Of a stretch of 64,000 bases of DNA, positions 1 through 64,000 are shown piece after piece; the first letter of the stretch is position 1; each line of letters opens with the position of its first letter. This DNA is from Halotalea alkalilenta. GTDB lineage: Bacteria; Pseudomonadota; Gammaproteobacteria; Pseudomonadales; Halomonadaceae. The stretch covers positions 3,968,001-4,032,000 of the forward strand of contig NZ_CP015243.1 in NCBI RefSeq assembly GCF_001648175.1, in the 5' to 3' direction. The notes beneath the pieces are model-generated. The model saw only the letters and a list, made by a program, of their open reading frames with translations. It was not told the origin of the DNA and made no database searches. The position numbers were made by a program, and so were the translations under genes.

Positions 1-928
1 GCGCGTCGACGTCGTTCGGCCGCGCCTCGATCACCCGCTGGAAAGCCGCTGCGGCCGCGTTGCTACTGCCCGCCTCCAGGGCGGCGAAGCCGCGCTGGCG
101 CTCCTGCGCCAGCGGGTCGGCGAGCGTCTCCTCGGCCACCGAGCGCAGGAAATGATCACGCACATCGGTATCCATCAGGTTGTGGGTCAGATACGCATCG
201 AACAGCGGCTTGTCGTCGATATCGGCATCCAGCCACAGCAAGGCTTGGCGAATCGCCCGTGCGCGCTCGCGGTCGTTGCCGCTCAGCCGCATCAGGTTCG
301 CGATCCCTTCCCGTCGGGTCTCCTCGCGGTAGGTCAGCACCTGCCCGAGCGCGAACTCGGCGTTCTCATCCGCCGGATGGCGCCGACGGTAGTCTTCCAG
401 CCCCGTACGCGCCTCCTCCCAGCCCTGCGCCGAGCCAGCCAGGGTCTGGTAGTACTCGAGCGCGAACCTCTCCGGCGGTGCACCGCCACCGAATAGCGAC
501 CGATAGCGCTCCAGCGCCACCTCGGTATTACCTTCACGGGCCGCTGCGCGCGCCTGCTCGAGCCGATCGGCGGATACATCGGCGCCACGGCGTTCCTGGT
601 CGAGCTGAGCGAGCAGCCTGCCGTCATCGACCTCCTCGAGCCGGGCGCGCCAGCGCTGGTAGCCCTCGGTATCGCCGGATTCAAGTGCCAGCTGAGCTAG
701 CAAAAACAGCGCCTCGGCGTTGTCGGGGTCGACCCTGAGCACCCGATTGAGCGCATCCAGGGCCAGATCCTCGCGATTGCGCTGGCGCCAGTAGTCCGAT
801 TGCCGGAACAGCGCATCGAGCGTGGCCGATCCACTCGTGGCAGGCACGACGGCGGCCGCGTCCTGCGCCGATGCGCTCTCGACCATCGAGAAGAAGGTGG
901 GCAACAGCAGTAGCCAGCGAAGTTTCAT
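1..928 (-). CDS. bcsC: Cellulose synthase complex outer-membrane subunit BcsC, N-terminal part (cut by window edge)
   Basis: The gene reads leftward from an ATG at 928 and runs off the window at base 1, so about 309 residues are visible of a family usually above 1,100. It opens with a signal peptide (MKLRWLLLLPTFFSMV, cleavage probably after ASA). This is followed by TPR-like helices, with pairs such as YWRQRNREDLALDALNRVL near residues 38-56. BcsC is the periplasmic TPR scaffold and outer-membrane porin that exports the cellulose chain. The ATG overlaps the stop of the upstream bcsAB gene by four bases (ATGA), so the two are probably translationally coupled. The C-terminal porin barrel cannot be checked here. 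Confidence 0.88.
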   Translation of the reverse strand, partial: MKLRWLLLLPTFFSMVESASAQDAAAVVPATSGSATLDALFRQSDYWRQRNREDLALDALNRVLRVDPDNAEALFLLAQLALESGDTEGYQRWRARLEEVDDGRLLAQLDQERRGADVSADRLEQARAAAREGNTEVALERYRSLFGGGAPPERFALEYYQTLAGSAQGWEEARTGLEDYRRRHPADENAEFALGQVLTYREETRREGIANLMRLSGNDRERARAIRQALLWLDADIDDKPLFDAYLTHNLMDTDVRDHFLRSVAEETLADPLAQERQRGFAALEAGSSNAAAAAFQRVIEARPNDVDA

Positions 929-3900
929 TTCCCCTTTTCGCCCCCCAGACGACGGGCAGCGCGCGCTTTCAGGCCCGAATGGATCAGTGGTGTACAAGCG
1001 AGCAGCGCGATACCGATCGCGACGATCAGCAGCAGCGGACGTTCGCCGAAGTACCAGCGCACCAGCATGTACCAGGGCAAACTCCCCTGGGTGTAACGGT
1101 CGGCGACATGGAAAGCCTCGACGTTGAGGTTGGCATCGATCAATGCCAGATCGTCGGTGATCGCACTGGCGACGCTCTGCTGGCGTAGACCATCGACCAG
1201 CGCATTGAGCGAGACACCGGGCTGGACGCCGAACAGCACTACCGAACGCCCCGGCGTGAAGGGAGAGGAAAAGGCCGCGAGCAGTCGCTGATGCTCGGCG
1301 CCGTCGAGCGCGCGCTTGGCAGCGCTCGGGCGCCGATCGAAATCTCCATCGAACAGCCAGGCGATATGCTTCCACCAGGCGACCGGTTGCATCGAGAAGC
1401 GATCGTCGCGCAGCTCGAGCGGTCCGGCGGAGAGCAGTGCCGGCAACCACTGCGCCTGGCTGTCGGCCAGCACCATCAAATCGCGGTCGGCGAAGCGCGA
1501 AAGCCCCGGCTCGCCGCGTCCGATCTCGACTTTGCTGGCCAGGTTGCCGGTGGCATCGCCAATCCGGCCCATCAGGGTGAGCAGAGCGGCGAGCTGGTCG
1601 TCGTCGGGAGACGGATCGAGGATCACCGCACTGTGCTCGAGCCCAGGCTGGCGAGTGAATGGCAGACCAGCGCCGACGAAGAACGCCAGGTTAGGGAGTT
1701 CGGTGAACGTATAGGTCTGGCTCATGTCGATGTTCGACGAAGGCAGCACCCGGCTGATCACCTGGGTCGGCACCCCGCTTTCGCAGGGATCGAGAGAGCT
1801 ACGAGGATGCAGGTTGAAATAGAGCGTCAAACGGTTGATGCCGTAGATCAGCGCGGGGGGCAGCTCGATCACACCTCGCTCCTGACGCAGAGACTCTCCG
1901 AGCAGTTCGCGCACCTTCGACATCAGCCCACGCTGGCGCATCGGCAGCGAGCCCAGGTATTGACCATTGAGGGTGACATCGAGGGTGGAGCGCTGCTCAT
2001 CGATCCAATCACCCTCGGGAAAGCGATAGTCGAGATTGAGCGGAATTCGGTCCCCCGGCCACAGGAAGATATCGGGGGTAGCGCGGAAGCTTAAGTTGAT
2101 CACCCGCGGAAAGACGCCCTCCACCCGCAGCGCCTCTCCCCCTTCGAGCCGACTCAGCGACACCGGCGCCTGGGTATCGACCCAGTGAGGAGTACCATCG
2201 CCCTGCACGACCGGGGCATCCGCGGAAATCAGCTGCCGCTCGCCACGCAAGGGGCGCTGCTCGTCGAACAGCCGCATCAAGGCGATGCGCTGCTCCTCTG
2301 CGGTGCGCCCGAGCACCAGCAGCAGCTTGTAGGTGGGGTTGCGAGGGTTGTCGATCATCCGCAGCTCAGGCCCCTGTACAGAGGCCAGCTGCATTCCCGC
2401 CACTCGGCCGTCGGGCTCAGGCAGGACGATCGCATCCCCGTCGGGGAAACTGTCTCGGAACACCGCGAAGCGCACACCGCGAAACCCGCTCAGACCGCCG
2501 TAGTAGGAGCCGAGCAGCGCGGCATTACGCAGCGTGTCATCGCTGGGCGCGGTGCCGAACATCACCGGCAGCAGCACCCTGGTGCGGATCGCCGGATCGA
2601 AGAACGGCAGCGGCAGCACCGACAGGTCGGAGGCCAGCGGCAGCCGGCGCGTGCGCGTCTCGATCACGCTGCTCGCCCCTACCTGGACCCAGAGGCTGTC
2701 GTCCAACGTTCCTTGGCAACTCTCGCCATGCTCCGACAGCACGCGGAAGGTCAGCACGTTGTCCGAGGCCAGAAGCGTCGGATCCATCGGCAGCTCAGCG
2801 GTGAAGAAAAGCTCGTCGGTACGGGCGAATGGCAGCCGGCCGATGGATACCCCGTTGAGCATCACCTCGAGCCCACCTTCGGTGGAGTAGAGCGTACGCG
2901 AGTGGCGCACCGAGAGGCGCAGCTGGGCCGTGGTCACCAAGCGGTCGGCCCGAATCGGGAAATCGAGCCCGGCGATCGCCTGATTGCCATACAGCGTCAA
3001 GCCGCCGTCGGAGAGTTCGTCGAAGCGCAACGCCTCGACCTGCTGCGCGTCGGCGGTGGTCGGCTGCTGCTCGGGCGAAACCACCTGCAGATTGCCCTCG
3101 GCGTCGAAGCCGGGCGAGGGCAGCGGCTGGGCGAATACCGTGCGGGTAACCACGAAGCTCAGCGCCAGCAGGAAGACCACCAGCAGTAGACGCCCTCCCC
3201 AGCGCGAGAAACGCTCCCCATTGGCCAGGTTCTCTTTGTTCTGCCAGGAGCGCGAGAACAGCCCATAGATCGCGCGGATGACGTCCCAAAGCGAGCGCAT
3301 CGGCCGGTCAGGGGCTACCTGGTGCTCGGACAGCCAGGCATCGGCGCGCCCCATCACCGTTCTGACCAGCAGTCGACGCTGGTCGACCCCCATCGAGAGG
3401 AAGGAAAAGCGCAGCACGCGCTGGTTGGCGCCGCGCTGCTCGACATCGAGACGCAGCCGGAAACCGTCGCCGATCAGCTCGATCTGAACGGGCTGGCCCA
3501 CGCGGCGCTGCTCCAGCGGAATATCGACCATCGCCCCGCCCATCGAAAGGTTGCGGGTCATCGCTTCGCTGCGCTCGCCATCGGGATAGATCAACGCCAC
3601 CGGGATCTTCACCGGCACCCGCACGCTACTGCGACGCTGGCGCGTCTCCCGCGCCACCGCCACCGCGGCGAACAGCGCGATCAGGCTGAAACCGGCCCAG
3701 AAGATATTGAGCAGCATGACCCCGCGCTCGATCTCGAAGTAGTCGTTCCACACCAGCCGTATCACCCCCGAGAACAGCCCGACGAACAGCAGCACGATGC
3801 TGATCAGGTGCGGCAGGACCGCTTTGGCGTCGAACAGCCCCTCGGGCAGGATGCCGCCCTTGTCGGTGACGTTGAAGCTGCCGCGCTTGGGGCTGATCAA

Positions 3901-5306
3901 GGTGAGCAGGGTCGGGCGGATCAGGCTGAAGGCGAGTACCGTTTCGTAGATTTCCGCCCAGAAGCTGTAGCGCACCCGACCGTTGATCCGAGAGTTGAGA
4001 TAGACCGAGTGGAACAGGTGCGGAAAGGCATATACCAGGATCATCGCCGCCGAAGAGGCGATCACGTTGGCACCGAGCAACAGATAGGCAAGTGGCGCGA
4101 GCAGGAAGATGACCCTCGGCAACCCGAACTGGAAGTGCAGCATCGCGCTGAGATAGCAAAGCCGTTGCATCGGCTGCAGTCCTCGGCCGAGCAGCGGGTT
4201 GTCGAGACGCAGTATCTGCGACATGCCCCGCGCCCAGCGCATGCGCTGGCCAATGTGCAGCGACAGCCGCTCGGTGGCGAGCCCCGCCGCCAGCGGCAAC
4301 GCCAGGTAGCGCGTGTTCCAGCCATTGCGCTGCAAGCGCAGCGCGGTATGGGCATCCTCGGTGACAGTCTCGACCGCGAAGCCCTTGATCTCCTCGAGCG
4401 CGGAACGCCGGATCACCGCGCAGGAGCCGCAGAAGAACGTCGCATTCCAGAAATCGTTGCCCTTTTGCACCGGGCCATAGAACATTTCGCCCTCGCGGGG
4501 GATCTCCTCACCGACGCTGAGATTGCGTTCGAACGGATCCGGCGAATAAAAAAAGTGCGGGGTCTGCACCAGGGCAAGCTTGGAGTCTTCGAGAAAACCA
4601 CCCACCGTGGCCTGCAGGAAGCCCCTGGTGGGTACGTGGTCGGCGTCGAACACCGTGATCAGCTCACCGGAAGTGTAGCCGAGGGCATGGTTGAGATTGC
4701 CGGCCTTGGCGTGGGCATTGTCCGTGCGAGTGACGTAGCCCACTCCCGCCTCCTCGGCGAAGCGCCGGAACTCCTCCCGGCGCCCATCATCGAGCAGATA
4801 GATCCGCATCTTCTCGGGCGGATAGTCGATGCCTTGGGCCGCGAGCAGGGTATCGCGCACCATGTCCAGGCTCTCGTTGTAGCTCGGGACGTAGATGTCC
4901 ACCGTCGGCCACTCATCGAGATTCGAAGGCAACGGCGTGCTGCGCCGTTCGAGCGGCCAGATGGTCTGCAGGTAGCTTAAGATCAAGATCCCCAGGCGTA
5001 GATCTCGGCGGCGAAGAGCAGATAGCCGCACACCGCGCTGAGCAGATCGTCGAACTCGAGGGTTTCAGTGGCCCGCCAGTAGAGATAGCGGCTCGATACC
5101 AGCGCAGAAAGCAGCAGCAGGAAGATCGACAGTCCCTTCGATCGCTCCAGCCAGCGAGAGAATATCAGCATGACCAGAATGCTGAGCATTCCGAAGGCGG
5201 CTTGATAGTGGAGGCTCATCGGCGCAGTGATGCCAATGGCGAGCACCGGTAGAGTGGCGAGCGCGACCAGCGTCGCCATCGCCTTGAACGGCAAGGAATG
5301 GGTCAA
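925..5306 (-). CDS. bcsAB: Fused cellulose synthase catalytic/c-di-GMP subunit and periplasmic subunit (BcsA-BcsB), broken by a one-base frameshift
   Basis: One gene encodes an inner-membrane UDP-glucose glycosyltransferase joined to its BcsB partner; the repaired product is about 1,460 residues. The N-terminal frame (from a TTG at 5306, or ATG at 5279) carries four membrane segments and ends in AAEIYAWG then stop. The long downstream frame resumes as ILILSYLQTIWPL. The family 2 transferase motifs are present: DDG near residue 172, DAD near 217, FFCGSC, TED near 316 and QRMRW near 354. A PilZ domain follows (RQRRSSVR near 555, NLSMGG near 585), so cellulose synthesis should respond to c-di-GMP. 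The BcsB half starts with a membrane segment near 712 and ends in a C-terminal membrane anchor. Adding one G in the run at 4990-4993 restores a single frame. Fused BcsAB is known from Komagataeibacter. It may be a real mutation or a sequencing error. Confidence 0.87.
4990..4993 (-). other. Frameshift site in bcsA (G4 run, one base short)
   Basis: On the minus strand the text reads GCCTGGGGATCTTGATC. In the upstream frame this gives A-W-G-S-stop. One extra G gives A-W-G-I-L-I-L-S, which continues the fourth membrane helix of BcsA without a break. Total gene length plus one base is an exact multiple of three. A homopolymer this short is a common place for a consensus error as well as for a true deletion. 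Confidence 0.85.
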
Positions 5307-5363
5307 GATCGGAACTTCCCGAGTGCGAGGGACCGGAGGCTGGCGCGAGCAGGCAGCGTCGCG

Positions 5364-5696
5364 TCAGCGAGAGCGGTTCAGGGCTATACGTTCGAGGAGC
5401 GTCTCCAGCGGCGTATCTTCCGCTGTCGGCTCAACGTCCTCGGCATCTGCGAGCAGTTCTCGATTGAAGACGAAAGACCCGCGAACCGGTACGGCGTCGG
5501 GCTGTGACGGCGTATTGGCTATAGGCACGGCGCGGGTTGAAAGCGCATCGATCCTTGCAGAAGACTCGACGCTCGGCGACGGTGCTCGATCAGGGACGAC
5601 AGCGGGTGGCATCACATCCGTCCAGGCCCGGCGATAGTAATGACGTTCGTCCAATCCGGTACGCCGCCAGAATTCGGCCAAATCACTATCCTTCAT
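5364..5696 (-). CDS. Small cellulose-biosynthesis accessory protein, possibly BcsR/BcsP-like
   Basis: A 110-residue soluble protein encoded 57 bp upstream of bcsAB on the same strand, preceded by a strong AAGGGGGG ribosome site. The first 20 residues (SDLAEFWRRTGLDERHYY) resemble the short helical N-terminus of BcsR/YhjR-type proteins (pattern aspartate-leucine ... GLD ... Y). The rest is proline- and alanine-rich and probably disordered, with a short helical C-terminus. Position as first gene of the bcs operon supports a role in synthase assembly or activity. The family assignment rests on one short motif and on context, so it is tentative. No bcsQ or bcsZ is visible in the window. Confidence 0.55.
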   Translation of the reverse strand: MKDSDLAEFWRRTGLDERHYYRRAWTDVMPPAVVPDRAPSPSVESSARIDALSTRAVPIANTPSQPDAVPVRGSFVFNRELLADAEDVEPTAEDTPLETLLERIALNRSR

Positions 5697-6017
5697 CGTC
5701 CCCCCTTCCCCGGTGACTTATGAAGTTACTCGACTGGAACGCCCATACAGACCATCCCCACGCTCCTGAATGCATGAAAAACGCGTCGTCCGTTTCCACT
5801 TTTCATGCTCGTCGTCCGCTCGTTACATAATCAGGAATCGGCTTGTTACAAAATCGAACGTTCGACAGTGGTTTTTTACCCCAACACCGGACTTTTTGAA
5901 CCAATTTGAAAGTCATTGGGACAAATCATCAACTTTATGGCCCAGGATCTCACCTGCGAGCGCGAAGCGCCCCGAGCGGGGAGGAGGTATCGATGAAGAC
6001 GAGGCGACGAGGGCAAG
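5697..6017. promoter_or_regulatory. Leader and promoter region of the bcs operon
   Basis: A 321-bp stretch without a credible gene, richer in A/T than its surroundings. It should hold the promoter for the leftward bcs operon and the end of the EAL-like gene. It contains a perfect 12-bp palindrome TCGAACGTTCGA at 5854-5865, followed by a T6 run. I could not assign a specific -35/-10 pair with confidence. Confidence 0.4.
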
Positions 6018-6854
6018 TCAGCCTTCGCGTGCGGCCTCGCTCAGCCGCGCACCGCTCACCGCATCGGCGCCGAGCCTCCATGCGATCTCCAGCGCACGCG
6101 GGGTGTCGAAGGACTGCAGCCAGACTTTGAGCCCAGCCGCGTGGGCGCTCTGTATCCACTGGTCGAGCCGGGCCTGCAGCAGCCGGTTGCGCAGCGCGGC
6201 CTGGAGGAAGTCGGGGTCGGCGGCGATCCAGGACACCCCCATCTGCTCGAGCAGCGGCCAATGCTGGTGATCGATGGGAAGTCCCTCGACCAGCAGACGA
6301 TAGCCGCGCTGCTCGAAACTCTGCACCGCTCTGCGCACGTGAAGGTCTTCGAGCAGCGCCTCGGCCTGCATCCGCAGGACGATCTGGGCGGGCTTGACGC
6401 CGAGCTGGGCGAGCAGGCTTTCGAACACCTGGCCGTGGGACGCCTCGACCGCACGGACGTGACGCCAGTGCACATCGAGGATCAGCGGAACTACGTTGCC
6501 GTCGGCATCGGGTCGGTGACGGGCGAGATGGTCAAGCGTATGAAGCACGCGCAGGAAGCGGTCGAGGAAGACCACCTCCTCCGCTTCCCAGGCGGTGTAA
6601 TAGAGCGCCTTGGCATTGAGCTCGCGCCCCTGCTCGTCCTCGATCGACAGCCGCGACTCGAACGCCACCGGCGCGCTCAGCTCGCTATCGTAGAGCGCCA
6701 CCTGGTCCGGTCGCAGGGTGATGCCGTCGAGTTCCGCGGTAACCGCACAGTGCTGCGGATCGTAGTCGAAACGCGCGCGGCCGCGCAGACGCGCGGCGCG
6801 GTTGAAATCATCGAGATGCGCGTTGAAATAGTTGACTACGGCTGTGAGCGGCAT
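6018..6854 (-). CDS. Degenerate EAL-domain protein, probably enzymatically inactive c-di-GMP-related regulator
   Basis: A 278-residue soluble protein following the EAL-domain fold outline, with key residues changed. The EAL strand reads FESRLS near residue 69, the NVHP-like strand reads LDVHWRH, the LEITE position reads VLRMQAE, DDFG becomes VEGLP, and the helix before the end reads LGADAVSG. Active EAL phosphodiesterases need several of the missing acidic residues, so hydrolysis of c-di-GMP is unlikely. The gene lies directly upstream of the c-di-GMP-dependent bcs operon on the same strand, separated by 321 bp. An effector or adaptor role in cellulose control is a reasonable inference but is not shown by the sequence. 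An unrelated TIM-barrel family is the main alternative. Confidence 0.6.
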   Translation of the reverse strand: MPLTAVVNYFNAHLDDFNRAARLRGRARFDYDPQHCAVTAELDGITLRPDQVALYDSELSAPVAFESRLSIEDEQGRELNAKALYYTAWEAEEVVFLDRFLRVLHTLDHLARHRPDADGNVVPLILDVHWRHVRAVEASHGQVFESLLAQLGVKPAQIVLRMQAEALLEDLHVRRAVQSFEQRGYRLLVEGLPIDHQHWPLLEQMGVSWIAADPDFLQAALRNRLLQARLDQWIQSAHAAGLKVWLQSFDTPRALEIAWRLGADAVSGARLSEAAREG

Positions 6855-7045
6855 GGGATCTCCTGGAGCATGGATGCGAGTTCATCCTCGGGGCTTCGAC
6901 ACACCCTGAGGACCGCCCGGGGCTCGGGCGGCCAATGACGATGATGACCGAGGTGGCTAATAACCTGAAATACTCAGCCTACCTCTTTTTATTCCAATTC
7001 AATCATTCGGCCCTGCTCGACACGCGCCCCCCAGTGCCCGGGCAC

Positions 7046-8440
7046 TCACTGCTCGCGCAGCCGCTCGAGCAGCGTAAGCGTAGGGAAGCCGTCGCCCGGC
7101 AGGCCCTGGCTGCGCTGGAAAGCACGCATCGCGCCGCGCGTGGCAGGCCCGATCACCCCGTCCGGGGTGCCGGCGTCGAAACCGCGCTGACCGAGCAGGG
7201 TCTGCAGTTCACGCACCTGGGTGCGGCTGAGCATGACCAGGTCACGCGGCCAGTCGCCCTGGACTCCCGCACCGCCGGAGAGACGCTGCGCCAGCAGCGC
7301 TACGCCCAGCGCGTAGCTGGTCGAATTGTTGTAACGCATGATGGCGCGAAAGTTGGGGCCGACCAGGAAGGCAGGGCCGCGCGCACCGGCGGGTAGCAGC
7401 AAAGAGGCCTGGTCGAACGCCGGCAGCGACTCACCCTCCAGCGCGGCGACGCCGAGTGCTTGCCAGGCCGCGGTCGCGCGGCGCTCGGCCATATCGGCCA
7501 CCGCGTAGTCGAACCCGGCCGGCAGCCGCACCTCGGCGCCCCACGGCTGCCCCGCACGCCAGCCGTTGCGTGCCAGATAGTTGGCGGTGGAGGCGACCAC
7601 GTCGGGAATGCTGCCCCAGATGTCGCGATGCCCGTCACCGTCGCCGTCGACCGCGTACTCGAGAAAGCTCGAGGGCATAAACTGGGTATGTCCCATCGCA
7701 CCGGCCCAGGAACCCACCATATGGGCACGATCGATATCACCGGACTGGATGATTTTGAGAGCGCTGATCAGCTCGCCCCTCGCCCAGCTCGAGCGCCGTC
7801 CTTCATAGCCGAGCGTCGCGAGCGAATCGATCGTGGAGAAGCTGCCGAAATTGGCGCCATAGTTGCTCTCCATGCCCCAGATCGCGACGATCACCTCGGC
7901 CGGCACGCCGTACCGAGCCTCGGCCGCCTCGAGCGTAGCGCGGTGCTCGGTAAGCATCTGCCGCCCGCGCTGCACCCTGGTGTCGGATACCGCGCTGTCG
8001 AGATAGTCCCACACCGCCCGGGTGAACTCCGGCTGCGAGCGGTCGAGCTCGAGCACCCTGGGTTGGAAGCGCACCTCGGCGAAGGTGGCGTCGAAGATGC
8101 CGGGGGCGATCCCTTGCTCGAGCGCTTGAGCGCGAAACTCACCGATCCAGCGCCTGAAACCCGCCGCTTCATCGACCTCGGTCATCGCCTCGCGCGCCTC
8201 GGGCGAGACTCCCGCAGGCACCGCGGCCACGCTCGGCGCGGCCGCCTGCACGGCGCTCACGTCCGGACGCTGAGTCGCCTCGGTCCGGGCCGCGGCATCG
8301 CCCGCCGCACTCGCCGTGGTGCTGCAGCCACCGAGCGCACCGACGGCGCAGAAAAGCCCGGCGCAGAGTAGCCCGAGCCTTGAGTCGACACCACGGCGCC
8401 GCGGCTTGGAAACGGTTTGGGAGGTGACCATTGCATCCAT
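7046..8440 (-). CDS. Lytic murein transglycosylase of the MltB family with C-terminal peptidoglycan-binding domain
   Basis: A 464-residue cell-wall enzyme that cleaves glycan strands to 1,6-anhydro-muropeptides. The N-terminus has a basic region, a hydrophobic helix and a lipobox-like ALGGC near residue 39, so it is likely an outer-membrane lipoprotein. The SLT_2/MltB core shows the catalytic glutamate in WGMESNYGANFG and the downstream GAMGHTQFMPSSFLEYAVDGDG signature. The last 60 residues form a PG_binding_1 domain (LQTLLGQRGFDAGTPDG, GPATRGAMRAFQ). ATG at 8440 is used; a second ATG lies three codons later. It is divergent from the phosphotransferase gene at 8661, sharing a 220-bp intergenic region. 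Confidence 0.9.
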   Translation of the reverse strand: MDAMVTSQTVSKPRRRGVDSRLGLLCAGLFCAVGALGGCSTTASAAGDAAARTEATQRPDVSAVQAAAPSVAAVPAGVSPEAREAMTEVDEAAGFRRWIGEFRAQALEQGIAPGIFDATFAEVRFQPRVLELDRSQPEFTRAVWDYLDSAVSDTRVQRGRQMLTEHRATLEAAEARYGVPAEVIVAIWGMESNYGANFGSFSTIDSLATLGYEGRRSSWARGELISALKIIQSGDIDRAHMVGSWAGAMGHTQFMPSSFLEYAVDGDGDGHRDIWGSIPDVVASTANYLARNGWRAGQPWGAEVRLPAGFDYAVADMAERRATAAWQALGVAALEGESLPAFDQASLLLPAGARGPAFLVGPNFRAIMRYNNSTSYALGVALLAQRLSGGAGVQGDWPRDLVMLSRTQVRELQTLLGQRGFDAGTPDGVIGPATRGAMRAFQRSQGLPGDGFPTLTLLERLREQ

Positions 8441-8660
8441 TAACCTGCATCCCTGTCGGTTGAATCACGACGCGGCGCGCCGGGCGCCCATCTTCGCCGA
8501 TCGAGCTCCAGCGAGGAAGCCGTCGATCGCCCTCGGCGCAACAGCTGCGGCACAGCTGCTAGAATGCGCGCCCAAGCCAGAGCGTCACCGCGCCTGGCGA
8601 GCAGTCTGCCAGCAGCCCGATCGATGCTTCATTTCTCATAGGCCCATCGGACCGAACGCC

Positions 8661-9671
8661 ATGCCTTCCTCCGTCCTGCGTGCCGATCGCGTCCACGAGA
8701 TCGAACGCCTCGCCCAGCGGGCGCTTGAGCGCTACCCGCCCGCACTTCGCGGCTCGGCGGCGCTGATCTGCCTCTCCGAGAACGCGACCCTGCGGATCGA
8801 CACCCGAAGCGGCAGCCGCTACGTGCTGCGCCTGCATCGCCAGGGCTATCACTCACCCGCTGCGATCGAAAGCGAGCTTGCCTGGCTGCGCGCGCTCGAT
8901 GAGGCGGGCCTCGAAGTGCCGCGGCCGCTCGACGGCGTGGACGGCTCGGCGCTGCAGCTGCTCGAACTCGCCAACGGCTCGATTCAGCCGGTGGTGATGT
9001 TCGAGTGGATAGAGGGAGACGAACCCCATCCGGACGAGGACCTGGAGTCCTCGTTCATCCGCCTCGGCGAACTCAACGCCCGGCTCCATGCCCATTCACG
9101 TGGCTGGACGCCCCCCGCGGGCTTCCTTCGTCCGCGCTGGGATCACGCCGGCACCGTCGGCGCGGATGCCCTGTGGGGCGACTGGCGCTGCGCGCCGTGG
9201 CTCTCCGCCGCGGGACGCGAGGTGATCGAGCAGTGCATCGTCACGATCAGCGCACGGCTCACCGACTATGGCGAAGGGCCGCAGCGCTTTGGCCTGATCC
9301 ACGCTGACCCCCGGCTCGCCAACCTGCTGATCGACGGCGCGAGCACGCGAATCATCGATTTCGACGACTGCGGCCACGGTTGGTTCCTGCATGATTTGGC
9401 CAGCGCGCTGAGTTTCCATGAGCACCACCCGAAGGCGCGCCGCTGGATCGACGCCTGGCTGGAGGGATATGCCAGGATCGGTCGGCTCGAGGATGACGAC
9501 CTCGCCGCGCTGCCGAGCCTGATCGTGCAACGCCGGCTGCAGCTGCTCGCCTGGACCGGCACGCGACGCGGCACCGACCCGGTCACCGCGCTCGGCCCCG
9601 GCTGGGTCGCCGAGACCGAAGCGCTGTGCCGACGCTACCTCGGGCGGGGAGATCCGCTCAAAGCTCCTTGA
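8661..9671 (+). CDS. Phosphotransferase of the aminoglycoside/choline/homoserine-kinase fold
   Basis: A 336-residue cytoplasmic protein of the APH/choline kinase superfamily. It shows the ATP-site strand LRIDTRSGSRYVLRLH, the catalytic loop IHADPRLANLLI (canonical H-x-D-x4-N), and the metal-binding IIDFDDCGHGWFLHDLA. The substrate cannot be read from sequence; relatives include homoserine kinase type II and the stress-related SrkA/RdoA. The frame is open further upstream, but ATG 8661 begins where family similarity begins. The last 14 bases overlap the 3' end of the convergent cysE-type gene. Confidence 0.78.
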   Translation: MPSSVLRADRVHEIERLAQRALERYPPALRGSAALICLSENATLRIDTRSGSRYVLRLHRQGYHSPAAIESELAWLRALDEAGLEVPRPLDGVDGSALQLLELANGSIQPVVMFEWIEGDEPHPDEDLESSFIRLGELNARLHAHSRGWTPPAGFLRPRWDHAGTVGADALWGDWRCAPWLSAAGREVIEQCIVTISARLTDYGEGPQRFGLIHADPRLANLLIDGASTRIIDFDDCGHGWFLHDLASALSFHEHHPKARRWIDAWLEGYARIGRLEDDDLAALPSLIVQRRLQLLAWTGTRRGTDPVTALGPGWVAETEALCRRYLGRGDPLKAP

Positions 9672-10626
9672 TCTGCTGGATCGGCTGGCCGTCCTGCAGG
9701 CAGGCCTGGGTGACACTGCTGCCGGGGGGGACGCTGCGGGTCAGCCAGACGTTGCCACCGATCACCGTGCCACGGCCGATGGTGATTCGCCCGAGGATGG
9801 TGGCACCGGCGTAGATCACCACATCGTCTTCGACGATCGGATGGCGCTCGAGCCCTTTCTCAAGGTGTCCCGCCTCGTTGGCCGGGAAGCGCTTGGCGCC
9901 GAGGGTCACCGCCTGATAGATACGCACCCGGTCGCCGATGATCGCGGTCTCGCCGATCACCACGCCGGTGCCGTGGTCGATGAAGAAACTGCGCCCGATC
10001 GTGGCACCGGGGTGGATGTCGATCCCGGTCGCCGAATGCGCATGCTCGGAGATGATCCGCGCGATCATCGGCAGCCCCGAGGTGTAGAAGTAGTGCGCCA
10101 GACGGTGATGGATGACCGCCTCGACGCCGGGATAGCAGAGCAGCACTTCGTCGACGCTGAGTGCCGCGGGATCGCCCTGGTAGGCGGCGAGGATATCTTC
10201 GTCGAGTCGAGCACGAATATCCGGCAGCGCACGGGCGAAGCCCTGGAGGATGTCCTCGGCCCGGCCACGGCGCTCCTGCGGGCACTCGCTCACGCCGCGA
10301 CGCCGGGCGCTATAGTCGAGCTCGAGGCGAGCCTGGTCGAACAACGCGTTCAGCGCCACGTCCAGGGTATAGCCAACGAAGAAATCCTCGCTCTCCTCGC
10401 GCAGGTCGGCGGGACCGAGGCGCATCGGGAAGAGCGCCTGGGTCAGCGAACCCACTGCGTCGCGGATCACCTTCGGCGAAGGCAGCTCGCGACCATCGTG
10501 GTCGTTCGAGCGACGCTGGTCGGCCCGCCACTTCTCTCGTCGCTGCCGGAGCTCGGCGACGGTCTCGCCGAGCTCCCAATTGACCCTCGGATCATCTTCC
10601 GAGGAAGGGTAAAGGGGTGATGACAT
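9658..10626 (-). CDS. epsC: Serine O-acetyltransferase, EpsC/CysE type
   Basis: A 322-residue cytoplasmic enzyme making O-acetylserine from serine and acetyl-CoA, the carbon acceptor for sulfide in cysteine synthesis. The C-terminal half is a left-handed hexapeptide beta-helix (GIDIHPGATIG, IDHGTGVVIGETAIIG, IYQAVTLGAKRF) with the usual catalytic histidines. The N-terminal half is the helical domain of the longer EpsC subfamily, which explains a length above the 273-residue E. coli CysE. It neighbours ssuA and the sulfur island, consistent with sulfur assimilation. The ATG at 10626 has no strong ribosome site. Confidence 0.9.
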   Translation of the reverse strand: MSSPLYPSSEDDPRVNWELGETVAELRQRREKWRADQRRSNDHDGRELPSPKVIRDAVGSLTQALFPMRLGPADLREESEDFFVGYTLDVALNALFDQARLELDYSARRRGVSECPQERRGRAEDILQGFARALPDIRARLDEDILAAYQGDPAALSVDEVLLCYPGVEAVIHHRLAHYFYTSGLPMIARIISEHAHSATGIDIHPGATIGRSFFIDHGTGVVIGETAIIGDRVRIYQAVTLGAKRFPANEAGHLEKGLERHPIVEDDVVIYAGATILGRITIGRGTVIGGNVWLTRSVPPGSSVTQACLQDGQPIQQIKEL

Positions 10627-10693
10627 GTGCAGGCATCTCTTCGATAGGTTGCCTCCAAGGATAGAGAATCACGGGGCTGACCAAAAGCGTTGC

Positions 10694-11671
10694 TCAACCG
10701 TCGTCGCCATTGCGCCAGAAAGCCTCCTCGACCACCACCGGGGCAGGGATGAGCCGCAGATCGGAAAACGCATTAGCGACCCGCTGCTGGTTATCGATCA
10801 CCGCATCGCTGATCGGTACCAGGGAGTAGTCGACTTTGCGCTGCCAGGCGTCGATCACCGCCTCCGGCAGGCCAAGCTCCTTGGCCAGGATCGACACTAC
10901 CTCGTCTCGATGGCTCGATGCCCATACGGCTGTCTGGTCGAGCTCATCGAGCACCTCGCGCAGAAGATCTGGATGCTCTTCGGTAAAAGCGGTGGACGCC
11001 TCGTAGAAGCTGTAGGTGGGCTCGAGCTGCGAATAATCGGCGAGCACGCGTACGTCGAGATCGTGCTCGGCGGACGACAGGTAAGGGTCCCACACCGCCC
11101 ATGCATCGACATTGCCGTTGGTGAATGCGGCCCGCGCATCGGCCGGGGTCAGATAAGCCGGCTGGATTGCCTTGAAGTCGAGCCCTGCGTGGGCAAGCGC
11201 CGCGACCAGCAGGTAATTGGCGCTGGAGCCTCGCTGCACCGCGACCCGCTTGCCTTCCAGGTCGGCTACCGAACGGATCGGTGAATCTTCGGGCACCAGG
11301 ATCGCTTCACCGTCGCGCGCGGCGGGAATCGCGCCAACGTAGCGCATCTCGATGCCCGCCGCCTGGGCGAATACCGGCGGCGGCGCACCGGTGTAGCCGA
11401 AGTCGATGCTGCCAGCGTTGAGCGCCTCGAGCAGCTGTGGCCCGGCCGGAAACTCATGCCAACGCACCTGCACACCCTGGTCGGCCAACCGTTTCTCGAG
11501 CGTCCCCTGGGCCTTGACCACCGACAGCACGCCGCTGCCTTTCTGGAATCCAATGCTTAATGTCTGCGCCGCCCAGCCGGGAAGCGCATATGAAAGCGCA
11601 AAGATGAGTAGCGACAGCGCCAGTGCAATACGCCACGGGCCGGTGCGATGAGTAGAGGAATGCGAGGTCAT
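10694..11671 (-). CDS. ssuA: Aliphatic sulfonate ABC transporter periplasmic binding protein SsuA
   Basis: A 325-residue secreted binding protein (signal peptide, hydrophobic residues 15-34, cleavage near GWA-AQT). Typical SsuA features include IGFQKGSG near the start, the FDFGYTG-like segment read as IDFGYTGAPPPVFAQAAG, the NYLLVAAL helix and VDAWAVWDPY. It would capture alkanesulfonates for uptake as a sulfur source. No ssuB or ssuC is adjacent, so the membrane parts must be encoded elsewhere or borrowed. A sigma-54-like promoter and a 18-bp activator site lie upstream, as for ssuD, so I place it in the SfnR regulon. Confidence 0.9.
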   Translation of the reverse strand: MTSHSSTHRTGPWRIALALSLLIFALSYALPGWAAQTLSIGFQKGSGVLSVVKAQGTLEKRLADQGVQVRWHEFPAGPQLLEALNAGSIDFGYTGAPPPVFAQAAGIEMRYVGAIPAARDGEAILVPEDSPIRSVADLEGKRVAVQRGSSANYLLVAALAHAGLDFKAIQPAYLTPADARAAFTNGNVDAWAVWDPYLSSAEHDLDVRVLADYSQLEPTYSFYEASTAFTEEHPDLLREVLDELDQTAVWASSHRDEVVSILAKELGLPEAVIDAWQRKVDYSLVPISDAVIDNQQRVANAFSDLRLIPAPVVVEEAFWRNGDDG

Positions 11672-11724
11672 GCGAGAGGCGACTCCTAGATCGGGCTGGT
11701 GAAGACGATACCGGCTGCTCCATC

Positions 11725-11740
11725 TTCAAATCCCGTGCCA
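11725..11740 (-). promoter_or_regulatory. Sigma-54-like promoter of ssuA (-12 imperfect)
   Basis: Read leftward: TGGCACGGGATTTGAA. The -24 half TGGCACG is perfect; the -12 half reads TTGA rather than TTGC. It lies about 55 bp upstream of the ssuA start codon. The matching 18-bp activator site is exactly 83 bp further upstream, which supports the call despite the changed base. Confidence 0.65.
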
Positions 11741-11799
11741 GCGATCAAGCTACTAATTTAAAAGGATTACCTCTTCCAGCGCTGCTAATCTCCAGGTGC

Positions 11800-11834
11800 T
11801 TTTCCCACAGTGCGTCTTCCCCGCTGTGGGAAAA
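11800..11834. repeat. Perfect 11-bp inverted repeat upstream of ssuA
   Basis: TTTTCCCACAG at 11800-11810 and CTGTGGGAAAA at 11824-11834 are exact reverse complements separated by 13 bases. The right arm is part of the proposed activator site and the left arm belongs to a second copy, so the repeat probably reflects paired protein sites rather than an RNA structure. Confidence 0.7.
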
Positions 11835-11841
11835 CCAGCAG
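11824..11841 (-). promoter_or_regulatory. Putative SfnR activator site for ssuA
   Basis: CTGTGGGAAAACCAGCAG on the plus strand, an imperfect palindrome matching the island consensus at all eight invariant positions. Its near edge is 83 bp from the -24 element. A second, oppositely oriented copy (reverse of 11793-11810) is centred 31 bp nearer the promoter, about three helical turns away. Assignment to SfnR is inferred. Confidence 0.65.
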
Positions 11842-12322
11842 CGAGCCTGGTGCCGCCTTGGACGGTCTTCGAGCGTGGAGCTTCGGGGCGAACTGCAAGT
11901 CCGGATGGCGACGCTTCGCGGATCGCGACGATGAAGGCTTCAGTACAGGCCCGCGTGTATGGCGAAAGAAACGCGCCAGGAAAGAGACGACATATCGATT
12001 CGCGTCTCTAAGCTTGCGCTGGTTTCGCGCACCCGTGATTCATCCGCCCCTCCCCTCTGCCCACGGCAAAGCTTTACTCAGTCTTTATTAAACTTATGTA
12101 AACGCCGAAAACATCTATGAGACCGGTACCATCGCCTGTTTTTCGCTTTATCTCGACCAAAGTCGGCTATGGACTTAGCAGCACGCTCCCTAGAGTTCGC
12201 CCACTGAATCGGATAATCGCCCCTTCGCAGCACTGACCAGATCGGTCCGCGGCGATGTCTTCTTCCTTATTACCGCTTCCACTAATTACAACCCTTACGT
12301 GGCTAACTCCCGGAGTACGCTC
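11842..12322. other. Intergenic region before the dicarboxylate symporter gene
   Basis: About 480 bp without a credible gene between the ssuA control region and dctA. It becomes A/T-rich after 12070 and should hold the dctA promoter. I looked for a sigma-54 element, common before dctA, and did not find a convincing one. A weak 7-bp stem (AGAGACG/CGTCTCT near 11985-12010) is the only other structure seen. Confidence 0.4.
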
Positions 12323-13771
12323 ATGAGCTCATCGACCCTAGCCGCCGCACCGCCTCGTCGGCGACCGCTCTGGCACCACCTCTATTTCTGGGTACTAGTC
12401 GGCATCGGCATCGGCATTCTCATCGGCTTCTTCCTGCCCGAAGTCGGTTCTCAGATGAAGTGGCTGGCGGATCTGTTCATCAAGCTGGTCAAGATGGTGA
12501 TCGCCCCGACCATCTTCGCAACCGTCGCGGTGGGCATCGCCGGGCTCGGCAACCTCGCCAAGGCCGGCGGCCTGGCCATGCGGACGGTGATCTACTTCAA
12601 CGTCACCACGGTGTTCGCGCTCGGTATCGGCCTGATCACCATCAACCTGCTGGCACCAGGTGCCTCGCTCGGCCTCGACATCGCGACCTTCGACGACTCG
12701 GCCGCGCAAAGCACCATCGCCGCCGCGGGCGGAGCCGCGGGCGGCGGGCTGACGGGCTTTTTGCTCGGACTGGTACCGACCTCGTTCTTCAGCGCCTTCG
12801 TCGAAGGCCAGCTGATCCAGGTCCTGGTGCTCGCCATCCTGGTCGCCTGCGCGATCACCATGCTCGGCGAGCGCGGCAAGCCGGTAGTCGCAGCACTCGA
12901 CGTGGTCGCCAAGGTGATGTTCGGGGTGATCAAGATCGTGATGTGGTTCGCTCCGCTCGGCGCGATGGGCGGGATGGCATTCACCATCGGCGAATACGGT
13001 GGGCAGATCCTCGGCTCGCTGGCGCACTTCATGCTCAGCTTCTACATCACTTGCCTGGTGTTCTTGTTCCTGATCCTGGGGCCGATCTGCTGGTGGAGCG
13101 GTTTCAGCCTGTTCAAGTACATCCGCTTCATCAAAGACGAGCTGCTGATCGTACTCGGCACCTCCTCCTCCGAGACCGTGCTGCCGCGCATGCTCGCCAA
13201 GCTCGAGGCCGCGGGCGCGCCGAAGTCGGTGGTCGGCCTGACCATTCCGACCGGCTACTCGTTCAACCTCGACGGTACCGCGATCTACATGACCATGGGT
13301 GCGATCTTCATCGCCCAGGCATTCGGTATCGATGTGCCCATCTGGACCCAGATCGGGATACTGGTGTTCATGCTGATCTCCTCCAACGGTGCCGCAGGCG
13401 TCTCCGGTGCTGGTTTGGTGACCTTGGCCGCGTCGCTGGCGGCGTTCGACGACGTCATCCCGCTGGCGGGGATCGCGCTGATCGTCGGTATCGACCGCTT
13501 CATGTCCGAAGGGCGCGCGCTGACCAACCTGACCGGCAACGGTATCGGCACCCTGGTGATCGCACGCTGGACCGGCCAGCTCGATCTCGATCGCCTGCGC
13601 TACGTGCTCGACAATCCGGAAACCGTCGATGCCGACGCCCTGATGCGCGCCGACATCGAAGGCCAAGCCAGCGAAGTCGATGGCCAATCGTCCATTGCGC
13701 CGCAGCGCGCGCCGGCCGAAGGACGCACGGACGCCTCACAGCAGGACTGGGGCGGACAACCCAAGCACTGA
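12323..13771 (+). CDS. Dicarboxylate/amino acid:cation symporter, DctA/GltP family
   Basis: A 482-residue inner-membrane symporter of the DAACS family moving C4-dicarboxylates or acidic amino acids with H+ or Na+. Features include the first helices LYFWVLVGIGIGILIGFF, MVIAPTIFATVAVGI, the serine-rich hairpin LGTSSSETVLPRML, the GYSFNLDGTAIYMTM motif and the final NGIGTLVIARW helix. ATG 12323 is chosen because GGAG sits 7 bases upstream; a GTG at 12299 lacks such a site. The C-terminal 50 residues after the last helix are polar. It is followed by a clear terminator. Dicarboxylate versus glutamate specificity cannot be settled from sequence. Confidence 0.85.
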   Translation: MSSSTLAAAPPRRRPLWHHLYFWVLVGIGIGILIGFFLPEVGSQMKWLADLFIKLVKMVIAPTIFATVAVGIAGLGNLAKAGGLAMRTVIYFNVTTVFALGIGLITINLLAPGASLGLDIATFDDSAAQSTIAAAGGAAGGGLTGFLLGLVPTSFFSAFVEGQLIQVLVLAILVACAITMLGERGKPVVAALDVVAKVMFGVIKIVMWFAPLGAMGGMAFTIGEYGGQILGSLAHFMLSFYITCLVFLFLILGPICWWSGFSLFKYIRFIKDELLIVLGTSSSETVLPRMLAKLEAAGAPKSVVGLTIPTGYSFNLDGTAIYMTMGAIFIAQAFGIDVPIWTQIGILVFMLISSNGAAGVSGAGLVTLAASLAAFDDVIPLAGIALIVGIDRFMSEGRALTNLTGNGIGTLVIARWTGQLDLDRLRYVLDNPETVDADALMRADIEGQASEVDGQSSIAPQRAPAEGRTDASQQDWGGQPKH

Positions 13772-13784
13772 GCAAGATCCGATC

Positions 13785-13813
13785 GCGACGGGGCCCCTTG
13801 AGGGCCCCGTCGC
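13785..13813 (+). terminator. Intrinsic terminator after the symporter gene
   Basis: Perfect 12-bp GC-rich stem GCGACGGGGCCC / GGGCCCCGTCGC with a 5-base loop, followed by ATTT. It lies between convergent genes and probably serves both. Confidence 0.8.
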
Positions 13814-13879
13814 ATTTCAGCCGTCCGAACCACGCTCCCGCGCATTGGTCGCGATTGGCGTCATGGCGATTCGCCAGTG

Positions 13880-14929
13880 TCAATCGAGGCGATCGAGCGC
13901 GGCGTACTGCTCGGGGTAGTGACGCTCGGCGACGTCGCGGTGCGAGCGCAGGCGCCCCTTGATCGCATTAGGGCCGATCTCGCGGAACAGCGGATTCTTC
14001 GGGTCGCTCTCAGGCCCCAGCGCCAGCTTGGCCAGATGCTCGGGCAGCGGCAGCAGCGGTACGCTGCCTTCGAGCGAAGGCGAGAGGAAGTAGCCGATCG
14101 AATAGCGCACCACGCCCTCCGGCGGCGTGACCACCCGATGCATGGTGGCACGCAGATAGCCGTTGGTGGCGAGTTCGAGGATCTCGCCGATGTTGATCAC
14201 GAAGGCGCCTTCGATCGGCGGCACATCGATCCATCCTTCGGGGCGCTCGACTTGGAGCCCACCGTGGTGATCCTGATGCAGCAGGGTGAGAATGCCGGCG
14301 TCCTTGTGCGCCCCCACGCCCTGGCGCAGCGCCGGGTCGCTCGAACCGGGATAGCGAATCAGCTTGAGCAGCTGGGCGGGAGTCTTGTCGATCAGCCCAT
14401 CGAGCGCATCAGCGGGCTGCTCCAACGCCTGGGCGAAGGCGCGCAGCAGGCGGATCGCTACCTGACGCAGGGTCGCCGACCAGTCGAGCGCCACCTCACG
14501 CAGCTCCGGCAGCCCGGCGGGCCACTGGTTAGGCCCTTGCAGTCGCTTCCAGACCGGGGCATCGGGCCCCAGTTCGAGCGCCGGCAGCTCGACGCCGATA
14601 TCGATCTGCTCACGACGGTCGGGGCGGTTGCGGGTCAGTTCATGGCCGGTGGCGGTATAGCCGCGAAAATGCGGCGAATTGGCCATTCCGATCGCATGCT
14701 TCTCCTCATCGGGCAGGGCAAAGAAGCGCCTCGACACTTCCTCTATCCGAACGAATTTCTCCGCCGCTACGCCATGTCCGATGAGATAGAAAAAGCCGAT
14801 CTCGCGGGCGGCGTGGCCCAGCTCGGCGAGGAAGGCAGCGCGACGCTCGGGAACCTCCAGCTCGCGCAGGTCGAGTACCGGCAGCGCAGCCGCGGCACTC
14901 GAGACGCAACCGGGGAATGAATCACTCAC
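13880..14929 (-). CDS. Isopenicillin N synthase-like 2-oxoglutarate/Fe(II) dioxygenase
   Basis: A 349-residue cytoplasmic non-haem iron oxygenase. The N-terminal DIOX_N region (LPVLDLRELE, ARE-IGFFYLIGHGV) precedes the double-stranded beta-helix with metal ligands HKD in GVGAHKDAGILTLL, the distal histidine in ATMHRVV, and the arginine/serine pair RYSIGYF that binds the co-substrate. Substrate unknown; relatives oxidise small molecules. The start is a GTG with AAGGAG 7 bases upstream. It lies downstream of the sulfur monooxygenase at 15053 on the same strand with a 123-bp gap, so it may be co-transcribed and could act on a sulfur compound; that is inference only. Confidence 0.85.
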   Translation of the reverse strand: MSDSFPGCVSSAAAALPVLDLRELEVPERRAAFLAELGHAAREIGFFYLIGHGVAAEKFVRIEEVSRRFFALPDEEKHAIGMANSPHFRGYTATGHELTRNRPDRREQIDIGVELPALELGPDAPVWKRLQGPNQWPAGLPELREVALDWSATLRQVAIRLLRAFAQALEQPADALDGLIDKTPAQLLKLIRYPGSSDPALRQGVGAHKDAGILTLLHQDHHGGLQVERPEGWIDVPPIEGAFVINIGEILELATNGYLRATMHRVVTPPEGVVRYSIGYFLSPSLEGSVPLLPLPEHLAKLALGPESDPKNPLFREIGPNAIKGRLRSHRDVAERHYPEQYAALDRLD

Positions 14930-15052
14930 TGCTCAACTCCTTTGCATGTCATCGCATTCTGCTTGGATCGCTCACTTCCCGAAGTTTAGCCCCCGACCCG
15001 CGCATCGTTCGAACATCCGCATGCTCACGCCGCCGCGGCGAGCGCGCCATCA

Positions 15053-16489
15053 TCACAGCGTCTCTGGAGCGGCCGCCGCAGCCGAACAAGACGGTGACGC
15101 GCCAGCGCTACTGCGCCGATAGGCGGCGGCGGGATGCCGCTGCGGCAGTCGGTCACCGGCGCCGAACAGACGCTGGCGCAGGCTTTGCGGTCGCCCCTGG
15201 GCGTCGAGCGGATAGTCGCGCTTGACCAAGCCGCGCTCGCGCAGTTCGGGGACCACCAGGTCGACGAAAGCGTCGAAGCACTCCGGCACCACGGTGCGGG
15301 CCAGATTGAAGCCGTCGATGTCCACCTCCTCCACCCACCGGGCCAGCTCATCGGCAACCGTCGCCCCGCTGCCGACCAACGGCGTGTAGCGTCCACCGAG
15401 GGCATGCTGCTCGAGTAGCGCTCTAGGCGTCACCGCGCGCTCGGCGGCGGTAAGATTATCGACCGCCGACTGGATCGCATTGCGGTTGCCACGCCGGATC
15501 GGCTCGTCGAGACCGAAACGGGAGAAGTCGATCCCGGTACTCGCGGCAAAGTGTGCCAAGCCCGCTTCGGGATTGGCATAGCGCTGGTATTCGGCGAGCC
15601 GCTCCCTGGCTTCGGCGTCGCTGTCGGCGACGATCGCCGTGGCACCGAGGAATATCTTCAGGTCATCGGCACGGCGGCCGGCCTCGACCGCCTGGCGCCG
15701 GAGACTGCGCACCAGCTCTCGCGCCTTGGCGCGGTCCTGCAATGAGATGAATACGCACTCGGCATGCCGCGCGGCGAACGCCTGGCCTCGGCCCGAGCTG
15801 CCCGCCTGATAGAGCACCGGGGTGCGCTGACGCGAAGGTTCGCTCAGATGGTAGCCGCGCAGCCGGTAGAACTCGCCGTGGTGGTCGATCTCATGGACCT
15901 TGGCACCGTCGGCGAAGCGCCGGCCCGCCTTGTCGCGCAGCACCGCCGAATCTTCCCAGCTTCCTTCCCACAGCGCATAGACCACCGCCATGAACTCCTC
16001 GGCACGCTCATAGCGGCGATCGTGCTCCAGCTGACCATCGAGCCCCATCGCCCGGGCGGCGCTGTCGAGATATCCGGTGACGATGTTCCAGCCGATCCTC
16101 CCCCGGGTGAGGTGATCGAGGGTCGAAAATCGCCGGGCGAAGCTGTAGGGGGTTTCGTAGCTCAGATTGACCGTGACCCCGAAGCCCAGATGCTCGGTGA
16201 CCTGGGCCATTGCCGGTACCAGCAGCAGCGGATCGTTGACCGGCAGTTGGATCGACTCGGCCAGGGTCAGCTCGATGCCTTCCTGGTAGACGTCGTAGAC
16301 GCCGAGGATGTCGGCGAGAAACAGTCCATCGAAGCCACCGCGCTCCAGCGTTCTGGCGAGCCCTGTCCAGTAGTCGAGCGAATGGTAGTCAATCGAGCGA
16401 TCGCGCGGATGGGCCCAGAGGCCATGGTTGATGTGCCCTACGCAGTTCATGTTGAAAGCGTTGAGCAATAGCGGCTTGCAAGTCGGCAT
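15053..16489 (-). CDS. Flavin-dependent monooxygenase, NtaA/SnaA/DszA family (third copy of the island)
   Basis: A 478-residue luciferase-like (TIM-barrel) FMNH2-dependent monooxygenase. It shares with the copies at 24.5 and 26.8 kb the start LLNAFNMNC, GLFLADILGVYDVY, PVNDPLLLVPAM, RFSTLDHLTRGRIGWNIVTGYL and the substrate loop RTPVLYQAGSSGRG. Family members cleave C-N or C-S bonds in nitrilotriacetate, dibenzothiophene sulfone or N-acetyl-S-(2-succino)cysteine; the substrate here is unknown. ATG 16489 is preceded by GGGGAG; an upstream ATG has none. Its own sigma-54 promoter and activator site make it a separate unit of the sulfur regulon. Confidence 0.9.
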   Translation of the reverse strand: MPTCKPLLLNAFNMNCVGHINHGLWAHPRDRSIDYHSLDYWTGLARTLERGGFDGLFLADILGVYDVYQEGIELTLAESIQLPVNDPLLLVPAMAQVTEHLGFGVTVNLSYETPYSFARRFSTLDHLTRGRIGWNIVTGYLDSAARAMGLDGQLEHDRRYERAEEFMAVVYALWEGSWEDSAVLRDKAGRRFADGAKVHEIDHHGEFYRLRGYHLSEPSRQRTPVLYQAGSSGRGQAFAARHAECVFISLQDRAKARELVRSLRRQAVEAGRRADDLKIFLGATAIVADSDAEARERLAEYQRYANPEAGLAHFAASTGIDFSRFGLDEPIRRGNRNAIQSAVDNLTAAERAVTPRALLEQHALGGRYTPLVGSGATVADELARWVEEVDIDGFNLARTVVPECFDAFVDLVVPELRERGLVKRDYPLDAQGRPQSLRQRLFGAGDRLPQRHPAAAYRRSSAGASPSCSAAAAAPETL

Positions 16490-16523
16490 CGGATCTCCCC
16501 TGGGGTGCATTGCACGAATGCCG

Positions 16524-16539
16524 GGCAAATCCCATGCCA
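16524..16539 (-). promoter_or_regulatory. Sigma-54 promoter of the 15.0-16.5 kb monooxygenase
   Basis: Read leftward: TGGCATGGGATTTGCC, with GG and GC ten bases apart as the class requires. It lies about 36 bp upstream of the ATG at 16489 and resembles the ssuA element (same GGGATTTG spacer). The activator site is 83 bp upstream. Confidence 0.82.
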
Positions 16540-16545
16540 TTGGAT

Positions 16546-16558
16546 CAAGCTGATGATT
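16546..16558 (-). promoter_or_regulatory. Probable IHF site (one mismatch)
   Basis: Read leftward AATCATCAGCTTG against WATCAANNNNTTR, one mismatch. It lies between the activator site and the sigma-54 promoter, where DNA bending is expected. Confidence 0.45.
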
Positions 16559-16622
16559 GTTCGATGGTTTTATCGATCCATCGCTGGTTCGCTAGCAGAT
16601 TCCCGGCTGGATTGGCAGCGCA

Positions 16623-16640
16623 CTGGCGGAAATCCGACAG
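16623..16640 (-). promoter_or_regulatory. Putative SfnR activator site for the 15.0-16.5 kb monooxygenase
   Basis: CTGGCGGAAATCCGACAG on the plus strand, the best palindrome of the set (CTG..CGGA and TCCG.CAG arms). The near edge is 83 bp from the -24 element. The 13-base core GGAAATCCGACAG is identical to that of the site at 29589. Confidence 0.7.
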
Positions 16641-16671
16641 CCAGCGAACCGTACCAGGAGCGGCTTTCGAG

Positions 16672-16699
16672 CACTGCCACGGCGAGCGCCGTGGCAGTG
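16672..16699 (-). terminator. Hairpin after ribH2
   Basis: Perfect 13-bp stem CACTGCCACGGCG / CGCCGTGGCAGTG with a 2-base loop, starting 15 bp after the ribH2 stop. No T-run follows, so termination strength is uncertain. It separates ribH2 from the next unit's control region. Confidence 0.6.
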
Positions 16700-16713
16700 G
16701 AACCTCACCAGGC

Positions 16714-17211
16714 TCAGGCCGGCAGCGCGGCGTGCGTTTCGATGGTCTTGATGCAGGCGTTGGCGACTTCGACGCCCTTGAGCTTGAAATGCTCGCGGAA
16801 GAAGGTCTGATGCTCGGCGTGCTCATGGAAGCGCAGCGGGGTCAGTACCATCGACAACACCGGCACGCCAGTCTCAAGGCCCACCTGCATCAGCGCCTTG
16901 ATCACCGCATCGGCGACGAAGTCATGGCGGTAGATGCCGCCATCGACGACGAACCCCGCGGCGATCACCGCTGCGTATTCACCGCTGGCGGCGAGCTTCT
17001 TGGCCAGCAGCGGGATTTCGAACGCACCCGCGACCTCGAAACGATCGATGTTGGCGGTGTCGAATCCCTGGCGCGCATATTCCTCGAAGAAGGCAAGGCG
17101 CGCGTTGTCGACGATATCGGCATGCCAGCTCGCCTGGATGAAGGCGATGCGACCGGTCGAAAAACGTGTAGCGGTGGATGATGCGAGTTCTGCGTTGACA
17201 GGCTGATTCAT
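16714..17211 (-). CDS. ribH2: 6,7-dimethyl-8-ribityllumazine synthase, RibH2 type
   Basis: A 165-residue enzyme condensing 5-amino-6-ribitylaminouracil with dihydroxybutanone phosphate to lumazine, the riboflavin precursor. Motifs IAFIQASWHADIVDNAR, EVAGAFEIPLLAKKLA, GFVVDGGIYRHDFVADAVI and the lysine-rich end FREHFKLKGVEVANACI match the RibH2 subtype known from Brucella and Mesorhizobium rather than the icosahedral RibH1/RibE. ATG 17211 follows GAGGAAG. The gene stands alone, about 100 bp downstream of an FMN riboswitch, among genes for FMNH2-using monooxygenases. A housekeeping ribH may exist elsewhere. Confidence 0.9.
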   Translation of the reverse strand: MNQPVNAELASSTATRFSTGRIAFIQASWHADIVDNARLAFFEEYARQGFDTANIDRFEVAGAFEIPLLAKKLAASGEYAAVIAAGFVVDGGIYRHDFVADAVIKALMQVGLETGVPVLSMVLTPLRFHEHAEHQTFFREHFKLKGVEVANACIKTIETHAALPA

Positions 17212-17310
17212 GGCTTCCTCATCACGATGAAAGGATCTAACGACCAGAATCAGGGCAAAAACGGATGACGAGGATACGCCCATTGGGAGCGCATGAAGGG
17301 ATTCGACATC

Positions 17311-17457
17311 GGTTCTCTTTCATCCGGACTATCACCGTCGGCTTCGGAATCTCACCGAATCTGCTGACCCCATCAATATCATCTGACGGGCGCTCGCGGG
17401 CTTGGACGAAGGATCGTCATCACCGCCGGTGGGGAGTTTCACCCCGCCCTGAGAACT
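17311..17457 (-). promoter_or_regulatory. FMN riboswitch (RFN element) controlling ribH2
   Basis: Read leftward, the conserved blocks appear in order: AGGGCGGGG, CTCCCCACCGGCGGT, AAGCCCGCGAGCG, GTCAGCAGATTCGGTGAGA, TTCCGAAGCCGACGGT, AGTCCGGATGAAAGAGAAC. The outer stem P1 pairs GTTCTC (17451-17456) with GAGAAC (17312-17317). This is the classic FMN-sensing aptamer, about 147 bases. It ends about 100 bases before the ribH2 start, with no obvious terminator in between, so translational control is more likely. FMN shortage should raise ribH2 output. Confidence 0.95.
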
Positions 17458-17505
17458 TCGCCACCCGGGGGTGGCGAAACTCACTATGCCCCCCAGACTG
17501 GGGCA
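17457..17505 (-). terminator. Two hairpins between the met operon and the riboswitch
   Basis: A 10-bp stem TTCGCCACCC / GGGTGGCGAA (17457-17478) and a shorter TGCCCC / GGGGCA stem (17487-17505) lie downstream of metI and just before the riboswitch. Neither has a T-run. They probably end the metQNI transcript or insulate the riboswitch. Confidence 0.4.
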
Positions 17506-17571
17506 AATCAATCGGTGGCTAATAACTTCTGCGTATCTCTCATGCCGCCATCCCCCTTTGCGCCGCCGGCC

Positions 17572-18225
17572 TCAACGGCTGCGCAGATAGGCCACGCTGC
17601 GATCGCCGATGAACTGGATGATGCAGACCACCACGATCAGGATCGCGATTACCGCGATCATCACCGTGGTGTCATAGCGCTGGTAGCCATAGCGGATCGC
17701 CAGGTCTCCGAGCCCGCCCGCACCGATCGCACCGGCCATCGCCGAAGCGCCGATCATCGCCACCAGGGTGATGGTGAAGCCACCGATGATGCCGGGCAAC
17801 GCCTCGGGGAACATCACTCGCGAGATGATCGCGAACGGCTTCAGCCCCATCGCCTGGGCGGCCTCGAGCACGCCGGGATCGACCTCGCGCAGGCTCACCT
17901 CCACTACCCTGGCGAAGAACGGCGTGGCGCTGATGCTGATCGGCACGATCGCCGCCCAAACGCCGATGCTGGTGCCGACGATCAGCCGGGTCAGGGGAAT
18001 CAGCGCGACCAGCAGGATGATGAACGGCGTTGCGCGGAAGCCGTTGATCACCCAGGCCAATGGCCGGTGGATCCACGGCGCGGCGAAGATCCCTCCGCGC
18101 GCGGTGGTGACCAGCAGCACCGCGAGCGGAATACCCGCGCACCACGCGATCAGCGCCGACACCGAGACCATCGTCAGGGTATCGAGAAAAGCGCCCCACA
18201 GCGCCTGGATCATTACGTCAGACAT
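17572..18225 (-). CDS. metI: Methionine-type ABC transporter permease MetI
   Basis: A 217-residue inner-membrane permease, the same length as E. coli MetI, with five or six membrane helices. It has the ABC-permease coupling loop EAAQAMGLKPFAIISRVMFPEALPGI and the MetI stretch GFRATPFIILLVALIPLTRLIVGTSIG. ATG 18225 overlaps the metN stop by 8 bases, so the two are coupled. With MetN and MetQ it forms the MetQNI importer for methionine or related sulfur compounds. In this island, where the operon has a sigma-54 promoter shared in design with desulfurising enzymes, the cargo may be another organosulfur compound. Confidence 0.92.
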   Translation of the reverse strand: MSDVMIQALWGAFLDTLTMVSVSALIAWCAGIPLAVLLVTTARGGIFAAPWIHRPLAWVINGFRATPFIILLVALIPLTRLIVGTSIGVWAAIVPISISATPFFARVVEVSLREVDPGVLEAAQAMGLKPFAIISRVMFPEALPGIIGGFTITLVAMIGASAMAGAIGAGGLGDLAIRYGYQRYDTTVMIAVIAILIVVVCIIQFIGDRSVAYLRSR

Positions 18226-19390
18226 AGCCCACCACCTCGATTCGCGCATCGATCAGCGCGGCCTGCTCCAGCGCCGTGCGTGCGTCCCCACCCTTGATAC
18301 CGACCAGCAGGCTTCCTTGGGCATGCCCTTGGAGACGATCGATGCCGCCGTGCAGCAGCATCGCCCGATCGCCGAGCGCAGCGAGGATCCGTCCCAACCC
18401 TACGCCGTCCTGGCGCCCTTTGACGCCACCGTAGTCGAGCTTGAACACCAGCGTGTCATGCCCCTCTTGCGGTGCCTCGCGCAGCCGTGCGGCCAAGTCC
18501 TCAGGCAAGCGTACGGCCAGCGGCGCGAGCATCGCCTTGGTGGCATCATGTCGCGGCGCACCGAACACCTGCCAGACCGGCCCGCTTTCGACCAGTTCGC
18601 CGTGCTCGAGCACCGCGACCCGGTCGCAGACCTCCCGGATCACCGCCATCTCATGGGTGATCAACACGATGGTGAGACCGAGCCGACGATTGATCTCTCG
18701 CAGCAGCGCCAGGATCGTCTGGGTGGTCTCGGGGTCGAGCGCCGAGGTCGCTTCGTCACAGAGCAGCACCTCGGGGTCGAGCATCAGCGCACGGGCAATA
18801 CCGACCCGCTGCTTCTGCCCGCCCGAGAGCCGTGAAGGAAATACTTCCGCCTTGCCCTCGAGCCCAACCAGCGCCAGCAGCCGCTCGACTCGGCGGCGGA
18901 TCTCCGCGCGCGGCAGCCCCGCCGCGCGGGCGGGCAGCGCCAGGTTCTCGAACACGCTCTTCGAGCGCAGCAGGTTGAAGTGCTGGAAGATCATCCCGGT
19001 GCGGCGGCGCAGTCGCACCAGTTCGTTGCCACTCAGCCGCTGCACATCCTGCCCATCGATCTCCACCGAGCCACCGCTCGCGCGTTCCAGCCGATTGATG
19101 GTGCGGATCAGGCTCGACTTGCCAGCGCCGCTGCGGCCGATGATGCCGAATATCTCTGCGCGCCTGATCTTGAGATCGATCCCCTTGAGCGCCTCCACCG
19201 GTCCTCTGGCAGTGTGGTAATGCTTGGACAGACTGCGGAAAACGATGTGCGCATCACCAGCGCGCGGCGCCTGTCTCCCGGCGGCATCGTCGACATGCGG
19301 CTCGATACCGGCAAACGCGGCGGAGCCGTCATCGCTCAGCAGCCGGTCGTAGGAGGCGCCGCTGGTGCGCAGCTCATAGCTCGAACTCAT
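18218..19390 (-). CDS. metN: Methionine-type ABC transporter ATPase MetN
   Basis: A 390-residue ATPase with Walker A GRSGAGKSS, the signature LSGGQKQRVGIARAL, Walker B VLLCDEATSALD and the switch histidine in LITHEMAV. The C-terminal ~80 residues form the ferredoxin-like NIL domain that in E. coli binds methionine and inhibits transport. It has an unusual polar extension of about 45 residues before the ATPase core, longer than E. coli MetN (343 residues). It lies 11 bp after metQ and overlaps metI. Confidence 0.92.
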   Translation of the reverse strand: MSSSYELRTSGASYDRLLSDDGSAAFAGIEPHVDDAAGRQAPRAGDAHIVFRSLSKHYHTARGPVEALKGIDLKIRRAEIFGIIGRSGAGKSSLIRTINRLERASGGSVEIDGQDVQRLSGNELVRLRRRTGMIFQHFNLLRSKSVFENLALPARAAGLPRAEIRRRVERLLALVGLEGKAEVFPSRLSGGQKQRVGIARALMLDPEVLLCDEATSALDPETTQTILALLREINRRLGLTIVLITHEMAVIREVCDRVAVLEHGELVESGPVWQVFGAPRHDATKAMLAPLAVRLPEDLAARLREAPQEGHDTLVFKLDYGGVKGRQDGVGLGRILAALGDRAMLLHGGIDRLQGHAQGSLLVGIKGGDARTALEQAALIDARIEVVGYV

Positions 19391-19401
19391 CGCATCTCTC
19401 C

Positions 19402-20337
19402 CTATTGCGTGGAGGCTACGTCGCTCGCATCGAGCGACGCTGGCGTAACGGTCGGCTGGCCCTGGTCGTCAAGCCAGGCAAGCTCATAGAGCGAAGGATC
19501 GCCGTAGGCCTCGGCCAGCAGCTCGCGCACCTCGGGAGCGGTCTGGTAGACGTGGATGAAGGTCTTGATGTCTTCACGATCGACGTCCTGCGGGCGAACC
19601 GCGAAGATCAGCGCGAAAGTGTGGTGCTGATCGTGAGTCAGCACCAAGGCGTCGGTGGGGTCCTTGGTACCGGCGGCGAGCAGGTGCTGGGGGTAGCCCT
19701 GCGCGATCGCCACGTCATCGATCGCGCGCGCCAGCTGTGGCCCGGGTAGCTCGATGAAGCGAAGATTCCTCGGGTTGGAGACAATGTCGTGCACGCTGGC
19801 ATTGACTCCCACCCCGGGCTCGAGCTCGATCAGGCCGACCTGTTGGAACAGCGCCAGCCCGCGGCCCTGGTTGACCGGATCATCGGCGACCGCGACGGTG
19901 GCGCCCTCCTCCACCTGCTGCGGATCGGTGAGCCTGGTCGAGTAGAGCCCGATGTTGTTCTCCACACCGAAGGCAAGCGGCACCAGCTCGAAGCCTCCCT
20001 GACGCTCGGCGTTGGCGAGAAACGGTCGATGCTGGAAGTAATTGACGTCGATATCGCCGTTGACCAGTGCGGTATTCGGCGTGGTCCAATCACTGAACTC
20101 GAGCACCCTGACCGGCACGCCCTGCTGGCCCGCGAGCTCCGCGGCCTTGTAGACCGCCTCGGCCTGCGGTCCGCCGTTGATCCCCACCGTCACATCGGCT
20201 CGAGCCGCCGCCATGCTCATCCCCAGCAGCATCACGCAGCCACATGCGACGAGCACTCGCCGGGACAAGTCAGCAAACGGGCGGGGATCGTCCGAACGGG
20301 CAAACGTGAGCCGCGAGGCGGCGTTTGGTCGGTACAT
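19402..20337 (-). CDS. metQ: MetQ/NlpA-family substrate-binding protein (first copy)
   Basis: A 311-residue secreted binding protein of the NlpA family. ATG 20337 is chosen because GGAG lies 7 bases upstream. The signal peptide ends in AAARA-DVTVG and has no lipobox cysteine, unlike E. coli MetQ, so it is probably a soluble periplasmic protein. Family motifs DWTTPNTALVNGDIDVNYFQH and VAVADDPVNQGRGL are shared with the second copy at 25983. It is the first gene of metQ-metN-metI and has a sigma-54 promoter, IHF site and activator site upstream. Confidence 0.92.
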   Translation of the reverse strand: MYRPNAASRLTFARSDDPRPFADLSRRVLVACGCVMLLGMSMAAARADVTVGINGGPQAEAVYKAAELAGQQGVPVRVLEFSDWTTPNTALVNGDIDVNYFQHRPFLANAERQGGFELVPLAFGVENNIGLYSTRLTDPQQVEEGATVAVADDPVNQGRGLALFQQVGLIELEPGVGVNASVHDIVSNPRNLRFIELPGPQLARAIDDVAIAQGYPQHLLAAGTKDPTDALVLTHDQHHTFALIFAVRPQDVDREDIKTFIHVYQTAPEVRELLAEAYGDPSLYELAWLDDQGQPTVTPASLDASDVASTQ

Positions 20338-20410
20338 GGCAAGGCTCCATAGGGCAAATGGACAGCAGGCGAAAGAAAAGCGCGCGGCAATGACCGCGTA
20401 CAGCTCTATC

Positions 20411-20426
20411 AGCAAGCCCTATGCCA
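20411..20426 (-). promoter_or_regulatory. Sigma-54 promoter of metQNI
   Basis: Read leftward: TGGCATAGGGCTTGCT, GG and GC ten bases apart. It lies about 75 bp upstream of the metQ start codon. The activator site begins 83 bp upstream. Confidence 0.82.
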
Positions 20427-20428
20427 CA

Positions 20429-20441
20429 TATCAAGCCATTG
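20429..20441 (+). promoter_or_regulatory. IHF site upstream of metQNI
   Basis: TATCAAGCCATTG matches WATCAANNNNTTR fully and is followed by an A/T-rich stretch, as is usual for IHF sites. It lies between the promoter and the activator site. Confidence 0.65.
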
Positions 20442-20509
20442 TTTTAAAAAGATTTATTCAAACCCTCCCTCAGCGCCAGCCGGTGCTTTACGCGCGAAGC
20501 CAACAGCGG

Positions 20510-20527
20510 CTGCTCATTTTCCAACAG
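20510..20527 (-). promoter_or_regulatory. Putative SfnR activator site for metQNI
   Basis: Read leftward: CTGTTGGAAAATGAGCAG, keeping all eight invariant positions of the set. The near edge is 83 bp from the -24 element. Confidence 0.65.
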
Positions 20528-20566
20528 CCGGAGAGCGGGGACATCGGCGCTCGTGCCATCGCGCTA

Positions 20567-20602
20567 ACGCCAACGGCCGCCCCGTGGGGCGGCCGTTGGC
20601 GT
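20567..20602 (-). terminator. Long hairpin after mvaS
   Basis: Perfect 17-bp stem ACGCCAACGGCCGCCCC / GGGGCGGCCGTTGGCGT with a 2-base loop, starting 15 bp after the mvaS stop. There is no T-run, but the strength of the stem suggests termination or mRNA protection. Confidence 0.65.
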
Positions 20603-20617
20603 CGAGGGATGCAGCGC

Positions 20618-21790
20618 TCAGTCCAGCCGTTCGTAGATCCGCCGGTGCTGCTCGATTCCGGCGAAGCGGAAACCGCTGGTGAGATTGCGCGAGGTGGTCA
20701 ACTCACCCGAGGCGTCCCCACGCGGCGCGCTGTAGAAGCGCTCGTAGGCCTCGACGTCGAGTATCTCGCGCCCTTCGATCTGGTCGCGATGGTGGTCACT
20801 GTGCAGGTGGTCGCGATAGCCCGGCAGTACCTGGCCGGAGAAGTACTCGGCGATACAGCCGGAGCCGTAGCTGTAGAAGCCGACCCGGCGACCGGAAAGG
20901 TCCTCCGCGCTGCGCTCGAGCAGGGCGCTCAACCCGATGAACAGCGTAGCGGTGTAGCTGTTGCCGAGCTGGCGTCCGTAGTCGAGACTGATCCCAACCT
21001 GGCGCGCCAGGGTCTCGGCTTCGAGCCGCTTGTGCCCGGCGAGCGAGGCGAGGCTCTGGTGCGCCTTCTCGACCAGCTTCGGCACCGGGGTGTGATAGCA
21101 GAAGTGGTCGATGTCATCGAAGGAGAAACCGGAGCGTTCGGTGAACTGCCCCCATACCTCCTCGAGCATTTGCAGGTAAAGCCGCGAGGAGTACTTGCCT
21201 TCGACGAAGGCGAAGTCGGAGTAGTTGGGACGCCAGAAATCCATCACGTTGTCGGTGGCGACACCGTACTCGGCATCGAAGGCAAGCAGCCGGGGCTGGG
21301 CGGAGAGCACCATCGCCACCGCGCCGCAGCCCTGGGAGGGCTCGCCGGGGGTGGCGAGGCCGTAGCGGGCGATGTCGGAGGCGACCACCAGCACTTTCTT
21401 GTCCGGATACCGATGCAGGAACGGCAACGCCAGCTGCAGCGCGAAGGCACCGGAATAGCACGCCTGCTTGAGCTCGACCACACGGCAGCGGCGCGGCAGA
21501 TCGAGCAGGCCATGGACGTAGATCCCCGCGGCCTTCGACTGGTCGATTCCCGATTCGGTGGCGAACAGCAGCATCTCGACCTGGTCGCGGTCGATGCCCT
21601 CCAGCGCCTTCTGCGCCGCCGTAGCGGCCAGGGTGACGATATCCTCGTCAGGGGGCGCCACCGACATCCGCTGGATGCCAAGGCCGACCGCATACTTGCG
21701 CGGATCGATGCCACGCGCCTCGGCCAGTGCCGAAAGTTCGAGCGCGTAACGGGAGGTGGAGAACGCCAATCCTTCGATGCCTATCTTCAT
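20618..21790 (-). CDS. mvaS: Hydroxymethylglutaryl-CoA synthase
   Basis: A 390-residue enzyme condensing acetyl-CoA with acetoacetyl-CoA to HMG-CoA. The catalytic triad is visible: glutamate in LLFATESGID, nucleophilic cysteine in VVELKQACYSGAFAL, histidine in FCYHTPVPKLVEKAH. Length is normal for bacterial MvaS. The ATG shares one base with the stop of the upstream HMG-CoA reductase gene (TAATG), so the pair is coupled. Most gammaproteobacteria make isoprenoids by the MEP route, so this pair is notable; no mevalonate kinase genes are in the window. Confidence 0.92.
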   Translation of the reverse strand: MKIGIEGLAFSTSRYALELSALAEARGIDPRKYAVGLGIQRMSVAPPDEDIVTLAATAAQKALEGIDRDQVEMLLFATESGIDQSKAAGIYVHGLLDLPRRCRVVELKQACYSGAFALQLALPFLHRYPDKKVLVVASDIARYGLATPGEPSQGCGAVAMVLSAQPRLLAFDAEYGVATDNVMDFWRPNYSDFAFVEGKYSSRLYLQMLEEVWGQFTERSGFSFDDIDHFCYHTPVPKLVEKAHQSLASLAGHKRLEAETLARQVGISLDYGRQLGNSYTATLFIGLSALLERSAEDLSGRRVGFYSYGSGCIAEYFSGQVLPGYRDHLHSDHHRDQIEGREILDVEAYERFYSAPRGDASGELTTSRNLTSGFRFAGIEQHRRIYERLD

Positions 21791-22995
21791 TACCGATCTA
21801 CCTCGTCCTTGGTCGAATCACGGCGTTCGAGATTCACATGGCTCTGCATCAGTTCACCCGGCACCGACTGAGCGGCGAGCAGCGAAAGCTCGCCACACAG
21901 CACCGCGGCCGCGGCGGCCACGGCGAGGCGCCGCGCATTGGCGCCAGGAGGCGCTTCACGGTCCAGACAGCCGAGCAGGCCCAAGTTGCGCTGGACGAAA
22001 TCCAGCGACTTGCCATTGCCGACCGAGCCGACGATCAAGTTGGGCAGCGTCACCGAAAAGTAGAGATCCGCTCCGCGCAGCTCGGCATGCACCACCCCTT
22101 GGGAACCTTCGATGATGTTGGCCGCATCCTGGCCGGTAGCGAGGTAGAAGCCGAGCAGCATATTGGCGAAATGGGCATTGGCGGTACGCACTCCGCCCGA
22201 GAGGATGCTGCCGATCAGGTTCTTCTTGATGTTGAGCTGGACGATCCGCTCGGGTTCGGCCTTGAGCACTCGGCGCACCGTCGAGGCCGGCAGCAAGACG
22301 TCAGCGACCACGTACTTGCCACGGCCGAGAATGCCATTGACCGCGGAGTTCTTCTTGTCGGAGCAGTAGTTACCCGAGACCGACACGTACTCGAGACGCG
22401 GATACTCGCTGATCAGCCAGTCCATCAGCCGCTCAGCCGCAAGCGTTGCCATGTTATGGCCCGAGGCGTCCCCGGTGTGGAATGCGAAGCGCAAGTAGAT
22501 CAGCGTACCGACCACCTGGGTGTGCAGGTCGAGCAGCCTGGCGAAACGGCTGGTTTCGCCCACCACCGCCTCGAGCGCGGCGCGGTTCCCGCTCAGCGCG
22601 TTGATCACCCGCTGCGCCTCGAAGATGTCCGGCGCCTCGAGCAGCACCGAACGGGTCATTCGATCGTCGAGCACCACGGCGTTGATCCCGCCCGCCCGGT
22701 TGCACGCGATCGCGCCTCGATGGGTAGAGGGCCAAAGCGGCGTCTCGTACGTCGCAAGCGGCAGGGGTAGTTCACCGTCCACCTCCGAACCCTTGATCCT
22801 CACCGGCCCCACCACCTTCATGGGGATCGCGGCGCTCTCCTCACTCGCCTGCCAACGCATAGAATCCAGTTTTCCAACAGTCGATAAGTATGTATGCAGG
22901 CACCGCGACACCACCGTCTCGATGGGCCGAGTGTCTTCAGGTGCACCCCACGCCCTTGCCGCCATCGTCCGCAAGTTTTCGCGGTCCTGAAGCAT
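21790..22995 (-). CDS. mvaA: Hydroxymethylglutaryl-CoA reductase
   Basis: A 401-residue reductase giving mevalonate from HMG-CoA. Visible family segments: GPVRIKGSEVDGELPLPLATYE, THRGAIACNRAGG, FHTGDASGHNM (DAMG-type nucleotide-binding motif with S for M), SGNYCSDKKNSAVNGILGRGK with the catalytic lysine, and TGQDAANIIEGSQG. The pattern looks closer to class I than to the short class II enzymes used for mevalonate catabolism. Starts at 22995 or a few codons later are possible. The first gene of a two-gene unit with mvaS, preceded by a 250-bp non-coding region. Confidence 0.9.
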   Translation of the reverse strand: MLQDRENLRTMAARAWGAPEDTRPIETVVSRCLHTYLSTVGKLDSMRWQASEESAAIPMKVVGPVRIKGSEVDGELPLPLATYETPLWPSTHRGAIACNRAGGINAVVLDDRMTRSVLLEAPDIFEAQRVINALSGNRAALEAVVGETSRFARLLDLHTQVVGTLIYLRFAFHTGDASGHNMATLAAERLMDWLISEYPRLEYVSVSGNYCSDKKNSAVNGILGRGKYVVADVLLPASTVRRVLKAEPERIVQLNIKKNLIGSILSGGVRTANAHFANMLLGFYLATGQDAANIIEGSQGVVHAELRGADLYFSVTLPNLIVGSVGNGKSLDFVQRNLGLLGCLDREAPPGANARRLAVAAAAAVLCGELSLLAAQSVPGELMQSHVNLERRDSTKDEVDR

Positions 22996-23210
22996 ATTCT
23001 AGGCATCAAGGCGCCAAGCGACCATAGCGACAGCAAAGCAAGCGTCGCAAGGGCTCACCCCGATACCAGCGAAACGCCATCGCGGCGCGCTCGTTGGCAT
23101 CGCATGGTAACGGCAGCCAAGCGTCAAGTCTCGCCCACGCGGGTGAAGAGGCGTTTCGGTTGGTTGTCGAAACGAGAGCAATGGAAAGCGAAGGGGAAGA
23201 ATCGGCAAAA

Positions 23211-23232
23211 GGCGCGGCAAATGTGCCGCGCC
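23211..23232 (-). terminator. Intrinsic terminator of the five-gene sulfur operon
   Basis: Perfect 9-bp stem GGCGCGGCA / TGCCGCGCC with a 4-base loop, and TTTT directly after it in the leftward direction. It lies 12 bp beyond the stop of the last gene. The remaining stretch to 22996 holds no gene I can support. Confidence 0.8.
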
Positions 23233-23243
23233 ATACGTAAGTC

Positions 23244-24476
23244 TCAGCTCGTCTGGCCAGAACCGCGGCCGACCTTCCAGACCAACGGTGGCTCGGTCCG
23301 GTTGACTGCCCAGTCGCCGATGATGCGCGCTTTGTAGATCAGCGGATTGTGCGATGCGGCGGTGCGTGCGTTGCGCCAGTGGCGATCGAGCAGCTGATCG
23401 ACGCGCACCGCGGAGGCGCCCAGCGCATTGAAAAGTTCGGTCGCCGAGCGAAGCACCAGCTCGGCGACCACCAACTGCGCCTTGGCGGAAGCGAGTTCGG
23501 CCTCGATGTTGGCCGCATGCCTGGCCTCGACATCACCGGCAAGATGCGCATCGAACACCCGCTGCGCGGCCTCGGCGGCACTGATCGCGACGGCCTCGGC
23601 GGCGTAGACCTGCGCCGATATCTGGCCCACCACCTGGAGCACCTGTGGGTCCTCGGCGGCCCTCGGACCATTGCCATGGCTGTAGATCCGTTTGCGATCG
23701 CGTACCTGGACACTGAGATCGCGCTCGATGGCGCGGCCGATCCCCACCAGCACCGAGACCAGATTCAGTTGGTAGAACGCGGTCTGGTAGACGAAACGGC
23801 TGGCGAAATCGATTACGTCATTCCGATCCACCCGCGCGCCATCGAACAGGGTAGTACCGCTGCCGGTGGTGCGCTGGCCGAAGCCGTCCCAGTCGTCCGA
23901 GCGCTGGACCCCAGGCTGGTGGGTGCTGACCGCGGCGATCACCTTGCCACCGGTATCCGTTCTCTCGGCATAGACATCGATCCAGTCGGCGAAGATGCTG
24001 CCGGTGCTGTAGTACTTGGCCCCGTCCAACCGCCAGTGCTCGCCCTCTGGCGTCACCTTGGTCTGCACCTCGCCCAGGGCCGGTGCGCCGACCTCGGTCC
24101 AGCCGTTACCGACCAGCTGGCCATCGGCGAAGCGTGCCAGCCAGCGTTCACGATCGGGCCCGGGCGGTGCGTTGAGCCGATCCTCGACGAAGGCGAAATG
24201 GCCACGCAATGCCTGGGTCAGATTGGAATCCGCCGCGGCCAGCTCGATCCATAGCCGGACGAGCTGGACCAGTGACGCGCCGCCGCCGCCCTGCTCGAGC
24301 GGCACACGCACGGCGCCGAAACCAGCCTGCTTGAGCCAGCCGAGCTGCTCGACCGGCAGGCTGCGCTCGCGTTCGCGAGCCTCGGCACCCTGGCCTATCC
24401 GCGCGAATATCGGCCGAAAGCGCGCAGCCAGACTGTCGTAGTCGACGGCGTTGGTGAAGGTGGAATGGATGGTCAT
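23244..24476 (-). CDS. SfnB/DszC-family acyl-CoA dehydrogenase-like flavoprotein (second copy)
   Basis: A 410-residue protein of the acyl-CoA dehydrogenase superfamily in the branch holding SfnB, SoxC and DszC, which use reduced flavin to oxygenate sulfur compounds. Segments include LKQAGFGAVRVPLEQGGGGASL, GAKYYSTGSIFADW, WDGFGQRTTGSGTTLFDGARV and the C-terminal DQLLDRHWRNARTAASHNP. ATG 24476 has GAGGA upstream. It is the last gene of the operon that begins at 29452, 40 bp after the preceding monooxygenase gene. A role in oxidising thioethers or sulfoxides to sulfones is the family-based expectation; substrate unknown. Confidence 0.87.
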   Translation of the reverse strand: MTIHSTFTNAVDYDSLAARFRPIFARIGQGAEARERERSLPVEQLGWLKQAGFGAVRVPLEQGGGGASLVQLVRLWIELAAADSNLTQALRGHFAFVEDRLNAPPGPDRERWLARFADGQLVGNGWTEVGAPALGEVQTKVTPEGEHWRLDGAKYYSTGSIFADWIDVYAERTDTGGKVIAAVSTHQPGVQRSDDWDGFGQRTTGSGTTLFDGARVDRNDVIDFASRFVYQTAFYQLNLVSVLVGIGRAIERDLSVQVRDRKRIYSHGNGPRAAEDPQVLQVVGQISAQVYAAEAVAISAAEAAQRVFDAHLAGDVEARHAANIEAELASAKAQLVVAELVLRSATELFNALGASAVRVDQLLDRHWRNARTAASHNPLIYKARIIGDWAVNRTEPPLVWKVGRGSGQTS

Positions 24477-24516
24477 CGCAAGACGTCCTCTTATGGTCTG
24501 AAAGCGCGTCGCGGGC

Positions 24517-25944
24517 TCAGGTAGAGAGAGCGAACTTCGACAGTCTGGTGGCATCGGTGGCATTGGCCCGATCACGGAAGGCGCCGCGATAGCGCGCGGC
24601 GGGATGACTCGGGTCGACCCGAGCGGAGTCGCTGTCGAGCAGGTTCTCGCGCAGAGTCTCGCCGCCGTAGTCGGCACGCACTCGGCCGCGACGCTCGAGC
24701 TCGGGCACGACGAACTCGATGAAATCCTCGAAGGTGCCGGGAGTGATTGCGTAGGCGAGATTGAAACCATCGATACCCCCTACCTCCATCCAACGCTCCA
24801 GCGCACCGGCGACGGTCTCGGGGCCGCCGACCAGCACCGGACCGAGGCCACCGATGCTGCGCCGCTCGATGATGTCGCGCGGGGTCCAGCGTCGATCAGG
24901 ATCAGCGGTGGCAAGCAGCTCGAGCACCGAGCGAATGCTGTCGTTGTCGATCGCCTCGAGCGGCTGGTCGGGATCGAAGGCGGAGAAGTCGACCCCAGTC
25001 CAGCCGCCGTAGAAGGTCAGCATCCCCTCGCCGCTGGCGAGGCGCTGGTACTCGTCGAACTTGCGCGCAGCGGCGGCGTCGCTCTCGGCGGTGATCACCG
25101 TCAGCAGCGTGAATATCCTCAGCGAATGCGGGTCGCGGCCGAACGCTCGAGCGCGGCTACGGATATCGTCACTGACCTCGCGCGCCTGCTCCGGCGTCGC
25201 CGGGCTGATGAACACCCCCTCGGCGTGCTTGGCGGCGAAGTCGCGCCCGCGCGGCGAGGCCCCGGCCTGGAAGATCACCGGCGTGCGCTGGGGCGAGGGC
25301 TCGCAGAGATGAATCCCCGGCACCTCGTAGTACTTACCCCGGTGACCGATCGGATGGACCTTGCGCGGATCGCTGAACACCCCGCGCTCGCGGTCGCGCA
25401 CCACCGCGTCATCCTCCCACGAGCCCTCCCATAGCTTGTAGGTGACGTCGAGGAACTCATCGGCGATGTCGTAGCGTTCGTCGTGGGAGATCTGCTGCTT
25501 GTGCCCGAGGTTGACCGCGGCGCTGTTGAGATAGGAGGTGACCACGTTCCACGCCACCCGCCCCTTGGTCAGGTGATCGAGGGTCGAGAACTTGCGCGCC
25601 AGCGCATAGGGCTGCTCATAGGTCAGGGCCGAGGTCACGCCGAAGCCGAGATGCCGGGTCACCGCCGCCATCGCCGGCACCTGGAAGAATGGATCGTTGA
25701 CCGGCACTTGGTCGGCATCGATCAGCGCACTCTCGACCGAGCCGCGGTAGACGTCGTAGACCCCGACCACATCGGCGATGAACAGCGTATCGAAGCGCCC
25801 GCGCTCGAGCAGCCGGGCCAGCTCGGTCCAATAATCGAGATCCTTGTAGCGCCACGCTTGGTTGTCGGGGTGGCGCCAGGTACCCGCAGCCTGATGGCTT
25901 ACGCAGGTCATGTCGAAGGCGTTGAGGATAATGCGTTTGGGCAT
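24517..25944 (-). CDS. Flavin-dependent monooxygenase, NtaA/SnaA/DszA family (second copy)
   Basis: A 475-residue luciferase-like FMNH2-dependent monooxygenase. Motifs: ILNAFDMTC at the start, FIADVVGVYDVYRG, QVPVNDPFFQVPAM, STLDHLTKGRVAWNVVTSYLNSAA, and PSPQRTPVIFQAGASPRGRDFA. It is the fourth gene of the sulfur operon, 38 bp after the second metQ and 40 bp before the SfnB-like gene. The pairing of a DszA-type with a DszC-type enzyme, both needing reduced flavin from a separate reductase, suggests stepwise S-oxidation and C-S cleavage of one substrate class. No flavin reductase gene is in the window. Confidence 0.92.
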   Translation of the reverse strand: MPKRIILNAFDMTCVSHQAAGTWRHPDNQAWRYKDLDYWTELARLLERGRFDTLFIADVVGVYDVYRGSVESALIDADQVPVNDPFFQVPAMAAVTRHLGFGVTSALTYEQPYALARKFSTLDHLTKGRVAWNVVTSYLNSAAVNLGHKQQISHDERYDIADEFLDVTYKLWEGSWEDDAVVRDRERGVFSDPRKVHPIGHRGKYYEVPGIHLCEPSPQRTPVIFQAGASPRGRDFAAKHAEGVFISPATPEQAREVSDDIRSRARAFGRDPHSLRIFTLLTVITAESDAAAARKFDEYQRLASGEGMLTFYGGWTGVDFSAFDPDQPLEAIDNDSIRSVLELLATADPDRRWTPRDIIERRSIGGLGPVLVGGPETVAGALERWMEVGGIDGFNLAYAITPGTFEDFIEFVVPELERRGRVRADYGGETLRENLLDSDSARVDPSHPAARYRGAFRDRANATDATRLSKFALST

Positions 25945-25982
25945 GGATCTAACTCCCTTTGATCGTGGGCGCTGCCGTGGGA

Positions 25983-26801
25983 TCAGTCGAGGCGGTGGTG
26001 CTCCCAGGCCAGGTCGTAAAGCTCAGCGTCACCGTAGGAACGCTCGAGCGCAGCACGCACCTCTGGGGCGGTCTGGTAGATGCGAATGAACTCATGGATG
26101 CGCGGGTCGTCTCGATTGTCCGGCCGGGTGACGAACATCAGCGCGTATTTACCTCCGGTATCGCCGTTGCAGCGCAGGGTGTCGCTCGGGTCGATGGTGC
26201 CCGCTGCGCGGACGTGGATCGGGTAGCTCTGGGCGACGTCGACGTCGGGAATCACACGGGCGAGCTGCGGCCCCTGCATCTCGACGAAGCGCAAGCGCCT
26301 GGGGTTGTCGACCACGTCGAGCACGGTGCCCTGGTCGCCAACGCCATCGCGCAGCCGGATCAGCCCGGCGTCCTGGTAGAGCAAGAGCCCGCGCCCCTGG
26401 TTGACCGGATCATCGGCGACCGCAACGGTTGCGCCGTCGGGCAGTTCATCGACGCTCGCGTGCTTGCTCGAATAGAGGCAGGTCTTGTCCTCGATGCCGA
26501 AGTCCACCGCGACCAGATCGAGGCCGAGGCTTCGCTTGGCCTCGTCGAGAAACGGCCGATGCTGGAAGTAGTTGAAGTCGAAGTCGCCATTGGCGAGCGC
26601 GGTATTAGGCGTCACCCAATCGGTGAGCTCGACCACCTCGATCTCGAGCCCCTGCCGTCGGGCCACCTCGGCGGCGGCATGCACCGAGTCGGCCTTGGGG
26701 TCGCTGTTCACCGCCAGGGTCAGCGGTGCTGCCGCAGCGCTGGCCGATGCCAGCGCGAACACCAGCGAGGCGATCAGACCGCAGCGTGCAGCGACATTCA
26801 T
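25983..26801 (-). CDS. MetQ/NlpA-family substrate-binding protein (second copy, no adjacent permease)
   Basis: A 272-residue periplasmic binding protein with a signal peptide ending ASAAAA-PLTLAV and no lipobox. It shares DWVTPNTALANGDFDFNYFQH and VAVADDPVNQGRGL with MetQ at 19402. The ATG overlaps the stop of the upstream monooxygenase gene by four bases (ATGA). A cysteine in TCLYSSKH and CNGDTGG are absent from the first copy. No metN or metI is next to it, so it may feed the MetNI pair at 17572-19390, giving that transporter a second specificity; this is inference. Confidence 0.88.
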   Translation of the reverse strand: MNVAARCGLIASLVFALASASAAAAPLTLAVNSDPKADSVHAAAEVARRQGLEIEVVELTDWVTPNTALANGDFDFNYFQHRPFLDEAKRSLGLDLVAVDFGIEDKTCLYSSKHASVDELPDGATVAVADDPVNQGRGLLLYQDAGLIRLRDGVGDQGTVLDVVDNPRRLRFVEMQGPQLARVIPDVDVAQSYPIHVRAAGTIDPSDTLRCNGDTGGKYALMFVTRPDNRDDPRIHEFIRIYQTAPEVRAALERSYGDAELYDLAWEHHRLD

Positions 26802-28192
26802 CGCGCCACCTCCAGCCGTTCGCGCTTGGTCTCGAAGCGATAGCCCGCGCCGGGATGGGGAGCAGCGAGGCGATCGCCCGCGCCGAAGAGCTTCTGGCGC
26901 AGGCTGCCGGAGCGATACTCGGACTTGTAGCGCCCACGCCGGGTCAGCTCGGGAACCAGCAAGTCGACCACTGCCTCGAAAGTCTCGGGAGTGACCGCGT
27001 AGGCGAGATTGAAGCCGTCGACGCCGGTCTCCTCCACCCACGCTTCCAGTTCGTCGGCGACCGACTCGGGGGAACCAACGCTAAGCGGCCCATAGCCGCC
27101 GATCCCGACCCAGCGGGCAACCTCCTCGGGGGTCCAGACCCGCCCGGGATCAGCGCTGGAAAACGCCTCGACCGCCGACTGGATCGCGTTGGTGTGTACA
27201 TGGGCAAGCGGCTGGCGCGGATCGAACCCGGCCATATCGAGCCCGGTCCAGCCGGAGATCAGGGTCAGAGCGCCATCGAGATCGACATAGTCGAGATATT
27301 CCCGATGACGGGCACGCGCTAAGGCATCGCTGTCATCGACGATCACCGTATGCAGGTTGAAGATCTTGAGCGCGTCCGGCGCACGTCCAGCGATCTCGGC
27401 CTGGTGGCGCAGTCCTTCGACTACCTTGCGCAGCACCGTCTTCGATGGCGCAGCAGCGAACACGCACTCGGCATGCCGAGCGGCGAAGGCAGTACCGCGG
27501 GAGGAGGCCCCGGCCTGGAACAGCACCGGAGTGCGCTGCGGCGATGGCTCGCACAGGTGGATGCCAGGCACCTCGAAGTAGCGTCCGCGATGGTCGATCG
27601 GGTGGACCCGCGCCGGATCGGCGTAGCGGTTGGCCGCGGCCTCGCGCAGTACCGCCGCCGCCTCCCAGCTGCCCTCCCATAGCTTGTAGCAGACCTCGAG
27701 ATACTCCTCGGCCAAGTCGTAGCGCTGATCATGGTCGAGCTGCTGGCGCTGGCCAAGATTGCGCGCGCCGCTCTCCAGGTAGGAGGTGACGATATTCCAG
27801 CCGACCCGACCATCGGTCAGGTGATCGAGTGTCGACAGGCGTCGAGCAAACGGATAGGGGTGCTCGAAGGAGAGCGAGGCGGTCAGCCCAAACCCTAGAT
27901 GCTCGGTCACCGTCGCCATCGCCGCGACCAGCGGCAGCGGATCGTTCACCGGCACCTGCACCGCGCCACGCAGCGCCTCGCTGGCATCGCCGCGATAGAC
28001 GTCGTAGACGCCGAGCACATCGGCGATGAACAGCGCATCGAAGCGCCCGCGCTCGAGGGTGCGAGCGAGCTCGAGCCAGTAGTCCAGCCGTCGATAGTCG
28101 CGCGCACGATCGCGCGGGTGACGCCACAGCCCCGGCGACTGATGGACGATGCAGTTCATGTCGAAAGCGTTGAGCAGGATCTCTTTCATCAT
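26798..28192 (-). CDS. Flavin-dependent monooxygenase, NtaA/SnaA/DszA family (first copy)
   Basis: A 464-residue relative of the enzymes at 15053 and 24517. Motifs: ILLNAFDMNCIVHQSPG, FIADVLGVYDVYRG, STLDHLTDGRVGWNIVTSYLESGARN, PSPQRTPVLFQAGASSRGTAFA. Second gene of the sulfur operon, 12 bp after the SfnB-like gene and overlapping the second metQ by four bases. The C-terminus, like that of the 15.0 kb copy (LRQKLFGAGDRL), differs from the 24.5 kb copy (LRENLLDSDSARV), so the copies are diverged and probably differ in substrate. Confidence 0.92.
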   Translation of the reverse strand: MMKEILLNAFDMNCIVHQSPGLWRHPRDRARDYRRLDYWLELARTLERGRFDALFIADVLGVYDVYRGDASEALRGAVQVPVNDPLPLVAAMATVTEHLGFGLTASLSFEHPYPFARRLSTLDHLTDGRVGWNIVTSYLESGARNLGQRQQLDHDQRYDLAEEYLEVCYKLWEGSWEAAAVLREAAANRYADPARVHPIDHRGRYFEVPGIHLCEPSPQRTPVLFQAGASSRGTAFAARHAECVFAAAPSKTVLRKVVEGLRHQAEIAGRAPDALKIFNLHTVIVDDSDALARARHREYLDYVDLDGALTLISGWTGLDMAGFDPRQPLAHVHTNAIQSAVEAFSSADPGRVWTPEEVARWVGIGGYGPLSVGSPESVADELEAWVEETGVDGFNLAYAVTPETFEAVVDLLVPELTRRGRYKSEYRSGSLRQKLFGAGDRLAAPHPGAGYRFETKRERLEVAR

Positions 28193-28204
28193 CGATTCCA
28201 GGCG

Positions 28205-29452
28205 TCAGTTCCAGGCATGGCGCTTTGGCGAGGCGCCGTTGAGCAGATGGTTGCCGAGCAGATGGAGCTTCCAGCGCACCGGGTCGTGCAGGGTATGCAC
28301 GCGAGCATTGCGCCAGTGCCGGTCATAGCCGAACTCTGAAAGCGTCGAGCTGGTGCCGCTCAGTTCGAACAGTCGCTCGGCCGCCTCGAGGGCGAACTCG
28401 GTGGTCGCCACCTTGGCCTTGGCTACCGCTACCGAGGCGAGGTCGACCGTCTCATCGTCGAGCTGGCGGTCGGCCTCGTCGACCGCCAGCGCTGCGCGCT
28501 CGAACAGCGCGTCCGCAGCCTCGCGCTGAGTGGCGAGCCGGCCGAGGCGAGCCAGCGAGAGTGGATCTTCGCAGGCCCTCTCGACCCCGCTGTCGATCCA
28601 GGGACGGGCGCGATGGCGCAGGTAATCGAGGGTGTCGTCGAGGGCACCGACGCCGATGCCAAGATCGATCGCCGCCTGAAGCAGCTGAGAGACCGGACCG
28701 TTCGAAGAGGCGCCGCCTGGCCGCTCACCCACCACCACCCGGCTACGCGGCAGCACCGCGCTATCGAGGATCACGCTACCGCTGGCGGTAGTGCGCTGGC
28801 CGAAGCTGCTCCAGTCGTCTACCACCTCGAGTCCCGAGGTATGGCGATCGAAGAACGCCACCTCCACTTGCCCCTCAGCGTTGGTCGCGGTGACGGGCAC
28901 CAGATCGGCGTAGAGCGCCCCTGTGGAATAGAACTTGCGCCCGTCGACCCGGGCACGGGCCTCATCGACCGCGGTGATCCGGGTCTCGAACACGCCTACG
29001 TGGGCCCGAGTCTTTGCATCCCGAGCATTACGCTTCTCGCTCAGTGCGTTGCCGATGCGAGCGCCAGAGAGCACTGCGCCGAACAGCTCACGCTGCTGCT
29101 CCGCACTGGCGTTGAGGGCGATGAAATTGACGTAGCCGAAATGGTTCTGCGCCAGCTGGGCGATCGAAGGATCTGCCGCACTGATGATCGCGAATACCCG
29201 GGCCACGGTGAGATAAGAGGCTTGGAGGCCACCGTGCTCGCGCGGCACGCTGATCGCCCACAGGCCGCTATTGGAGTAGGCATCGAGTTCCGCCACCGGT
29301 GCCAGCCGCTCCCGGTCGCGCTGCGCGGCGCCGGGCGCGAACTGCGCCGCGAGACGATGAGCGATCTCCAAGGCCTCGGCCTCGGTAGCCACGCGGCCGG
29401 CGACGGGCCGTGAGCCCGTTGCCGTTCGATCCAGCAAGGATGGCGTGCTCAT
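28205..29452 (-). CDS. sfnB: SfnB/DszC-family acyl-CoA dehydrogenase-like flavoprotein (first copy)
   Basis: A 415-residue flavoprotein of the SfnB group. Segments: SNSGLWAISVPREHGGLQASY, NHFGYVNFIAL, GRKFYSTGALYADLVPV, WSSFGQRTTASGSVILDSAVLPRSRV and the end GYDRHWRNARVHTLHDPVRWKLHLLGNHLLNG, which is typical of SfnB sulfur-acquisition oxidoreductases. It is the first gene of the five-gene operon sfnB, monooxygenase, metQ-like, monooxygenase, sfnB-like, driven from a sigma-54 promoter 39 bp upstream. In Pseudomonas putida sfnAB are part of dimethylsulfone use under SfnR control. Confidence 0.88.
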   Translation of the reverse strand: MSTPSLLDRTATGSRPVAGRVATEAEALEIAHRLAAQFAPGAAQRDRERLAPVAELDAYSNSGLWAISVPREHGGLQASYLTVARVFAIISAADPSIAQLAQNHFGYVNFIALNASAEQQRELFGAVLSGARIGNALSEKRNARDAKTRAHVGVFETRITAVDEARARVDGRKFYSTGALYADLVPVTATNAEGQVEVAFFDRHTSGLEVVDDWSSFGQRTTASGSVILDSAVLPRSRVVVGERPGGASSNGPVSQLLQAAIDLGIGVGALDDTLDYLRHRARPWIDSGVERACEDPLSLARLGRLATQREAADALFERAALAVDEADRQLDDETVDLASVAVAKAKVATTEFALEAAERLFELSGTSSTLSEFGYDRHWRNARVHTLHDPVRWKLHLLGNHLLNGASPKRHAWN

Positions 29453-29490
29453 TGGGTGTGCATTCCTCGAAAGCGTTGGGAATGCTTGAC

Positions 29491-29506
29491 AGCAACTTTC
29501 GAGCCA
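29491..29506 (-). promoter_or_regulatory. Sigma-54 promoter of the five-gene sulfur operon
   Basis: Read leftward: TGGCTCGAAAGTTGCT, with GG and GC ten bases apart, about 39 bp upstream of the ATG at 29452. It is divergent from the ssuD promoter. The activator site begins 82 bp upstream. Confidence 0.82.
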
Positions 29507-29511
29507 CTCCG

Positions 29512-29524
29512 TAATATATTGATT
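29512..29524 (-). promoter_or_regulatory. IHF site upstream of the five-gene sulfur operon
   Basis: Read leftward AATCAATATATTA, a full match to WATCAANNNNTTR, adjoining the A/T tract 29521-29548. Confidence 0.65.
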
Positions 29525-29588
29525 TTAAAATAAAAAATAAAATATCCAGAAACTACCGGTATGGATTCCAACCAGCACGGCCAGCCAT

Positions 29589-29606
29589 GCGCTGGAAATC
29601 CGACAG
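29589..29606 (-). promoter_or_regulatory. Putative SfnR activator site for the five-gene operon
   Basis: GCGCTGGAAATCCGACAG on the plus strand. The core GGAAATCCGACAG is identical to the site at 16623. The near edge lies 82 bp from the -24 element at 29506. Confidence 0.7.
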
Positions 29607-29636
29607 TGATGGCCTGCGTTCCCCTGCCCGCCGTCG

Positions 29637-29654
29637 CTGTGGAAAATCAAACAG
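29637..29654 (+). promoter_or_regulatory. Putative SfnR activator site for ssuD
   Basis: CTGTGGAAAATCAAACAG, with perfect outer arms CTGT/ACAG. The near edge lies 83 bp from the ssuD -24 element at 29738. Together with 29589 it gives two sites in one divergent control region, one per promoter. Confidence 0.68.
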
Positions 29655-29707
29655 CACGCCGCCCGTGTTGATGGGTATCTATCACCAAGCGCCGGGCCAA
29701 TGAGCCT

Positions 29708-29720
29708 CAAATCATTGATA
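29708..29720 (-). promoter_or_regulatory. IHF site upstream of ssuD
   Basis: Read leftward TATCAATGATTTG, a full match to WATCAANNNNTTR, between the activator site and the sigma-54 promoter. Confidence 0.62.
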
Positions 29721-29737
29721 TATAAGCAAAGCGAACA

Positions 29738-29753
29738 TGGCATGCGCTATGCA
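29738..29753 (+). promoter_or_regulatory. Sigma-54 promoter of ssuD
   Basis: TGGCATGCGCTATGCA, GG and GC ten bases apart; the -12 half reads ATGC rather than TTGC. It implies an untranslated leader near 115 bases before the ATG at 29882. Confidence 0.72.
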
Positions 29754-29881
29754 TCGAGGTGGAGAAAGAGAGTCGTCTTCGCAGCTAGGAGCCGTCGGTT
29801 CGCAACGCCTGGGTCCAGCGAACCGCTCTCGCCGCTATTTCAGCCATGCATATCCGCGACAAAACCAGGAGCTACCCGAGC

Positions 29882-31099
29882 ATGTCCGACCAGCCCGAAT
29901 CCAACCTCACGACGGGTGTGCCCGCCGCCACCCATGCCAAGGTGCTGTGGTTTCTGCCCACCCACGGTGATGGGCGCTTCCTGGGTACCAGCAAAGGCGG
30001 GCGGGGCGTGGATCTCGCCTACCTGCGCCAGATCGCCCAGGCCGCCGACAGCCTCGGCTACTACGGCGTGCTGCTGCCCACCGGGCGCAGCTGCGAGGAC
30101 TCCTGGGTGGTCGCCTCGGCCCTGGCACCGCTGACCGAGCGGCTGCGCTTTCTGGTCGCGGTACGCCCTGGGCTGCAGTCGCCCGCGGTCGCGGCAAGAA
30201 TGACCGCAACCCTCGACCGGCTCTCCGGCGGGCGGCTTCTGATCAATGTGGTGACCGGAGGCGACCCGGTGGAGAACAAGGGCGATGGCGTATTCCTCTC
30301 CCACGCCGAGCGCTACGAGGTGACCCGTGAATTCCTCGATGTCTACCAGCGCCTGTTGGCCGGCGAAACGGTCGATCACGCAGGAAAGCATCTGCGCATC
30401 GAAGGAGGGCAACTGCTGTTCTCGCCGGTACAGCAAGGCGGGCCGCCGCTCTACTTCGGCGGCTCCTCCGAGGCGGCGATCGATGTCGCAGCGAACACCA
30501 TCGACAAGTACCTGACCTGGGGCGAGCCACCGGCGCTGGTCGCCGAGAAGATCCGTACGGTGAAGGCTGCCGCCGATGCGGCGGGACGCCAAGTGAGCTT
30601 CGGCATCCGCCTGCACGTGATCGTGCGCGATACCGACGAACAAGCCTGGGCCGCGGCCGACGCTCTGATCTCGCATCTCGACGATGAGACCATCGCCCAG
30701 GCGCAGCAGGCGTTCGCGCGGATGGACTCGGTGGGCCAGGCAAGAATGTCAAAGCTTCACGGCGGCCGGCGCGACAAGCTCGAAATCAGTCCCAACCTGT
30801 GGGCCGGGGTCGGCCTGGTGCGCGGCGGCGCGGGCACCGCCCTGGTGGGCAGCCCCGAGACGGTGGCCGCGCGGATACGCGAGTACCAGGCGCTCGGCAT
30901 CGATACCTTCATCCTCTCCGGCTATCCGCACCTGGAGGAGGCGTATCGCTTCGGCGAGGGCGTGCTGCCGCTGCTCGAACTCGACCACGGCGCTGACTCG
31001 AATGCGACTGCGCGTCGCGAGCAGGTCAGGGCCAACATGGGGCCGTTCGGCGAGACCATCGCCAATGTCTCGCGCCCTAGCGAGCGCGAGCACGCTTGA
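29882..31099 (+). CDS. ssuD: FMNH2-dependent alkanesulfonate monooxygenase SsuD
   Basis: A 405-residue two-component monooxygenase that uses reduced FMN and oxygen to release sulfite from alkanesulfonates. It matches E. coli SsuD closely: [19 protein letters not shown] start, [80 protein letters not shown] and [25 protein letters not shown] 29882 is preferred over 29846 because family similarity starts there and AGGAG lies upstream. It stands alone; the usual partners ssuE, ssuB and ssuC are not in the window. Divergent from the sfnB operon and convergent with sfnR. Confidence 0.95.
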
Positions 31100-31106
31100 T
31101 CTACCC

Positions 31107-31131
31107 CAGGGGTGCCCTTTGGGCGCCCCTG
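31107..31131. terminator. Terminator between ssuD and sfnR
   Basis: Stem CAGGGGTGCCC / GGGCGCCCCTG with one G-U pair and a TTT loop fills the 33-bp gap between the convergent genes. No T-run, but position and symmetry suggest a shared terminator. Confidence 0.65.
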
Positions 31132-31132
31132 C

Positions 31133-32290
<1,158 letters not shown>

Positions 32291-32362
32291 CTGCTCCTCC
32301 CTGTTGGATTGGCAACAGGCCCCATTAGACGCGCCTTCCTTCCGCTTTTTAAGCAATAAAAA

Positions 32363-32399
32363 ATAGCCCGGTTATTCAATTCAAGAATAACCGGGCTAT
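32363..32399 (-). terminator. Intrinsic terminator of pdxY
   Basis: Perfect 15-bp stem ATAGCCCGGTTATTC / GAATAACCGGGCTAT with a 7-base loop; read leftward it is followed by ATTTTTTATT. It starts 17 bp after the pdxY stop. Confidence 0.9.
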
Positions 32400-32415
32400 G
32401 GGCGGGTGCGTTGCG

Positions 32416-33309
32416 CTACTCGATAGGCTGGACCTCGTAGCTCACCTTCGGTGTGCACAGGCTCGACTGCGCCTGGATCAAGGGCAGATCCCGGCTCCCC
32501 TGCGGGGTCCGCTCGATCAGCTCGCTCAGGGTGGCGACCGCGTGGCCCAGGGCACCGGCGATCTTGCCATGCTGCAGGTAGTCGCCGAGGAACACCGCGG
32601 AAAACACGTCGCCCATGCCATTGGGCAGCGGAGAGAGCGGTACCCGCGGCGCCTCGACGAACCAGGCCGCATCGCGCTCGACCGCCAGGGTGCGCAGCCG
32701 GGTGCTGTCGACATCGGCGGTGGCGAGACTGGTGATCACCACGCACTTGAGCCGGTCACCATGCGCCTCGAGCAGCTTTCGCGCCGCTCTGAGCGCATCC
32801 TCGGTATCGACCAGCGGCCGATCGATCAGGTACTCGAACTCGAACTGGTTGGGGGTGATGATGTCGGCACTCGGGACCGCGCGCCGCTTCATGAACTCCG
32901 GAATCCCCGGGCGCACGAAGATCCCCCGGCCGACGTCGCCCATCACCGGGTCACAAAGATAGAGCGCATCCGGGGTCTGGCGACGAATTTCATCGACCAC
33001 GCCAAGAATCACCTCGCCAGTGCCCGCATCGCCCTGATACCCCGACAGCACTGCGCCTACGCGCTCCAGCACGTCGCGCGCGCGCAAGCCCTCGAGCACT
33101 TCCTCGATGTGGGCGGCGGAAAACACCTGGCCGCGAAACTCGCCGTAGCCGGTATGGTTGGAGAACTGCACGGTGTGGACCGCGACGACTTCGATCCCCA
33201 TGCGCTGCAGTGGGAACACCGCCGCCGAGTTACCGACGTGACCGAAGGCCACATGGGACTGGATCGAAAGGACCAGGGGCGCATCCCGGGATGAGGAAGA
33301 GGAAGCCAC
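32416..33309 (-). CDS. pdxY: Pyridoxal kinase PdxY
   Basis: A 297-residue ribokinase-fold enzyme phosphorylating pyridoxal to PLP in the salvage pathway. Family signatures: LSIQSHVAFGHVGNSAAVFPLQ, VQFSNHTGYGEFRG, LSGYQGDAGTGE, YLCDPVMGDVGRGIFV, ITPNQFEFEYL and the catalytic aspartate in LPNGMGDVFSAVFLGDYL. The start codon is GTG at 33309 with a weak GGAG ten bases upstream; the serine-rich first eight residues are unusual. It sits between sfnR and a sugar transporter gene with its own terminator, so is probably a single-gene unit. Confidence 0.92.
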   Translation of the reverse strand: MASSSSSRDAPLVLSIQSHVAFGHVGNSAAVFPLQRMGIEVVAVHTVQFSNHTGYGEFRGQVFSAAHIEEVLEGLRARDVLERVGAVLSGYQGDAGTGEVILGVVDEIRRQTPDALYLCDPVMGDVGRGIFVRPGIPEFMKRRAVPSADIITPNQFEFEYLIDRPLVDTEDALRAARKLLEAHGDRLKCVVITSLATADVDSTRLRTLAVERDAAWFVEAPRVPLSPLPNGMGDVFSAVFLGDYLQHGKIAGALGHAVATLSELIERTPQGSRDLPLIQAQSSLCTPKVSYEVQPIE

Positions 33310-33334
33310 GACGAGAGTCTCCGCTGAGCGATGA

Positions 33335-33364
33335 GCGAGAACGGCGCCTCCCGGCGCCGTTCTC
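33335..33364 (-). terminator. Hairpin between the sugar porter gene and pdxY
   Basis: Perfect 13-bp stem CGAGAACGGCGCC / GGCGCCGTTCTCG with a 4-base loop, 64 bp after the porter stop. No T-run in the leftward direction. Confidence 0.6.
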
Positions 33365-33427
33365 GGACGTGTAAAAACGTCCTAGAGCATGCAAGACAAC
33401 CTTCTCGTGCCGCAAGTACCAGAAGGC

Positions 33428-34825
33428 TCAGCGCCTCTGCTGGAATGGATAGAAACGACGCTCGCGCAGCGCCTGCTCGATGTCCTCGAGCGAACGCCCC
33501 GAGGTTTCCGGCACCAGGAAGTAGATGAACACCATCGCCGCGAGCGAGGTCAGCGCGTACAGCCACAGCGAGTAGGTCAGGCCAATCGCCCCGATCATGC
33601 TCAAGGTGGTGAGGGTGACCATGAGATCGAAGCCCCAGTGGCTGAAGGCACCGATACTGGCGCCCTTGCCGCGCACGAACAGCGGGTAGACCTCGGAAAT
33701 GATCAGCCAGATACAGACCCCGAAGCTGCCGCAGTTGAGCGCCATGTAGATCACCAGGCAGGTGACCACCAGCCACTGCTGAGAGGGGTCCACCGGAGCA
33801 TCGCCCTGGAACAGCCAACCCATGATCAAAAGCGCAATGATCGAACCCGGGATCATCGAGAGCAGATAGCGCCGACGCCCGACCTTGTCGATCACCAGCG
33901 AGCCTATCAGGGTGGTGATGGTGATCAGGATGCCGCCGCCGCCCGCGGCCAGCACCGCTGCGTTGTCGCCGAAGCCGGCATTGGTCAGGATCGTCGGCGC
34001 GTAGTAGATGATCGCGTTGTTGCCGGTGATCTGGGAGAACATCGCGATCCCCGCGCCGACGATGATCGCCGGACGCAGCCAGGGCTGGCCTAAGTCCTTC
34101 CAGGTGCCCTGCGGCTGGTTGGAGACGGTCTTGATCTCGTCGAGCTCCGCCTGGGCCTTGTCGGGGCTGGAGCGTACGCGCTGAAGCACCGACATCGCTT
34201 CATCCTCGCGCCCCTTGCTGAGCAGCCAGCGCGGGCTCTCCGGCAGCACCAGCATGCCCAGCATCAGGATAACCGCCGGTACCACCCCGAGAGCGAACAT
34301 CCAGCGCCACTCATTGCCGAGCACGAAACCGGTGAAATAGGCGCAGGTGATGCCGAACACCACCATGAACTGGAACATCACCACCAGCTTGCCGCGATGG
34401 GCAGGCGGTGTGACCTCGGCGATGTAGACGGGAATGATCTGGGTCGCACTGCCGGCGGCGAGGCCCAGCACGAAGCGAGACAGCACCAGTATCATCACGG
34501 TCGGCGACATCGCCGAGAGCACCGAGCCGACGGCGAACACCAAGCCGACCAGCATTGCCGTGCGACGGCGGCCAAGCCGGTCGGAGATCGGCCCGGTACC
34601 GACACAGCCAACCAGGGCCCCGGCGATGATCGAGGCGGTCACGAACTGGCGGGTGGTGTCGTCGAGCACGAACTGCTGGGAGAGCCCGAGCAGCGCAACG
34701 CCGATGATCCCGGTGTCATAGCCGAACAGTAGCCCGCCGAGCGCAGCGATGACGGAGATCATCACGACCAACGGCACGCCGCTCAGCCCCCTCGTTTGAC
34801 CTGAAACCTGGGTAGTGGAGCTCAT
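33428..34825 (-). CDS. Sugar:proton symporter of the MFS sugar-porter family
   Basis: A 465-residue protein with 12 predicted membrane helices. Sugar-porter signatures are clear: GGLLFGYDTGII in helix 1, GPISDRLGRRR after helix 2, RFVLGLAAGSAT, PVYIAEVTPPAHRG, LPESPRWLLSKGRE, GNNAIIYYAPTI and the C-terminal VPETSGRSLEDIEQ. These place it near XylE, AraE and GalP; the exact sugar or polyol is unresolved. Neighbouring transaldolase, xylulokinase and polyol genes suggest pentose or polyol uptake. The start at 34825 begins a plausible cytoplasmic leader of 20 residues. Confidence 0.88.
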   Translation of the reverse strand: MSSTTQVSGQTRGLSGVPLVVMISVIAALGGLLFGYDTGIIGVALLGLSQQFVLDDTTRQFVTASIIAGALVGCVGTGPISDRLGRRRTAMLVGLVFAVGSVLSAMSPTVMILVLSRFVLGLAAGSATQIIPVYIAEVTPPAHRGKLVVMFQFMVVFGITCAYFTGFVLGNEWRWMFALGVVPAVILMLGMLVLPESPRWLLSKGREDEAMSVLQRVRSSPDKAQAELDEIKTVSNQPQGTWKDLGQPWLRPAIIVGAGIAMFSQITGNNAIIYYAPTILTNAGFGDNAAVLAAGGGGILITITTLIGSLVIDKVGRRRYLLSMIPGSIIALLIMGWLFQGDAPVDPSQQWLVVTCLVIYMALNCGSFGVCIWLIISEVYPLFVRGKGASIGAFSHWGFDLMVTLTTLSMIGAIGLTYSLWLYALTSLAAMVFIYFLVPETSGRSLEDIEQALRERRFYPFQQRR

Positions 34826-35178
34826 AAGCTTGTTCCTGGTGGCACCATCTGCGGAAATTCATCCTGCAAGGCAGTTGAATCGATTAATCATGAACAGCCA
34901 CGATCGCTGCGAAATTCAGGATGGACCAAGCCTCGACCGCCCCCTATTCGACCTTAGTGCAATTCTCATTGTGGAAAAACTCGGGTAGCGCGTGAAACTC
35001 CGCGAAGATCAGCTCGTTACCTGCGCATTCGGCTGAAACGCTCGAGCCTCAGCGGCATGGCCACGATGCGCTTCGATATGTTTTCCCGGAAGCCATGCCA
35101 ACATCGGACGTGCCTGATTGCAATCAAGCGCTGTCAGCCGAGCGCCAGCCGCAGAAAAACCAGCCGCAGAAAAAGAAA
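34826..35178. other. Intergenic region between sugar porter and transaldolase genes, with a possible LacI-type operator
   Basis: About 350 bp with no credible gene. It holds the porter promoter and a LacI-family-like half-symmetric site TGAATCGATTAA at 34876-34887 around the palindrome AATCGATT, which fits the TGAAANCGNTTTCA style of sugar repressors. No cognate repressor is present in the window. The right part (from about 35000) shows no structure until the transaldolase terminator. Confidence 0.35.
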
Positions 35179-35198
35179 CGCCGGGCCAAGGCCCGGCG
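35179..35198 (-). terminator. Intrinsic terminator of the transaldolase gene
   Basis: Stem CGCCGGGCC / GGCCCGGCG with a 2-base loop; read leftward it is followed by TTTCTTTTTC. It lies 25 bp after the tal stop. Confidence 0.85.
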
Positions 35199-35222
35199 TC
35201 GTACATCCTCGAGGAGAAAGGA

Positions 35223-36173
35223 TCAGAGCATCTTGCTGATCAGCCCTTCGAGCTTCTCCTGGTCTTCGGCGAACTTGCGAATGCCTTCGGCCAGCTTGTC
35301 ATTGGCCATCGCATCCAGCCCGTGCTGCCAGCGGAACTGCGCTTCGCTGATCGGCTCCACCTTGCCTTTTTCGCCGCTGCCGGTGTCGGTGATCTTCTGG
35401 GTCACCTCGCCTTCGGTGGAAGCAAGCTCTTCGAGCAGCTGGGGAGAGATGGTCAGGCGATTGAGCCCGGCCAGCGCCAGGATCTGCCCGGTGTTACGGA
35501 AGCTTGCGCCCATCACCACGGTGTCGTAGGCATACTCTGCCGCGTACTTGGCGACCCCGCGAACGAACAGCACGCCCGGATCGTTTTCGGCGGTGTAGTC
35601 CTGACCGGTCTCCTTCTTGAACCAATCGGTGACCCGGCCAACGAACGGCGAAATCAAAAACACCCCCGCCTCGAAGCAGGCCCGCGCCTGAGCGTCGCTG
35701 AACAAAAGCGTCAGGTTGCACTGGATGCCTTCCTTCTCGAGCACCTCGGCGGCGCGGATGCCTTCCCAGGTCGAGGCCAGCTTGATCAGCACCTTGTCCT
35801 TGGGAACGCCGATCCGGTCGTACATCTCGATCAGCTTGTGCGCCTTGGCGATGCTCGCCTCCTGGTCATAGGAGAGCTTGGCCGCCACCTCGGTGGAGAC
35901 CCGGCCGGGCACGATCTTGGAGATTTCCGCACCCATCGCTACCGAAAGCTTGTCGACCGCGTGATCGATGCGCTCATCGCCGCTGGCCTCACTCGCCGCC
36001 TCGGCCAGGGTCTTCTTGATCAGTTCCTGGTAGCCGGGCAGATCGAACGCCTTGAGGATCAACGACGGGTTGGTGGTGGCGTCGACCGGCTGATACTTCT
36101 TGATCGCCTCGAGATCGCCGGTATCAGCGACCACTTTGGAGAGTTGCTTGAGCGATTCCAACTGCGTCGTCAT
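35223..36173 (-). CDS. tal: Transaldolase
   Basis: A 316-residue TalB-type enzyme of the non-oxidative pentose phosphate pathway, moving a dihydroxyacetone unit from sedoheptulose 7-phosphate to glyceraldehyde 3-phosphate. Signature [12 protein letters not shown] and the Schiff-base lysine in [18 protein letters not shown] are intact; length equals E. coli TalB within one residue. It is flanked by its own terminator and a palindrome-bearing upstream region. With xylulokinase and the polyol genes nearby it supports entry of pentulose phosphates into central metabolism. Confidence 0.95.
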
Positions 36174-36311
36174 ATCTGCCTCCTGGTTGGTGTCCGGAAG
36201 TGGAACGGGCCGCCCTGGCGCCGTCTCACCCGCGCGAATGGAGCGCGAAACAGGTAGTCAAATAACGACATCCTGGTCGCCGCGTCGATCCGTGCGCCTC
36301 TTCCGAGACCG

Positions 36312-36328
36312 TCGATAACGATTATCGA
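36312..36328. promoter_or_regulatory. Palindromic operator-like site upstream of transaldolase
   Basis: TCGATAACGATTATCGA is a 17-bp palindrome (8-bp arms around C/G centre), 139 bp upstream of the tal start. Read leftward it is close to the Fur 7-1-7 pattern TGATAATNATTATCA (three mismatches) and also to LacI/HexR-style operators. Which protein binds is open. Confidence 0.4.
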
Positions 36329-36424
36329 TCCTATCTCATCACCGGGGCATGCGCTCGCATCGATACACCCCGATGACACTATATGATCCGTATGATTACT
36401 ACATTAGGACGTTGTACACCCGGT

Positions 36425-36766
36425 TCAAGTCAACCGCTTGGCGTAGCTCGCGCGCTCCATTTCGATCACCTCGCAGGTCACCGAACAGCGCGATCCCGCC
36501 TTGGCCGCCAATGCCTCGACCATGCGCTCGGCGAGCGCGCGGCGCTGCTCCAGCGAACGCCCATCGAGGATCCTGAGCTGGAGGTGGATGAAATCGTGCT
36601 CTTCGAGCCCGAGACGCTGCTCGGCGTAGCCGATCGCCCGGGTCTTGATCGCCTCGGGAGCGAACAAACCGGCACCGAGCATCGCTCGATGCGCGAGCTC
36701 GACCAGTACCGCGGGATCGAAGCGTGGCGGCTGGGTCTGGGAGTACTCGATCACGCAATGCGGCAT
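36425..36766 (-). CDS. 5-carboxymethyl-2-hydroxymuconate delta-isomerase-like tautomerase
   Basis: A 113-residue protein of the CHMI/4-oxalocrotonate tautomerase superfamily. The start MPHCVIEYS gives the N-terminal proline that acts as catalytic base after methionine removal, so ATG 36766 is chosen over the upstream ATGs. The segment GYAEQRLGLEEHDFIHLQLRILDGRS matches HpaF-type proteins. In E. coli C HpaF acts in homoprotocatechuate breakdown, but no other hpa gene is present. It lies 84 bp downstream of the xylulokinase gene and may be co-transcribed with the polyol operon; its role there is unknown. Confidence 0.8.
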   Translation of the reverse strand: MPHCVIEYSQTQPPRFDPAVLVELAHRAMLGAGLFAPEAIKTRAIGYAEQRLGLEEHDFIHLQLRILDGRSLEQRRALAERMVEALAAKAGSRCSVTCEVIEMERASYAKRLT

Positions 36767-36850
36767 GGGAATTCTCATGGCAAAGGATGCGGCTCGACGA
36801 AGACGTCGAGCCATCAGTCTAGCAGGCGATAGGCTCAGCGGTGGATGGCG

Positions 36851-38353
36851 TCATTCAGCTCGAGTGGCCGGGTAGCGCTGTCCGAGGATCTCGAGATAGC
36901 GCGCGTAGGCTTCGGCATAGCCCGCCACCCGCCCGGCATCGGGTCGGGTCAGCGTCTCCTCGCGCAGTCCCACCGCCCGCTCGCAGAGACTTTCGAGGAT
37001 GAGCGACTCGCCCGCCTGCCGGCGCTCGTACCAGATCGCCTGGAGCGCAGCGCCGAGTGCCGCGGCCTCGCCGATCTCCGGACAGGCCAGCTCGACGTCC
37101 ATCACATCGCTGACCATCTGCCGCCAGACCGCGCTCTTCGCTCCACCGCCGACGAGCCGCACCCTGCTCGGGTGTCCGGTCAGGCGACTGAGTTCGTCGA
37201 ACCCGTAGCGCAGTCCGAAGGTCGCCCCCTCCATCACCGCGCGGCAAAGATTCGCCGGGGTGAAGTTATGGCTGCCGAGCCCCTCGAAGGTCGCCATCGC
37301 CTCGGGCAGCGGCGGCACTCGCTCGCCGTTGAAGAACGGCAGCACGGTGATCCCGCCCGCCCCGACCGGCGCATCGATGGCGGCGGCGTTGAAACGCTCG
37401 ATGTCGTAGCCGAGCAGTTCGCGGACCAGCGTCGTCGCCGAGGTCACGTTCATGGTGCAGATCAGCGGCAGCCAGCCCCCGTGACTCGAGCAGAAGTTGG
37501 CCACCAGTCCGTTGCTGGAGATCGCTGGATGCTCGCTCGCAGCGTAGAGAGTGCCGGAAGTGCCGAGACTGATCGTCATGGTGCCTGGCACGATGTTGCC
37601 GGTACCGATCGCCCCCATCATGTTGTCGCCGCCGCCGGAGGAGACCACCACTTGAGGGCCAAGCCCGAGCCGGCGGGCGATCTCGGGGCGCAGCCGCCCA
37701 GCCGGGGCGTCGGGTTCGATCAGCCGCGGCAGCACCCGGTCGGGGTCGAGCTCGGGAGCGATCAGGGCGAAGGTGTCGAGCGACCAGCAGCGCTCGCGGG
37801 TGTCGAAGTAGCCGGTGCCCGAGGCATCGCCATACTCGGCCACCCGCTCGCCAGTGAGATAGTAGTTGAGGTAGTCGTGGGGCAGCAGCAGCGTCTCGAT
37901 GCGCGCATAGGCGTCGTAGTGATGCTTGCGCAGCCAGGCGACCTTGGAGGCGGTATAGCCCGTCTGCAGCACCAGCCCGAGCCGTTCGAGGCAGCCGCGC
38001 TCGCCGCCCAGCGCCTCGATCAGCGCGTCGTTCTCACGCACCGACTCGGTATCGCACCAGAGCTTGCCCGGATGTACCGGCCGTCCCTCGGCATCCAGCG
38101 CGACCATGCCGTGCTGCTGGCCGGAGACACCGATCGCGCGTACCGCGCTACCGTCGACGCCGGCGCGCTCGAGCGCCTCTGCGAGCGCCGCTTCGAAGGC
38201 CGAGACCCATTCGTCCGGATCCTGCTCGCGGCGACCGTGATCGCCCTGGATCATCGAGTGAGGACGAGCGGCCTCGCCAAGGATCTCGAGCCGTTCGCCA
38301 TCGAGCACCACGACCTTGGTACTCTGGGTGCCGCAGTCTACGCCTATGTACAT
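36851..38353 (-). CDS. xylB: Xylulokinase (XylB/MtlY)
   Basis: A 500-residue FGGY-family kinase forming xylulose 5-phosphate from D-xylulose. Signatures: YIGVDCGTQSTKVVVLD (phosphate 1 loop), IGVSGQQHGMVALD, LWCDTES, HDYLNYYLTG, SLGTSGTLYAAS (phosphate 2) and the adenosine motif RLVGGGAKSAVWRQM. ATG 38353 is chosen because the family begins MYIGVD. It is the last core gene of an operon ordered as mtlE-F-G-K-D-Y of Pseudomonas fluorescens, where MtlY handles xylulose produced from D-arabitol by MtlD. Confidence 0.93.
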   Translation of the reverse strand: MYIGVDCGTQSTKVVVLDGERLEILGEAARPHSMIQGDHGRREQDPDEWVSAFEAALAEALERAGVDGSAVRAIGVSGQQHGMVALDAEGRPVHPGKLWCDTESVRENDALIEALGGERGCLERLGLVLQTGYTASKVAWLRKHHYDAYARIETLLLPHDYLNYYLTGERVAEYGDASGTGYFDTRERCWSLDTFALIAPELDPDRVLPRLIEPDAPAGRLRPEIARRLGLGPQVVVSSGGGDNMMGAIGTGNIVPGTMTISLGTSGTLYAASEHPAISSNGLVANFCSSHGGWLPLICTMNVTSATTLVRELLGYDIERFNAAAIDAPVGAGGITVLPFFNGERVPPLPEAMATFEGLGSHNFTPANLCRAVMEGATFGLRYGFDELSRLTGHPSRVRLVGGGAKSAVWRQMVSDVMDVELACPEIGEAAALGAALQAIWYERRQAGESLILESLCERAVGLREETLTRPDAGRVAGYAEAYARYLEILGQRYPATRAE

Positions 38354-38485
38354 GAGCGACCTCGCATGCAACCGGCCCGTTGGCCGGCTTGATGGAGGAA
38401 TTGTTTCATGCGCTGGCGAACGACGGCGAACATGAAGCAGTGAACTTTAGTCTAACTATCCATCCTGCTTCGTCGTCGCCGCGCT

Positions 38486-39985
38486 TCAAGCCGGCCGCTC
38501 GACTCGTTTTTCAAGCGACTCGAGGGTCGCGCGCGCGCCATGCTGATGCAGCGAGTCGAGCGCCCAGCGATAGGCCTCGACGAAACGCGGATCCGAGCTG
38601 AGATCGCCGAACAGCCGCCGGTTGCGGATGAATGCCTCAGGCTCTTCGCGGTTGCGCGCGGCAAGCGCCATCAGGCTCTCCTTCAGTCGATCGACCACTT
38701 CGATCGGCTCGCCGTTCTCATCGACACCCTCGGCATAGCGCGCCCAGCTCGCCACCACCGCCGCCGAGCGGCGGATATCGCCGCCGGACGCCAGGCGCTC
38801 CCGGATCACCGGCACCAGCCACTTCGGGATCCGGTCGGAACTCTCGGCGCACAACCTCGCCAGGGTGTCGCGGATCGCCGGATTGGCGAAGCGCTCGATC
38901 AGGGTGTGGCGATACTGGTCGAGATCGACCCCCGGCACCGGTGCCAGCGTCGGCGTCGCCTCCTCGACCATGTAGCCGAGCAGGAAGTCGACGAACAGCG
39001 GGTCCTGGCACACCTCGTGGGCGTAGCGGTAACCGCACAGGTAGCCGAAGTAGCACAGCGCCTGGTGGCTTGCATTGAGCAGCCTGAGCTTCATCAGCTC
39101 ATAGGGCACGACGTCGTCGACCAGCTGCACACCGACCCGCTCCAGCGCTGGCCGGCCGAGCTTGAAGTGATCCTCGAGCACCCACTGGGTGAATGGCTCG
39201 CAGACCACCGGCCAGGCATCGTCGATGCCGAAGGTCTCGCGCACCAGGCGGCGATCCTCGTCGGTGGTCACTGGGGTGATCCGGTCGACCATGGCGTTGG
39301 GGAAGCACACCTCGGCTTCCATCCACTCGGCCAGCGCCGGCGACTTGCGCCGCGCGAAGGCGAGGAACATCTTGCGCGCGACGTCGCCGTTACCCTGGAT
39401 GTTGTCGCAGGACATCACGGTGAAAGGCGCGCGACCCGCAATCCTGCGCGCGTCGAGAGCAGCGCAGATCAGCCCGAAGGTGGTGCGCTGCGGTGCGTCG
39501 CTGAGGTCATGGATGACGCCGGGATCGTCGAAATCGAATTCGCCGGTGCTGGGATCGAAGTTGTAGCCACCCTCGGTGATCGTCAGCGAGACGATCCGCG
39601 TGCGCTCCTCCACCATCCGCTCGATCACCGCACGCGGATCCTCGGGTGCATAGAGGTAGTCGACCAGCGAGCCGATCACACGCGCCTCGATCGCACCATC
39701 CGGGTGCTTGAGCACCAGGGTGTAGAGGCCATCCTGGGACTCGAGCGCCTGTTTCATCCGTCGGTCGCTTTCCATCACGCCGACCCCGCAGATGCCCCAG
39801 TCGAGCGCCTCTTCGTCTTCGGACATCAAGGTATCGAGATACATCGCCTGATGGGCGCGGTGGAAGCCGCCCACACCGAAGTGGACGATCCCGGTCCCGA
39901 CTCGATCGCGTGGATAGCCGGGAACCGTGACATTGGCGAGACCTGCAAGCTCGTCCAGAGCGCTGGCGTCGAGTTTCAGCATCAT
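38486..39985 (-). CDS. mtlD: Mannitol/arabitol 2-dehydrogenase, long-chain polyol dehydrogenase family (MtlD)
   Basis: A 499-residue NAD-dependent enzyme oxidising D-mannitol to fructose, D-sorbitol, or D-arabitol to xylulose. The nucleotide-binding region shows IVHFGVGGFHRAHQAMYLD; the catalytic lysine motif K-x4-N-x2-H is present as KLRLLNASHQAL; CDNIQGNG is also typical. It lies between mtlK and xylB on one strand (gaps 69 and 132 bp). Two ATGs (39985, 39982) follow GGGGAG; either fits. Distinguishing mannitol from arabitol preference is not possible here. Confidence 0.92.
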   Translation of the reverse strand: MMLKLDASALDELAGLANVTVPGYPRDRVGTGIVHFGVGGFHRAHQAMYLDTLMSEDEEALDWGICGVGVMESDRRMKQALESQDGLYTLVLKHPDGAIEARVIGSLVDYLYAPEDPRAVIERMVEERTRIVSLTITEGGYNFDPSTGEFDFDDPGVIHDLSDAPQRTTFGLICAALDARRIAGRAPFTVMSCDNIQGNGDVARKMFLAFARRKSPALAEWMEAEVCFPNAMVDRITPVTTDEDRRLVRETFGIDDAWPVVCEPFTQWVLEDHFKLGRPALERVGVQLVDDVVPYELMKLRLLNASHQALCYFGYLCGYRYAHEVCQDPLFVDFLLGYMVEEATPTLAPVPGVDLDQYRHTLIERFANPAIRDTLARLCAESSDRIPKWLVPVIRERLASGGDIRRSAAVVASWARYAEGVDENGEPIEVVDRLKESLMALAARNREEPEAFIRNRRLFGDLSSDPRFVEAYRWALDSLHQHGARATLESLEKRVERPA

Positions 39986-40054
39986 CTGCTCCCCAGGCGC
40001 GCGGTGGCGCGCCGAACGAGCCGACGCCTAGCGCCGGCATGGATGTGGTGGTGT

Positions 40055-41182
40055 TCAGCCCAGTGCGACGGAGGACTCGGTACGCGGTGCCGCCTGGATA
40101 CCCAGCGAGTGCTCCCGCTCGAGATCGAAAAGATGCAGGTATTCGACGTCGCACTCGAGCGTCAGTTCGTCGTCGACCTCGACCTGGGACCGACCCTCGA
40201 GCTGCGCGGTGATCCTGGTTTCGCCCACCCGCAGATGGACCAAGGTCACCGCACCGAGCGGCTCGATCACCTCGACCCGGCCTGAAAGCCGCCCGGCGCT
40301 CCCGCCCGACTCAGCGCGCGTTGGCCTGAGATGCTCAGGGCGCACACCGACCCATACCGCCTCTCCCTCATCGACCTGGTCGAGCAAGGCCTGCGCGGGA
40401 GCGAAACCGCATCCCTCGCCATCGATGCGCGCACCGCGCCGCGTAGCCTTGAGGAAGTTCATCGACGGGGTGCCGATGAACCCGGCGACGAACATGTTGA
40501 CCGGGGAGTCGTAGAGTTCGTTCGGCTTGCCGATCTGCTGGATCTTGCCGTCGCGCATCACCACGATCCGCTCGCCCATGGTCATGGCTTCGACCTGGTC
40601 GTGGGTGACGTAGAAGGTGGTGACCTTGAGCCTGCGATGGAGCTTGACGATTTCCGAGCGCATCTCGACCCTGAGCCGGGCGTCGAGATTGGACAGCGGC
40701 TCGTCCATCAAAAACACCCTGGGCTCGCGCACGATCGCCCGGCCCAGCGCGACACGCTGGCGCTGCCCGCCGGAGAGCGCGCGGGGCTTGCGATCGAGCA
40801 GATGCTCGATGTCGAGGATCTTGGCCGCCTCCAGCACCCGCTGGCGAATCTTCGCCTTGTCGAGCTTCTTGAGCTTGAGACTGAACGCCATGTTGTCGTA
40901 GACGCTCATGTGCGGGTAGAGCGCGTAGGACTGGAACACCATGGCGATGTCGCGATGCTTGGCCGGTACGGAGCTCACGTCCTCGTCATCGAACAGGATC
41001 TCGCCGCCGGTATTGAGTTCGAGCCCGGCGATCATTCGCATGGTGGTGGTCTTACCGCAGCCGGAGGGCCCGACCAGCACGATGAACTCGCCGTCCAGCG
41101 TGCGCAGGTCGAAGCCTTCGACGGCATTGGCGCCCTTGTCGCCGTAGCGTTTGCTGACACTCTTCAATTCGACGATGGCCAT
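40055..41182 (-). CDS. mtlK: Polyol ABC transporter ATPase MtlK
   Basis: A 375-residue MalK/UgpC-type ATPase. Walker A GPSGCGKTT, signature LSGGQRQRVALGRAIVR, Walker B VFLMDEPLSNLDARL and switch histidine in FYVTHDQVEAMTMG are intact. The C-terminal OB-type (TOBE) domain, about residues 240-370, carries VGVRPEHLRPT. It energises import of mannitol/sorbitol/arabitol by MtlEFG. It lies 52 bp after mtlG. Confidence 0.93.
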   Translation of the reverse strand: MAIVELKSVSKRYGDKGANAVEGFDLRTLDGEFIVLVGPSGCGKTTTMRMIAGLELNTGGEILFDDEDVSSVPAKHRDIAMVFQSYALYPHMSVYDNMAFSLKLKKLDKAKIRQRVLEAAKILDIEHLLDRKPRALSGGQRQRVALGRAIVREPRVFLMDEPLSNLDARLRVEMRSEIVKLHRRLKVTTFYVTHDQVEAMTMGERIVVMRDGKIQQIGKPNELYDSPVNMFVAGFIGTPSMNFLKATRRGARIDGEGCGFAPAQALLDQVDEGEAVWVGVRPEHLRPTRAESGGSAGRLSGRVEVIEPLGAVTLVHLRVGETRITAQLEGRSQVEVDDELTLECDVEYLHLFDLEREHSLGIQAAPRTESSVALG

Positions 41183-41234
41183 GGGCTCGGGCTCCGGTTC
41201 GCTGAGTGAATGGGAGAAGACTGCGCGAGGAGGG

Positions 41235-42083
41235 TCATTTCACCGCCCCGAAGGTCAGGCCGCGGACCATCTGCCGCTGGGCGCACCAGCCCAGCACCAC
41301 GATCGGTGCGACCGCGAGCACCGAGCCGGCGGAGAGCTTGGCCCAGTAGAGCCCTTCGGCGCTCCTGAACGAGGCGATGAAAGCGGCCAGCGTCGAGGCC
41401 TGGTGGTTGGTGACCATGATGCTCCAGAACGATTCGTTCCACGCCAGGATGGTCACCAGCAGCGCGGTCGAGGCCAGCCCCGGCAGGGCCAGCGGCAGAA
41501 TCACCCGGACCATGGTCTGGAGGACCCCGGCGCCGTCGATGTCGGCCGCCTCGATGATGTCCTTGGGAATGTCACGGAAGTAGGAGTAGACCATCCACAC
41601 CATGATCGGCAGGTTCATCGCGGTGTAGAGCATCAAAAGCCCGAAGCGGGTATCGAGCAGGCCCAGCGAGCGGTAGACCAGGAAGATCGGGATCAACACG
41701 CCGACGGCGGGAATGAACTTGGTCGAGACCATCCACACCAGGGTGAAGTCGGTACGCTTGTTGGGATAGAAGGCCATCGCGTAGGCCGCGGGAATGGTCA
41801 GCACCAGCCCGATCAGGGTCGACCCCACCGCCGTCACCAGCGAGTTCCAGGCATAGTGGTTGTAGGTGCTGCCCTGTGCCATCGCCTCGCGAAAGCTATC
41901 CAGCGTCGGGGTGAAGAACAGCTGGGGAACCAGGCTCACCGCCGTCTGTTCGGTCTTGAACGCGGTCAGCAGCATCCAGAACAGTGGGAAGAACATCAGC
42001 AGCGCCACCGCATAGGCCAGCAGGGTCAGCAGCACGCCCCCGAGGCCCTGACGCGATTGATTGATATCGACTGGGGTGCTCAT
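41235..42083 (-). CDS. mtlG: Polyol ABC transporter permease MtlG
   Basis: A 282-residue inner-membrane permease of the MalG type with six helices. The coupling loop EAADIDGAGVLQTMVRVILPLALPG is intact. Its ATG overlaps the mtlF stop by four bases (ATGA), so the two permeases are translationally coupled. Partner of MtlF, MtlE and MtlK. Confidence 0.92.
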   Translation of the reverse strand: MSTPVDINQSRQGLGGVLLTLLAYAVALLMFFPLFWMLLTAFKTEQTAVSLVPQLFFTPTLDSFREAMAQGSTYNHYAWNSLVTAVGSTLIGLVLTIPAAYAMAFYPNKRTDFTLVWMVSTKFIPAVGVLIPIFLVYRSLGLLDTRFGLLMLYTAMNLPIMVWMVYSYFRDIPKDIIEAADIDGAGVLQTMVRVILPLALPGLASTALLVTILAWNESFWSIMVTNHQASTLAAFIASFRSAEGLYWAKLSAGSVLAVAPIVVLGWCAQRQMVRGLTFGAVK

Positions 42084-43042
42084 CGGTTCGCTCCCGCATT
42101 GAGGTTGCCCGAAACGAAGCGGATCAGGAAGATCGCGAAGATGTTGGCCAGCACCACCGCCGCGATCGCGCCCGCCGAGGAGGTACCTATGTCGTACTGG
42201 AAGAAGGCGTTGAGATAGATGTAGTACGGCAGATTGGTGGTCGCGGTGCCCGGGCCGCCGCTGGTGGTGGTGTAGATCTCAGCGAACGAGGTAAGGAAGA
42301 AGATGCTCTCGAGCATCAGTACCACGTAGATCACCTGGCCGAGGTGCGGCAGCACGATGTGACGGAACTCCTGCCAGCGGTTGGCACCGTCGAGGCGCAC
42401 CGCCTCGAGCTGGTCCTCCGGCAGCGACTGCAGCCCGGTAAGCAGCACCAGGAGCGCGAACGGCGTCCACATCCAGGTGATCATGATCACCACCGAGCTC
42501 ATCGGATACTGGGCGAGCCAGTCGATCGGCTCGAGCCCAAGGCTCCTGAACACCCAGGCGAAGAGGCCATAGACCGGGTGCATCAGCATGTTCTTCCAGA
42601 TCAGCCCGGCGACCACCGGCATGACGAAGAAAGGCGCCACCGCCAGGGTCCTCGCCACTCCGCGCAGCGGGAAGGTGCGGTTGAACAGCAGTGCCAGGGC
42701 AAGACCGAAGCCGACGGTCAAAATCAGGCTGAAGAACACCAGCACCAGGGTATTGCCGAGCGCTGCCCAGAAGATCGGGTCGTCGAACAGCAGCTGGTAA
42801 TTGAGAATCCCGGCGAAGCCGCGATCCAGCGGCATCATCAGGTTGTAGTTCTCGAACGAGTAGTAGAACGTCATCGCCAGTGGCACCAGCATCCACACCA
42901 GCAGGAAGATCACGGCCGGCGCCAGCAGCCAGCGCACCGTGGTCCTGTGGGTATGATGGGAACCCCTGATCTTGCCGCGCCGGGGACGCGCTGCGACACC
43001 AGCCGGCGCCACCGTCCCTGCGTGGGCGGTTTGAGTCTTCAT
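42080..43042 (-). CDS. mtlF: Polyol ABC transporter permease MtlF
   Basis: A 320-residue MalF-type permease. A 40-residue polar N-terminus precedes six helices; the coupling loop EAVRLDGANRWQEFRHIVLPHLG is clear. ATG 43042 has AAGGAG 7 bases upstream; the frame is open to 43075 without a ribosome site. It lies 82 bp after mtlE. Confidence 0.92.
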   Translation of the reverse strand: MKTQTAHAGTVAPAGVAARPRRGKIRGSHHTHRTTVRWLLAPAVIFLLVWMLVPLAMTFYYSFENYNLMMPLDRGFAGILNYQLLFDDPIFWAALGNTLVLVFFSLILTVGFGLALALLFNRTFPLRGVARTLAVAPFFVMPVVAGLIWKNMLMHPVYGLFAWVFRSLGLEPIDWLAQYPMSSVVIMITWMWTPFALLVLLTGLQSLPEDQLEAVRLDGANRWQEFRHIVLPHLGQVIYVVLMLESIFFLTSFAEIYTTTSGGPGTATTNLPYYIYLNAFFQYDIGTSSAGAIAAVVLANIFAIFLIRFVSGNLNAGANR

Positions 43043-43124
43043 CGCGTAGCTCCTTTGCACATGATTGCTTCGCACATCGAACCCGCGACCGCGGGCCGAG
43101 AGTACCCGGCCAGCGGTCTTGCCC

Positions 43125-44435
43125 TCACTCGATATAGCCGCCTTGGGTCATCTGCCGCAGGGTGAAGGTCTGCGCCTGCTGCAGCCCCTGGTCGACGGTG
43201 GTCTGCTTGGCGAGGATGCCCGCCATGATCTGGCCGACCCTGGTGCCGATCGATTGGAACTGCGGGATCGCGACGAACTGGATGCCGGTGTAGGGCACGG
43301 GGTCCTGGGTCGGCTGGGTCGGGTCCGCCGATTGGATCGCCTCGAGCACGAATGGCGAGAAGCTGGCGGCGTCGCGATAGTTCTGGTTTTCGTAGGTCGA
43401 CTGGCGGGTGCCCGGCGGTACGCTGACCCAGCCATTGCGCTCACCAACCAGCTCGATGTACTGCTTCGATGTCGCCCACTCGACGAACGCTTGCGCCGCT
43501 TCCTGGTTCCTTGAGGAGTGGGGAACCGCCAGTGCCCAGGTATAGAGCCAGCTGGCACCGCGCTCGGTCACCTCCATCGGCGCCTGGGCGAAGCCCACCT
43601 GGTCGGCGACTTGCGAGGTATCGGGATTGGAAAGGAAGCTCGCCGCCACCGTAGCGTCCACCCACATCGCACAGTGGCCGCCGGCGAACAGCGTCGTGGT
43701 CTCGGTGAAGCCGTTGGAGGTCACCCCTGGCGGGCCGTAGTTCTCGAGCAGGTCGACATAGGTCTGGGCGGCCGCCTTCCAGGCCGGACTATCGAGCTGC
43801 GGCTGCCAGCTCTCGTCGAACCAGCGTCCGCCATAGGCGTTCACCATGGTCGAGAACACCGCTATGTTCTCGCCCCAGCCCGGGAGCCCGCGCAGGCAGA
43901 TACCATAGAGGCTGTTGCTCCGGTCGGTGAGCTGCTCGGCGAACTCAGCCATCTGGCTCCAGGTCGGCCGCTCGGGCATTTCCAGCCCGGCCTGCTCGAA
44001 CAGGTCCTTGCGATAGTAGGTCATCGACGACTCGCCATAGAACGGCAGCGCGTAGAGCTTGTCTTCGAAGCTCAGCCCTTGGCGCAGGTTCTCCAGCAGG
44101 TCCTCTTCGTCGTACTCCTCGGAAAGCGACTCGAACGGCACCAGCCAGCCGTTCTGGGCCCAGATCGGGGTCTCGTAGTTGCTCACCGTGACCACATCGT
44201 ACTGACCCGCGCTGCTTGCGATGTCGGTGGTGATCCGCTGGCGTATCTCGTTTTCCGGCAGCACCACCCAATTGACCCTGATGTCGGGATGCGCCTGCTC
44301 GAACTCTCCGGTGAGCCGCTGCATCGCGACCATGTCGGGGTTGTTGACGCTCGCCACGGTGATCTGCGTCTGCGCCTGCGCTACGCCGCCGGCCGCCATT
44401 ATTCCTACGCCAACTAGAAGCCATGACCGCTGCAT
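43125..44435 (-). CDS. mtlE: Polyol ABC transporter substrate-binding protein MtlE
   Basis: A 436-residue periplasmic protein of solute-binding family 1, with a signal peptide ending GVAQAQ-TQITVA. Features: VNNPDMVAMQRLTGEFEQAHPDI, NYETPIWAQNGWLVPF, YALPFYGESSMTYYRKDLFEQAGL and the C-terminal GERNGWVSVPPGTRQS, matching sorbitol/mannitol binding proteins. First gene of the mtl operon; its promoter should lie in the A/T-rich region to the right. No MtlR-type regulator is adjacent. Confidence 0.92.
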   Translation of the reverse strand: MQRSWLLVGVGIMAAGGVAQAQTQITVASVNNPDMVAMQRLTGEFEQAHPDIRVNWVVLPENEIRQRITTDIASSAGQYDVVTVSNYETPIWAQNGWLVPFESLSEEYDEEDLLENLRQGLSFEDKLYALPFYGESSMTYYRKDLFEQAGLEMPERPTWSQMAEFAEQLTDRSNSLYGICLRGLPGWGENIAVFSTMVNAYGGRWFDESWQPQLDSPAWKAAAQTYVDLLENYGPPGVTSNGFTETTTLFAGGHCAMWVDATVAASFLSNPDTSQVADQVGFAQAPMEVTERGASWLYTWALAVPHSSRNQEAAQAFVEWATSKQYIELVGERNGWVSVPPGTRQSTYENQNYRDAASFSPFVLEAIQSADPTQPTQDPVPYTGIQFVAIPQFQSIGTRVGQIMAGILAKQTTVDQGLQQAQTFTLRQMTQGGYIE

Positions 44436-44889
44436 CGATCGCTCCTCCGCGCCAGGCGGCGCTTACGGGGGTGAATGTGCTGCGATGGTGTGGTATCGGC
44501 ATCTAAAACGCCTTTAGCTTTTGGTCTGACTGGAATTACATGCTAGGCACCAAGCACCGAACAAAAAATCAAAAATACATAAAATAATATATAAAACATA
44601 TAGTTATAAAAAATATCCCAGCGACTCCGAATTACCTTCATAGACCAAAGACGGACAACAAACCACCATCAACGAAGAACAAAACACATCGCAAACCCGA
44701 TCTCGACAGTCGAATCTCGCCTCCACACGCGAAGCATCATTGGGTCGGGCTTAAGCTCTCCCCCCGCTATGCGGATCGGCGAACCCTTATCCCTTCGCCG
44801 TGGTCGAAGGATCATCTAGAGTGAAGATCAACCAGCGCGATGCGATCCGCCGGCACCCGCAGGCGAGACACACGACAACGAGGAAGCTC
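44436..44889. other. A/T-rich intergenic region upstream of the mtl operon
   Basis: About 450 bp without a supported gene. From 44555 to 44630 it is strikingly A/T-rich for this window (runs such as AAAATAATATATAAAACATA), far below the local GC level. It probably contains the mtl promoter and possibly bent DNA or nucleoid-protein sites. I cannot assign a specific operator. Confidence 0.45.
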
Positions 44890-45240
44890 ATGTTCGATCC
44901 GAACGCCTATCGTAATCTTCGCGACAACCCGGCCTGGCGCCGGGCACGCGAATGGCGCGCCGGCAGCGGCGTAGGGCGGCGACCAGAAGGAGCGGCCGAT
45001 TGGCTGAGAGCGACATTCACTTGGCTTGCGGTCAGCGTACTGCTGATGGTCGGCGTGGTGATGGCGCTGCTGCTGTTCACCCTTGGCCTGCTGATGCTGC
45101 CATTCCTACGCTATCGGCTGCGCAAGCAAGCCGAGCGGCAGGGCCAGGTATGGTCCGGCGAGCAGAGTGCTCGACAGCCGCGCGACGGCCCGCGAGTGAT
45201 CGAGGGCGAATACCAGGTCAAGCGACCGCCCCCGCGCTGA
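44890..45240 (+). CDS. Small membrane protein of unknown function
   Basis: A 116-residue protein: a basic, arginine-rich first 40 residues, one or two membrane helices (TWLAVSVLLMVGVVMALLLFTLGLLMLPFLRY, residues about 43-75) and a polar tail. ATG 44890 is directly preceded by AGGAAG. I do not recognise a family. It reads rightward, divergent from the mtl operon, and is followed after 227 bp by another small membrane protein gene. Confidence 0.6.
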   Translation: MFDPNAYRNLRDNPAWRRAREWRAGSGVGRRPEGAADWLRATFTWLAVSVLLMVGVVMALLLFTLGLLMLPFLRYRLRKQAERQGQVWSGEQSARQPRDGPRVIEGEYQVKRPPPR

Positions 45241-45467
45241 GTCGGGTTCGGCATGATTCTCTGGTTGGCTGCGAATCCCCAGGCTTCGAACCGGGGGCAG
45301 CCAAGGACTCGGCGGCCCTGAGGCCGACACCGCGCTGCATGACGAAGGCGCGGGCGGGTGTTCATCTTCGATGAAAGTTGTCATCATGCCCGTCGGCCGC
45401 TGGAGACGCGGCCCTGGGAAATAGCCCAGCGGAATCGAAGTAGCGAGAAAAAAGAGGTCAGCTCATC

Positions 45468-45677
45468 ATGTTGGAAGGCATCATCATCTGCCTGGCGCTG
45501 CTGGTGGTTCAGCTGGTAGTGCTTTATTTCGTCGACAAGCGCCTCGACTACGCACAGATGAACGACAGCTATGCCGCCGCCGCCGGCACCCAGGTGGCGC
45601 ACGCGGAGATTGGCAGTGCGGTGAAGAAACGCAAACGCACCGCCGCCAAACCGGTACCCGAGGACGAACTGCCCTGA
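45468..45677 (+). CDS. Small single-pass membrane protein of unknown function
   Basis: A 69-residue protein with one N-terminal membrane helix (IIICLALLVVQLVVLYFV, residues 5-22) and a polar, lysine-rich cytoplasmic tail ending in VPEDELP. GAGG lies upstream of the ATG. No family recognised. The clear helix-plus-charged-tail pattern and in-frame ribosome site support a real gene, but the short length keeps confidence moderate. Confidence 0.5.
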   Translation: MLEGIIICLALLVVQLVVLYFVDKRLDYAQMNDSYAAAAGTQVAHAEIGSAVKKRKRTAAKPVPEDELP

Positions 45678-45839
45678 GGCAAGCCCTCGGGTCGCATACG
45701 CCCATCACCGTTCGCCGGTTCTTTTCGTCGCCTTTTCTCTCTCGCGGAGCCAGGGCGAGCTTGCCTTGGCCGCTATCACCCCCATATCGAAAACATCGTC
45801 GGCGTCGATACGCCGCTTCCCTTGCAGACGAGGTTTTCG

Positions 45840-46835
45840 ATGACCGCATTGAAAGACGTGCGCCTCTCGGTGCTCGACCTGGCCCCTATCCGGGACCAGG
45901 GCGACGCCGCTGAGAGCTTTCACAACACCGTGGCGCTGGCGCGTCGCACCGAAGCCCTCGGCTATCATCGCTTCTGGCTCGCCGAGCACCACAACATCGA
46001 TGGCATCGCCAGCGCAGCCACCGCGGTACTGATCGGCCATGTCGCCGGCCATACTTCGACCCTCCGCGTCGGCAGCGGCGGGATCATGCTGCCCAACCAT
46101 GCACCGCTGGTGATCGCCGAGCAGTTCGGCACCCTCGCCACGCTCTACCCCGGGCGCATCGATCTGGGCCTCGGCCGCGCCCCGGGCAGTGATGGTGCGA
46201 CCATGCGCGCGCTGCGCCGCGATCCTCACTCCGCCGATGAATTCCCTCAGCGGGTCGACGAGCTGATCCGCTATCTCGACGACCCCCAACCGGGCCAGCG
46301 GATCAAGGCGATACCCGGCCAGGGAACCCGTGTGCCCGTGTGGCTGCTCGGCTCGAGCGGCTTCAGTGCCCAGCTCGCCGCTCGTCTCGGCCTACCCTTC
46401 GCCTTCGCCAGCCACTTCGCACCGGGCTACCTGTTCGAGGCGATCCGCCTTTACCGCGATAATTTCCGCCCCTCCGAAGTGCTCGACGCACCCTACCTGA
46501 TGCTCGGCGTGCCGGTGATTGCCGCCGAGACCGACGCACTCGCCGAATACCACGCCACCGTCGGCCAGCAGAAATTCCTCAACCTGATCCGCGGCCATTC
46601 CACCCGTGCCCGCCCGCCGGTAGAGAAGCTCGACTGGCTGCCTCACGAAGAGGCCCACGTACGCCAGAACCTCGCCGCCTCCGTCGTCGGCGGCCCCGAG
46701 CGGGTGCGCGAGGGACTCAAGCAACTGCTACGCGCCACCGATGCGGACGAGCTGATGATCAACGCCGATTTCTACTCCCTCGAGGATCGGCTGCGCTCCT
46801 ACGAGATCGTGGCGGAGATCGCCGCCGACGGCTGA
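45840..46835 (+). CDS. Luciferase-like flavin monooxygenase, MsnO8-type
   Basis: A 331-residue bacterial luciferase-family protein. Typical segments: [13 protein letters not shown] at the start, [56 protein letters not shown], and [31 protein letters not shown]. This is the pattern of the widespread LLM subgroup often labelled MsnO8/YhbW; substrate unknown. ATG 45840 is preferred to a TTG at 45822. It is distinct from the NtaA-type enzymes of the sulfur island and has no visible sigma-54 promoter. Confidence 0.88.
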
Positions 46836-46905
46836 GCCGCGCCGAAAGGGAGCCTCGGCTTCCCTTCGGGCTTGCTGCGCTGGACCAACGACGAATCCCG
46901 CTGCT

Positions 46906-47667
46906 TCAACCCGGCAGCCGACCGGCGAAGGCATCGATGCGCTCGGCAAGCAGCCGGGGACACTCCATCGGCAGCAGATGCCCGAAGCCCTCGATCACCT
47001 CGAGCTCGCCAACCGCGAGCTGCGGCATCACCAGCTCCCGCTGCATCCCGGGCGGACAGGAGGGGTCCTGCGCGGAGACGATCACCGCTGCGGGCAGGCT
47101 GAGCTCGCCGACGCGTTCGGACCAGTCCTCGAGATAGCCGTGCGTCGCCCAGGCCCGCCAAGCGCTGCGCGCTCCACGCATCGCATCCTCGATGGCATGC
47201 TCGCGGGTCGAGGTAGAGATCGATGCGACGCGGGCGCCGTCGATGAACCGCTCGGCACCGGCGCGATCGCCCTGGTACTCGAGCTGGAAGCGATTCTCCT
47301 GCGCGCTCACCGGCTGCGCCGTCGCGGGCGAAGGTGCGACCAGGTAGAGTCCTTCAAGCCAGTCGGGCGCCCAGTGCGCGACCACCATCGAGACCTTGCC
47401 AGTGAACGAGTGGCCGACCAGTACCGCCCGCTCGAGCCCCAGCGCCTCGATCGTCTCGCGGACCCCAGCGGCCATCGTCGCGACGTCCTGGCCACCGAGG
47501 TCCGCCGCATCGCCAAAACCCGGCATGTCGAGCGCCACGCAGTGCCAGCGCGCAGCGAGCAGAGGGATCACCTCCTCCCACTCGCGCCGCGAGCTACCGA
47601 AGAAGTGCATCAACACCAGGGACGGTGCGTCCGGGCGGCGCTGGCCGTGCTGCTCATGGGGTAGCAT
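46906..47667 (-). CDS. Alpha/beta-hydrolase
   Basis: A 253-residue cytoplasmic alpha/beta-hydrolase. The nucleophile elbow is GHSFTGK, the oxyanion region LMHFFGSSRREW (HF-G type), the acid probably the aspartate in VSAQDPSCPPG and the base histidine in GFGHLLPMECP. The catalytic triad is complete; the substrate is unknown. It lies convergent to the luciferase-like gene and 62 bp downstream of the PdxR-like regulator on the same strand. Confidence 0.82.
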   Translation of the reverse strand: MLPHEQHGQRRPDAPSLVLMHFFGSSRREWEEVIPLLAARWHCVALDMPGFGDAADLGGQDVATMAAGVRETIEALGLERAVLVGHSFTGKVSMVVAHWAPDWLEGLYLVAPSPATAQPVSAQENRFQLEYQGDRAGAERFIDGARVASISTSTREHAIEDAMRGARSAWRAWATHGYLEDWSERVGELSLPAAVIVSAQDPSCPPGMQRELVMPQLAVGELEVIEGFGHLLPMECPRLLAERIDAFAGRLPG

Positions 47668-47729
47668 GCCTGCCTCCTTGCAAAACGTGGCGATCGACTC
47701 ACCGGTTCAGTGTAGAAGGCCTTTGCCGC

Positions 47730-49235
47730 TCATCGACCGCTCTGCGCCAGCCAGCCATCGAGCAAAGCGCCCGCCCGCTCGATCTGCTCCACCGTCGCCG
47801 CCGCGTAGCCAAGCACCAGCCCGGACCGCCGCTGACCGCTCAGATGAAGCGGCGAAAGCCCCCGCAGCACGACGTCCTCCCTCGCTCCCCGCCGCTGCAG
47901 CTCCTCTTCGTCGATGCCCTTGGGGTGAGTGGCGAGCAGATGCATCCCCGCCTCGCCGGAAGAGAGCTCGAGACCCCGCTCGATCGCCGGCGCCAGCGCC
48001 GAACGCAGCGCCGCCTGCCGCTCACGGTAGGCATCGCGACAGCGCCGTATGTGGCGCGTGAAGGCGCCAGTATCGATGAATTCGGCCAATGCCGCCTGCA
48101 GCGGATAGTGACTCTCTCTGGCGAGCCGGAAAGAGACGGTACGAAACGTCTCGATCAGCGCCGGCGGCAGCACCAGATAGCCAAGGCCCAGGCCGGGATA
48201 CATCACTTTGCTGAAGGTGCCGACATAGAGCACCCGTCGCCCATCGCCGAGCCCCTGGAGCGAGGCCAAGGGCTTGGAGCCATAGCGGAATTCGCTGTCG
48301 TAGTCATCCTCGATCACCCAAGCGCGGCTGCGCTCGGCCTCGGCGAGCAGCCCCAGGCGCCGTTCGAGACTCAAGGTCACCCCGCAGGGGTACTGGTACG
48401 ACGGGGTGACGTAGACAAGCGTCGGGCGCCCGGCTCCTCGTGTCGGGTCGAGCCCATCGGCGTCGACCGGGGTAGGAGACAGCCGCAGTCCGGCCGCGAG
48501 CAGCGCCGCACGGGCGCCGAGATACCCAGGCTCCTCGAACCACACCAGGTCACCGGGCTCGGCGAGCAGCTGGGCGATCAGCATGAAGGCTTGCTGCGCC
48601 CCCTGGGTGATGACGATCTGCTCCGGGGTGCACCGTACCGATCGCGACAGGCGCAGATAGTCGCACAGCACCTCGCGCAGCCGAGGCAGGCCGCCTTGGG
48701 TCTGGTAGCCGAGCCACTCTCGCGGCGGGCGCTTGAGTTGACGCGCCTGGATCGCCCGCCAGCTGCTCCAGGGAAAAAGATCGAGAGCAGGCAGGCCGGG
48801 AACGAAGGTGGTGCCGCCGTCACGCACGCCGGAGGAGAGCGCCAGCAGCGCCGCGCCGCGTGAGGAGAGCCCCGCGTCACCCCGATCCTCCGGCGCAGGC
48901 GCGGCGACAAGGGCGCGCGGCAAAGGATGCTCGAGCCTGGAAACATAGCTCCCGGCGCCACGCCGGCTGCGAATGAACCCCTCGTGAAGAAGCTGGTCGA
49001 GCGCGCTGATCACGGTATTTCGCCCCACTCCCAACGCCGCGGCCAAGCGTCGGGATGAAGGAAGCCGAGTGCCGGGCGCGAAGCGCCCAAGCTCGATCTC
49101 TTCACGCAGCCGCAGATAGAGCCGACGGTGCAGCGCCTGTGGACTTTCATCCGCCAGCGCCATCGCCAAGGCGTCGCAGATCCATTCCTCGGCGGCGGCG
49201 GATGACGACTTAATTGGTTCCATTGAATCAACCAT
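47730..49235 (-). CDS. MocR/PdxR-family transcriptional regulator
   Basis: A 501-residue regulator with an N-terminal GntR winged helix (RLYLRLREEIELGRFAPGTRLPSSRRLAAALGVGRNTVISALDQL, about residues 40-84) joined to an aminotransferase-like domain. The PLP lysine motif is TFSKVMYPGLGLGYLV and the PLP-phosphate region IEDDYDSEFRY is intact. Such proteins sense PLP or amino compounds. It is divergent from paiB, with a repeat-bearing operator in between that overlaps its own start, suggesting autorepression. ATG 49235 is chosen for the AGGG upstream; 49223 is an alternative. Confidence 0.87.
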   Translation of the reverse strand: MVDSMEPIKSSSAAAEEWICDALAMALADESPQALHRRLYLRLREEIELGRFAPGTRLPSSRRLAAALGVGRNTVISALDQLLHEGFIRSRRGAGSYVSRLEHPLPRALVAAPAPEDRGDAGLSSRGAALLALSSGVRDGGTTFVPGLPALDLFPWSSWRAIQARQLKRPPREWLGYQTQGGLPRLREVLCDYLRLSRSVRCTPEQIVITQGAQQAFMLIAQLLAEPGDLVWFEEPGYLGARAALLAAGLRLSPTPVDADGLDPTRGAGRPTLVYVTPSYQYPCGVTLSLERRLGLLAEAERSRAWVIEDDYDSEFRYGSKPLASLQGLGDGRRVLYVGTFSKVMYPGLGLGYLVLPPALIETFRTVSFRLARESHYPLQAALAEFIDTGAFTRHIRRCRDAYRERQAALRSALAPAIERGLELSSGEAGMHLLATHPKGIDEEELQRRGAREDVVLRGLSPLHLSGQRRSGLVLGYAAATVEQIERAGALLDGWLAQSGR

Positions 49236-49259
49236 TATTGGCCCTAACACAGGAACCAT
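49215..49259. promoter_or_regulatory. Probable MocR-type operator between regulator and paiB
   Basis: Direct repeats AACCAT at 49230-49235 and 49254-49259 plus the inverted copy TGGTT at 49215-49219 (TGGTTCC also pairs with GGAACCA at 49252-49258). MocR regulators commonly use a direct repeat with an inverted half-site. The site overlaps the regulator's start codon and the region upstream of paiB. Confidence 0.5.
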
Positions 49260-49312
49260 ATTAGTCGATACAGTGATGCCAAGCACCGCCTCTCCTTGCC
49301 GACGGAATCATC

Positions 49313-49978
49313 ATGTATCGACCACGCCTCTTCGATGAACGCACTGAGCCGACCCAGCTCGCGATGATGAGCGAATCGCCCTTCGCAACCCTGATCGTCA
49401 TGCTCGATGGTCGCTGCCATATCGACCACCTGCCGTTACTGGTCGATGCCCTCCCCCAGGGAGGCGTACATGTGGTCGGTCACATCGCCCGCGCCAATCC
49501 GCTATGGAAAGCCTGTGGGGACGCACCGGAGGGCACCAGCTGGCCGGCGACGGCGGTGTTCCATGGGCCGCACCACTACATCTCTCCGCGCTGGTACCCG
49601 AGCAAAGCGGCCCGAGGCGAAGCGGTGCCGACCTGGAACTACAGCGCGGTCCACCTGCATGGCAGGGTGCGTTTCTTCACTTCGCCCTCCCGCCTGCGGG
49701 AGCTACTGGAGGCGCTTTCATCAAGGTTCGAAGCGCCGCTCGCAGGCACCCCGTGGCGTATCGAAGACGCACCCGCTCGCTTCATCGATGCAATGCTCGA
49801 GGCGATCGCGGGGTTCGAGTTCGAGCCCGAGCAGATCGAAGCCAAGCGCAAAGCGAGCCAGAACCGGCCTGCCGCGGACCGTCAGGGAGTGCGCGACGGG
49901 CTCGCAGGACTCGGGCTGGCACCGAGCGTGATCGAACGCCTGGTCGCCGATCCGAACACCATCAACGACAGTCCATGA
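49313..49978 (+). CDS. PaiB-family FMN-binding protein
   Basis: A 221-residue protein of the PaiB family (split-barrel flavin-binding fold). Family segments: MYRPRLFDE at the start, GHIARANPLWKA, VFHGPHHYISPRWYPSK and TWNYSAVHLHGRVRF. Bacillus PaiB was named a negative regulator of protease and sporulation genes, but the proteobacterial function is poorly defined and may be enzymatic or heme/flavin related. First of three rightward genes (gaps 7 and 45 bp) together with two acetyltransferases, divergent from the MocR-type regulator that probably controls them. Confidence 0.87.
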   Translation: MYRPRLFDERTEPTQLAMMSESPFATLIVMLDGRCHIDHLPLLVDALPQGGVHVVGHIARANPLWKACGDAPEGTSWPATAVFHGPHHYISPRWYPSKAARGEAVPTWNYSAVHLHGRVRFFTSPSRLRELLEALSSRFEAPLAGTPWRIEDAPARFIDAMLEAIAGFEFEPEQIEAKRKASQNRPAADRQGVRDGLAGLGLAPSVIERLVADPNTINDSP

Positions 49979-49985
49979 GGTCCAC

Positions 49986-50441
49986 ATGATCACCCCGCCA
50001 GACATTGTTCCAGCCGGCATCGAACACCTCGACGCCTTGGCGCCCCTGCTCGACGGCTACCGCGTGTTCTATGGCCAGCCCAGCGCTCCCGAGGCATGCC
50101 GCGAATTCCTGGATGACCGGCTCAGGCGCAAGGACTCGACGATCCTGCTCGCCCGGCGCGCCCAGCAGGCGCTGGGGTTCGCCCAGCTCTACCCGCTGTT
50201 CTCCACCGTACAGCTCGGTCCGGCATGGTTGCTCAACGACCTTTACGTGGCTCCTGATGACCGCCGCAGCGGCGTCGGCAGCGCATTGCTCGAAGCCGTC
50301 CGGGAATTCGGCGTCGCCCAGGGCGCCGTGCGGATGACGCTTGCCACCTCGGTCGACAATCACCCCGCCAAGAAGCTCTACGAGCGCCACGGCTGGCGCC
50401 TGAACAGCACGTTCGACCATTACCGTCTCGATTTCGTTTGA
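49986..50441 (+). CDS. GNAT-family N-acetyltransferase
   Basis: A 151-residue acetyl-CoA-dependent acetyltransferase. The beta4-alpha3 acetyl-CoA motif reads LYVAPDDRRSGVGSALLEAV (Q/R-x2-G-x-G/A type) and the C-terminal motif NHPAKKLYERHGWRLN is typical. It starts 7 bp after paiB and likely shares its transcript. Bacillus PaiA, the partner of PaiB, is also a GNAT enzyme acting on polyamines; a similar pairing here is possible. Substrate unproven. Confidence 0.87.
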   Translation: MITPPDIVPAGIEHLDALAPLLDGYRVFYGQPSAPEACREFLDDRLRRKDSTILLARRAQQALGFAQLYPLFSTVQLGPAWLLNDLYVAPDDRRSGVGSALLEAVREFGVAQGAVRMTLATSVDNHPAKKLYERHGWRLNSTFDHYRLDFV

Positions 50442-50486
50442 GCCCGTCCACCAATCCCACCCACGCGCCCCACCAAGGAGCCTGCC

Positions 50487-51632
50487 ATGTCCGAATCGCC
50501 TCAAGCCGCTGCGCTCGGCGCCGCGGTTGCACACTGGCGCGGCGCCGTTACGCCGCCACGCGAACCGCTGCTCGGGCGCTATTGCCGGCTGGAGCCGCTC
50601 GACACCGAGCGCCATGCCCATTCGCTTTGGCGCGCCTTCGCCGGCGCCGAGGAGAACTGGCGCTATCTGCCGCAGCCGCCGTTCAGTGAATTCGCCACCT
50701 ATCGGGATTGGCTCGAGCGAGCAGCACTCGAACGTGACCCTCTGTTCTTCGCCATCGTCGTCGACGAAGAGGCGATCGGAGTGGCCAGCTACTTGCGCAT
50801 CGTGCCGGAGCAGGGCGTGATCGAAATCGGCAATCTGAACTTCTCACCCCGGCTGTCGCGTACCCCGGCCGCCACGCAAGCCCTGTTCCTGCTGCTGAAA
50901 AATGCCTTCGACCTGGGCTATCGGCGAGTCGAATGGAAGTGCGATTCGCTCAACGCGCCATCGCGGCGTGCGGCGATGAGGCTGGGGTTCGTCTTCGAAG
51001 GGATATTCAGACAGGATCGGGTGGTCAAGGGGCACAACCGCGATACCGCCTGGTTCTCGATCATCGATACCGAATGGCCAACCTTGGCCGCCGGCATATC
51101 GCAGTGGCTGGCAGCGGAGAATTTCGATGCCTCGGGGCAGCAGCGCAGCTCGCTCTCTACGATGATCGCTCGTGCGAGGGAAACTGGGAGGAGCTCACTG
51201 ATACTCAAGACCCCACCGCCTTCGTCCACCGAGAGCTACGCCTTCATGCGCGACAAGCTGCGCTATCACTGCGATAGCGCCGATCTCGCGCTCGATCTCG
51301 CCGCGGGCATCGAGGATATCGTAGTGATCGATACCCGTGCCCATGCCCGCTACATCGAAGGCCACATCCCCGGCGCAGTGAGCCTGCCCCACGCCACCAT
51401 GGATTCATCTACCGCGGCGGCGCTGGACCGGGCCAAGACCTACGTCACCTACTGCGATGGCATCGGCTGCAACGGCTCGACCCAGGGCGCGATGAAACTC
51501 GCCGCACTGGGCTTTCAGGTCAAGGAGCTGCTTGGCGGACTGGACTTCTGGCAGCGCGACGGCCACCCGATCGAGCGCGGGAAGTCGGCTGGCCGAATGC
51601 CCACACGGCCAGCCCCCGCCTGCGGCTGCTGA
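50487..51632 (+). CDS. GNAT acetyltransferase fused to a rhodanese domain
   Basis: A 381-residue fusion. Residues about 20-235 form a RimJ/RimL-type acetyltransferase (YCRLEPLDTERHAHSLW, GNLNFSPRLSRTPAATQALFLLLKNAF, EWKCDSLNAPSRRAAMRLGFVFEGIFRQ). Residues about 270-365 form a rhodanese (VVIDTRAHARYIEGHIPGAVSLPH) with the active-site cysteine in TYCDGIGCNGSTQGA. The join IARARETGRSSLILKTPPPSSTE has no family character. In another frame across the join the sequence also stays open, so a mutation merging two once-separate genes is possible. The substrate and the sulfur acceptor are unknown. Confidence 0.8.
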   Translation: MSESPQAAALGAAVAHWRGAVTPPREPLLGRYCRLEPLDTERHAHSLWRAFAGAEENWRYLPQPPFSEFATYRDWLERAALERDPLFFAIVVDEEAIGVASYLRIVPEQGVIEIGNLNFSPRLSRTPAATQALFLLLKNAFDLGYRRVEWKCDSLNAPSRRAAMRLGFVFEGIFRQDRVVKGHNRDTAWFSIIDTEWPTLAAGISQWLAAENFDASGQQRSSLSTMIARARETGRSSLILKTPPPSSTESYAFMRDKLRYHCDSADLALDLAAGIEDIVVIDTRAHARYIEGHIPGAVSLPHATMDSSTAAALDRAKTYVTYCDGIGCNGSTQGAMKLAALGFQVKELLGGLDFWQRDGHPIERGKSAGRMPTRPAPACGC

Positions 51633-51711
51633 GATGCCGGCAAAGCGCGCAGGCCTCTCGGGCGCTTGCGCAGTCTTTGCCGGCGAAACGCCGCCGACGA
51701 TACCCGGCTCG

Positions 51712-52050
51712 CTAGCGATACTCGACGACCAGCAGCGCCCCGCTGGCATCGCTGCGCCCGACACCGGGCACTTCCTGCCAGCGGTAGGCGACCACCGGGG
51801 TCTGCGCACTGGAGCCCGACAGCATGGCGATGCTCTGGTTACCGACGATGGTGGGGCGCGCGACTTCAAGCGATGCGCGCTGCGGACAAGAAGAGAGAGA
51901 AACTTGACGGCTCCCGAGCTCGATACTGCAGGTCGACTCGACGACCGAGCCACCGAAGCGGACCGTACCCCCCGCCGCCTGGACTGTGGCACTCCCGATG
52001 CCCGCCAGCAGCGCGACCAAGCCTACGCTCAAGTACATACGCATGTTCAT
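51712..52050 (-). CDS. Small secreted fimbrial-subunit-like protein
   Basis: A 112-residue protein with a signal peptide (MNMRMYLSVGLVALLAGIGS, ending VQA-AGG). The mature part has the start of a chaperone-usher pilin fold, GTVRFGGSVVESTCSIELGS, and a second cysteine in LSSCPQRASL, but it is shorter than a full subunit (usually 150-200 residues). It ends in LLVVEYR, reminiscent of the C-terminal strand bound by chaperones. It lies 430 bp downstream of the tip adhesin gene on the same strand. It may be a minor subunit, a pilus terminator, or a decayed gene. Confidence 0.6.
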   Translation of the reverse strand: MNMRMYLSVGLVALLAGIGSATVQAAGGTVRFGGSVVESTCSIELGSRQVSLSSCPQRASLEVARPTIVGNQSIAMLSGSSAQTPVVAYRWQEVPGVGRSDASGALLVVEYR

Positions 52051-52480
52051 GGCTATCCCCTCCGAACGCAGTCACCGATGGAAGTCGCCCGCAACCCGCT
52101 GTATGGCCTCTATTCTTTTTGTCTTTCCGATCCCGTGGTCGAATGCAGTCCTCTGTTGTGTCTACCGTTGTGTCTACCGGTTAGGCCCTTGGCGCCGACG
52201 CCGCCCAAGCCCCTTTTTCCCACTATCGACAATTTTTGCCGGCGCTGTAGGAAAATTCCCAACATGAGGCTTCAGCCAATCGGTACGGCCCAGCGTGGCG
52301 ATTCGTCGCCGCTGATCCGCCGCCGGGCACGCCGGGAATGCGCGCACCGCGCTCGAAGGCGCGGTGCGAAATGAAAGGATGCGTCGTCGCGGTCGCTGGG
52401 TTCCCCACCGGCGTTTCGCAGCGAGGGGCCACCCAGCGCACTTCAGGTGGGAGGAGTGATCTTGCCGCTCGTGCCGCCGC
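52051..52480. other. Intergenic region between the tip adhesin gene and the small pilin-like gene
   Basis: About 430 bp without a supported gene. It includes a perfect 10-bp hairpin CGCACCGCGC / GCGCGGTGCG at 52343-52368 and a looser CGCTGGGT / ACCCAGCG pair at 52394-52438, one of which probably ends the fimbrial operon transcript. The part next to 52050 should carry the promoter of the small pilin-like gene. Confidence 0.45.
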
Positions 52481-53548
52481 TCATTGGTAGGTGACGTTGT
52501 AGGTGGCGATCGCGTGCACCTTGCCCGCGCGTGCGTTTGGCTGGGCCTGGTAATAGCGCGCCAACAGCTGCATCACCACCGAGCTGTCGCCCTCGTTGGC
52601 ATTGAGCCTGGCGAGCCTCAAGGTTTCGCCCAGCGCGATCGGCGTATTGGCGCTGCCGCGGTCGTCGAGCATCTGGATGCCGATGCCCGAGGCTGCGTTG
52701 CCGCCCGACTCTTCGTTTCTCAGCACGCCCTGGGAGGCATTGGTGCCTGGAGCGGCGTTACCGGCGAAACTCACATAGACGTCGGCGAAGGTACCCGAGA
52801 TACCGGAGCCGCCGTTGCAGCGCATATCGAGCGAGAACGGCACCTCTCCCTGGGTACTACCGACACCGCTGAAGCCGGAGATCGGCACTGCCGCGAGATT
52901 GATCGTCTGATTGCGCTGGCCAAGGATCGAACAGGTAGGCGAGATGATCGTGATCGCCTCGCCGGAAATCCTCGACTCGAGCATCGGATTGTTCCGATTG
53001 CTGCTCAACCGATAGGAGCTGTAGGTCCCCGACGTCAGCGCCCCACTGCTAGTGGACGACTCGGTCTTGATGATTTCGACCACGAACCTGGAACCCGCCA
53101 GGGTATAGCTGGTGCCGCCCAAGCCCCCGGAGATCGGCAGCGAGTGGGGATAGCGCACATCGCCGACGCTGCCACCAGCGCCCAGCCGGCTGAGCCGGAT
53201 GCCGATTCCGCGGATGTTGGTCTGGTAGACCGAGTCGCCGAGGGCCGCGAAGCCAGGAATCACCACTACCCCTTCCGCCGTATCGGACTGCCGCCAGGCG
53301 CAGTTCACCACCGCTTGGCTGCTCGCCTGGATGGGGAATTCCCGGCGTACCAGCACATCGCCCACGGCGGACTCCTGCGGCACCACGACGCGACCGACGT
53401 TCATCTCCACCACGGCGGTTCTGACCGAGCCGTTCCTGGTGCAGGCCGCATGGGCCGTGCCCTGGGCCAATACGCCGAGGCAAAGCAGCGCGCCACCAAG
53501 GGCCAGCGACAGCGCACGCATGCGCCCCCCTCTCAGCAAGCGATTCAT
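52481..53548 (-). CDS. Chaperone-usher fimbrial tip adhesin
   Basis: A 355-residue two-domain secreted protein (signal peptide ending AHA-ACTRNG). The N-terminal ~190 residues are a variable receptor-binding-like domain. The C-terminal ~160 residues are a pilin domain starting at SPTCSILGQRNQTINL, with QGEVPFSLDMRCNGG and the donor strand ending AIATYNVTYQ. This is the FimH/PapG layout, twice the length of a shaft subunit. The ATG overlaps the usher stop by four bases (ATGA). The bound receptor is unknown. Confidence 0.83.
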   Translation of the reverse strand: MNRLLRGGRMRALSLALGGALLCLGVLAQGTAHAACTRNGSVRTAVVEMNVGRVVVPQESAVGDVLVRREFPIQASSQAVVNCAWRQSDTAEGVVVIPGFAALGDSVYQTNIRGIGIRLSRLGAGGSVGDVRYPHSLPISGGLGGTSYTLAGSRFVVEIIKTESSTSSGALTSGTYSSYRLSSNRNNPMLESRISGEAITIISPTCSILGQRNQTINLAAVPISGFSGVGSTQGEVPFSLDMRCNGGSGISGTFADVYVSFAGNAAPGTNASQGVLRNEESGGNAASGIGIQMLDDRGSANTPIALGETLRLARLNANEGDSSVVMQLLARYYQAQPNARAGKVHAIATYNVTYQ

Positions 53549-56127
53549 TCACACACTCCTTCGAGCATCACGTAGCCATCGCCCTTGCGTTGGTCCTCGG
53601 GCACCTCGTACTCGATTTCGCACCGCTCGCTCTCGCCTGCTCCCAGGCGCACGACCAGCCGCCCTTGCATAAGGTCGGTGCGCACGAAGATGGTGCTGCC
53701 CTGCCCCACCACACCGACGCTCTGGCCTTCTTCATCGGTCACTTCGGCACCGAAGGGCAGTGGCGCTGTCCCGGCGTGACCTGCGCGAATCAGGATCGAG
53801 CGGCCGGTGACGGTGGTGAAGCTCACCTTGGTGATCGCCCCACCGAAGGGTGCGACCTGGCGCACCGTGTTGCGCAGTTCGACATTGGCCGAGGTGCCCA
53901 ATGGATCGATTTCGATCGTGTTCAATCGATAGGGACGCACGTAGGGCACCAGGGCATAGCCATTGGCGTCGATACGGGCCCCGGGTGCGCTCGGCAACAG
54001 GGCGCCTTCGGCGTCGGGCGCCTCGACCAGCACCATCGTGTCCGTGCCTTGCGGTGCGAACGTCGCTCCGCCCTGATGCAGTACCACGGCGCCCATCGCG
54101 CCCACCGAGGCCTGACGGTAGCTGCGGCTCTGGCTGAAGTTGCCGTTCAAGGTCGAATAGGGAGCGCGATAGGTGGCTCCGAACGAGCCTGCGTTATCTC
54201 CGCCCCGCTGCTGGCTCACTGAGGCGGTGTAGCTGATGTTGCGGTCCACGCCAGCGGCACCGTTGATACCAATGCGAGACTCCTGGTATCTGGCATCCTC
54301 GAAGCCCACGCCACCGGTGAGGTTGGCGCTGCCCCCACCGCCGGTTCCCAATGGGTAGGAAAAGCTCAGGTAGTAACGGGTGCCGCTGTCGTCGTAGCGC
54401 TCGTTGACCCGGCCCACGGAGAGCGAGTAGGAAAGCGCCCCAAGCATGTTGTTGTAGTTGATCTGGTACTCCCGCTGGGTGCCTGCCTCTCCCCAGTAGT
54501 CCGAGATTCGCGCATTGAAGTAGATCCCTCCCCATCCGCTCGGCAGGTTCTGGCTCACGGTCGCGGTCACGCCGTTGCGCTCGCGTCGCATCGTCTGCGG
54601 GTCACGTCCACGGCGGACGTACTCATGCGCGTAGAGAGCGTCGTTGACGCTGAAGTAGTCGCTGGTGGAATAGCGGTAGGCGGCCAGCACCAGGTTGGTG
54701 CTGGTGCGCGCGAACATCCTGTTGAAGCTCAAGCGGTAGCTCTGACCGCTATAGCTCGACCGCCCAGCGAGATCGGTCTGCGCATGGGTCATATCGAACG
54801 ACATCGCGCCCCAGGGCGTACTCCAACCGGTCCCCAGCAGCACCGAGTTGTATCCATCGAAACCGGTATTGCCCAGGTAGCCGGTGAACAGGTTGGTCAA
54901 CCCACGCTGATACGTCGCCTGGTAGAGCGCGGGGTTGTCACTCAGGTAGTCGTAGTCCACCCGCCCGACCGAGAGCGCGTAGCGGCTATGGCCGACCCGC
55001 AAGAGCTGGGTGATCGAGGCATAGGGAATGGCGAAGGTACGCTCGCGACCATCCGCCTCGGAGATCGTCACCTGCAGCTCGTTACCGAAACCGGAGGGAT
55101 AGAGATCATCGATCAAAAAAGGGCCCGGGGTGACGTTCACCCGATAGAGGACATTACCGTCCTGGCGGATCGTGACCAGCGCGTTGGTTTCCGCCACGCC
55201 CCTGATTTCAGGCGCATAGTTGCGCATGCCATCGGGCAGCATGTTGTCGTCGGTGCGCAGGTCGACCCCTCGCAGCCGGGTGCTGTCGAAGAACTCTCCA
55301 TTGGTACTGACGTCGCCCAGGGTGATCTGCGACTTGATCGACGCGATGCCGCGCTGCAGATAGGTCCGATTGCCATCCCAGCGCATGCCGCTTGAATAGC
55401 CGCTGCCATCCTGCCAGTTGAGCGATCCCAGGTGCTTGAACAGCCATCCGGCATGGCTGAAACCAATATCCAAGCCCAGATAGGCCGAGGAGAAATCGCC
55501 GCCCTGGTAGGCGCTATAATGCGTATTGTAGGCGTTGAAGTTGTAGCCGATGTTGGCTGCGGTAATGCCCTCGCTCCAGAACGAGGGGGAGACATAGTTC
55601 CTGGCCTGGCGCCGGAGATAGGTCTGGGGAACGATGAGATCCAGCCGCAGCGAGGAAGGGTCGAAACTCACCCGTGCGTTCGGATCGTCAATCCAGCTCG
55701 ACAGCGGTTCGCAGGCGTTGGGATCGTCACGCAGCACCGCTGGCAGCCGGTTGGTGTCGATCCCGAACTGATCGAACATCAGCCGGGTAAAACACAGCGT
55801 CGCCTGGGACTCGCCCTCGAGGTTGCGAAAGGTCAGCGTGAAGCGCCCTTTCCACTCGCTATTGGTGTAGATATCGCTTTCGTACTGACCCGCCAGGATC
55901 GGATTGGTGGTGGAAAAGCGAGAGAGATCGGCCTTGCCGGCGTCACCAAATAGAAAACCGTTATTGAACACGGCCGCGGTCCCAGCCGAATTTTCCGCTG
56001 GAGCATCGCGATCGATCGCGCCAGGCTCGCCTGCGCCATTGGCCATCGCCTGGGCCGTAAAGACCCCCGCCATCGCGAGCCATAGCAGAATGCCAGGAGC
56101 GCAGGCATTACATAAAAGCCTGCTCAT
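53545..56127 (-). CDS. Fimbrial outer-membrane usher
   Basis: An 860-residue usher, close to E. coli FimD in length. Signal peptide (MSRLLCNACAPGILLWLAM), N-terminal domain VFNNGFLFGDAGKADLSRF, the long beta-barrel with the plug domain around NVTPGPFLIDDLYPSGFG, and the C-terminal domains ending in GYVMLEGVCE with the FTTVTGRSILIRAGH segment. It recruits chaperone-subunit complexes and assembles the pilus. ATG 56127 is chosen at the signal peptide. It overlaps the adhesin gene and lies about 100 bp after the chaperone gene. Confidence 0.93.
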   Translation of the reverse strand: MSRLLCNACAPGILLWLAMAGVFTAQAMANGAGEPGAIDRDAPAENSAGTAAVFNNGFLFGDAGKADLSRFSTTNPILAGQYESDIYTNSEWKGRFTLTFRNLEGESQATLCFTRLMFDQFGIDTNRLPAVLRDDPNACEPLSSWIDDPNARVSFDPSSLRLDLIVPQTYLRRQARNYVSPSFWSEGITAANIGYNFNAYNTHYSAYQGGDFSSAYLGLDIGFSHAGWLFKHLGSLNWQDGSGYSSGMRWDGNRTYLQRGIASIKSQITLGDVSTNGEFFDSTRLRGVDLRTDDNMLPDGMRNYAPEIRGVAETNALVTIRQDGNVLYRVNVTPGPFLIDDLYPSGFGNELQVTISEADGRERTFAIPYASITQLLRVGHSRYALSVGRVDYDYLSDNPALYQATYQRGLTNLFTGYLGNTGFDGYNSVLLGTGWSTPWGAMSFDMTHAQTDLAGRSSYSGQSYRLSFNRMFARTSTNLVLAAYRYSTSDYFSVNDALYAHEYVRRGRDPQTMRRERNGVTATVSQNLPSGWGGIYFNARISDYWGEAGTQREYQINYNNMLGALSYSLSVGRVNERYDDSGTRYYLSFSYPLGTGGGGSANLTGGVGFEDARYQESRIGINGAAGVDRNISYTASVSQQRGGDNAGSFGATYRAPYSTLNGNFSQSRSYRQASVGAMGAVVLHQGGATFAPQGTDTMVLVEAPDAEGALLPSAPGARIDANGYALVPYVRPYRLNTIEIDPLGTSANVELRNTVRQVAPFGGAITKVSFTTVTGRSILIRAGHAGTAPLPFGAEVTDEEGQSVGVVGQGSTIFVRTDLMQGRLVVRLGAGESERCEIEYEVPEDQRKGDGYVMLEGVCE

Positions 56128-56230
56128 GATCGAGCGAGACCCAGCTGGGCGACAATGCTCTTGAGCTTGTAAATGATCGTGCCCGCCATGCCTGGATCCC
56201 ATTCATGCCCGCATGAAAATCGACACTTTT

Positions 56231-56926
56231 TTATTCAACGACCGCCATCGAGCTATTACTCGAGCCATAATCATTGATATTCATGAAGCGAATCTTCTGA
56301 CCCGCCGAGAGAGGCGTATCGAGAGAAACGTCTTGTTGTGAGAAAGGCGCAATCATATTGGCATCATGACTAAGAGATTCATCTCCAACCTCGGAAAAAA
56401 TCTCGGTGACGGTGATATAAAAAGGCGTTGGATTGTCGATACGCACCCCTCCCGGGACCGCCTTCCAGGTCATCTGCCCAATCGCCTGGGTACGATTGGG
56501 CAGGCCTGCCGGACGATAGAACAGCTTCAAGCGCGAACGAATCGCCAGCTGCACGTAGTTGTCCTCAGCGCTGTCAGTAGGCGCGGGTGGGATGTCCAAT
56601 ACGTTCAGCCAATAGAGGGATTCCCGGTCCTGGGGCAGCTGGGCGCCCTGGAAGTGGACTCTCACCGTCTGCCCCCCATTCGCTTCCAGTCGCGCCACCG
56701 GCGGGGTGATCACGAAGGGAACGGAAATCTGCTCGGGGGTCAGTGCCGCATTGCCATCATCGATCCATACCTGCGCCAGGGCGGGACGATCGGCCTTGTT
56801 GCTCAGTTGCACGGTGATTTCCCGGGCATCACCGGAATAGATGAAGCGGGTGCCATTGATAACGATATTGTCCGCCAGCGATTGCTGGCAGAATAAAAAA
56901 AACGCAAATGAATAAAGCCATTTCAC
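56231..56926 (-). CDS. Periplasmic fimbrial chaperone
   Basis: A 231-residue FimC/PapD-like chaperone with a signal peptide ending SLA-DNIVI. The invariant subunit-anchoring residues are visible as arginine in NGTRFIYSGDARE and lysine in LAIRSRLKLFYRPAGLP. The segment ESLYWLNVLDIPP is the family signature. It donates a strand to nascent subunits in the periplasm. It follows the major subunit gene after an 80-bp gap that holds a hairpin. Confidence 0.93.
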   Translation of the reverse strand: MKWLYSFAFFLFCQQSLADNIVINGTRFIYSGDAREITVQLSNKADRPALAQVWIDDGNAALTPEQISVPFVITPPVARLEANGGQTVRVHFQGAQLPQDRESLYWLNVLDIPPAPTDSAEDNYVQLAIRSRLKLFYRPAGLPNRTQAIGQMTWKAVPGGVRIDNPTPFYITVTEIFSEVGDESLSHDANMIAPFSQQDVSLDTPLSAGQKIRFMNINDYGSSNSSMAVVE

Positions 56927-56973
56927 GGCCGTACCTCAAGAACAAATAACGACGAATGACCAGCGCATGAAAA

Positions 56974-56995
56974 ATGGGCGCATCCTTGCGCCCAT
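56974..56995 (-). terminator. Hairpin between major subunit and chaperone genes
   Basis: Stem ATGGGCGCA / TGCGCCCAT with a 4-base loop, followed leftward by TTTTC. Such partial terminators after the major pilin gene keep subunit mRNA more abundant than the assembly genes. Confidence 0.7.
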
Positions 56996-57005
56996 GGACG
57001 ATGGC

Positions 57006-57599
57006 TTAGTTGTATTCGACTTGATAGGTCGCGTAGCTCTGGACGCCGCCAGCGGTGACCGCATCGGGCGTCTGGGTGACATAGCCAACGTAATAGGTGA
57101 ACAGCGCCGAGGAGCCGTCGGTGGTATCAGCGGAGCTTTGTGCCTGCTCGCCGCCGGGAATGATACGGGTGGTGCTGTCCAGCGACGTAGCGGTGGAAAG
57201 CGCCAGCTGGATGTTCGCCCCGTCAGCGCCCAGCGAGTTGGCCAGATAGCCCGCGGCATCGCCCGAAGCCCCCTGCAGCAGATTGCCGCCGACCCAGCTG
57301 ACGCTGAGGCTGCCATCATCGATGCTGTCTCCCGCCGCCGCGCAGTCGGAAACCCGAACGGTGAAGGGAGTCGCCTTGTAGAAAGCGCCCGCGGTGGAGA
57401 CTTCGGCGATCGAGACCGGGGCCAGGTAGACGCTTGCGTCGCTGCCCTGGCCGTTGACCGAGATGGTGCAGGATACGTCGGTGACCTCTCCATAGAAGTC
57501 GACGCGACCGCCGCCAACATCGTTGGTGGCTGCCAGCGCGAGACCGGTCGAGGACAGCAGAGCTGCGGTCATCAACCCCATGGCGAATGTCTTGTTCAT
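57006..57599 (-). CDS. Major fimbrial subunit
   Basis: A 197-residue secreted pilin with a signal peptide ending LALA-ATNDV. The mature protein begins GGGRVDFYGEVTDVSCTISVNG, has the paired cysteines (SCTIS and SDCAAAG) of type 1-like pilins and ends in the donor-strand pattern SYATYQVEYN. It is acidic and rich in small residues, as shaft subunits are. First gene of the fimbrial operon (subunit, chaperone, usher, adhesin). Confidence 0.88.
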   Translation of the reverse strand: MNKTFAMGLMTAALLSSTGLALAATNDVGGGRVDFYGEVTDVSCTISVNGQGSDASVYLAPVSIAEVSTAGAFYKATPFTVRVSDCAAAGDSIDDGSLSVSWVGGNLLQGASGDAAGYLANSLGADGANIQLALSTATSLDSTTRIIPGGEQAQSSADTTDGSSALFTYYVGYVTQTPDAVTAGGVQSYATYQVEYN

Positions 57600-57957
57600 G
57601 GTGTTCTACCTTCCGGATCACTTCATTGGTGGTGAATACCTCCCCGCTCAGGGAGAGACATTTGCAGTACGTTCAAGCGAGGAGGCTTCACAGGTGTCTG
57701 GGGCATCATGGAGAGAGCGTCGCTGACCAGCGTTGAAGACGCCTCGGCCTGTCCTCTGACTCGAGCCAGGGCCAAAATAATGACGCAACGTCCCAAATAC
57801 CAGACGAGGAGTTCAAAACCAGAATTTTCTTACATTCGGTTACGAGGAAGGCAAAGCGCCGCGAATGGGCGAATTCGGGGGGGTAAAAGCTGGAAAAAAC
57901 ACTTCCCGGCGCGGCCCGGGCGGGCAGCGCCAGTCACCATTGATGTCGATGCGCGGA
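57600..57957. other. Control region of the fimbrial operon
   Basis: About 360 bp without a supported gene, between the kinase stop and the major subunit start. It should hold the fimbrial promoter; the stretch 57770-57850 is more A/T-rich than its surroundings. I see no invertible repeat pair of the FimS kind. Confidence 0.4.
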
Positions 57958-60624
57958 TCAGCCGGCGGCTCGCCAGCGGAGCAGTTCTTCTGCATCCATC
58001 GGATGGGCGATCAGATACCCTTGCATGATCAAATCGTCGCCCAGCTTGCTCAGCCAGTAACGGTCCTGCTCACGCTCGAGCCCCTCGGCGACCACTCTGA
58101 GTCGCGCCACCCGCGCCATCCTCAGCACCAGTTGGAGCAGCGCGCGGCGCGGCTCGCTATCGGCGATGCCATCGATGAAGCTGCCGATCAGCTTGAGCTC
58201 GACGGGCCCGAAGCGCAGCAGCTCTTCGACCGCGAAGCCATTGGCGCCGAAACCATCGATCGACAGAGAACAGCCCAGAGCGCGCAGCGGTGCGAGACGA
58301 TTCAGCGTCGAAGCTCCGCCGGCGAGCAGCTCCTCTCCCTTGACCTCCCATACCAGCGCCTGCGCGGGCCAACGATGACGGGCGAGCGCGGCCTCGAGCC
58401 CAGCGAGGAAGCTGCGGCTGTCGGCAAGCTCGAGCGGCAAGTGGCAGGAGACTCTGAGCTTCGGCCACCGTGCACTGCGGCATTTAGCCATCGTTTCCAG
58501 CGTCTGATCGAGCAGGCCCAGGGTCAGCGGTTCGAGCAGCCCCTGGCGTGCGCAGGCGCCGAGGAAACTCACCGGGCGCAATACCTCGTTGCCCGAGCGC
58601 CGCCAGCGTGCCAGCGCCTCGACCCCGCAGACCCGGCCGCCGGCGTCCACCTGGGGCTGGAAGAACGGCACGAAATGGCCCTGCTCGATACCCAGGCGTA
58701 TCTCCTCGATGAGAGGGTCGCCGTCGTAGGCGCTCGATGCAGCGCTCGCCAGCCGTTCCTCGATCAGCCGTTCGAGATGCAGGGTGAGCTCGACTACCCG
58801 GCGATAGCACGAAACCACGTCGACTCCCAGCGATGTCGCGTCGTCATCCTCCTCCAGCGCAAGCTCCAGTGCCGCGGCCTGATCCGCAAGGGGAGCGAAG
58901 CGAAGGCTTTCAGCCCCACCCTTGAGCCGATGAGCCAGTCGCTTGATCGTCGCCCGCTCGCCGCCATCGAAGGCATCGACCAGAGCGCTCAGATCCTCGC
59001 GGTTGGTATCGCGCATCGCATTGAGGAACTCACGCACGAACCCCTCGTTGCCACCGCCGAGCACCCGGAGCAGCTCCCCGTCCAGGCGCCCGGGCAGCGC
59101 AATGCCCTGTTCGGTGCCGAGATGGAGGGAGAGACAATCGGCGAGCGCATCGACGGACTGATGCTTGCCGATCACCGCGTCCACCTCCGATTCGAACCGT
59201 CTATCGAGCAGCGCTTCTCCGGCGCTGCGCACCACGATCAGCATTCGCGGCTTCGGTGCCCGCATCCGCTCGTAGCGCCGCAGCAGGCGAATCAGTTGGA
59301 AGCCATTGAACCGGGGCATGTTCAAGTCGGTGATCAACACATCGAACGCGTGCTCGCGCAGCAGGCTGCGCGCGGCATCGCCATCGGCAGCCTCGTACGC
59401 TTGCGCGCCCCAGCTTTCCAGACAGTGGCGCAGCAGCATGCGAGTGGCATCGTGGTCGTCGACCACCAGCACCCGTCGACCACTGAGATTGGGTCTGGCA
59501 GCGGTCGAGAGCTGCGGCTCCAGGCTCTCGACGACCGCATGCTCCAGCGCGATGCGCAGCAGGAAAGTACTGCCACTGCCGTGACGACTGGTCAGCGAAA
59601 GCTGTCCTCCCATCAGTTCGGCCAGGCTGCGACTGATGAACAGCCCCAACCCGGTACCGATCGTCTGGCCATCCACCAGCCGCGAGAAAGGTTGGAACAA
59701 ACGCTCCTGGTCGGCTTCCCGGATACCGATGCCGGAGTCCTCGACGCAAAGCGAAATCAGCTGACGACGGCCGTCGCTGCTCAACGCCGCGTGCAGGCGC
59801 AGGGCTATCTCGCCACGCTCGGTGAACTTGAACGCATTGCTGAGCAGGTTGGCGACCACTTGTCGCAGCCTGCGTCGGTCGCCGCGCACCTCGAGACGCT
59901 CGGCATCCCCCATCTCGACGATGAAGCGCAGTCCCTTGGCTTCGATCTGGCCGGCGAACAGCTCGCTCAGCTCGTCCATCAGCTGGATCAGGTCGAAGTT
60001 CTCATAATGCAGCTGCAGCCGGCCGGCCACCGCGCTGGAGGCATCGAGCATGTCGTCGACCAGCCCGCACAGCTCCCGGGAAGTTGTCAGGGCGATCCCC
60101 CCCAGCTGGCTGGCGCGTCCATCCTCGAGCAGCGTTTGCTGCAGTTCCAGACTAGTGGTCACCGCGCTGAGCTGGGTACGCAGCTCATGGCCGAGATTCG
60201 CAAGCAGAGGGTCGCCCAAGCGCGCCGTTCGCCCCGGTGTCCACCTGCGTTCGGCGCTGAAGTCGAACGGGCGCCAGATCAGCTGGTAGAGCGGGCCGGC
60301 GTCATCCTCGCCGGCACGCAGCACCCAGCAAGGGCCGGGCATGAACCCACCGGAGAGCATCTCTTCGAGCATTCGCGGCTGCTGCGATTCGTCCTCGAAC
60401 AGCTGCTCGATCATACTGATCACCCGCTGGGCATTTTCCGTGCCACCGAACAGCCGCGCCGCCCGTTCCGAGTCGGCGACCGGCAGGTACCGCGGGCGCT
60501 CACCCAATACATCGGTGGCATGGGCATTGGCCCAGGCCACAGCGTAATCGCGCCGAAAGACCAGTAGGGCGATCGGCAGGACTTCCCACCCTTCGAACAG
60601 AGCATCGCGCAAGGTTTGTCGCAT
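57958..60624 (-). CDS. Hybrid histidine kinase with receiver, Hpt and degenerate EAL domains
   Basis: An 888-residue cytoplasmic sensor. Order: a PAS-like N-terminus (about 1-125); a HisKA domain with histidine 146 in LLANLGHELRTQ; a HATPase with NLLSNAFKF, DSGIGI and GTGLGLFISR; a receiver with VLVVDDHDATRML and LITDLNMPRFN (about 390-505); an Hpt domain with histidine in AHRLKGGAESL (about 570); and an EAL domain (about 640-888). The EAL motif itself is kept (GVEALARW), but DDFG reads DGFG and LKID reads LKLI, so c-di-GMP hydrolysis is doubtful. No membrane helices are seen. It lies between a LuxR-type regulator and a fimbrial operon, like the Roc systems controlling cup fimbriae in Pseudomonas aeruginosa. 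Confidence 0.88.
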   Translation of the reverse strand: MRQTLRDALFEGWEVLPIALLVFRRDYAVAWANAHATDVLGERPRYLPVADSERAARLFGGTENAQRVISMIEQLFEDESQQPRMLEEMLSGGFMPGPCWVLRAGEDDAGPLYQLIWRPFDFSAERRWTPGRTARLGDPLLANLGHELRTQLSAVTTSLELQQTLLEDGRASQLGGIALTTSRELCGLVDDMLDASSAVAGRLQLHYENFDLIQLMDELSELFAGQIEAKGLRFIVEMGDAERLEVRGDRRRLRQVVANLLSNAFKFTERGEIALRLHAALSSDGRRQLISLCVEDSGIGIREADQERLFQPFSRLVDGQTIGTGLGLFISRSLAELMGGQLSLTSRHGSGSTFLLRIALEHAVVESLEPQLSTAARPNLSGRRVLVVDDHDATRMLLRHCLESWGAQAYEAADGDAARSLLREHAFDVLITDLNMPRFNGFQLIRLLRRYERMRAPKPRMLIVVRSAGEALLDRRFESEVDAVIGKHQSVDALADCLSLHLGTEQGIALPGRLDGELLRVLGGGNEGFVREFLNAMRDTNREDLSALVDAFDGGERATIKRLAHRLKGGAESLRFAPLADQAAALELALEEDDDATSLGVDVVSCYRRVVELTLHLERLIEERLASAASSAYDGDPLIEEIRLGIEQGHFVPFFQPQVDAGGRVCGVEALARWRRSGNEVLRPVSFLGACARQGLLEPLTLGLLDQTLETMAKCRSARWPKLRVSCHLPLELADSRSFLAGLEAALARHRWPAQALVWEVKGEELLAGGASTLNRLAPLRALGCSLSIDGFGANGFAVEELLRFGPVELKLIGSFIDGIADSEPRRALLQLVLRMARVARLRVVAEGLEREQDRYWLSKLGDDLIMQGYLIAHPMDAEELLRWRAAG

Positions 60625-60666
60625 CCCTTCATCTCCCCGCTGGCGCGAGCGCGTCCCGACCCAGCG

Positions 60667-61359
60667 CTACTTCTGAAGCAGTTTTTCGAGCTCGAGCAGG
60701 CTGGAGACGCCCAGCTTGGCAAGTAGCCGCTGCTTGTAGGTGCTGACGGTCTTCTCACTGAGGCACAGCTGCTCAGCGACGTCCTTGTTGCGTCGTCCTT
60801 GACGAAGCAGGGTATAGACCATCATTTCACGGTCGGTAAGGCGGGCCAGCGGCTCATCCGCGAGCTCCTCCTCGTTGGTCTCGAGATCGGCGGCGGATGC
60901 CTCGTCCATCGGCATTTCGGCGCTTCGCGGGCCTTCGCCCTCGAACGGTTGGACGACGATCGTATTCAACACCCGCAGCACCGCCCGCTCCAGGCCAAGC
61001 AGCGACTCGCGCTTGGAGAGAAAGCCCTGGGCGCCCATCTGGGCCACGCGCGGACCATAAACGTCCGCGCTCATCCCCGAGATCACCAGGATCGGCGTTC
61101 GATCGTCGCGATAGCGCAAGCGACGGATGAACTCCATCCCTCCGAGCCCCGGAATGTCGAGATCGAGCAGCACGAGATGGTAATGGTGCTCACGGCAAAG
61201 CCGCAGTCCTTCTCCGCCGTCCCCTGCTTCCTCGACCTCGAAGCCGAGCCCGGCGAGCACGCCGCGATAGCCCATCCGAATCGCGGGATGGTCATCGATC
61301 ACCAGCACACGCTGGGGAAGTTTGCCTACGGCGTCGCGGGAGGCTGGTAGCGATTTCAT
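60667..61359 (-). CDS. LuxR/NarL-type response regulator
   Basis: A 230-residue two-component regulator. Receiver: acidic pair VLVIDDHPAIRMG, phospho-aspartate 66 in LVLLDLDIPGLGG, threonine/serine switch LVISGMSA and lysine in GFLSKRESL. After an acidic linker (about 130-165) the C-terminal helix-turn-helix reads LTDREMMVYTLLRQGRRNKDVAEQLCLSEKTVSTYKQRLLAKLGV. It lies 42 bp upstream of the hybrid kinase gene, its likely partner, and its ATG overlaps the glnE stop by four bases. Likely target: the fimbrial operon. Confidence 0.9.
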   Translation of the reverse strand: MKSLPASRDAVGKLPQRVLVIDDHPAIRMGYRGVLAGLGFEVEEAGDGGEGLRLCREHHYHLVLLDLDIPGLGGMEFIRRLRYRDDRTPILVISGMSADVYGPRVAQMGAQGFLSKRESLLGLERAVLRVLNTIVVQPFEGEGPRSAEMPMDEASAADLETNEEELADEPLARLTDREMMVYTLLRQGRRNKDVAEQLCLSEKTVSTYKQRLLAKLGVSSLLELEKLLQK

Positions 61360-64000
61360 GGTTGTTTTGGCTCCATCCAAGCACGCCAACACTCGATCAC
61401 CGCCTGTCTATGGGCGCTGAACTCACTCACCGACACCATCGAATCGCGCTTTGCCAGCGCGTTGAGATGGCCGATATCCCGGTAGGCAAGATAGGCGTTT
61501 CTCAGCGCCCCGGCGTGTTCTATCGGCAGTTGACGAGATATCTCCAAGGTTTCGAGAATTCGCACGTTGTCACTGTAATCGAGCAGCGCCGGCACCTCGG
61601 CGCCCAGCGCCAGCACCGCGAACTGGTCGAGAAACTCGATGTCGACCAGGCCACCGGGATCGTGCTTGAGGTCGAAGCGCTCAGGGTCACGTCCGCCGCT
61701 GCCGAGGTGTTCGCGCATCTTGGCGCGCATCTTCACCACGTCCTCACGCAGCCGCTCCCGGTCGCGCGGCTTGCCGAGCACTTCGCGACGCAGTGATTCG
61801 AACCGCCGCTTCAGCAGTGTACTGCCAGCCACCGCCCTGGCTCGCACCAGCGCCTGGTGTTCCCAGGTCCAGGCATGGCGATGCTGGTACTCGGCGAAGG
61901 CCTCGAGTGAGGTGACCAGCAGTCCGGCGTTACCCGAGGGACGAAGCCGCATGTCGACATCGAACAGCATGCCGTTAGCGGTCACCGCGGTGAGCAGATG
62001 GATGATCCGCTGGCCGAGCCGGGTGAAGAACACCCCGTTGTCGATCGCCCGGGGGCCGCTGGTCGCGCCCTGGGGAGCGGCGTCGTGGATGAAGACCAGG
62101 TCAAGATCCGAGCCATAGCCGAGCTCGATCCCCCCCAGCTTGCCGTAGCCGACGATGATGAAACCGGCACGGCCCTCCTCGCGCGAGGACTCGCCCCCCT
62201 GAGGTTCTCCGTAGCGGGCCACCAGCCCCCGCCAGGCCATCGCCAACACGCGCTCGAGCACGACCTCGGCGATAAAGGTGAGATAGTCGCTGACGTTCAT
62301 CAGCGTGCGCGCACCGGCAAGGTCGGACGCGGCGACCGAGAGCACCTGGGCATGCTTGAACACCCGAAGGGCTTCGAGCTGAGCCTCATCGTCGTCCTCG
62401 GGTATTCGCGCCAGGGTCTGGTCGAGCTCGGCGCGCAGGCGTTCGCGATCAGCGGGAGAATAGAGCATCGCCGGGGTGAGCAGCTCGTCGAGCAATACCG
62501 GGTGACGGGTGAGCTGCTCGGCGATCCAGGGGCTCGCCGCGCACAGCCGGACCAGATGGACCCGGGCTGCCCCGCTTTCGCGCAAAAGCGATAGATAGGC
62601 AGTGCGCCGCAGCACCGACTCGATCAGCCCAAGCACTCGTTCGAGCGCGATGTCCGGCGGCTGATCGAGATAGTGCCGGCGAAGACCCGGTGAGCGTTCC
62701 ACCGGCTGTTCACCGCCATCGGGATGCTCGCCGGCGACCGCCTCCAGCAGCAGCGGCATCAAGGCGTCGAGACGTTCGAGGCCGATGCGCTGCATCCCCT
62801 TCACCGCCTTCGAGCGCCGCAGCGCATCGATCCGGGCGAGCACCCGGGAAGGGTCGGCGAAACCGCGGGAGACAAGCAGTGCCTCGCCCTCTTCGCGATC
62901 CAGCGACGCCTCCCACAGCGCCCGCCACTCGGCGATCGCCTGCTCGTCGCCGCTCGGCGCACTCTCCTGCGGCACGCTGATCACCGCCTCGAAATGGCCA
63001 TGGACGCGACGACGCACCGCGACCAGCTCCGATTCGAGCTCGCCCCAGCCAGCGCGGCCCAGCGCAAACGCCACTCGCTCACGGTCGAGCGAGTTCGTCG
63101 GCAAGTCCTGGGTCTGACGATCCTCCAACGCCTGGAGCACGTGCTCCAGGTCGCGCAGCAGCAGATAATCCGCCTCCAGCTCCTCGACCACCCGGGCGGG
63201 AAGCAGCTCGAGTCGCGCCAGGCAGCCCAGGGCGCGGGCCAGCGACGGTGTCTGCAACTCGGTGTCGCGCCCGCCGCGGATCAGCTGGAAGACCTGGACC
63301 ACGAACTCGACCTCGCGGATCCCTCCCGCGCCGAGCTTGATGTTGTCGGCGAGCCCGCGGCGGCGAACTTCTCGGTTGATCATCGCCTTCATCTCGCGCA
63401 GCGACTCGATCGCACCGAAATCGACGTAGCGCCGGTAGACGAAGGGCTTGAGCCTTTCGAGCAGCTCGCGACCGGCGTCTTTGTCCCCCGCCACCGGCCT
63501 CGCCTTGAGCAGCGCAAAGCGCTCCCACTCCCGCCCTTGGTCCTGGTAGTAGCGATCCAGCGCAGCGAAACTGCCGACCAGCGGCCCGCCGTCCCCGAGC
63601 GGGCGCAGCCGCATGTCGACTCGGAACACGAAACCTTCCGCGCTTGGCGCATCAAGCGCACGAATCAGCTTCTGGCCAAGCTTGGTGAAGTACTCGAGAT
63701 GGGAAAGCGAGCGCCGCCCTCCGCTGGTTTCGCCTTCGCACGGATAGGCGAAGATCAGGTCGATATCGGAGGAGAGATTGAGTTCGCCTGCGCCGAACTT
63801 GCCCATCCCCAGCACCACCAGTCGCGAAGGGGTAGCGTCGGCAAGCGGTGCCGGGCGCCCCCAGCGTGGAGCGAAGTGAGCCTCGAGCCAGCCGAGCGCC
63901 GCCTCGAGCATCGCTTCAGCGAGCTCGCTCACCGCACGCGCGGTGTCCCAGGCGCTCTCCACCGCACTGGTGTCGCGGCAGAGATCCCGCCAGACGATGC
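61356..64000 (-). CDS. glnE: Glutamine synthetase adenylyltransferase/deadenylylase GlnE (5' end beyond the window)
   Basis: About 880 residues are visible of a family near 950-1,000; the frame stays open past the right edge (upstream codons read IVWRDLCRDTSAVESAW), so the GTG near 63962 is not the start. Two nucleotidyltransferase domains are seen: the N-terminal deadenylylating one with GMGKFGAGELNLSSDIDLIF, and the C-terminal adenylylating one with GYGKLGGIELGYGSDLDLVF, each with the metal-binding G-S/SD-x-D pattern. Helical regulatory regions separate them. GlnE adjusts glutamine synthetase to nitrogen status with PII. Its stop overlaps the response-regulator start (ATGA), an unusual partner. 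Confidence 0.93.
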   Translation of the reverse strand, partial: IVWRDLCRDTSAVESAWDTARAVSELAEAMLEAALGWLEAHFAPRWGRPAPLADATPSRLVVLGMGKFGAGELNLSSDIDLIFAYPCEGETSGGRRSLSHLEYFTKLGQKLIRALDAPSAEGFVFRVDMRLRPLGDGGPLVGSFAALDRYYQDQGREWERFALLKARPVAGDKDAGRELLERLKPFVYRRYVDFGAIESLREMKAMINREVRRRGLADNIKLGAGGIREVEFVVQVFQLIRGGRDTELQTPSLARALGCLARLELLPARVVEELEADYLLLRDLEHVLQALEDRQTQDLPTNSLDRERVAFALGRAGWGELESELVAVRRRVHGHFEAVISVPQESAPSGDEQAIAEWRALWEASLDREEGEALLVSRGFADPSRVLARIDALRRSKAVKGMQRIGLERLDALMPLLLEAVAGEHPDGGEQPVERSPGLRRHYLDQPPDIALERVLGLIESVLRRTAYLSLLRESGAARVHLVRLCAASPWIAEQLTRHPVLLDELLTPAMLYSPADRERLRAELDQTLARIPEDDDEAQLEALRVFKHAQVLSVAASDLAGARTLMNVSDYLTFIAEVVLERVLAMAWRGLVARYGEPQGGESSREEGRAGFIIVGYGKLGGIELGYGSDLDLVFIHDAAPQGATSGPRAIDNGVFFTRLGQRIIHLLTAVTANGMLFDVDMRLRPSGNAGLLVTSLEAFAEYQHRHAWTWEHQALVRARAVAGSTLLKRRFESLRREVLGKPRDRERLREDVVKMRAKMREHLGSGGRDPERFDLKHDPGGLVDIEFLDQFAVLALGAEVPALLDYSDNVRILETLEISRQLPIEHAGALRNAYLAYRDIGHLNALAKRDSMVSVSEFSAHRQAVIECWRAWMEPKQP

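Follow-up and report, generated by a model that had tools for sequence, protein, structure and literature searches.

The window, i.e. the whole 64-kb stretch of DNA analysed here, carries an 18-kb cluster of sulfur-scavenging genes, and the σ54 activator gene sfnR adjoins organosulfur genes of this cluster (ssuD, sfnB and LLM monooxygenases). The relevant genes are the following:

9658–10626, minus strand: cysE-like serine acetyltransferase, downstream of ssuA on the same strand
10694–11671, minus strand: ssuA-family sulfonate-binding protein
13880–14929: 2OG-Fe(II) oxygenase, coming after the NtaA/DmoA-family monooxygenase
15053–16540, minus strand: ORF of an NtaA/DmoA-family FMN-dependent monooxygenase, the real start of which necessarily lies downstream of its promoter
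17572–20415, minus strand: metQNI ABC transporter (metQ ORF 19402–20415, metN 18218–19390, metI 17572–18249)
23244–29452, minus strand: apparent five-gene sfnB operon, with ORF starts unsettled at the overlaps
28205–29452, minus strand: sfnB, first gene of this operon
26798–28192, minus strand: LLM monooxygenase of the operon
25983–27041, minus strand: MetQ-like protein of the operon
24517–25944, minus strand: second LLM monooxygenase of the operon
23244–24770, minus strand: SfnB-like dehydrogenase of the operon
29846–31099, plus strand: ssuD, FMNH2-dependent alkanesulfonate monooxygenase
31133–32290, minus strand: sfnR, 385-residue σ54 activator, likely start ATG at 32290

Five σ54 promoters, all located within the cluster, are each preceded by an 18-bp palindrome (UAS1):

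11725–11740, minus strand: ssuA promoter, TGGCACGGGATTTGAA, with GA as its -12 element
11824–11841, minus strand: ssuA UAS1, CTGCTGGTTTTCCCACAG, with the TGG 83 bp away
16524–16539, minus strand: promoter of the NtaA/DmoA-family monooxygenase
16623–16640, minus strand: UAS1 of the NtaA-type gene, CTGTCGGATTTCCGCCAG, the top 18-mer of the genome scan with one mismatch
20411–20426, minus strand: metQNI promoter
20510–20527, minus strand: metQNI UAS1, CTGTTGGAAAATGAGCAG
29491–29506, minus strand: sfnB operon promoter
29589–29606, minus strand: sfnB UAS1, CTGTCGGATTTCCAGCGC, at 82 bp here and 83 bp in the sister species
29738–29753, plus strand: ssuD promoter, with ATGC as its -12 element
29637–29654, plus strand: ssuD UAS1, CTGTGGAAAATCAAACAG

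All ten elements had been proposed in a first-pass annotation of the sequence and were recovered at the same coordinates, with near-edge distances of 83, 83, 83, 82 and 83 bp as claimed. Its description of the motifs held in part. The pattern GG-N10-GC occurs in four of the five promoters, while ssuA has GG-N10-GA (GG-N10-GG in the sister species); this poor -12 element counts against the regulon reading given below. Positions 3, 6, 8–10 and 16–18 of the 18-mers are invariant, as described, only if the strand is picked for each site (the minus strand of the window for metQ, the plus strand for the other four). Read in the direction of the promoters, CTG at positions 1–3 and G6 are found in all five and CAG at 16–18 in four, and positions 8–10 vary. 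For rpoN, a profile search of the genome gave one Sigma54_DBD match above the cut-off.

The window contains 12 σ54-like sites, and the five above have an 18-mer scoring 14–17/18 at 82–83 bp, the best for the remaining seven being ≤11/18; this comparison is circular because the consensus was built from the same five sites. An independent half-site rule of 12 positions (CTGTTG-N6-CAACAG) was taken from Pseudomonas. At their own distances the five 18-mers score 10, 9, 10, 8 and 10 of 12. When one common distance is imposed, the summed score peaks at 43 for 83 bp, 8 standard deviations over the other distances tested (mean 14.9, s.d. 3.5, maximum 26; second-best distance 52 bp), which bears out the original argument that the fixed spacing is hard to obtain by chance. 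The constant spacing might alternatively be the mechanistically uninformative legacy of one duplicated ancestral promoter, as paralogues do occur in the cluster: NtaA-type monooxygenases number three, and there are two proteins each of the MetQ-like and SfnB-like kinds. The spacers are, however, only 31% alike between promoters, the same as the flanks, so that recent promoter duplication does not account for the spacing. Distances in other loci, which group near 72–73, 82–86 and 94 bp in steps of about one helical turn, also speak against this explanation, and we regard it as improbable. The helical periodicity is significant for ten groups outside the window (R = 0.62, period 10.5, p = 0.016 against a uniform distribution over 70–100 bp), with 99 and 86 bp fitting poorly. 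With distances of 72, 73, 84, 86, 94 and 99 bp found elsewhere, 82–83 bp as a universal rule was an overstatement.

The elements are more conserved than their surroundings. The sister species shares 94–95% nucleotide identity with the window here; within the promoter regions, 86/90 positions of the 18-mers and 74/80 of the promoters are identical, compared to 636/804 of the remainder (p = 2e-5 for the 18-mers, p = 0.0016 for the promoters). A genome-wide search for the motif plus 83-bp spacing gave two zero-mismatch matches in the own genome and three in the sister species, all confined to the cluster, and the regulon therefore looks local. An off-spacing control at 81 bp gave no zero-mismatch match in three genomes. 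With one mismatch it gave three in the own genome, among them the 18-mer next to sfnR, which there faces away from this gene. Disregarding spacing, the 18-mer occurs at 17 places in the own genome at ≤3 mismatches, five of them in the window against 0.25 expected by length; a good σ54 site at 82–84 bp is absent from all 12 places outside it. A half-site scan with CTGTTGGNNNNCCAACAG was compared to its reversed control, with 10 vs 21 hits in the own genome, 13 vs 21 in genome G001 and 11 vs 9 in G017, from another Halomonadaceae genus; unenriched over its control, the palindrome alone is therefore not specific. Across the order, the predicted enrichment in related genomes was seen at ≤2 mismatches for the 83-bp spacing (4/13 genomes with SfnR vs 33/377 others, p = 0.026), but a control spacing of 73 bp was as enriched (5/13 vs 52/377, p = 0.028), and we therefore do not claim 83 bp to be unique. 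At ≤1 mismatch, the 83-bp spacing does stand out (2/13 vs 1/377). The ssuD promoter of G017, which was outside the matrix set described below, has an 18-mer at 84 bp and a second site at +31; this ssuD is located away from sfnR, the neighbourhood of which has none of the sulfur genes of the window. No operator was found in the ssuD regions of genomes G336 and G371.

The activator was compared to related proteins. SfnR comprises an AAA+ domain (PF00158), an AAA lid and a Fis-type HTH (HTH_8), and no Pfam sensor domain was matched. In a midpoint-rooted tree with long branches flagged, it falls in a group with 100/99 support holding 27 of the 33 rows, most of them chosen for their likeness to the window SfnR, apart from six other σ54 activators; the alignment and tree leave out the SfnR-like copies L200, L201 and L203. 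The same group holds P0005, named SfnR in a source, and the SfnRs of msu-sfnR loci. The HTH motif QVHxAxLLGxSRN is common to the window protein and Pseudomonas SfnRs. In Pseudomonas-type genomes the same palindrome precedes msu-sfnR operons (six loci), an sfnFG-type operon and sfnG, and is therefore tied to SfnR. The tree, the shared HTH and these sites support the earlier proposal that SfnR encoded at 31133 recognises the palindrome, as judged by sequence comparison.

Fis-type activators often use palindromes, and the SfnR query matches six activator-type proteins in the own genome, itself included, so another enhancer-binding protein of this genome could be the one binding the palindrome. 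We consider this very improbable: the recognition helix differs in the two other own activators compared, and the palindrome is also found before Pseudomonas-type sfnR-containing operons and before sfnR in two Halomonadaceae genera. A promoter matrix points in the same direction, reaching its threshold in 4/16 SfnR loci outside the training set vs 1/59 loci around other activators, these controls being those of at least 10 kb among 76 and called non-SfnR by lower likeness rather than by tree. In 12 of the 16 no such promoter was found in the stretch examined, and in two of the four positives (L202 and L206) the score came mostly from the σ54 part. One locus counted as held out, L114, had supplied one 18-mer to the matrix; as it lies below the threshold, the count without it is 4/15.

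Further elements lie in the spacers:

11793–11810, minus strand: ssuA UAS2, CTGTGGGAAAAGCACCTG, 31 bp closer than UAS1, half-site score 9/12
16592–16609, minus strand: poor candidate for a UAS2 at the NtaA-type gene, half-site score 5/12, full consensus 12/18
29557–29574, minus strand: sfnB UAS2, 32 bp closer than UAS1, half-site score 7/12
29668–29685, plus strand: ssuD UAS2, TTGATGGGTATCTATCAC, 31 bp closer than UAS1, half-site score 7/12
20429–20441, no strand assigned: IHF-consensus match in the metQ spacer, 9/9
29512–29524, no strand assigned: IHF-consensus match in the sfnB spacer, 9/9
29708–29720, no strand assigned: IHF-consensus match in the ssuD spacer, 9/9

A weaker second palindrome thus lies 31–32 bp promoter-proximal of UAS1 in three of the five promoters, with the poor candidate in a fourth and none at metQ (half-site score 2/12). 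Over 20 promoters, +31 is the offset with the top mean second-site score, 6.1/12 compared to 2.98 (s.d. 0.73) for all offsets; a second site of at least 7/12 is present at exactly +31 in 11 promoters and at +30 or +32 in three more, and is missing in six in the half-site scan. The three perfect IHF-consensus sites are the only ones within the 64 kb, each inside one of the five spacers, and by eye those of metQ and sfnB have one mismatch each in the sister species. The incomplete occurrence of both UAS2 and perfect IHF sites counts against the regulon reading given below. The first-pass annotation mentioned neither UAS2 and the IHF-like sites nor the sixth 18-mer, which lies at sfnR:

32301–32318, minus strand: sixth 18-mer, CTGTTGCCAATCCAACAG, 10 nt upstream of the sfnR ATG
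32363–32399: terminator-like hairpin of the gene upstream of sfnR

The sixth 18-mer occupies the short gap between this hairpin and the sfnR ATG and is identical (18/18) in the sister species. From this placement, sfnR may be self-repressed. That the site is instead positive or neutral we find unlikely, if still worth weighing: the palindrome precedes an operon with sfnR as its last gene in Pseudomonas-type genomes, and feedback there would be positive, and no σ70 promoter was scored upstream of sfnR in the window. Against it, the window scan lists no σ54-like site before sfnR, the 18-mer sits 10 nt before the ATG behind the hairpin, and a similar palindrome occupies the same place in G017. 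Self-repression also forms part of a broader and tentative proposal, one we hold with the balance somewhat against it, in which SfnR uses an operator code with helical phasing (UAS1, then UAS2 some 31 bp closer, then σ54 at 72, 83 or 94 bp) and the sign of its feedback has flipped, sfnR ending an SfnR-activated operon in Pseudomonas and forming its own unit with an operator before the start codon in the Halomonadaceae lineage. In three related Pseudomonas-type genomes a conserved imperfect 18-mer directly follows the -12 element of the msuE promoters, so the lineage of the window may not be the only one with a repressing site.

The layout shared by the five promoters, together with matching promoters beside Pseudomonas sfnR, makes a real local regulon likely, and we are confident, on sequence grounds, that SfnR with σ54 (and probably IHF) turns on the cluster in this Halomonadaceae bacterium. 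Under sulfate shortage, SfnR would bind UAS1. Some promoters would also have a second dimer on UAS2 about 31 bp, or three helical turns, closer. IHF, or intrinsic bending of an AT-rich stretch, may fold the spacer DNA and bring the AAA+ ring of SfnR to the σ54 polymerase at -24/-12, 82–83 bp off, so that the promoter would be opened. The predicted outcome is expression of the sulfonate-binding protein with the cysE-like gene, the flavin-dependent monooxygenases, the MetQNI-type importer, the sfnB operon and ssuD. As SfnR has no recognised sensor domain, it is probably controlled through its amount, and its binding to the 18-mer before its own coding region would block sfnR expression as negative feedback.

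The analysis yields a site definition for SfnR and a spacing rule, both concrete enough to test, as well as a prediction of how an sfnR without recognised sensor domain may be restrained. It links SfnR to gene types beyond those in the titles of the SfnR papers cited below, namely metQNI, NtaA-type monooxygenases and ssuA with a cysE-like gene. The five natural promoters and the Pseudomonas ones at other spacings also provide material for the study of fixed enhancer distances.

Among known systems, NtrC-type promoters have tandem enhancers and IHF-assisted looping. Several window promoters likewise have a pair of putative activator sites separated by three helical turns, and an IHF-like site lies between enhancer and -24/-12, whereas their enhancer distance is short and nearly fixed at 82–83 bp. 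Cupriavidus basilensis KF708 also has ssuD, sfnR, metINQ, NtaA-type and sfnB-type genes together; unlike the window, its perfect palindrome at 6815 has no σ54 promoter by a stricter pattern at 30–200 bp or the matrix at 70–100 bp. For Pseudomonas putida, paper titles describe SfnR/σ54 control of sfnFG and sfnA (Endoh 2003; Endoh 2005; Habe 2007; Kouzuma 2008), with sfnFG as the SfnR/σ54 target (Endoh 2005), and place expression of SfnR itself under CysB; a literature search at the level of listings and abstract openings gave no printed SfnR site, and a published consensus may well exist. A Pseudomonas locus (L032) similarly has the palindrome 84 bp before an operon of an MsuE-type reductase and SfnG, taken as sfnFG. 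The window differs from the P. putida system in its predicted targets, which lie together in a single cluster and comprise ssuA, ssuD, metQNI, the gene of an NtaA-type monooxygenase and the five genes of the sfnB operon, and in having sfnR as a separate gene with an 18-mer before its start. With an SfnR relative, σ54 promoters and organosulfur genes in common with P. putida, it looks like a regulon of the known SfnR type.

All five -24/-12 sites and their upstream palindromic 18-mers (UAS1) were found where the first-pass annotation had placed them, and the near-edge distances were confirmed as 83, 83, 83, 82 and 83 bp. The GG-N10-GC form ascribed to the promoters holds except that the -12 element of ssuA is GA, and the identity claimed for positions 8-10 of the five 18-mers is obtained only with a per-site choice of strand. 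The assignment of the genes served was borne out by their protein families.

Units served by the five sigma-54 promoters
ssuA promoter unit: SsuA-family protein, then a CysE-like gene
NtaA-type unit: NtaA/DmoA monooxygenase
met unit: MetQ-MetN-MetI
sfnB unit: SfnB, two LLM monooxygenases, a MetQ-like protein and a second SfnB-like protein
ssuD unit: SsuD

Of the 12 sigma-54-like sites that the window yielded, these five alone are preceded by a good 18-mer. As a consensus drawn from the five sites would be circular, a half-site rule (CTGTTG-N6-CAACAG) derived from palindromes near sfnR in Pseudomonas was used instead. The rule peaked at 83 bp, with 43/60 positions matched at one common distance (47/60 once the 82-bp site is shifted) against a mean of 14.9 at other distances (sd 3.5, max 26), in line with the earlier view that the fixed spacing exceeds chance. 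The naive joint probability, ~3e-17, assumes even base composition and a rule picked after the window motif had suggested it. The second-best of 280 tested distances was 52 bp, i.e. 31 bp nearer the promoter.

The same 31-bp step recurred in a layout survey of 20 promoters, msuE homologues accounting for six, where the score of a second site (UAS2) peaked at +31 and at least 7/12 positions were matched there in 11/20; three more reach that score at +30 or +32, and the other six fall short. Over 15 promoter groups, the UAS-promoter distances, taken partly from a search restricted to 70-100 bp and partly from one over 30-200 bp, followed a 10.5-bp period (R = 0.73, p = 0.0001 versus uniform 70-100); for the ten groups outside the window, R was 0.62 (p = 0.016), and 99 and 86 bp were poor fits. 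The sequence WATCAANNNNTTR, which we take to be the IHF consensus, is matched perfectly at exactly three places in the 64 kb, each inside a UAS-promoter spacer (metQ, sfnB, ssuD); aligned by eye, the IHF-like sites of the sister species are perfect at ssuD and one position off at each of the other two. Separately, near another activator gene in Desulfosporosinus hippei (L086:9475-9514), a sigma-54-like site has two similar palindromes, 22 bp apart, at distances of 214 and 236 bp.

The sister species (G001) belongs to the same genus and shares 94-95% nucleotide identity across the cluster. Between the two species, 86/90 positions of the five UAS1 are identical (p = 2e-5), as are 79/90 at the UAS2 positions (p = 0.03) and 74/80 of the promoters (p = 0.0016), compared with 636/804 in the remainder of the promoter regions; the sfnB UAS1 of the sister species lies at 83 bp. 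Spacers among the five promoters are 31% alike, the same as the flanks, which on sequence likeness indicates that no recent promoter duplication is involved. At the ssuA UAS pair (11793-11841), the 13-bp spacer between the inverted-repeat arms runs in opposite orientations in the two species, as a hairpin-loop micro-inversion.

The H. alkalilenta genome is one contig of 4.39 Mb, of which the window is 3968001-4032000. It holds 17 places with the 18-mer at up to three mismatches (five for the reversed motif), a limit that leaves out the metQ 18-mer with its four; five of the 17 lie within the window, one of them at sfnR, and at the 12 outside no good sigma-54 site stands 82-84 bp away. The palindrome alone, without a promoter, is not enriched in this genome. 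When the proposed genome-wide check of motif plus spacing was run, zero-mismatch matches at spacing 83 all fell inside the cluster, both here (n = 2; ntaA, metQ) and in the sister species (n = 3; ntaA, metQ, sfnB), which at this stringency points to a local regulon. The genome of G017, from a separate genus of the family (SfnR 74%), has no such match. With one mismatch allowed, ssuA appears in H. alkalilenta, as do two places beyond the cluster; the sister species gains one place outside, and G017 gains two. In H. alkalilenta, sfnB is missed for its spacing of 82 and ssuD for its two mismatches. Order-wide, 13 of 390 genomes drawn encode SfnR (E <= 1e-88). With up to one mismatch, spacing 83 occurs in 2/13 of these versus 1/377 others; with up to two, it is not separated from control spacing 73 (p = 0.026 versus 0.028), perhaps partly because one 73-bp match (G110, L260), which carries two palindromes 31 bp apart, looks real.

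Palindromes of the type CTGTTGCC-N2-GGCAACAG precede sigma-54 sites around sfnR in two loci named as Pseudomonas and in five genomes of a single family, assigned to Pseudomonas by their tree placement. They lie at 82 or 83 bp in six msu-sfnR loci, at 84 bp in the sfnFG-type operon of L032 and at 86 bp for sfnG (MsuE by NCBIfam in L031 and L190, SfnG in L032 and L258; MsuD by its 66-69% identity to SsuD of the window; MsuC only by position, aided in three loci by 34-35% likeness to SfnB). Three msuE promoters carry a conserved CTGTACCTAGCGCAACAG right behind the -12 (L190:6268, L191:6330, L194:6058), a possible repressing site.

In 12 SfnR genomes, the palindrome search gave 67 places versus 41 for the reversed control. 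Among the 11 with 0-1 mismatch, a sigma-54 site lies 72-99 bp away at eight, and three (G264, G303, G317) have none; of the 56 with two mismatches, nine were covered as well, seven without a sigma-54 site and two with distant matches only (157 and 167 bp). Downstream genes include ABC operons of SsuA type and of sugar type (L256, L257); the ORFs tried in L255 and L260 gave no family. A matrix combining sites of the window with those of Pseudomonas scored at least 24 bits at 4/16 further SfnR loci (L034, L198, L202, L206; the scores of L202 and L206 come mostly from the sigma-54 part) versus 1/59 loci around other activators (p = 0.006), and 12/16 stayed below. Promoters of the same form precede ssuD in G017, distant from its sfnR (84 bp, UAS2 at +31; 24.8 bits, the same as the best control locus), and in Erwinia (94 bp, 37.7 bits).

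The probable start codon of sfnR is the ATG at 32290, which gives 385 aa; among named relatives of the protein, that of Carnimonas bestiolae is closest (73%), followed by that of a Halomonadaceae bacterium (68%). The 18-mer CTGTTGCCAATCCAACAG lies at 32301-32318, 10 nt upstream of this ATG; the sister species retains it completely, and G017 has GTGTTGAGAAACCAACAG likewise 10 nt ahead of its sfnR. A terminator-like hairpin (32399-32363) stands 3' of the gene upstream. The palindrome is preceded at 5-6 bp by TCTAAT/TTTAAT, a possible -10, though a promoter scan of this region scored no promoter. In L031 and L190, sfnR lies 7 bp behind the preceding ORF or overlaps it, and no palindrome at up to two mismatches is listed immediately before it. 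From this arrangement we infer that SfnR may repress its own gene in the window's family.

Genes for HMG-CoA synthase and reductase, which are rare in gammaproteobacteria, stand directly upstream of metQNI (20618-22995, minus strand) and also occur in G017 (77-79%). The order cysE, ribH, mvaS, mvaA is common to 9658-31133 and the G017 loci L113-L114, and no match to the window's sulfur proteins was found between these genes in G017, as if the sulfur genes had been gained by insertion or lost at several points. A lumazine synthase gene (PRK12419 type; 16714-17283, minus strand) lies between metI and the NtaA-type unit and could supply flavin to the monooxygenases.

Cupriavidus basilensis KF708 shares the gene set and a perfect palindrome, but differs in that no recognised promoter was found there; like the order-wide outcome at two mismatches and the lack of enrichment of the palindrome alone, this counts against the SfnR reading. 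Published work on P. putida describes SfnR as activating sfnFG and sfnA through sigma-54 during sulfate starvation. The predicted gene content of the local regulon, the spacing of the putative paired sites and the operator predicted at sfnR are, in our view, what is new in a system that otherwise belongs to the known SfnR/sigma-54 type.
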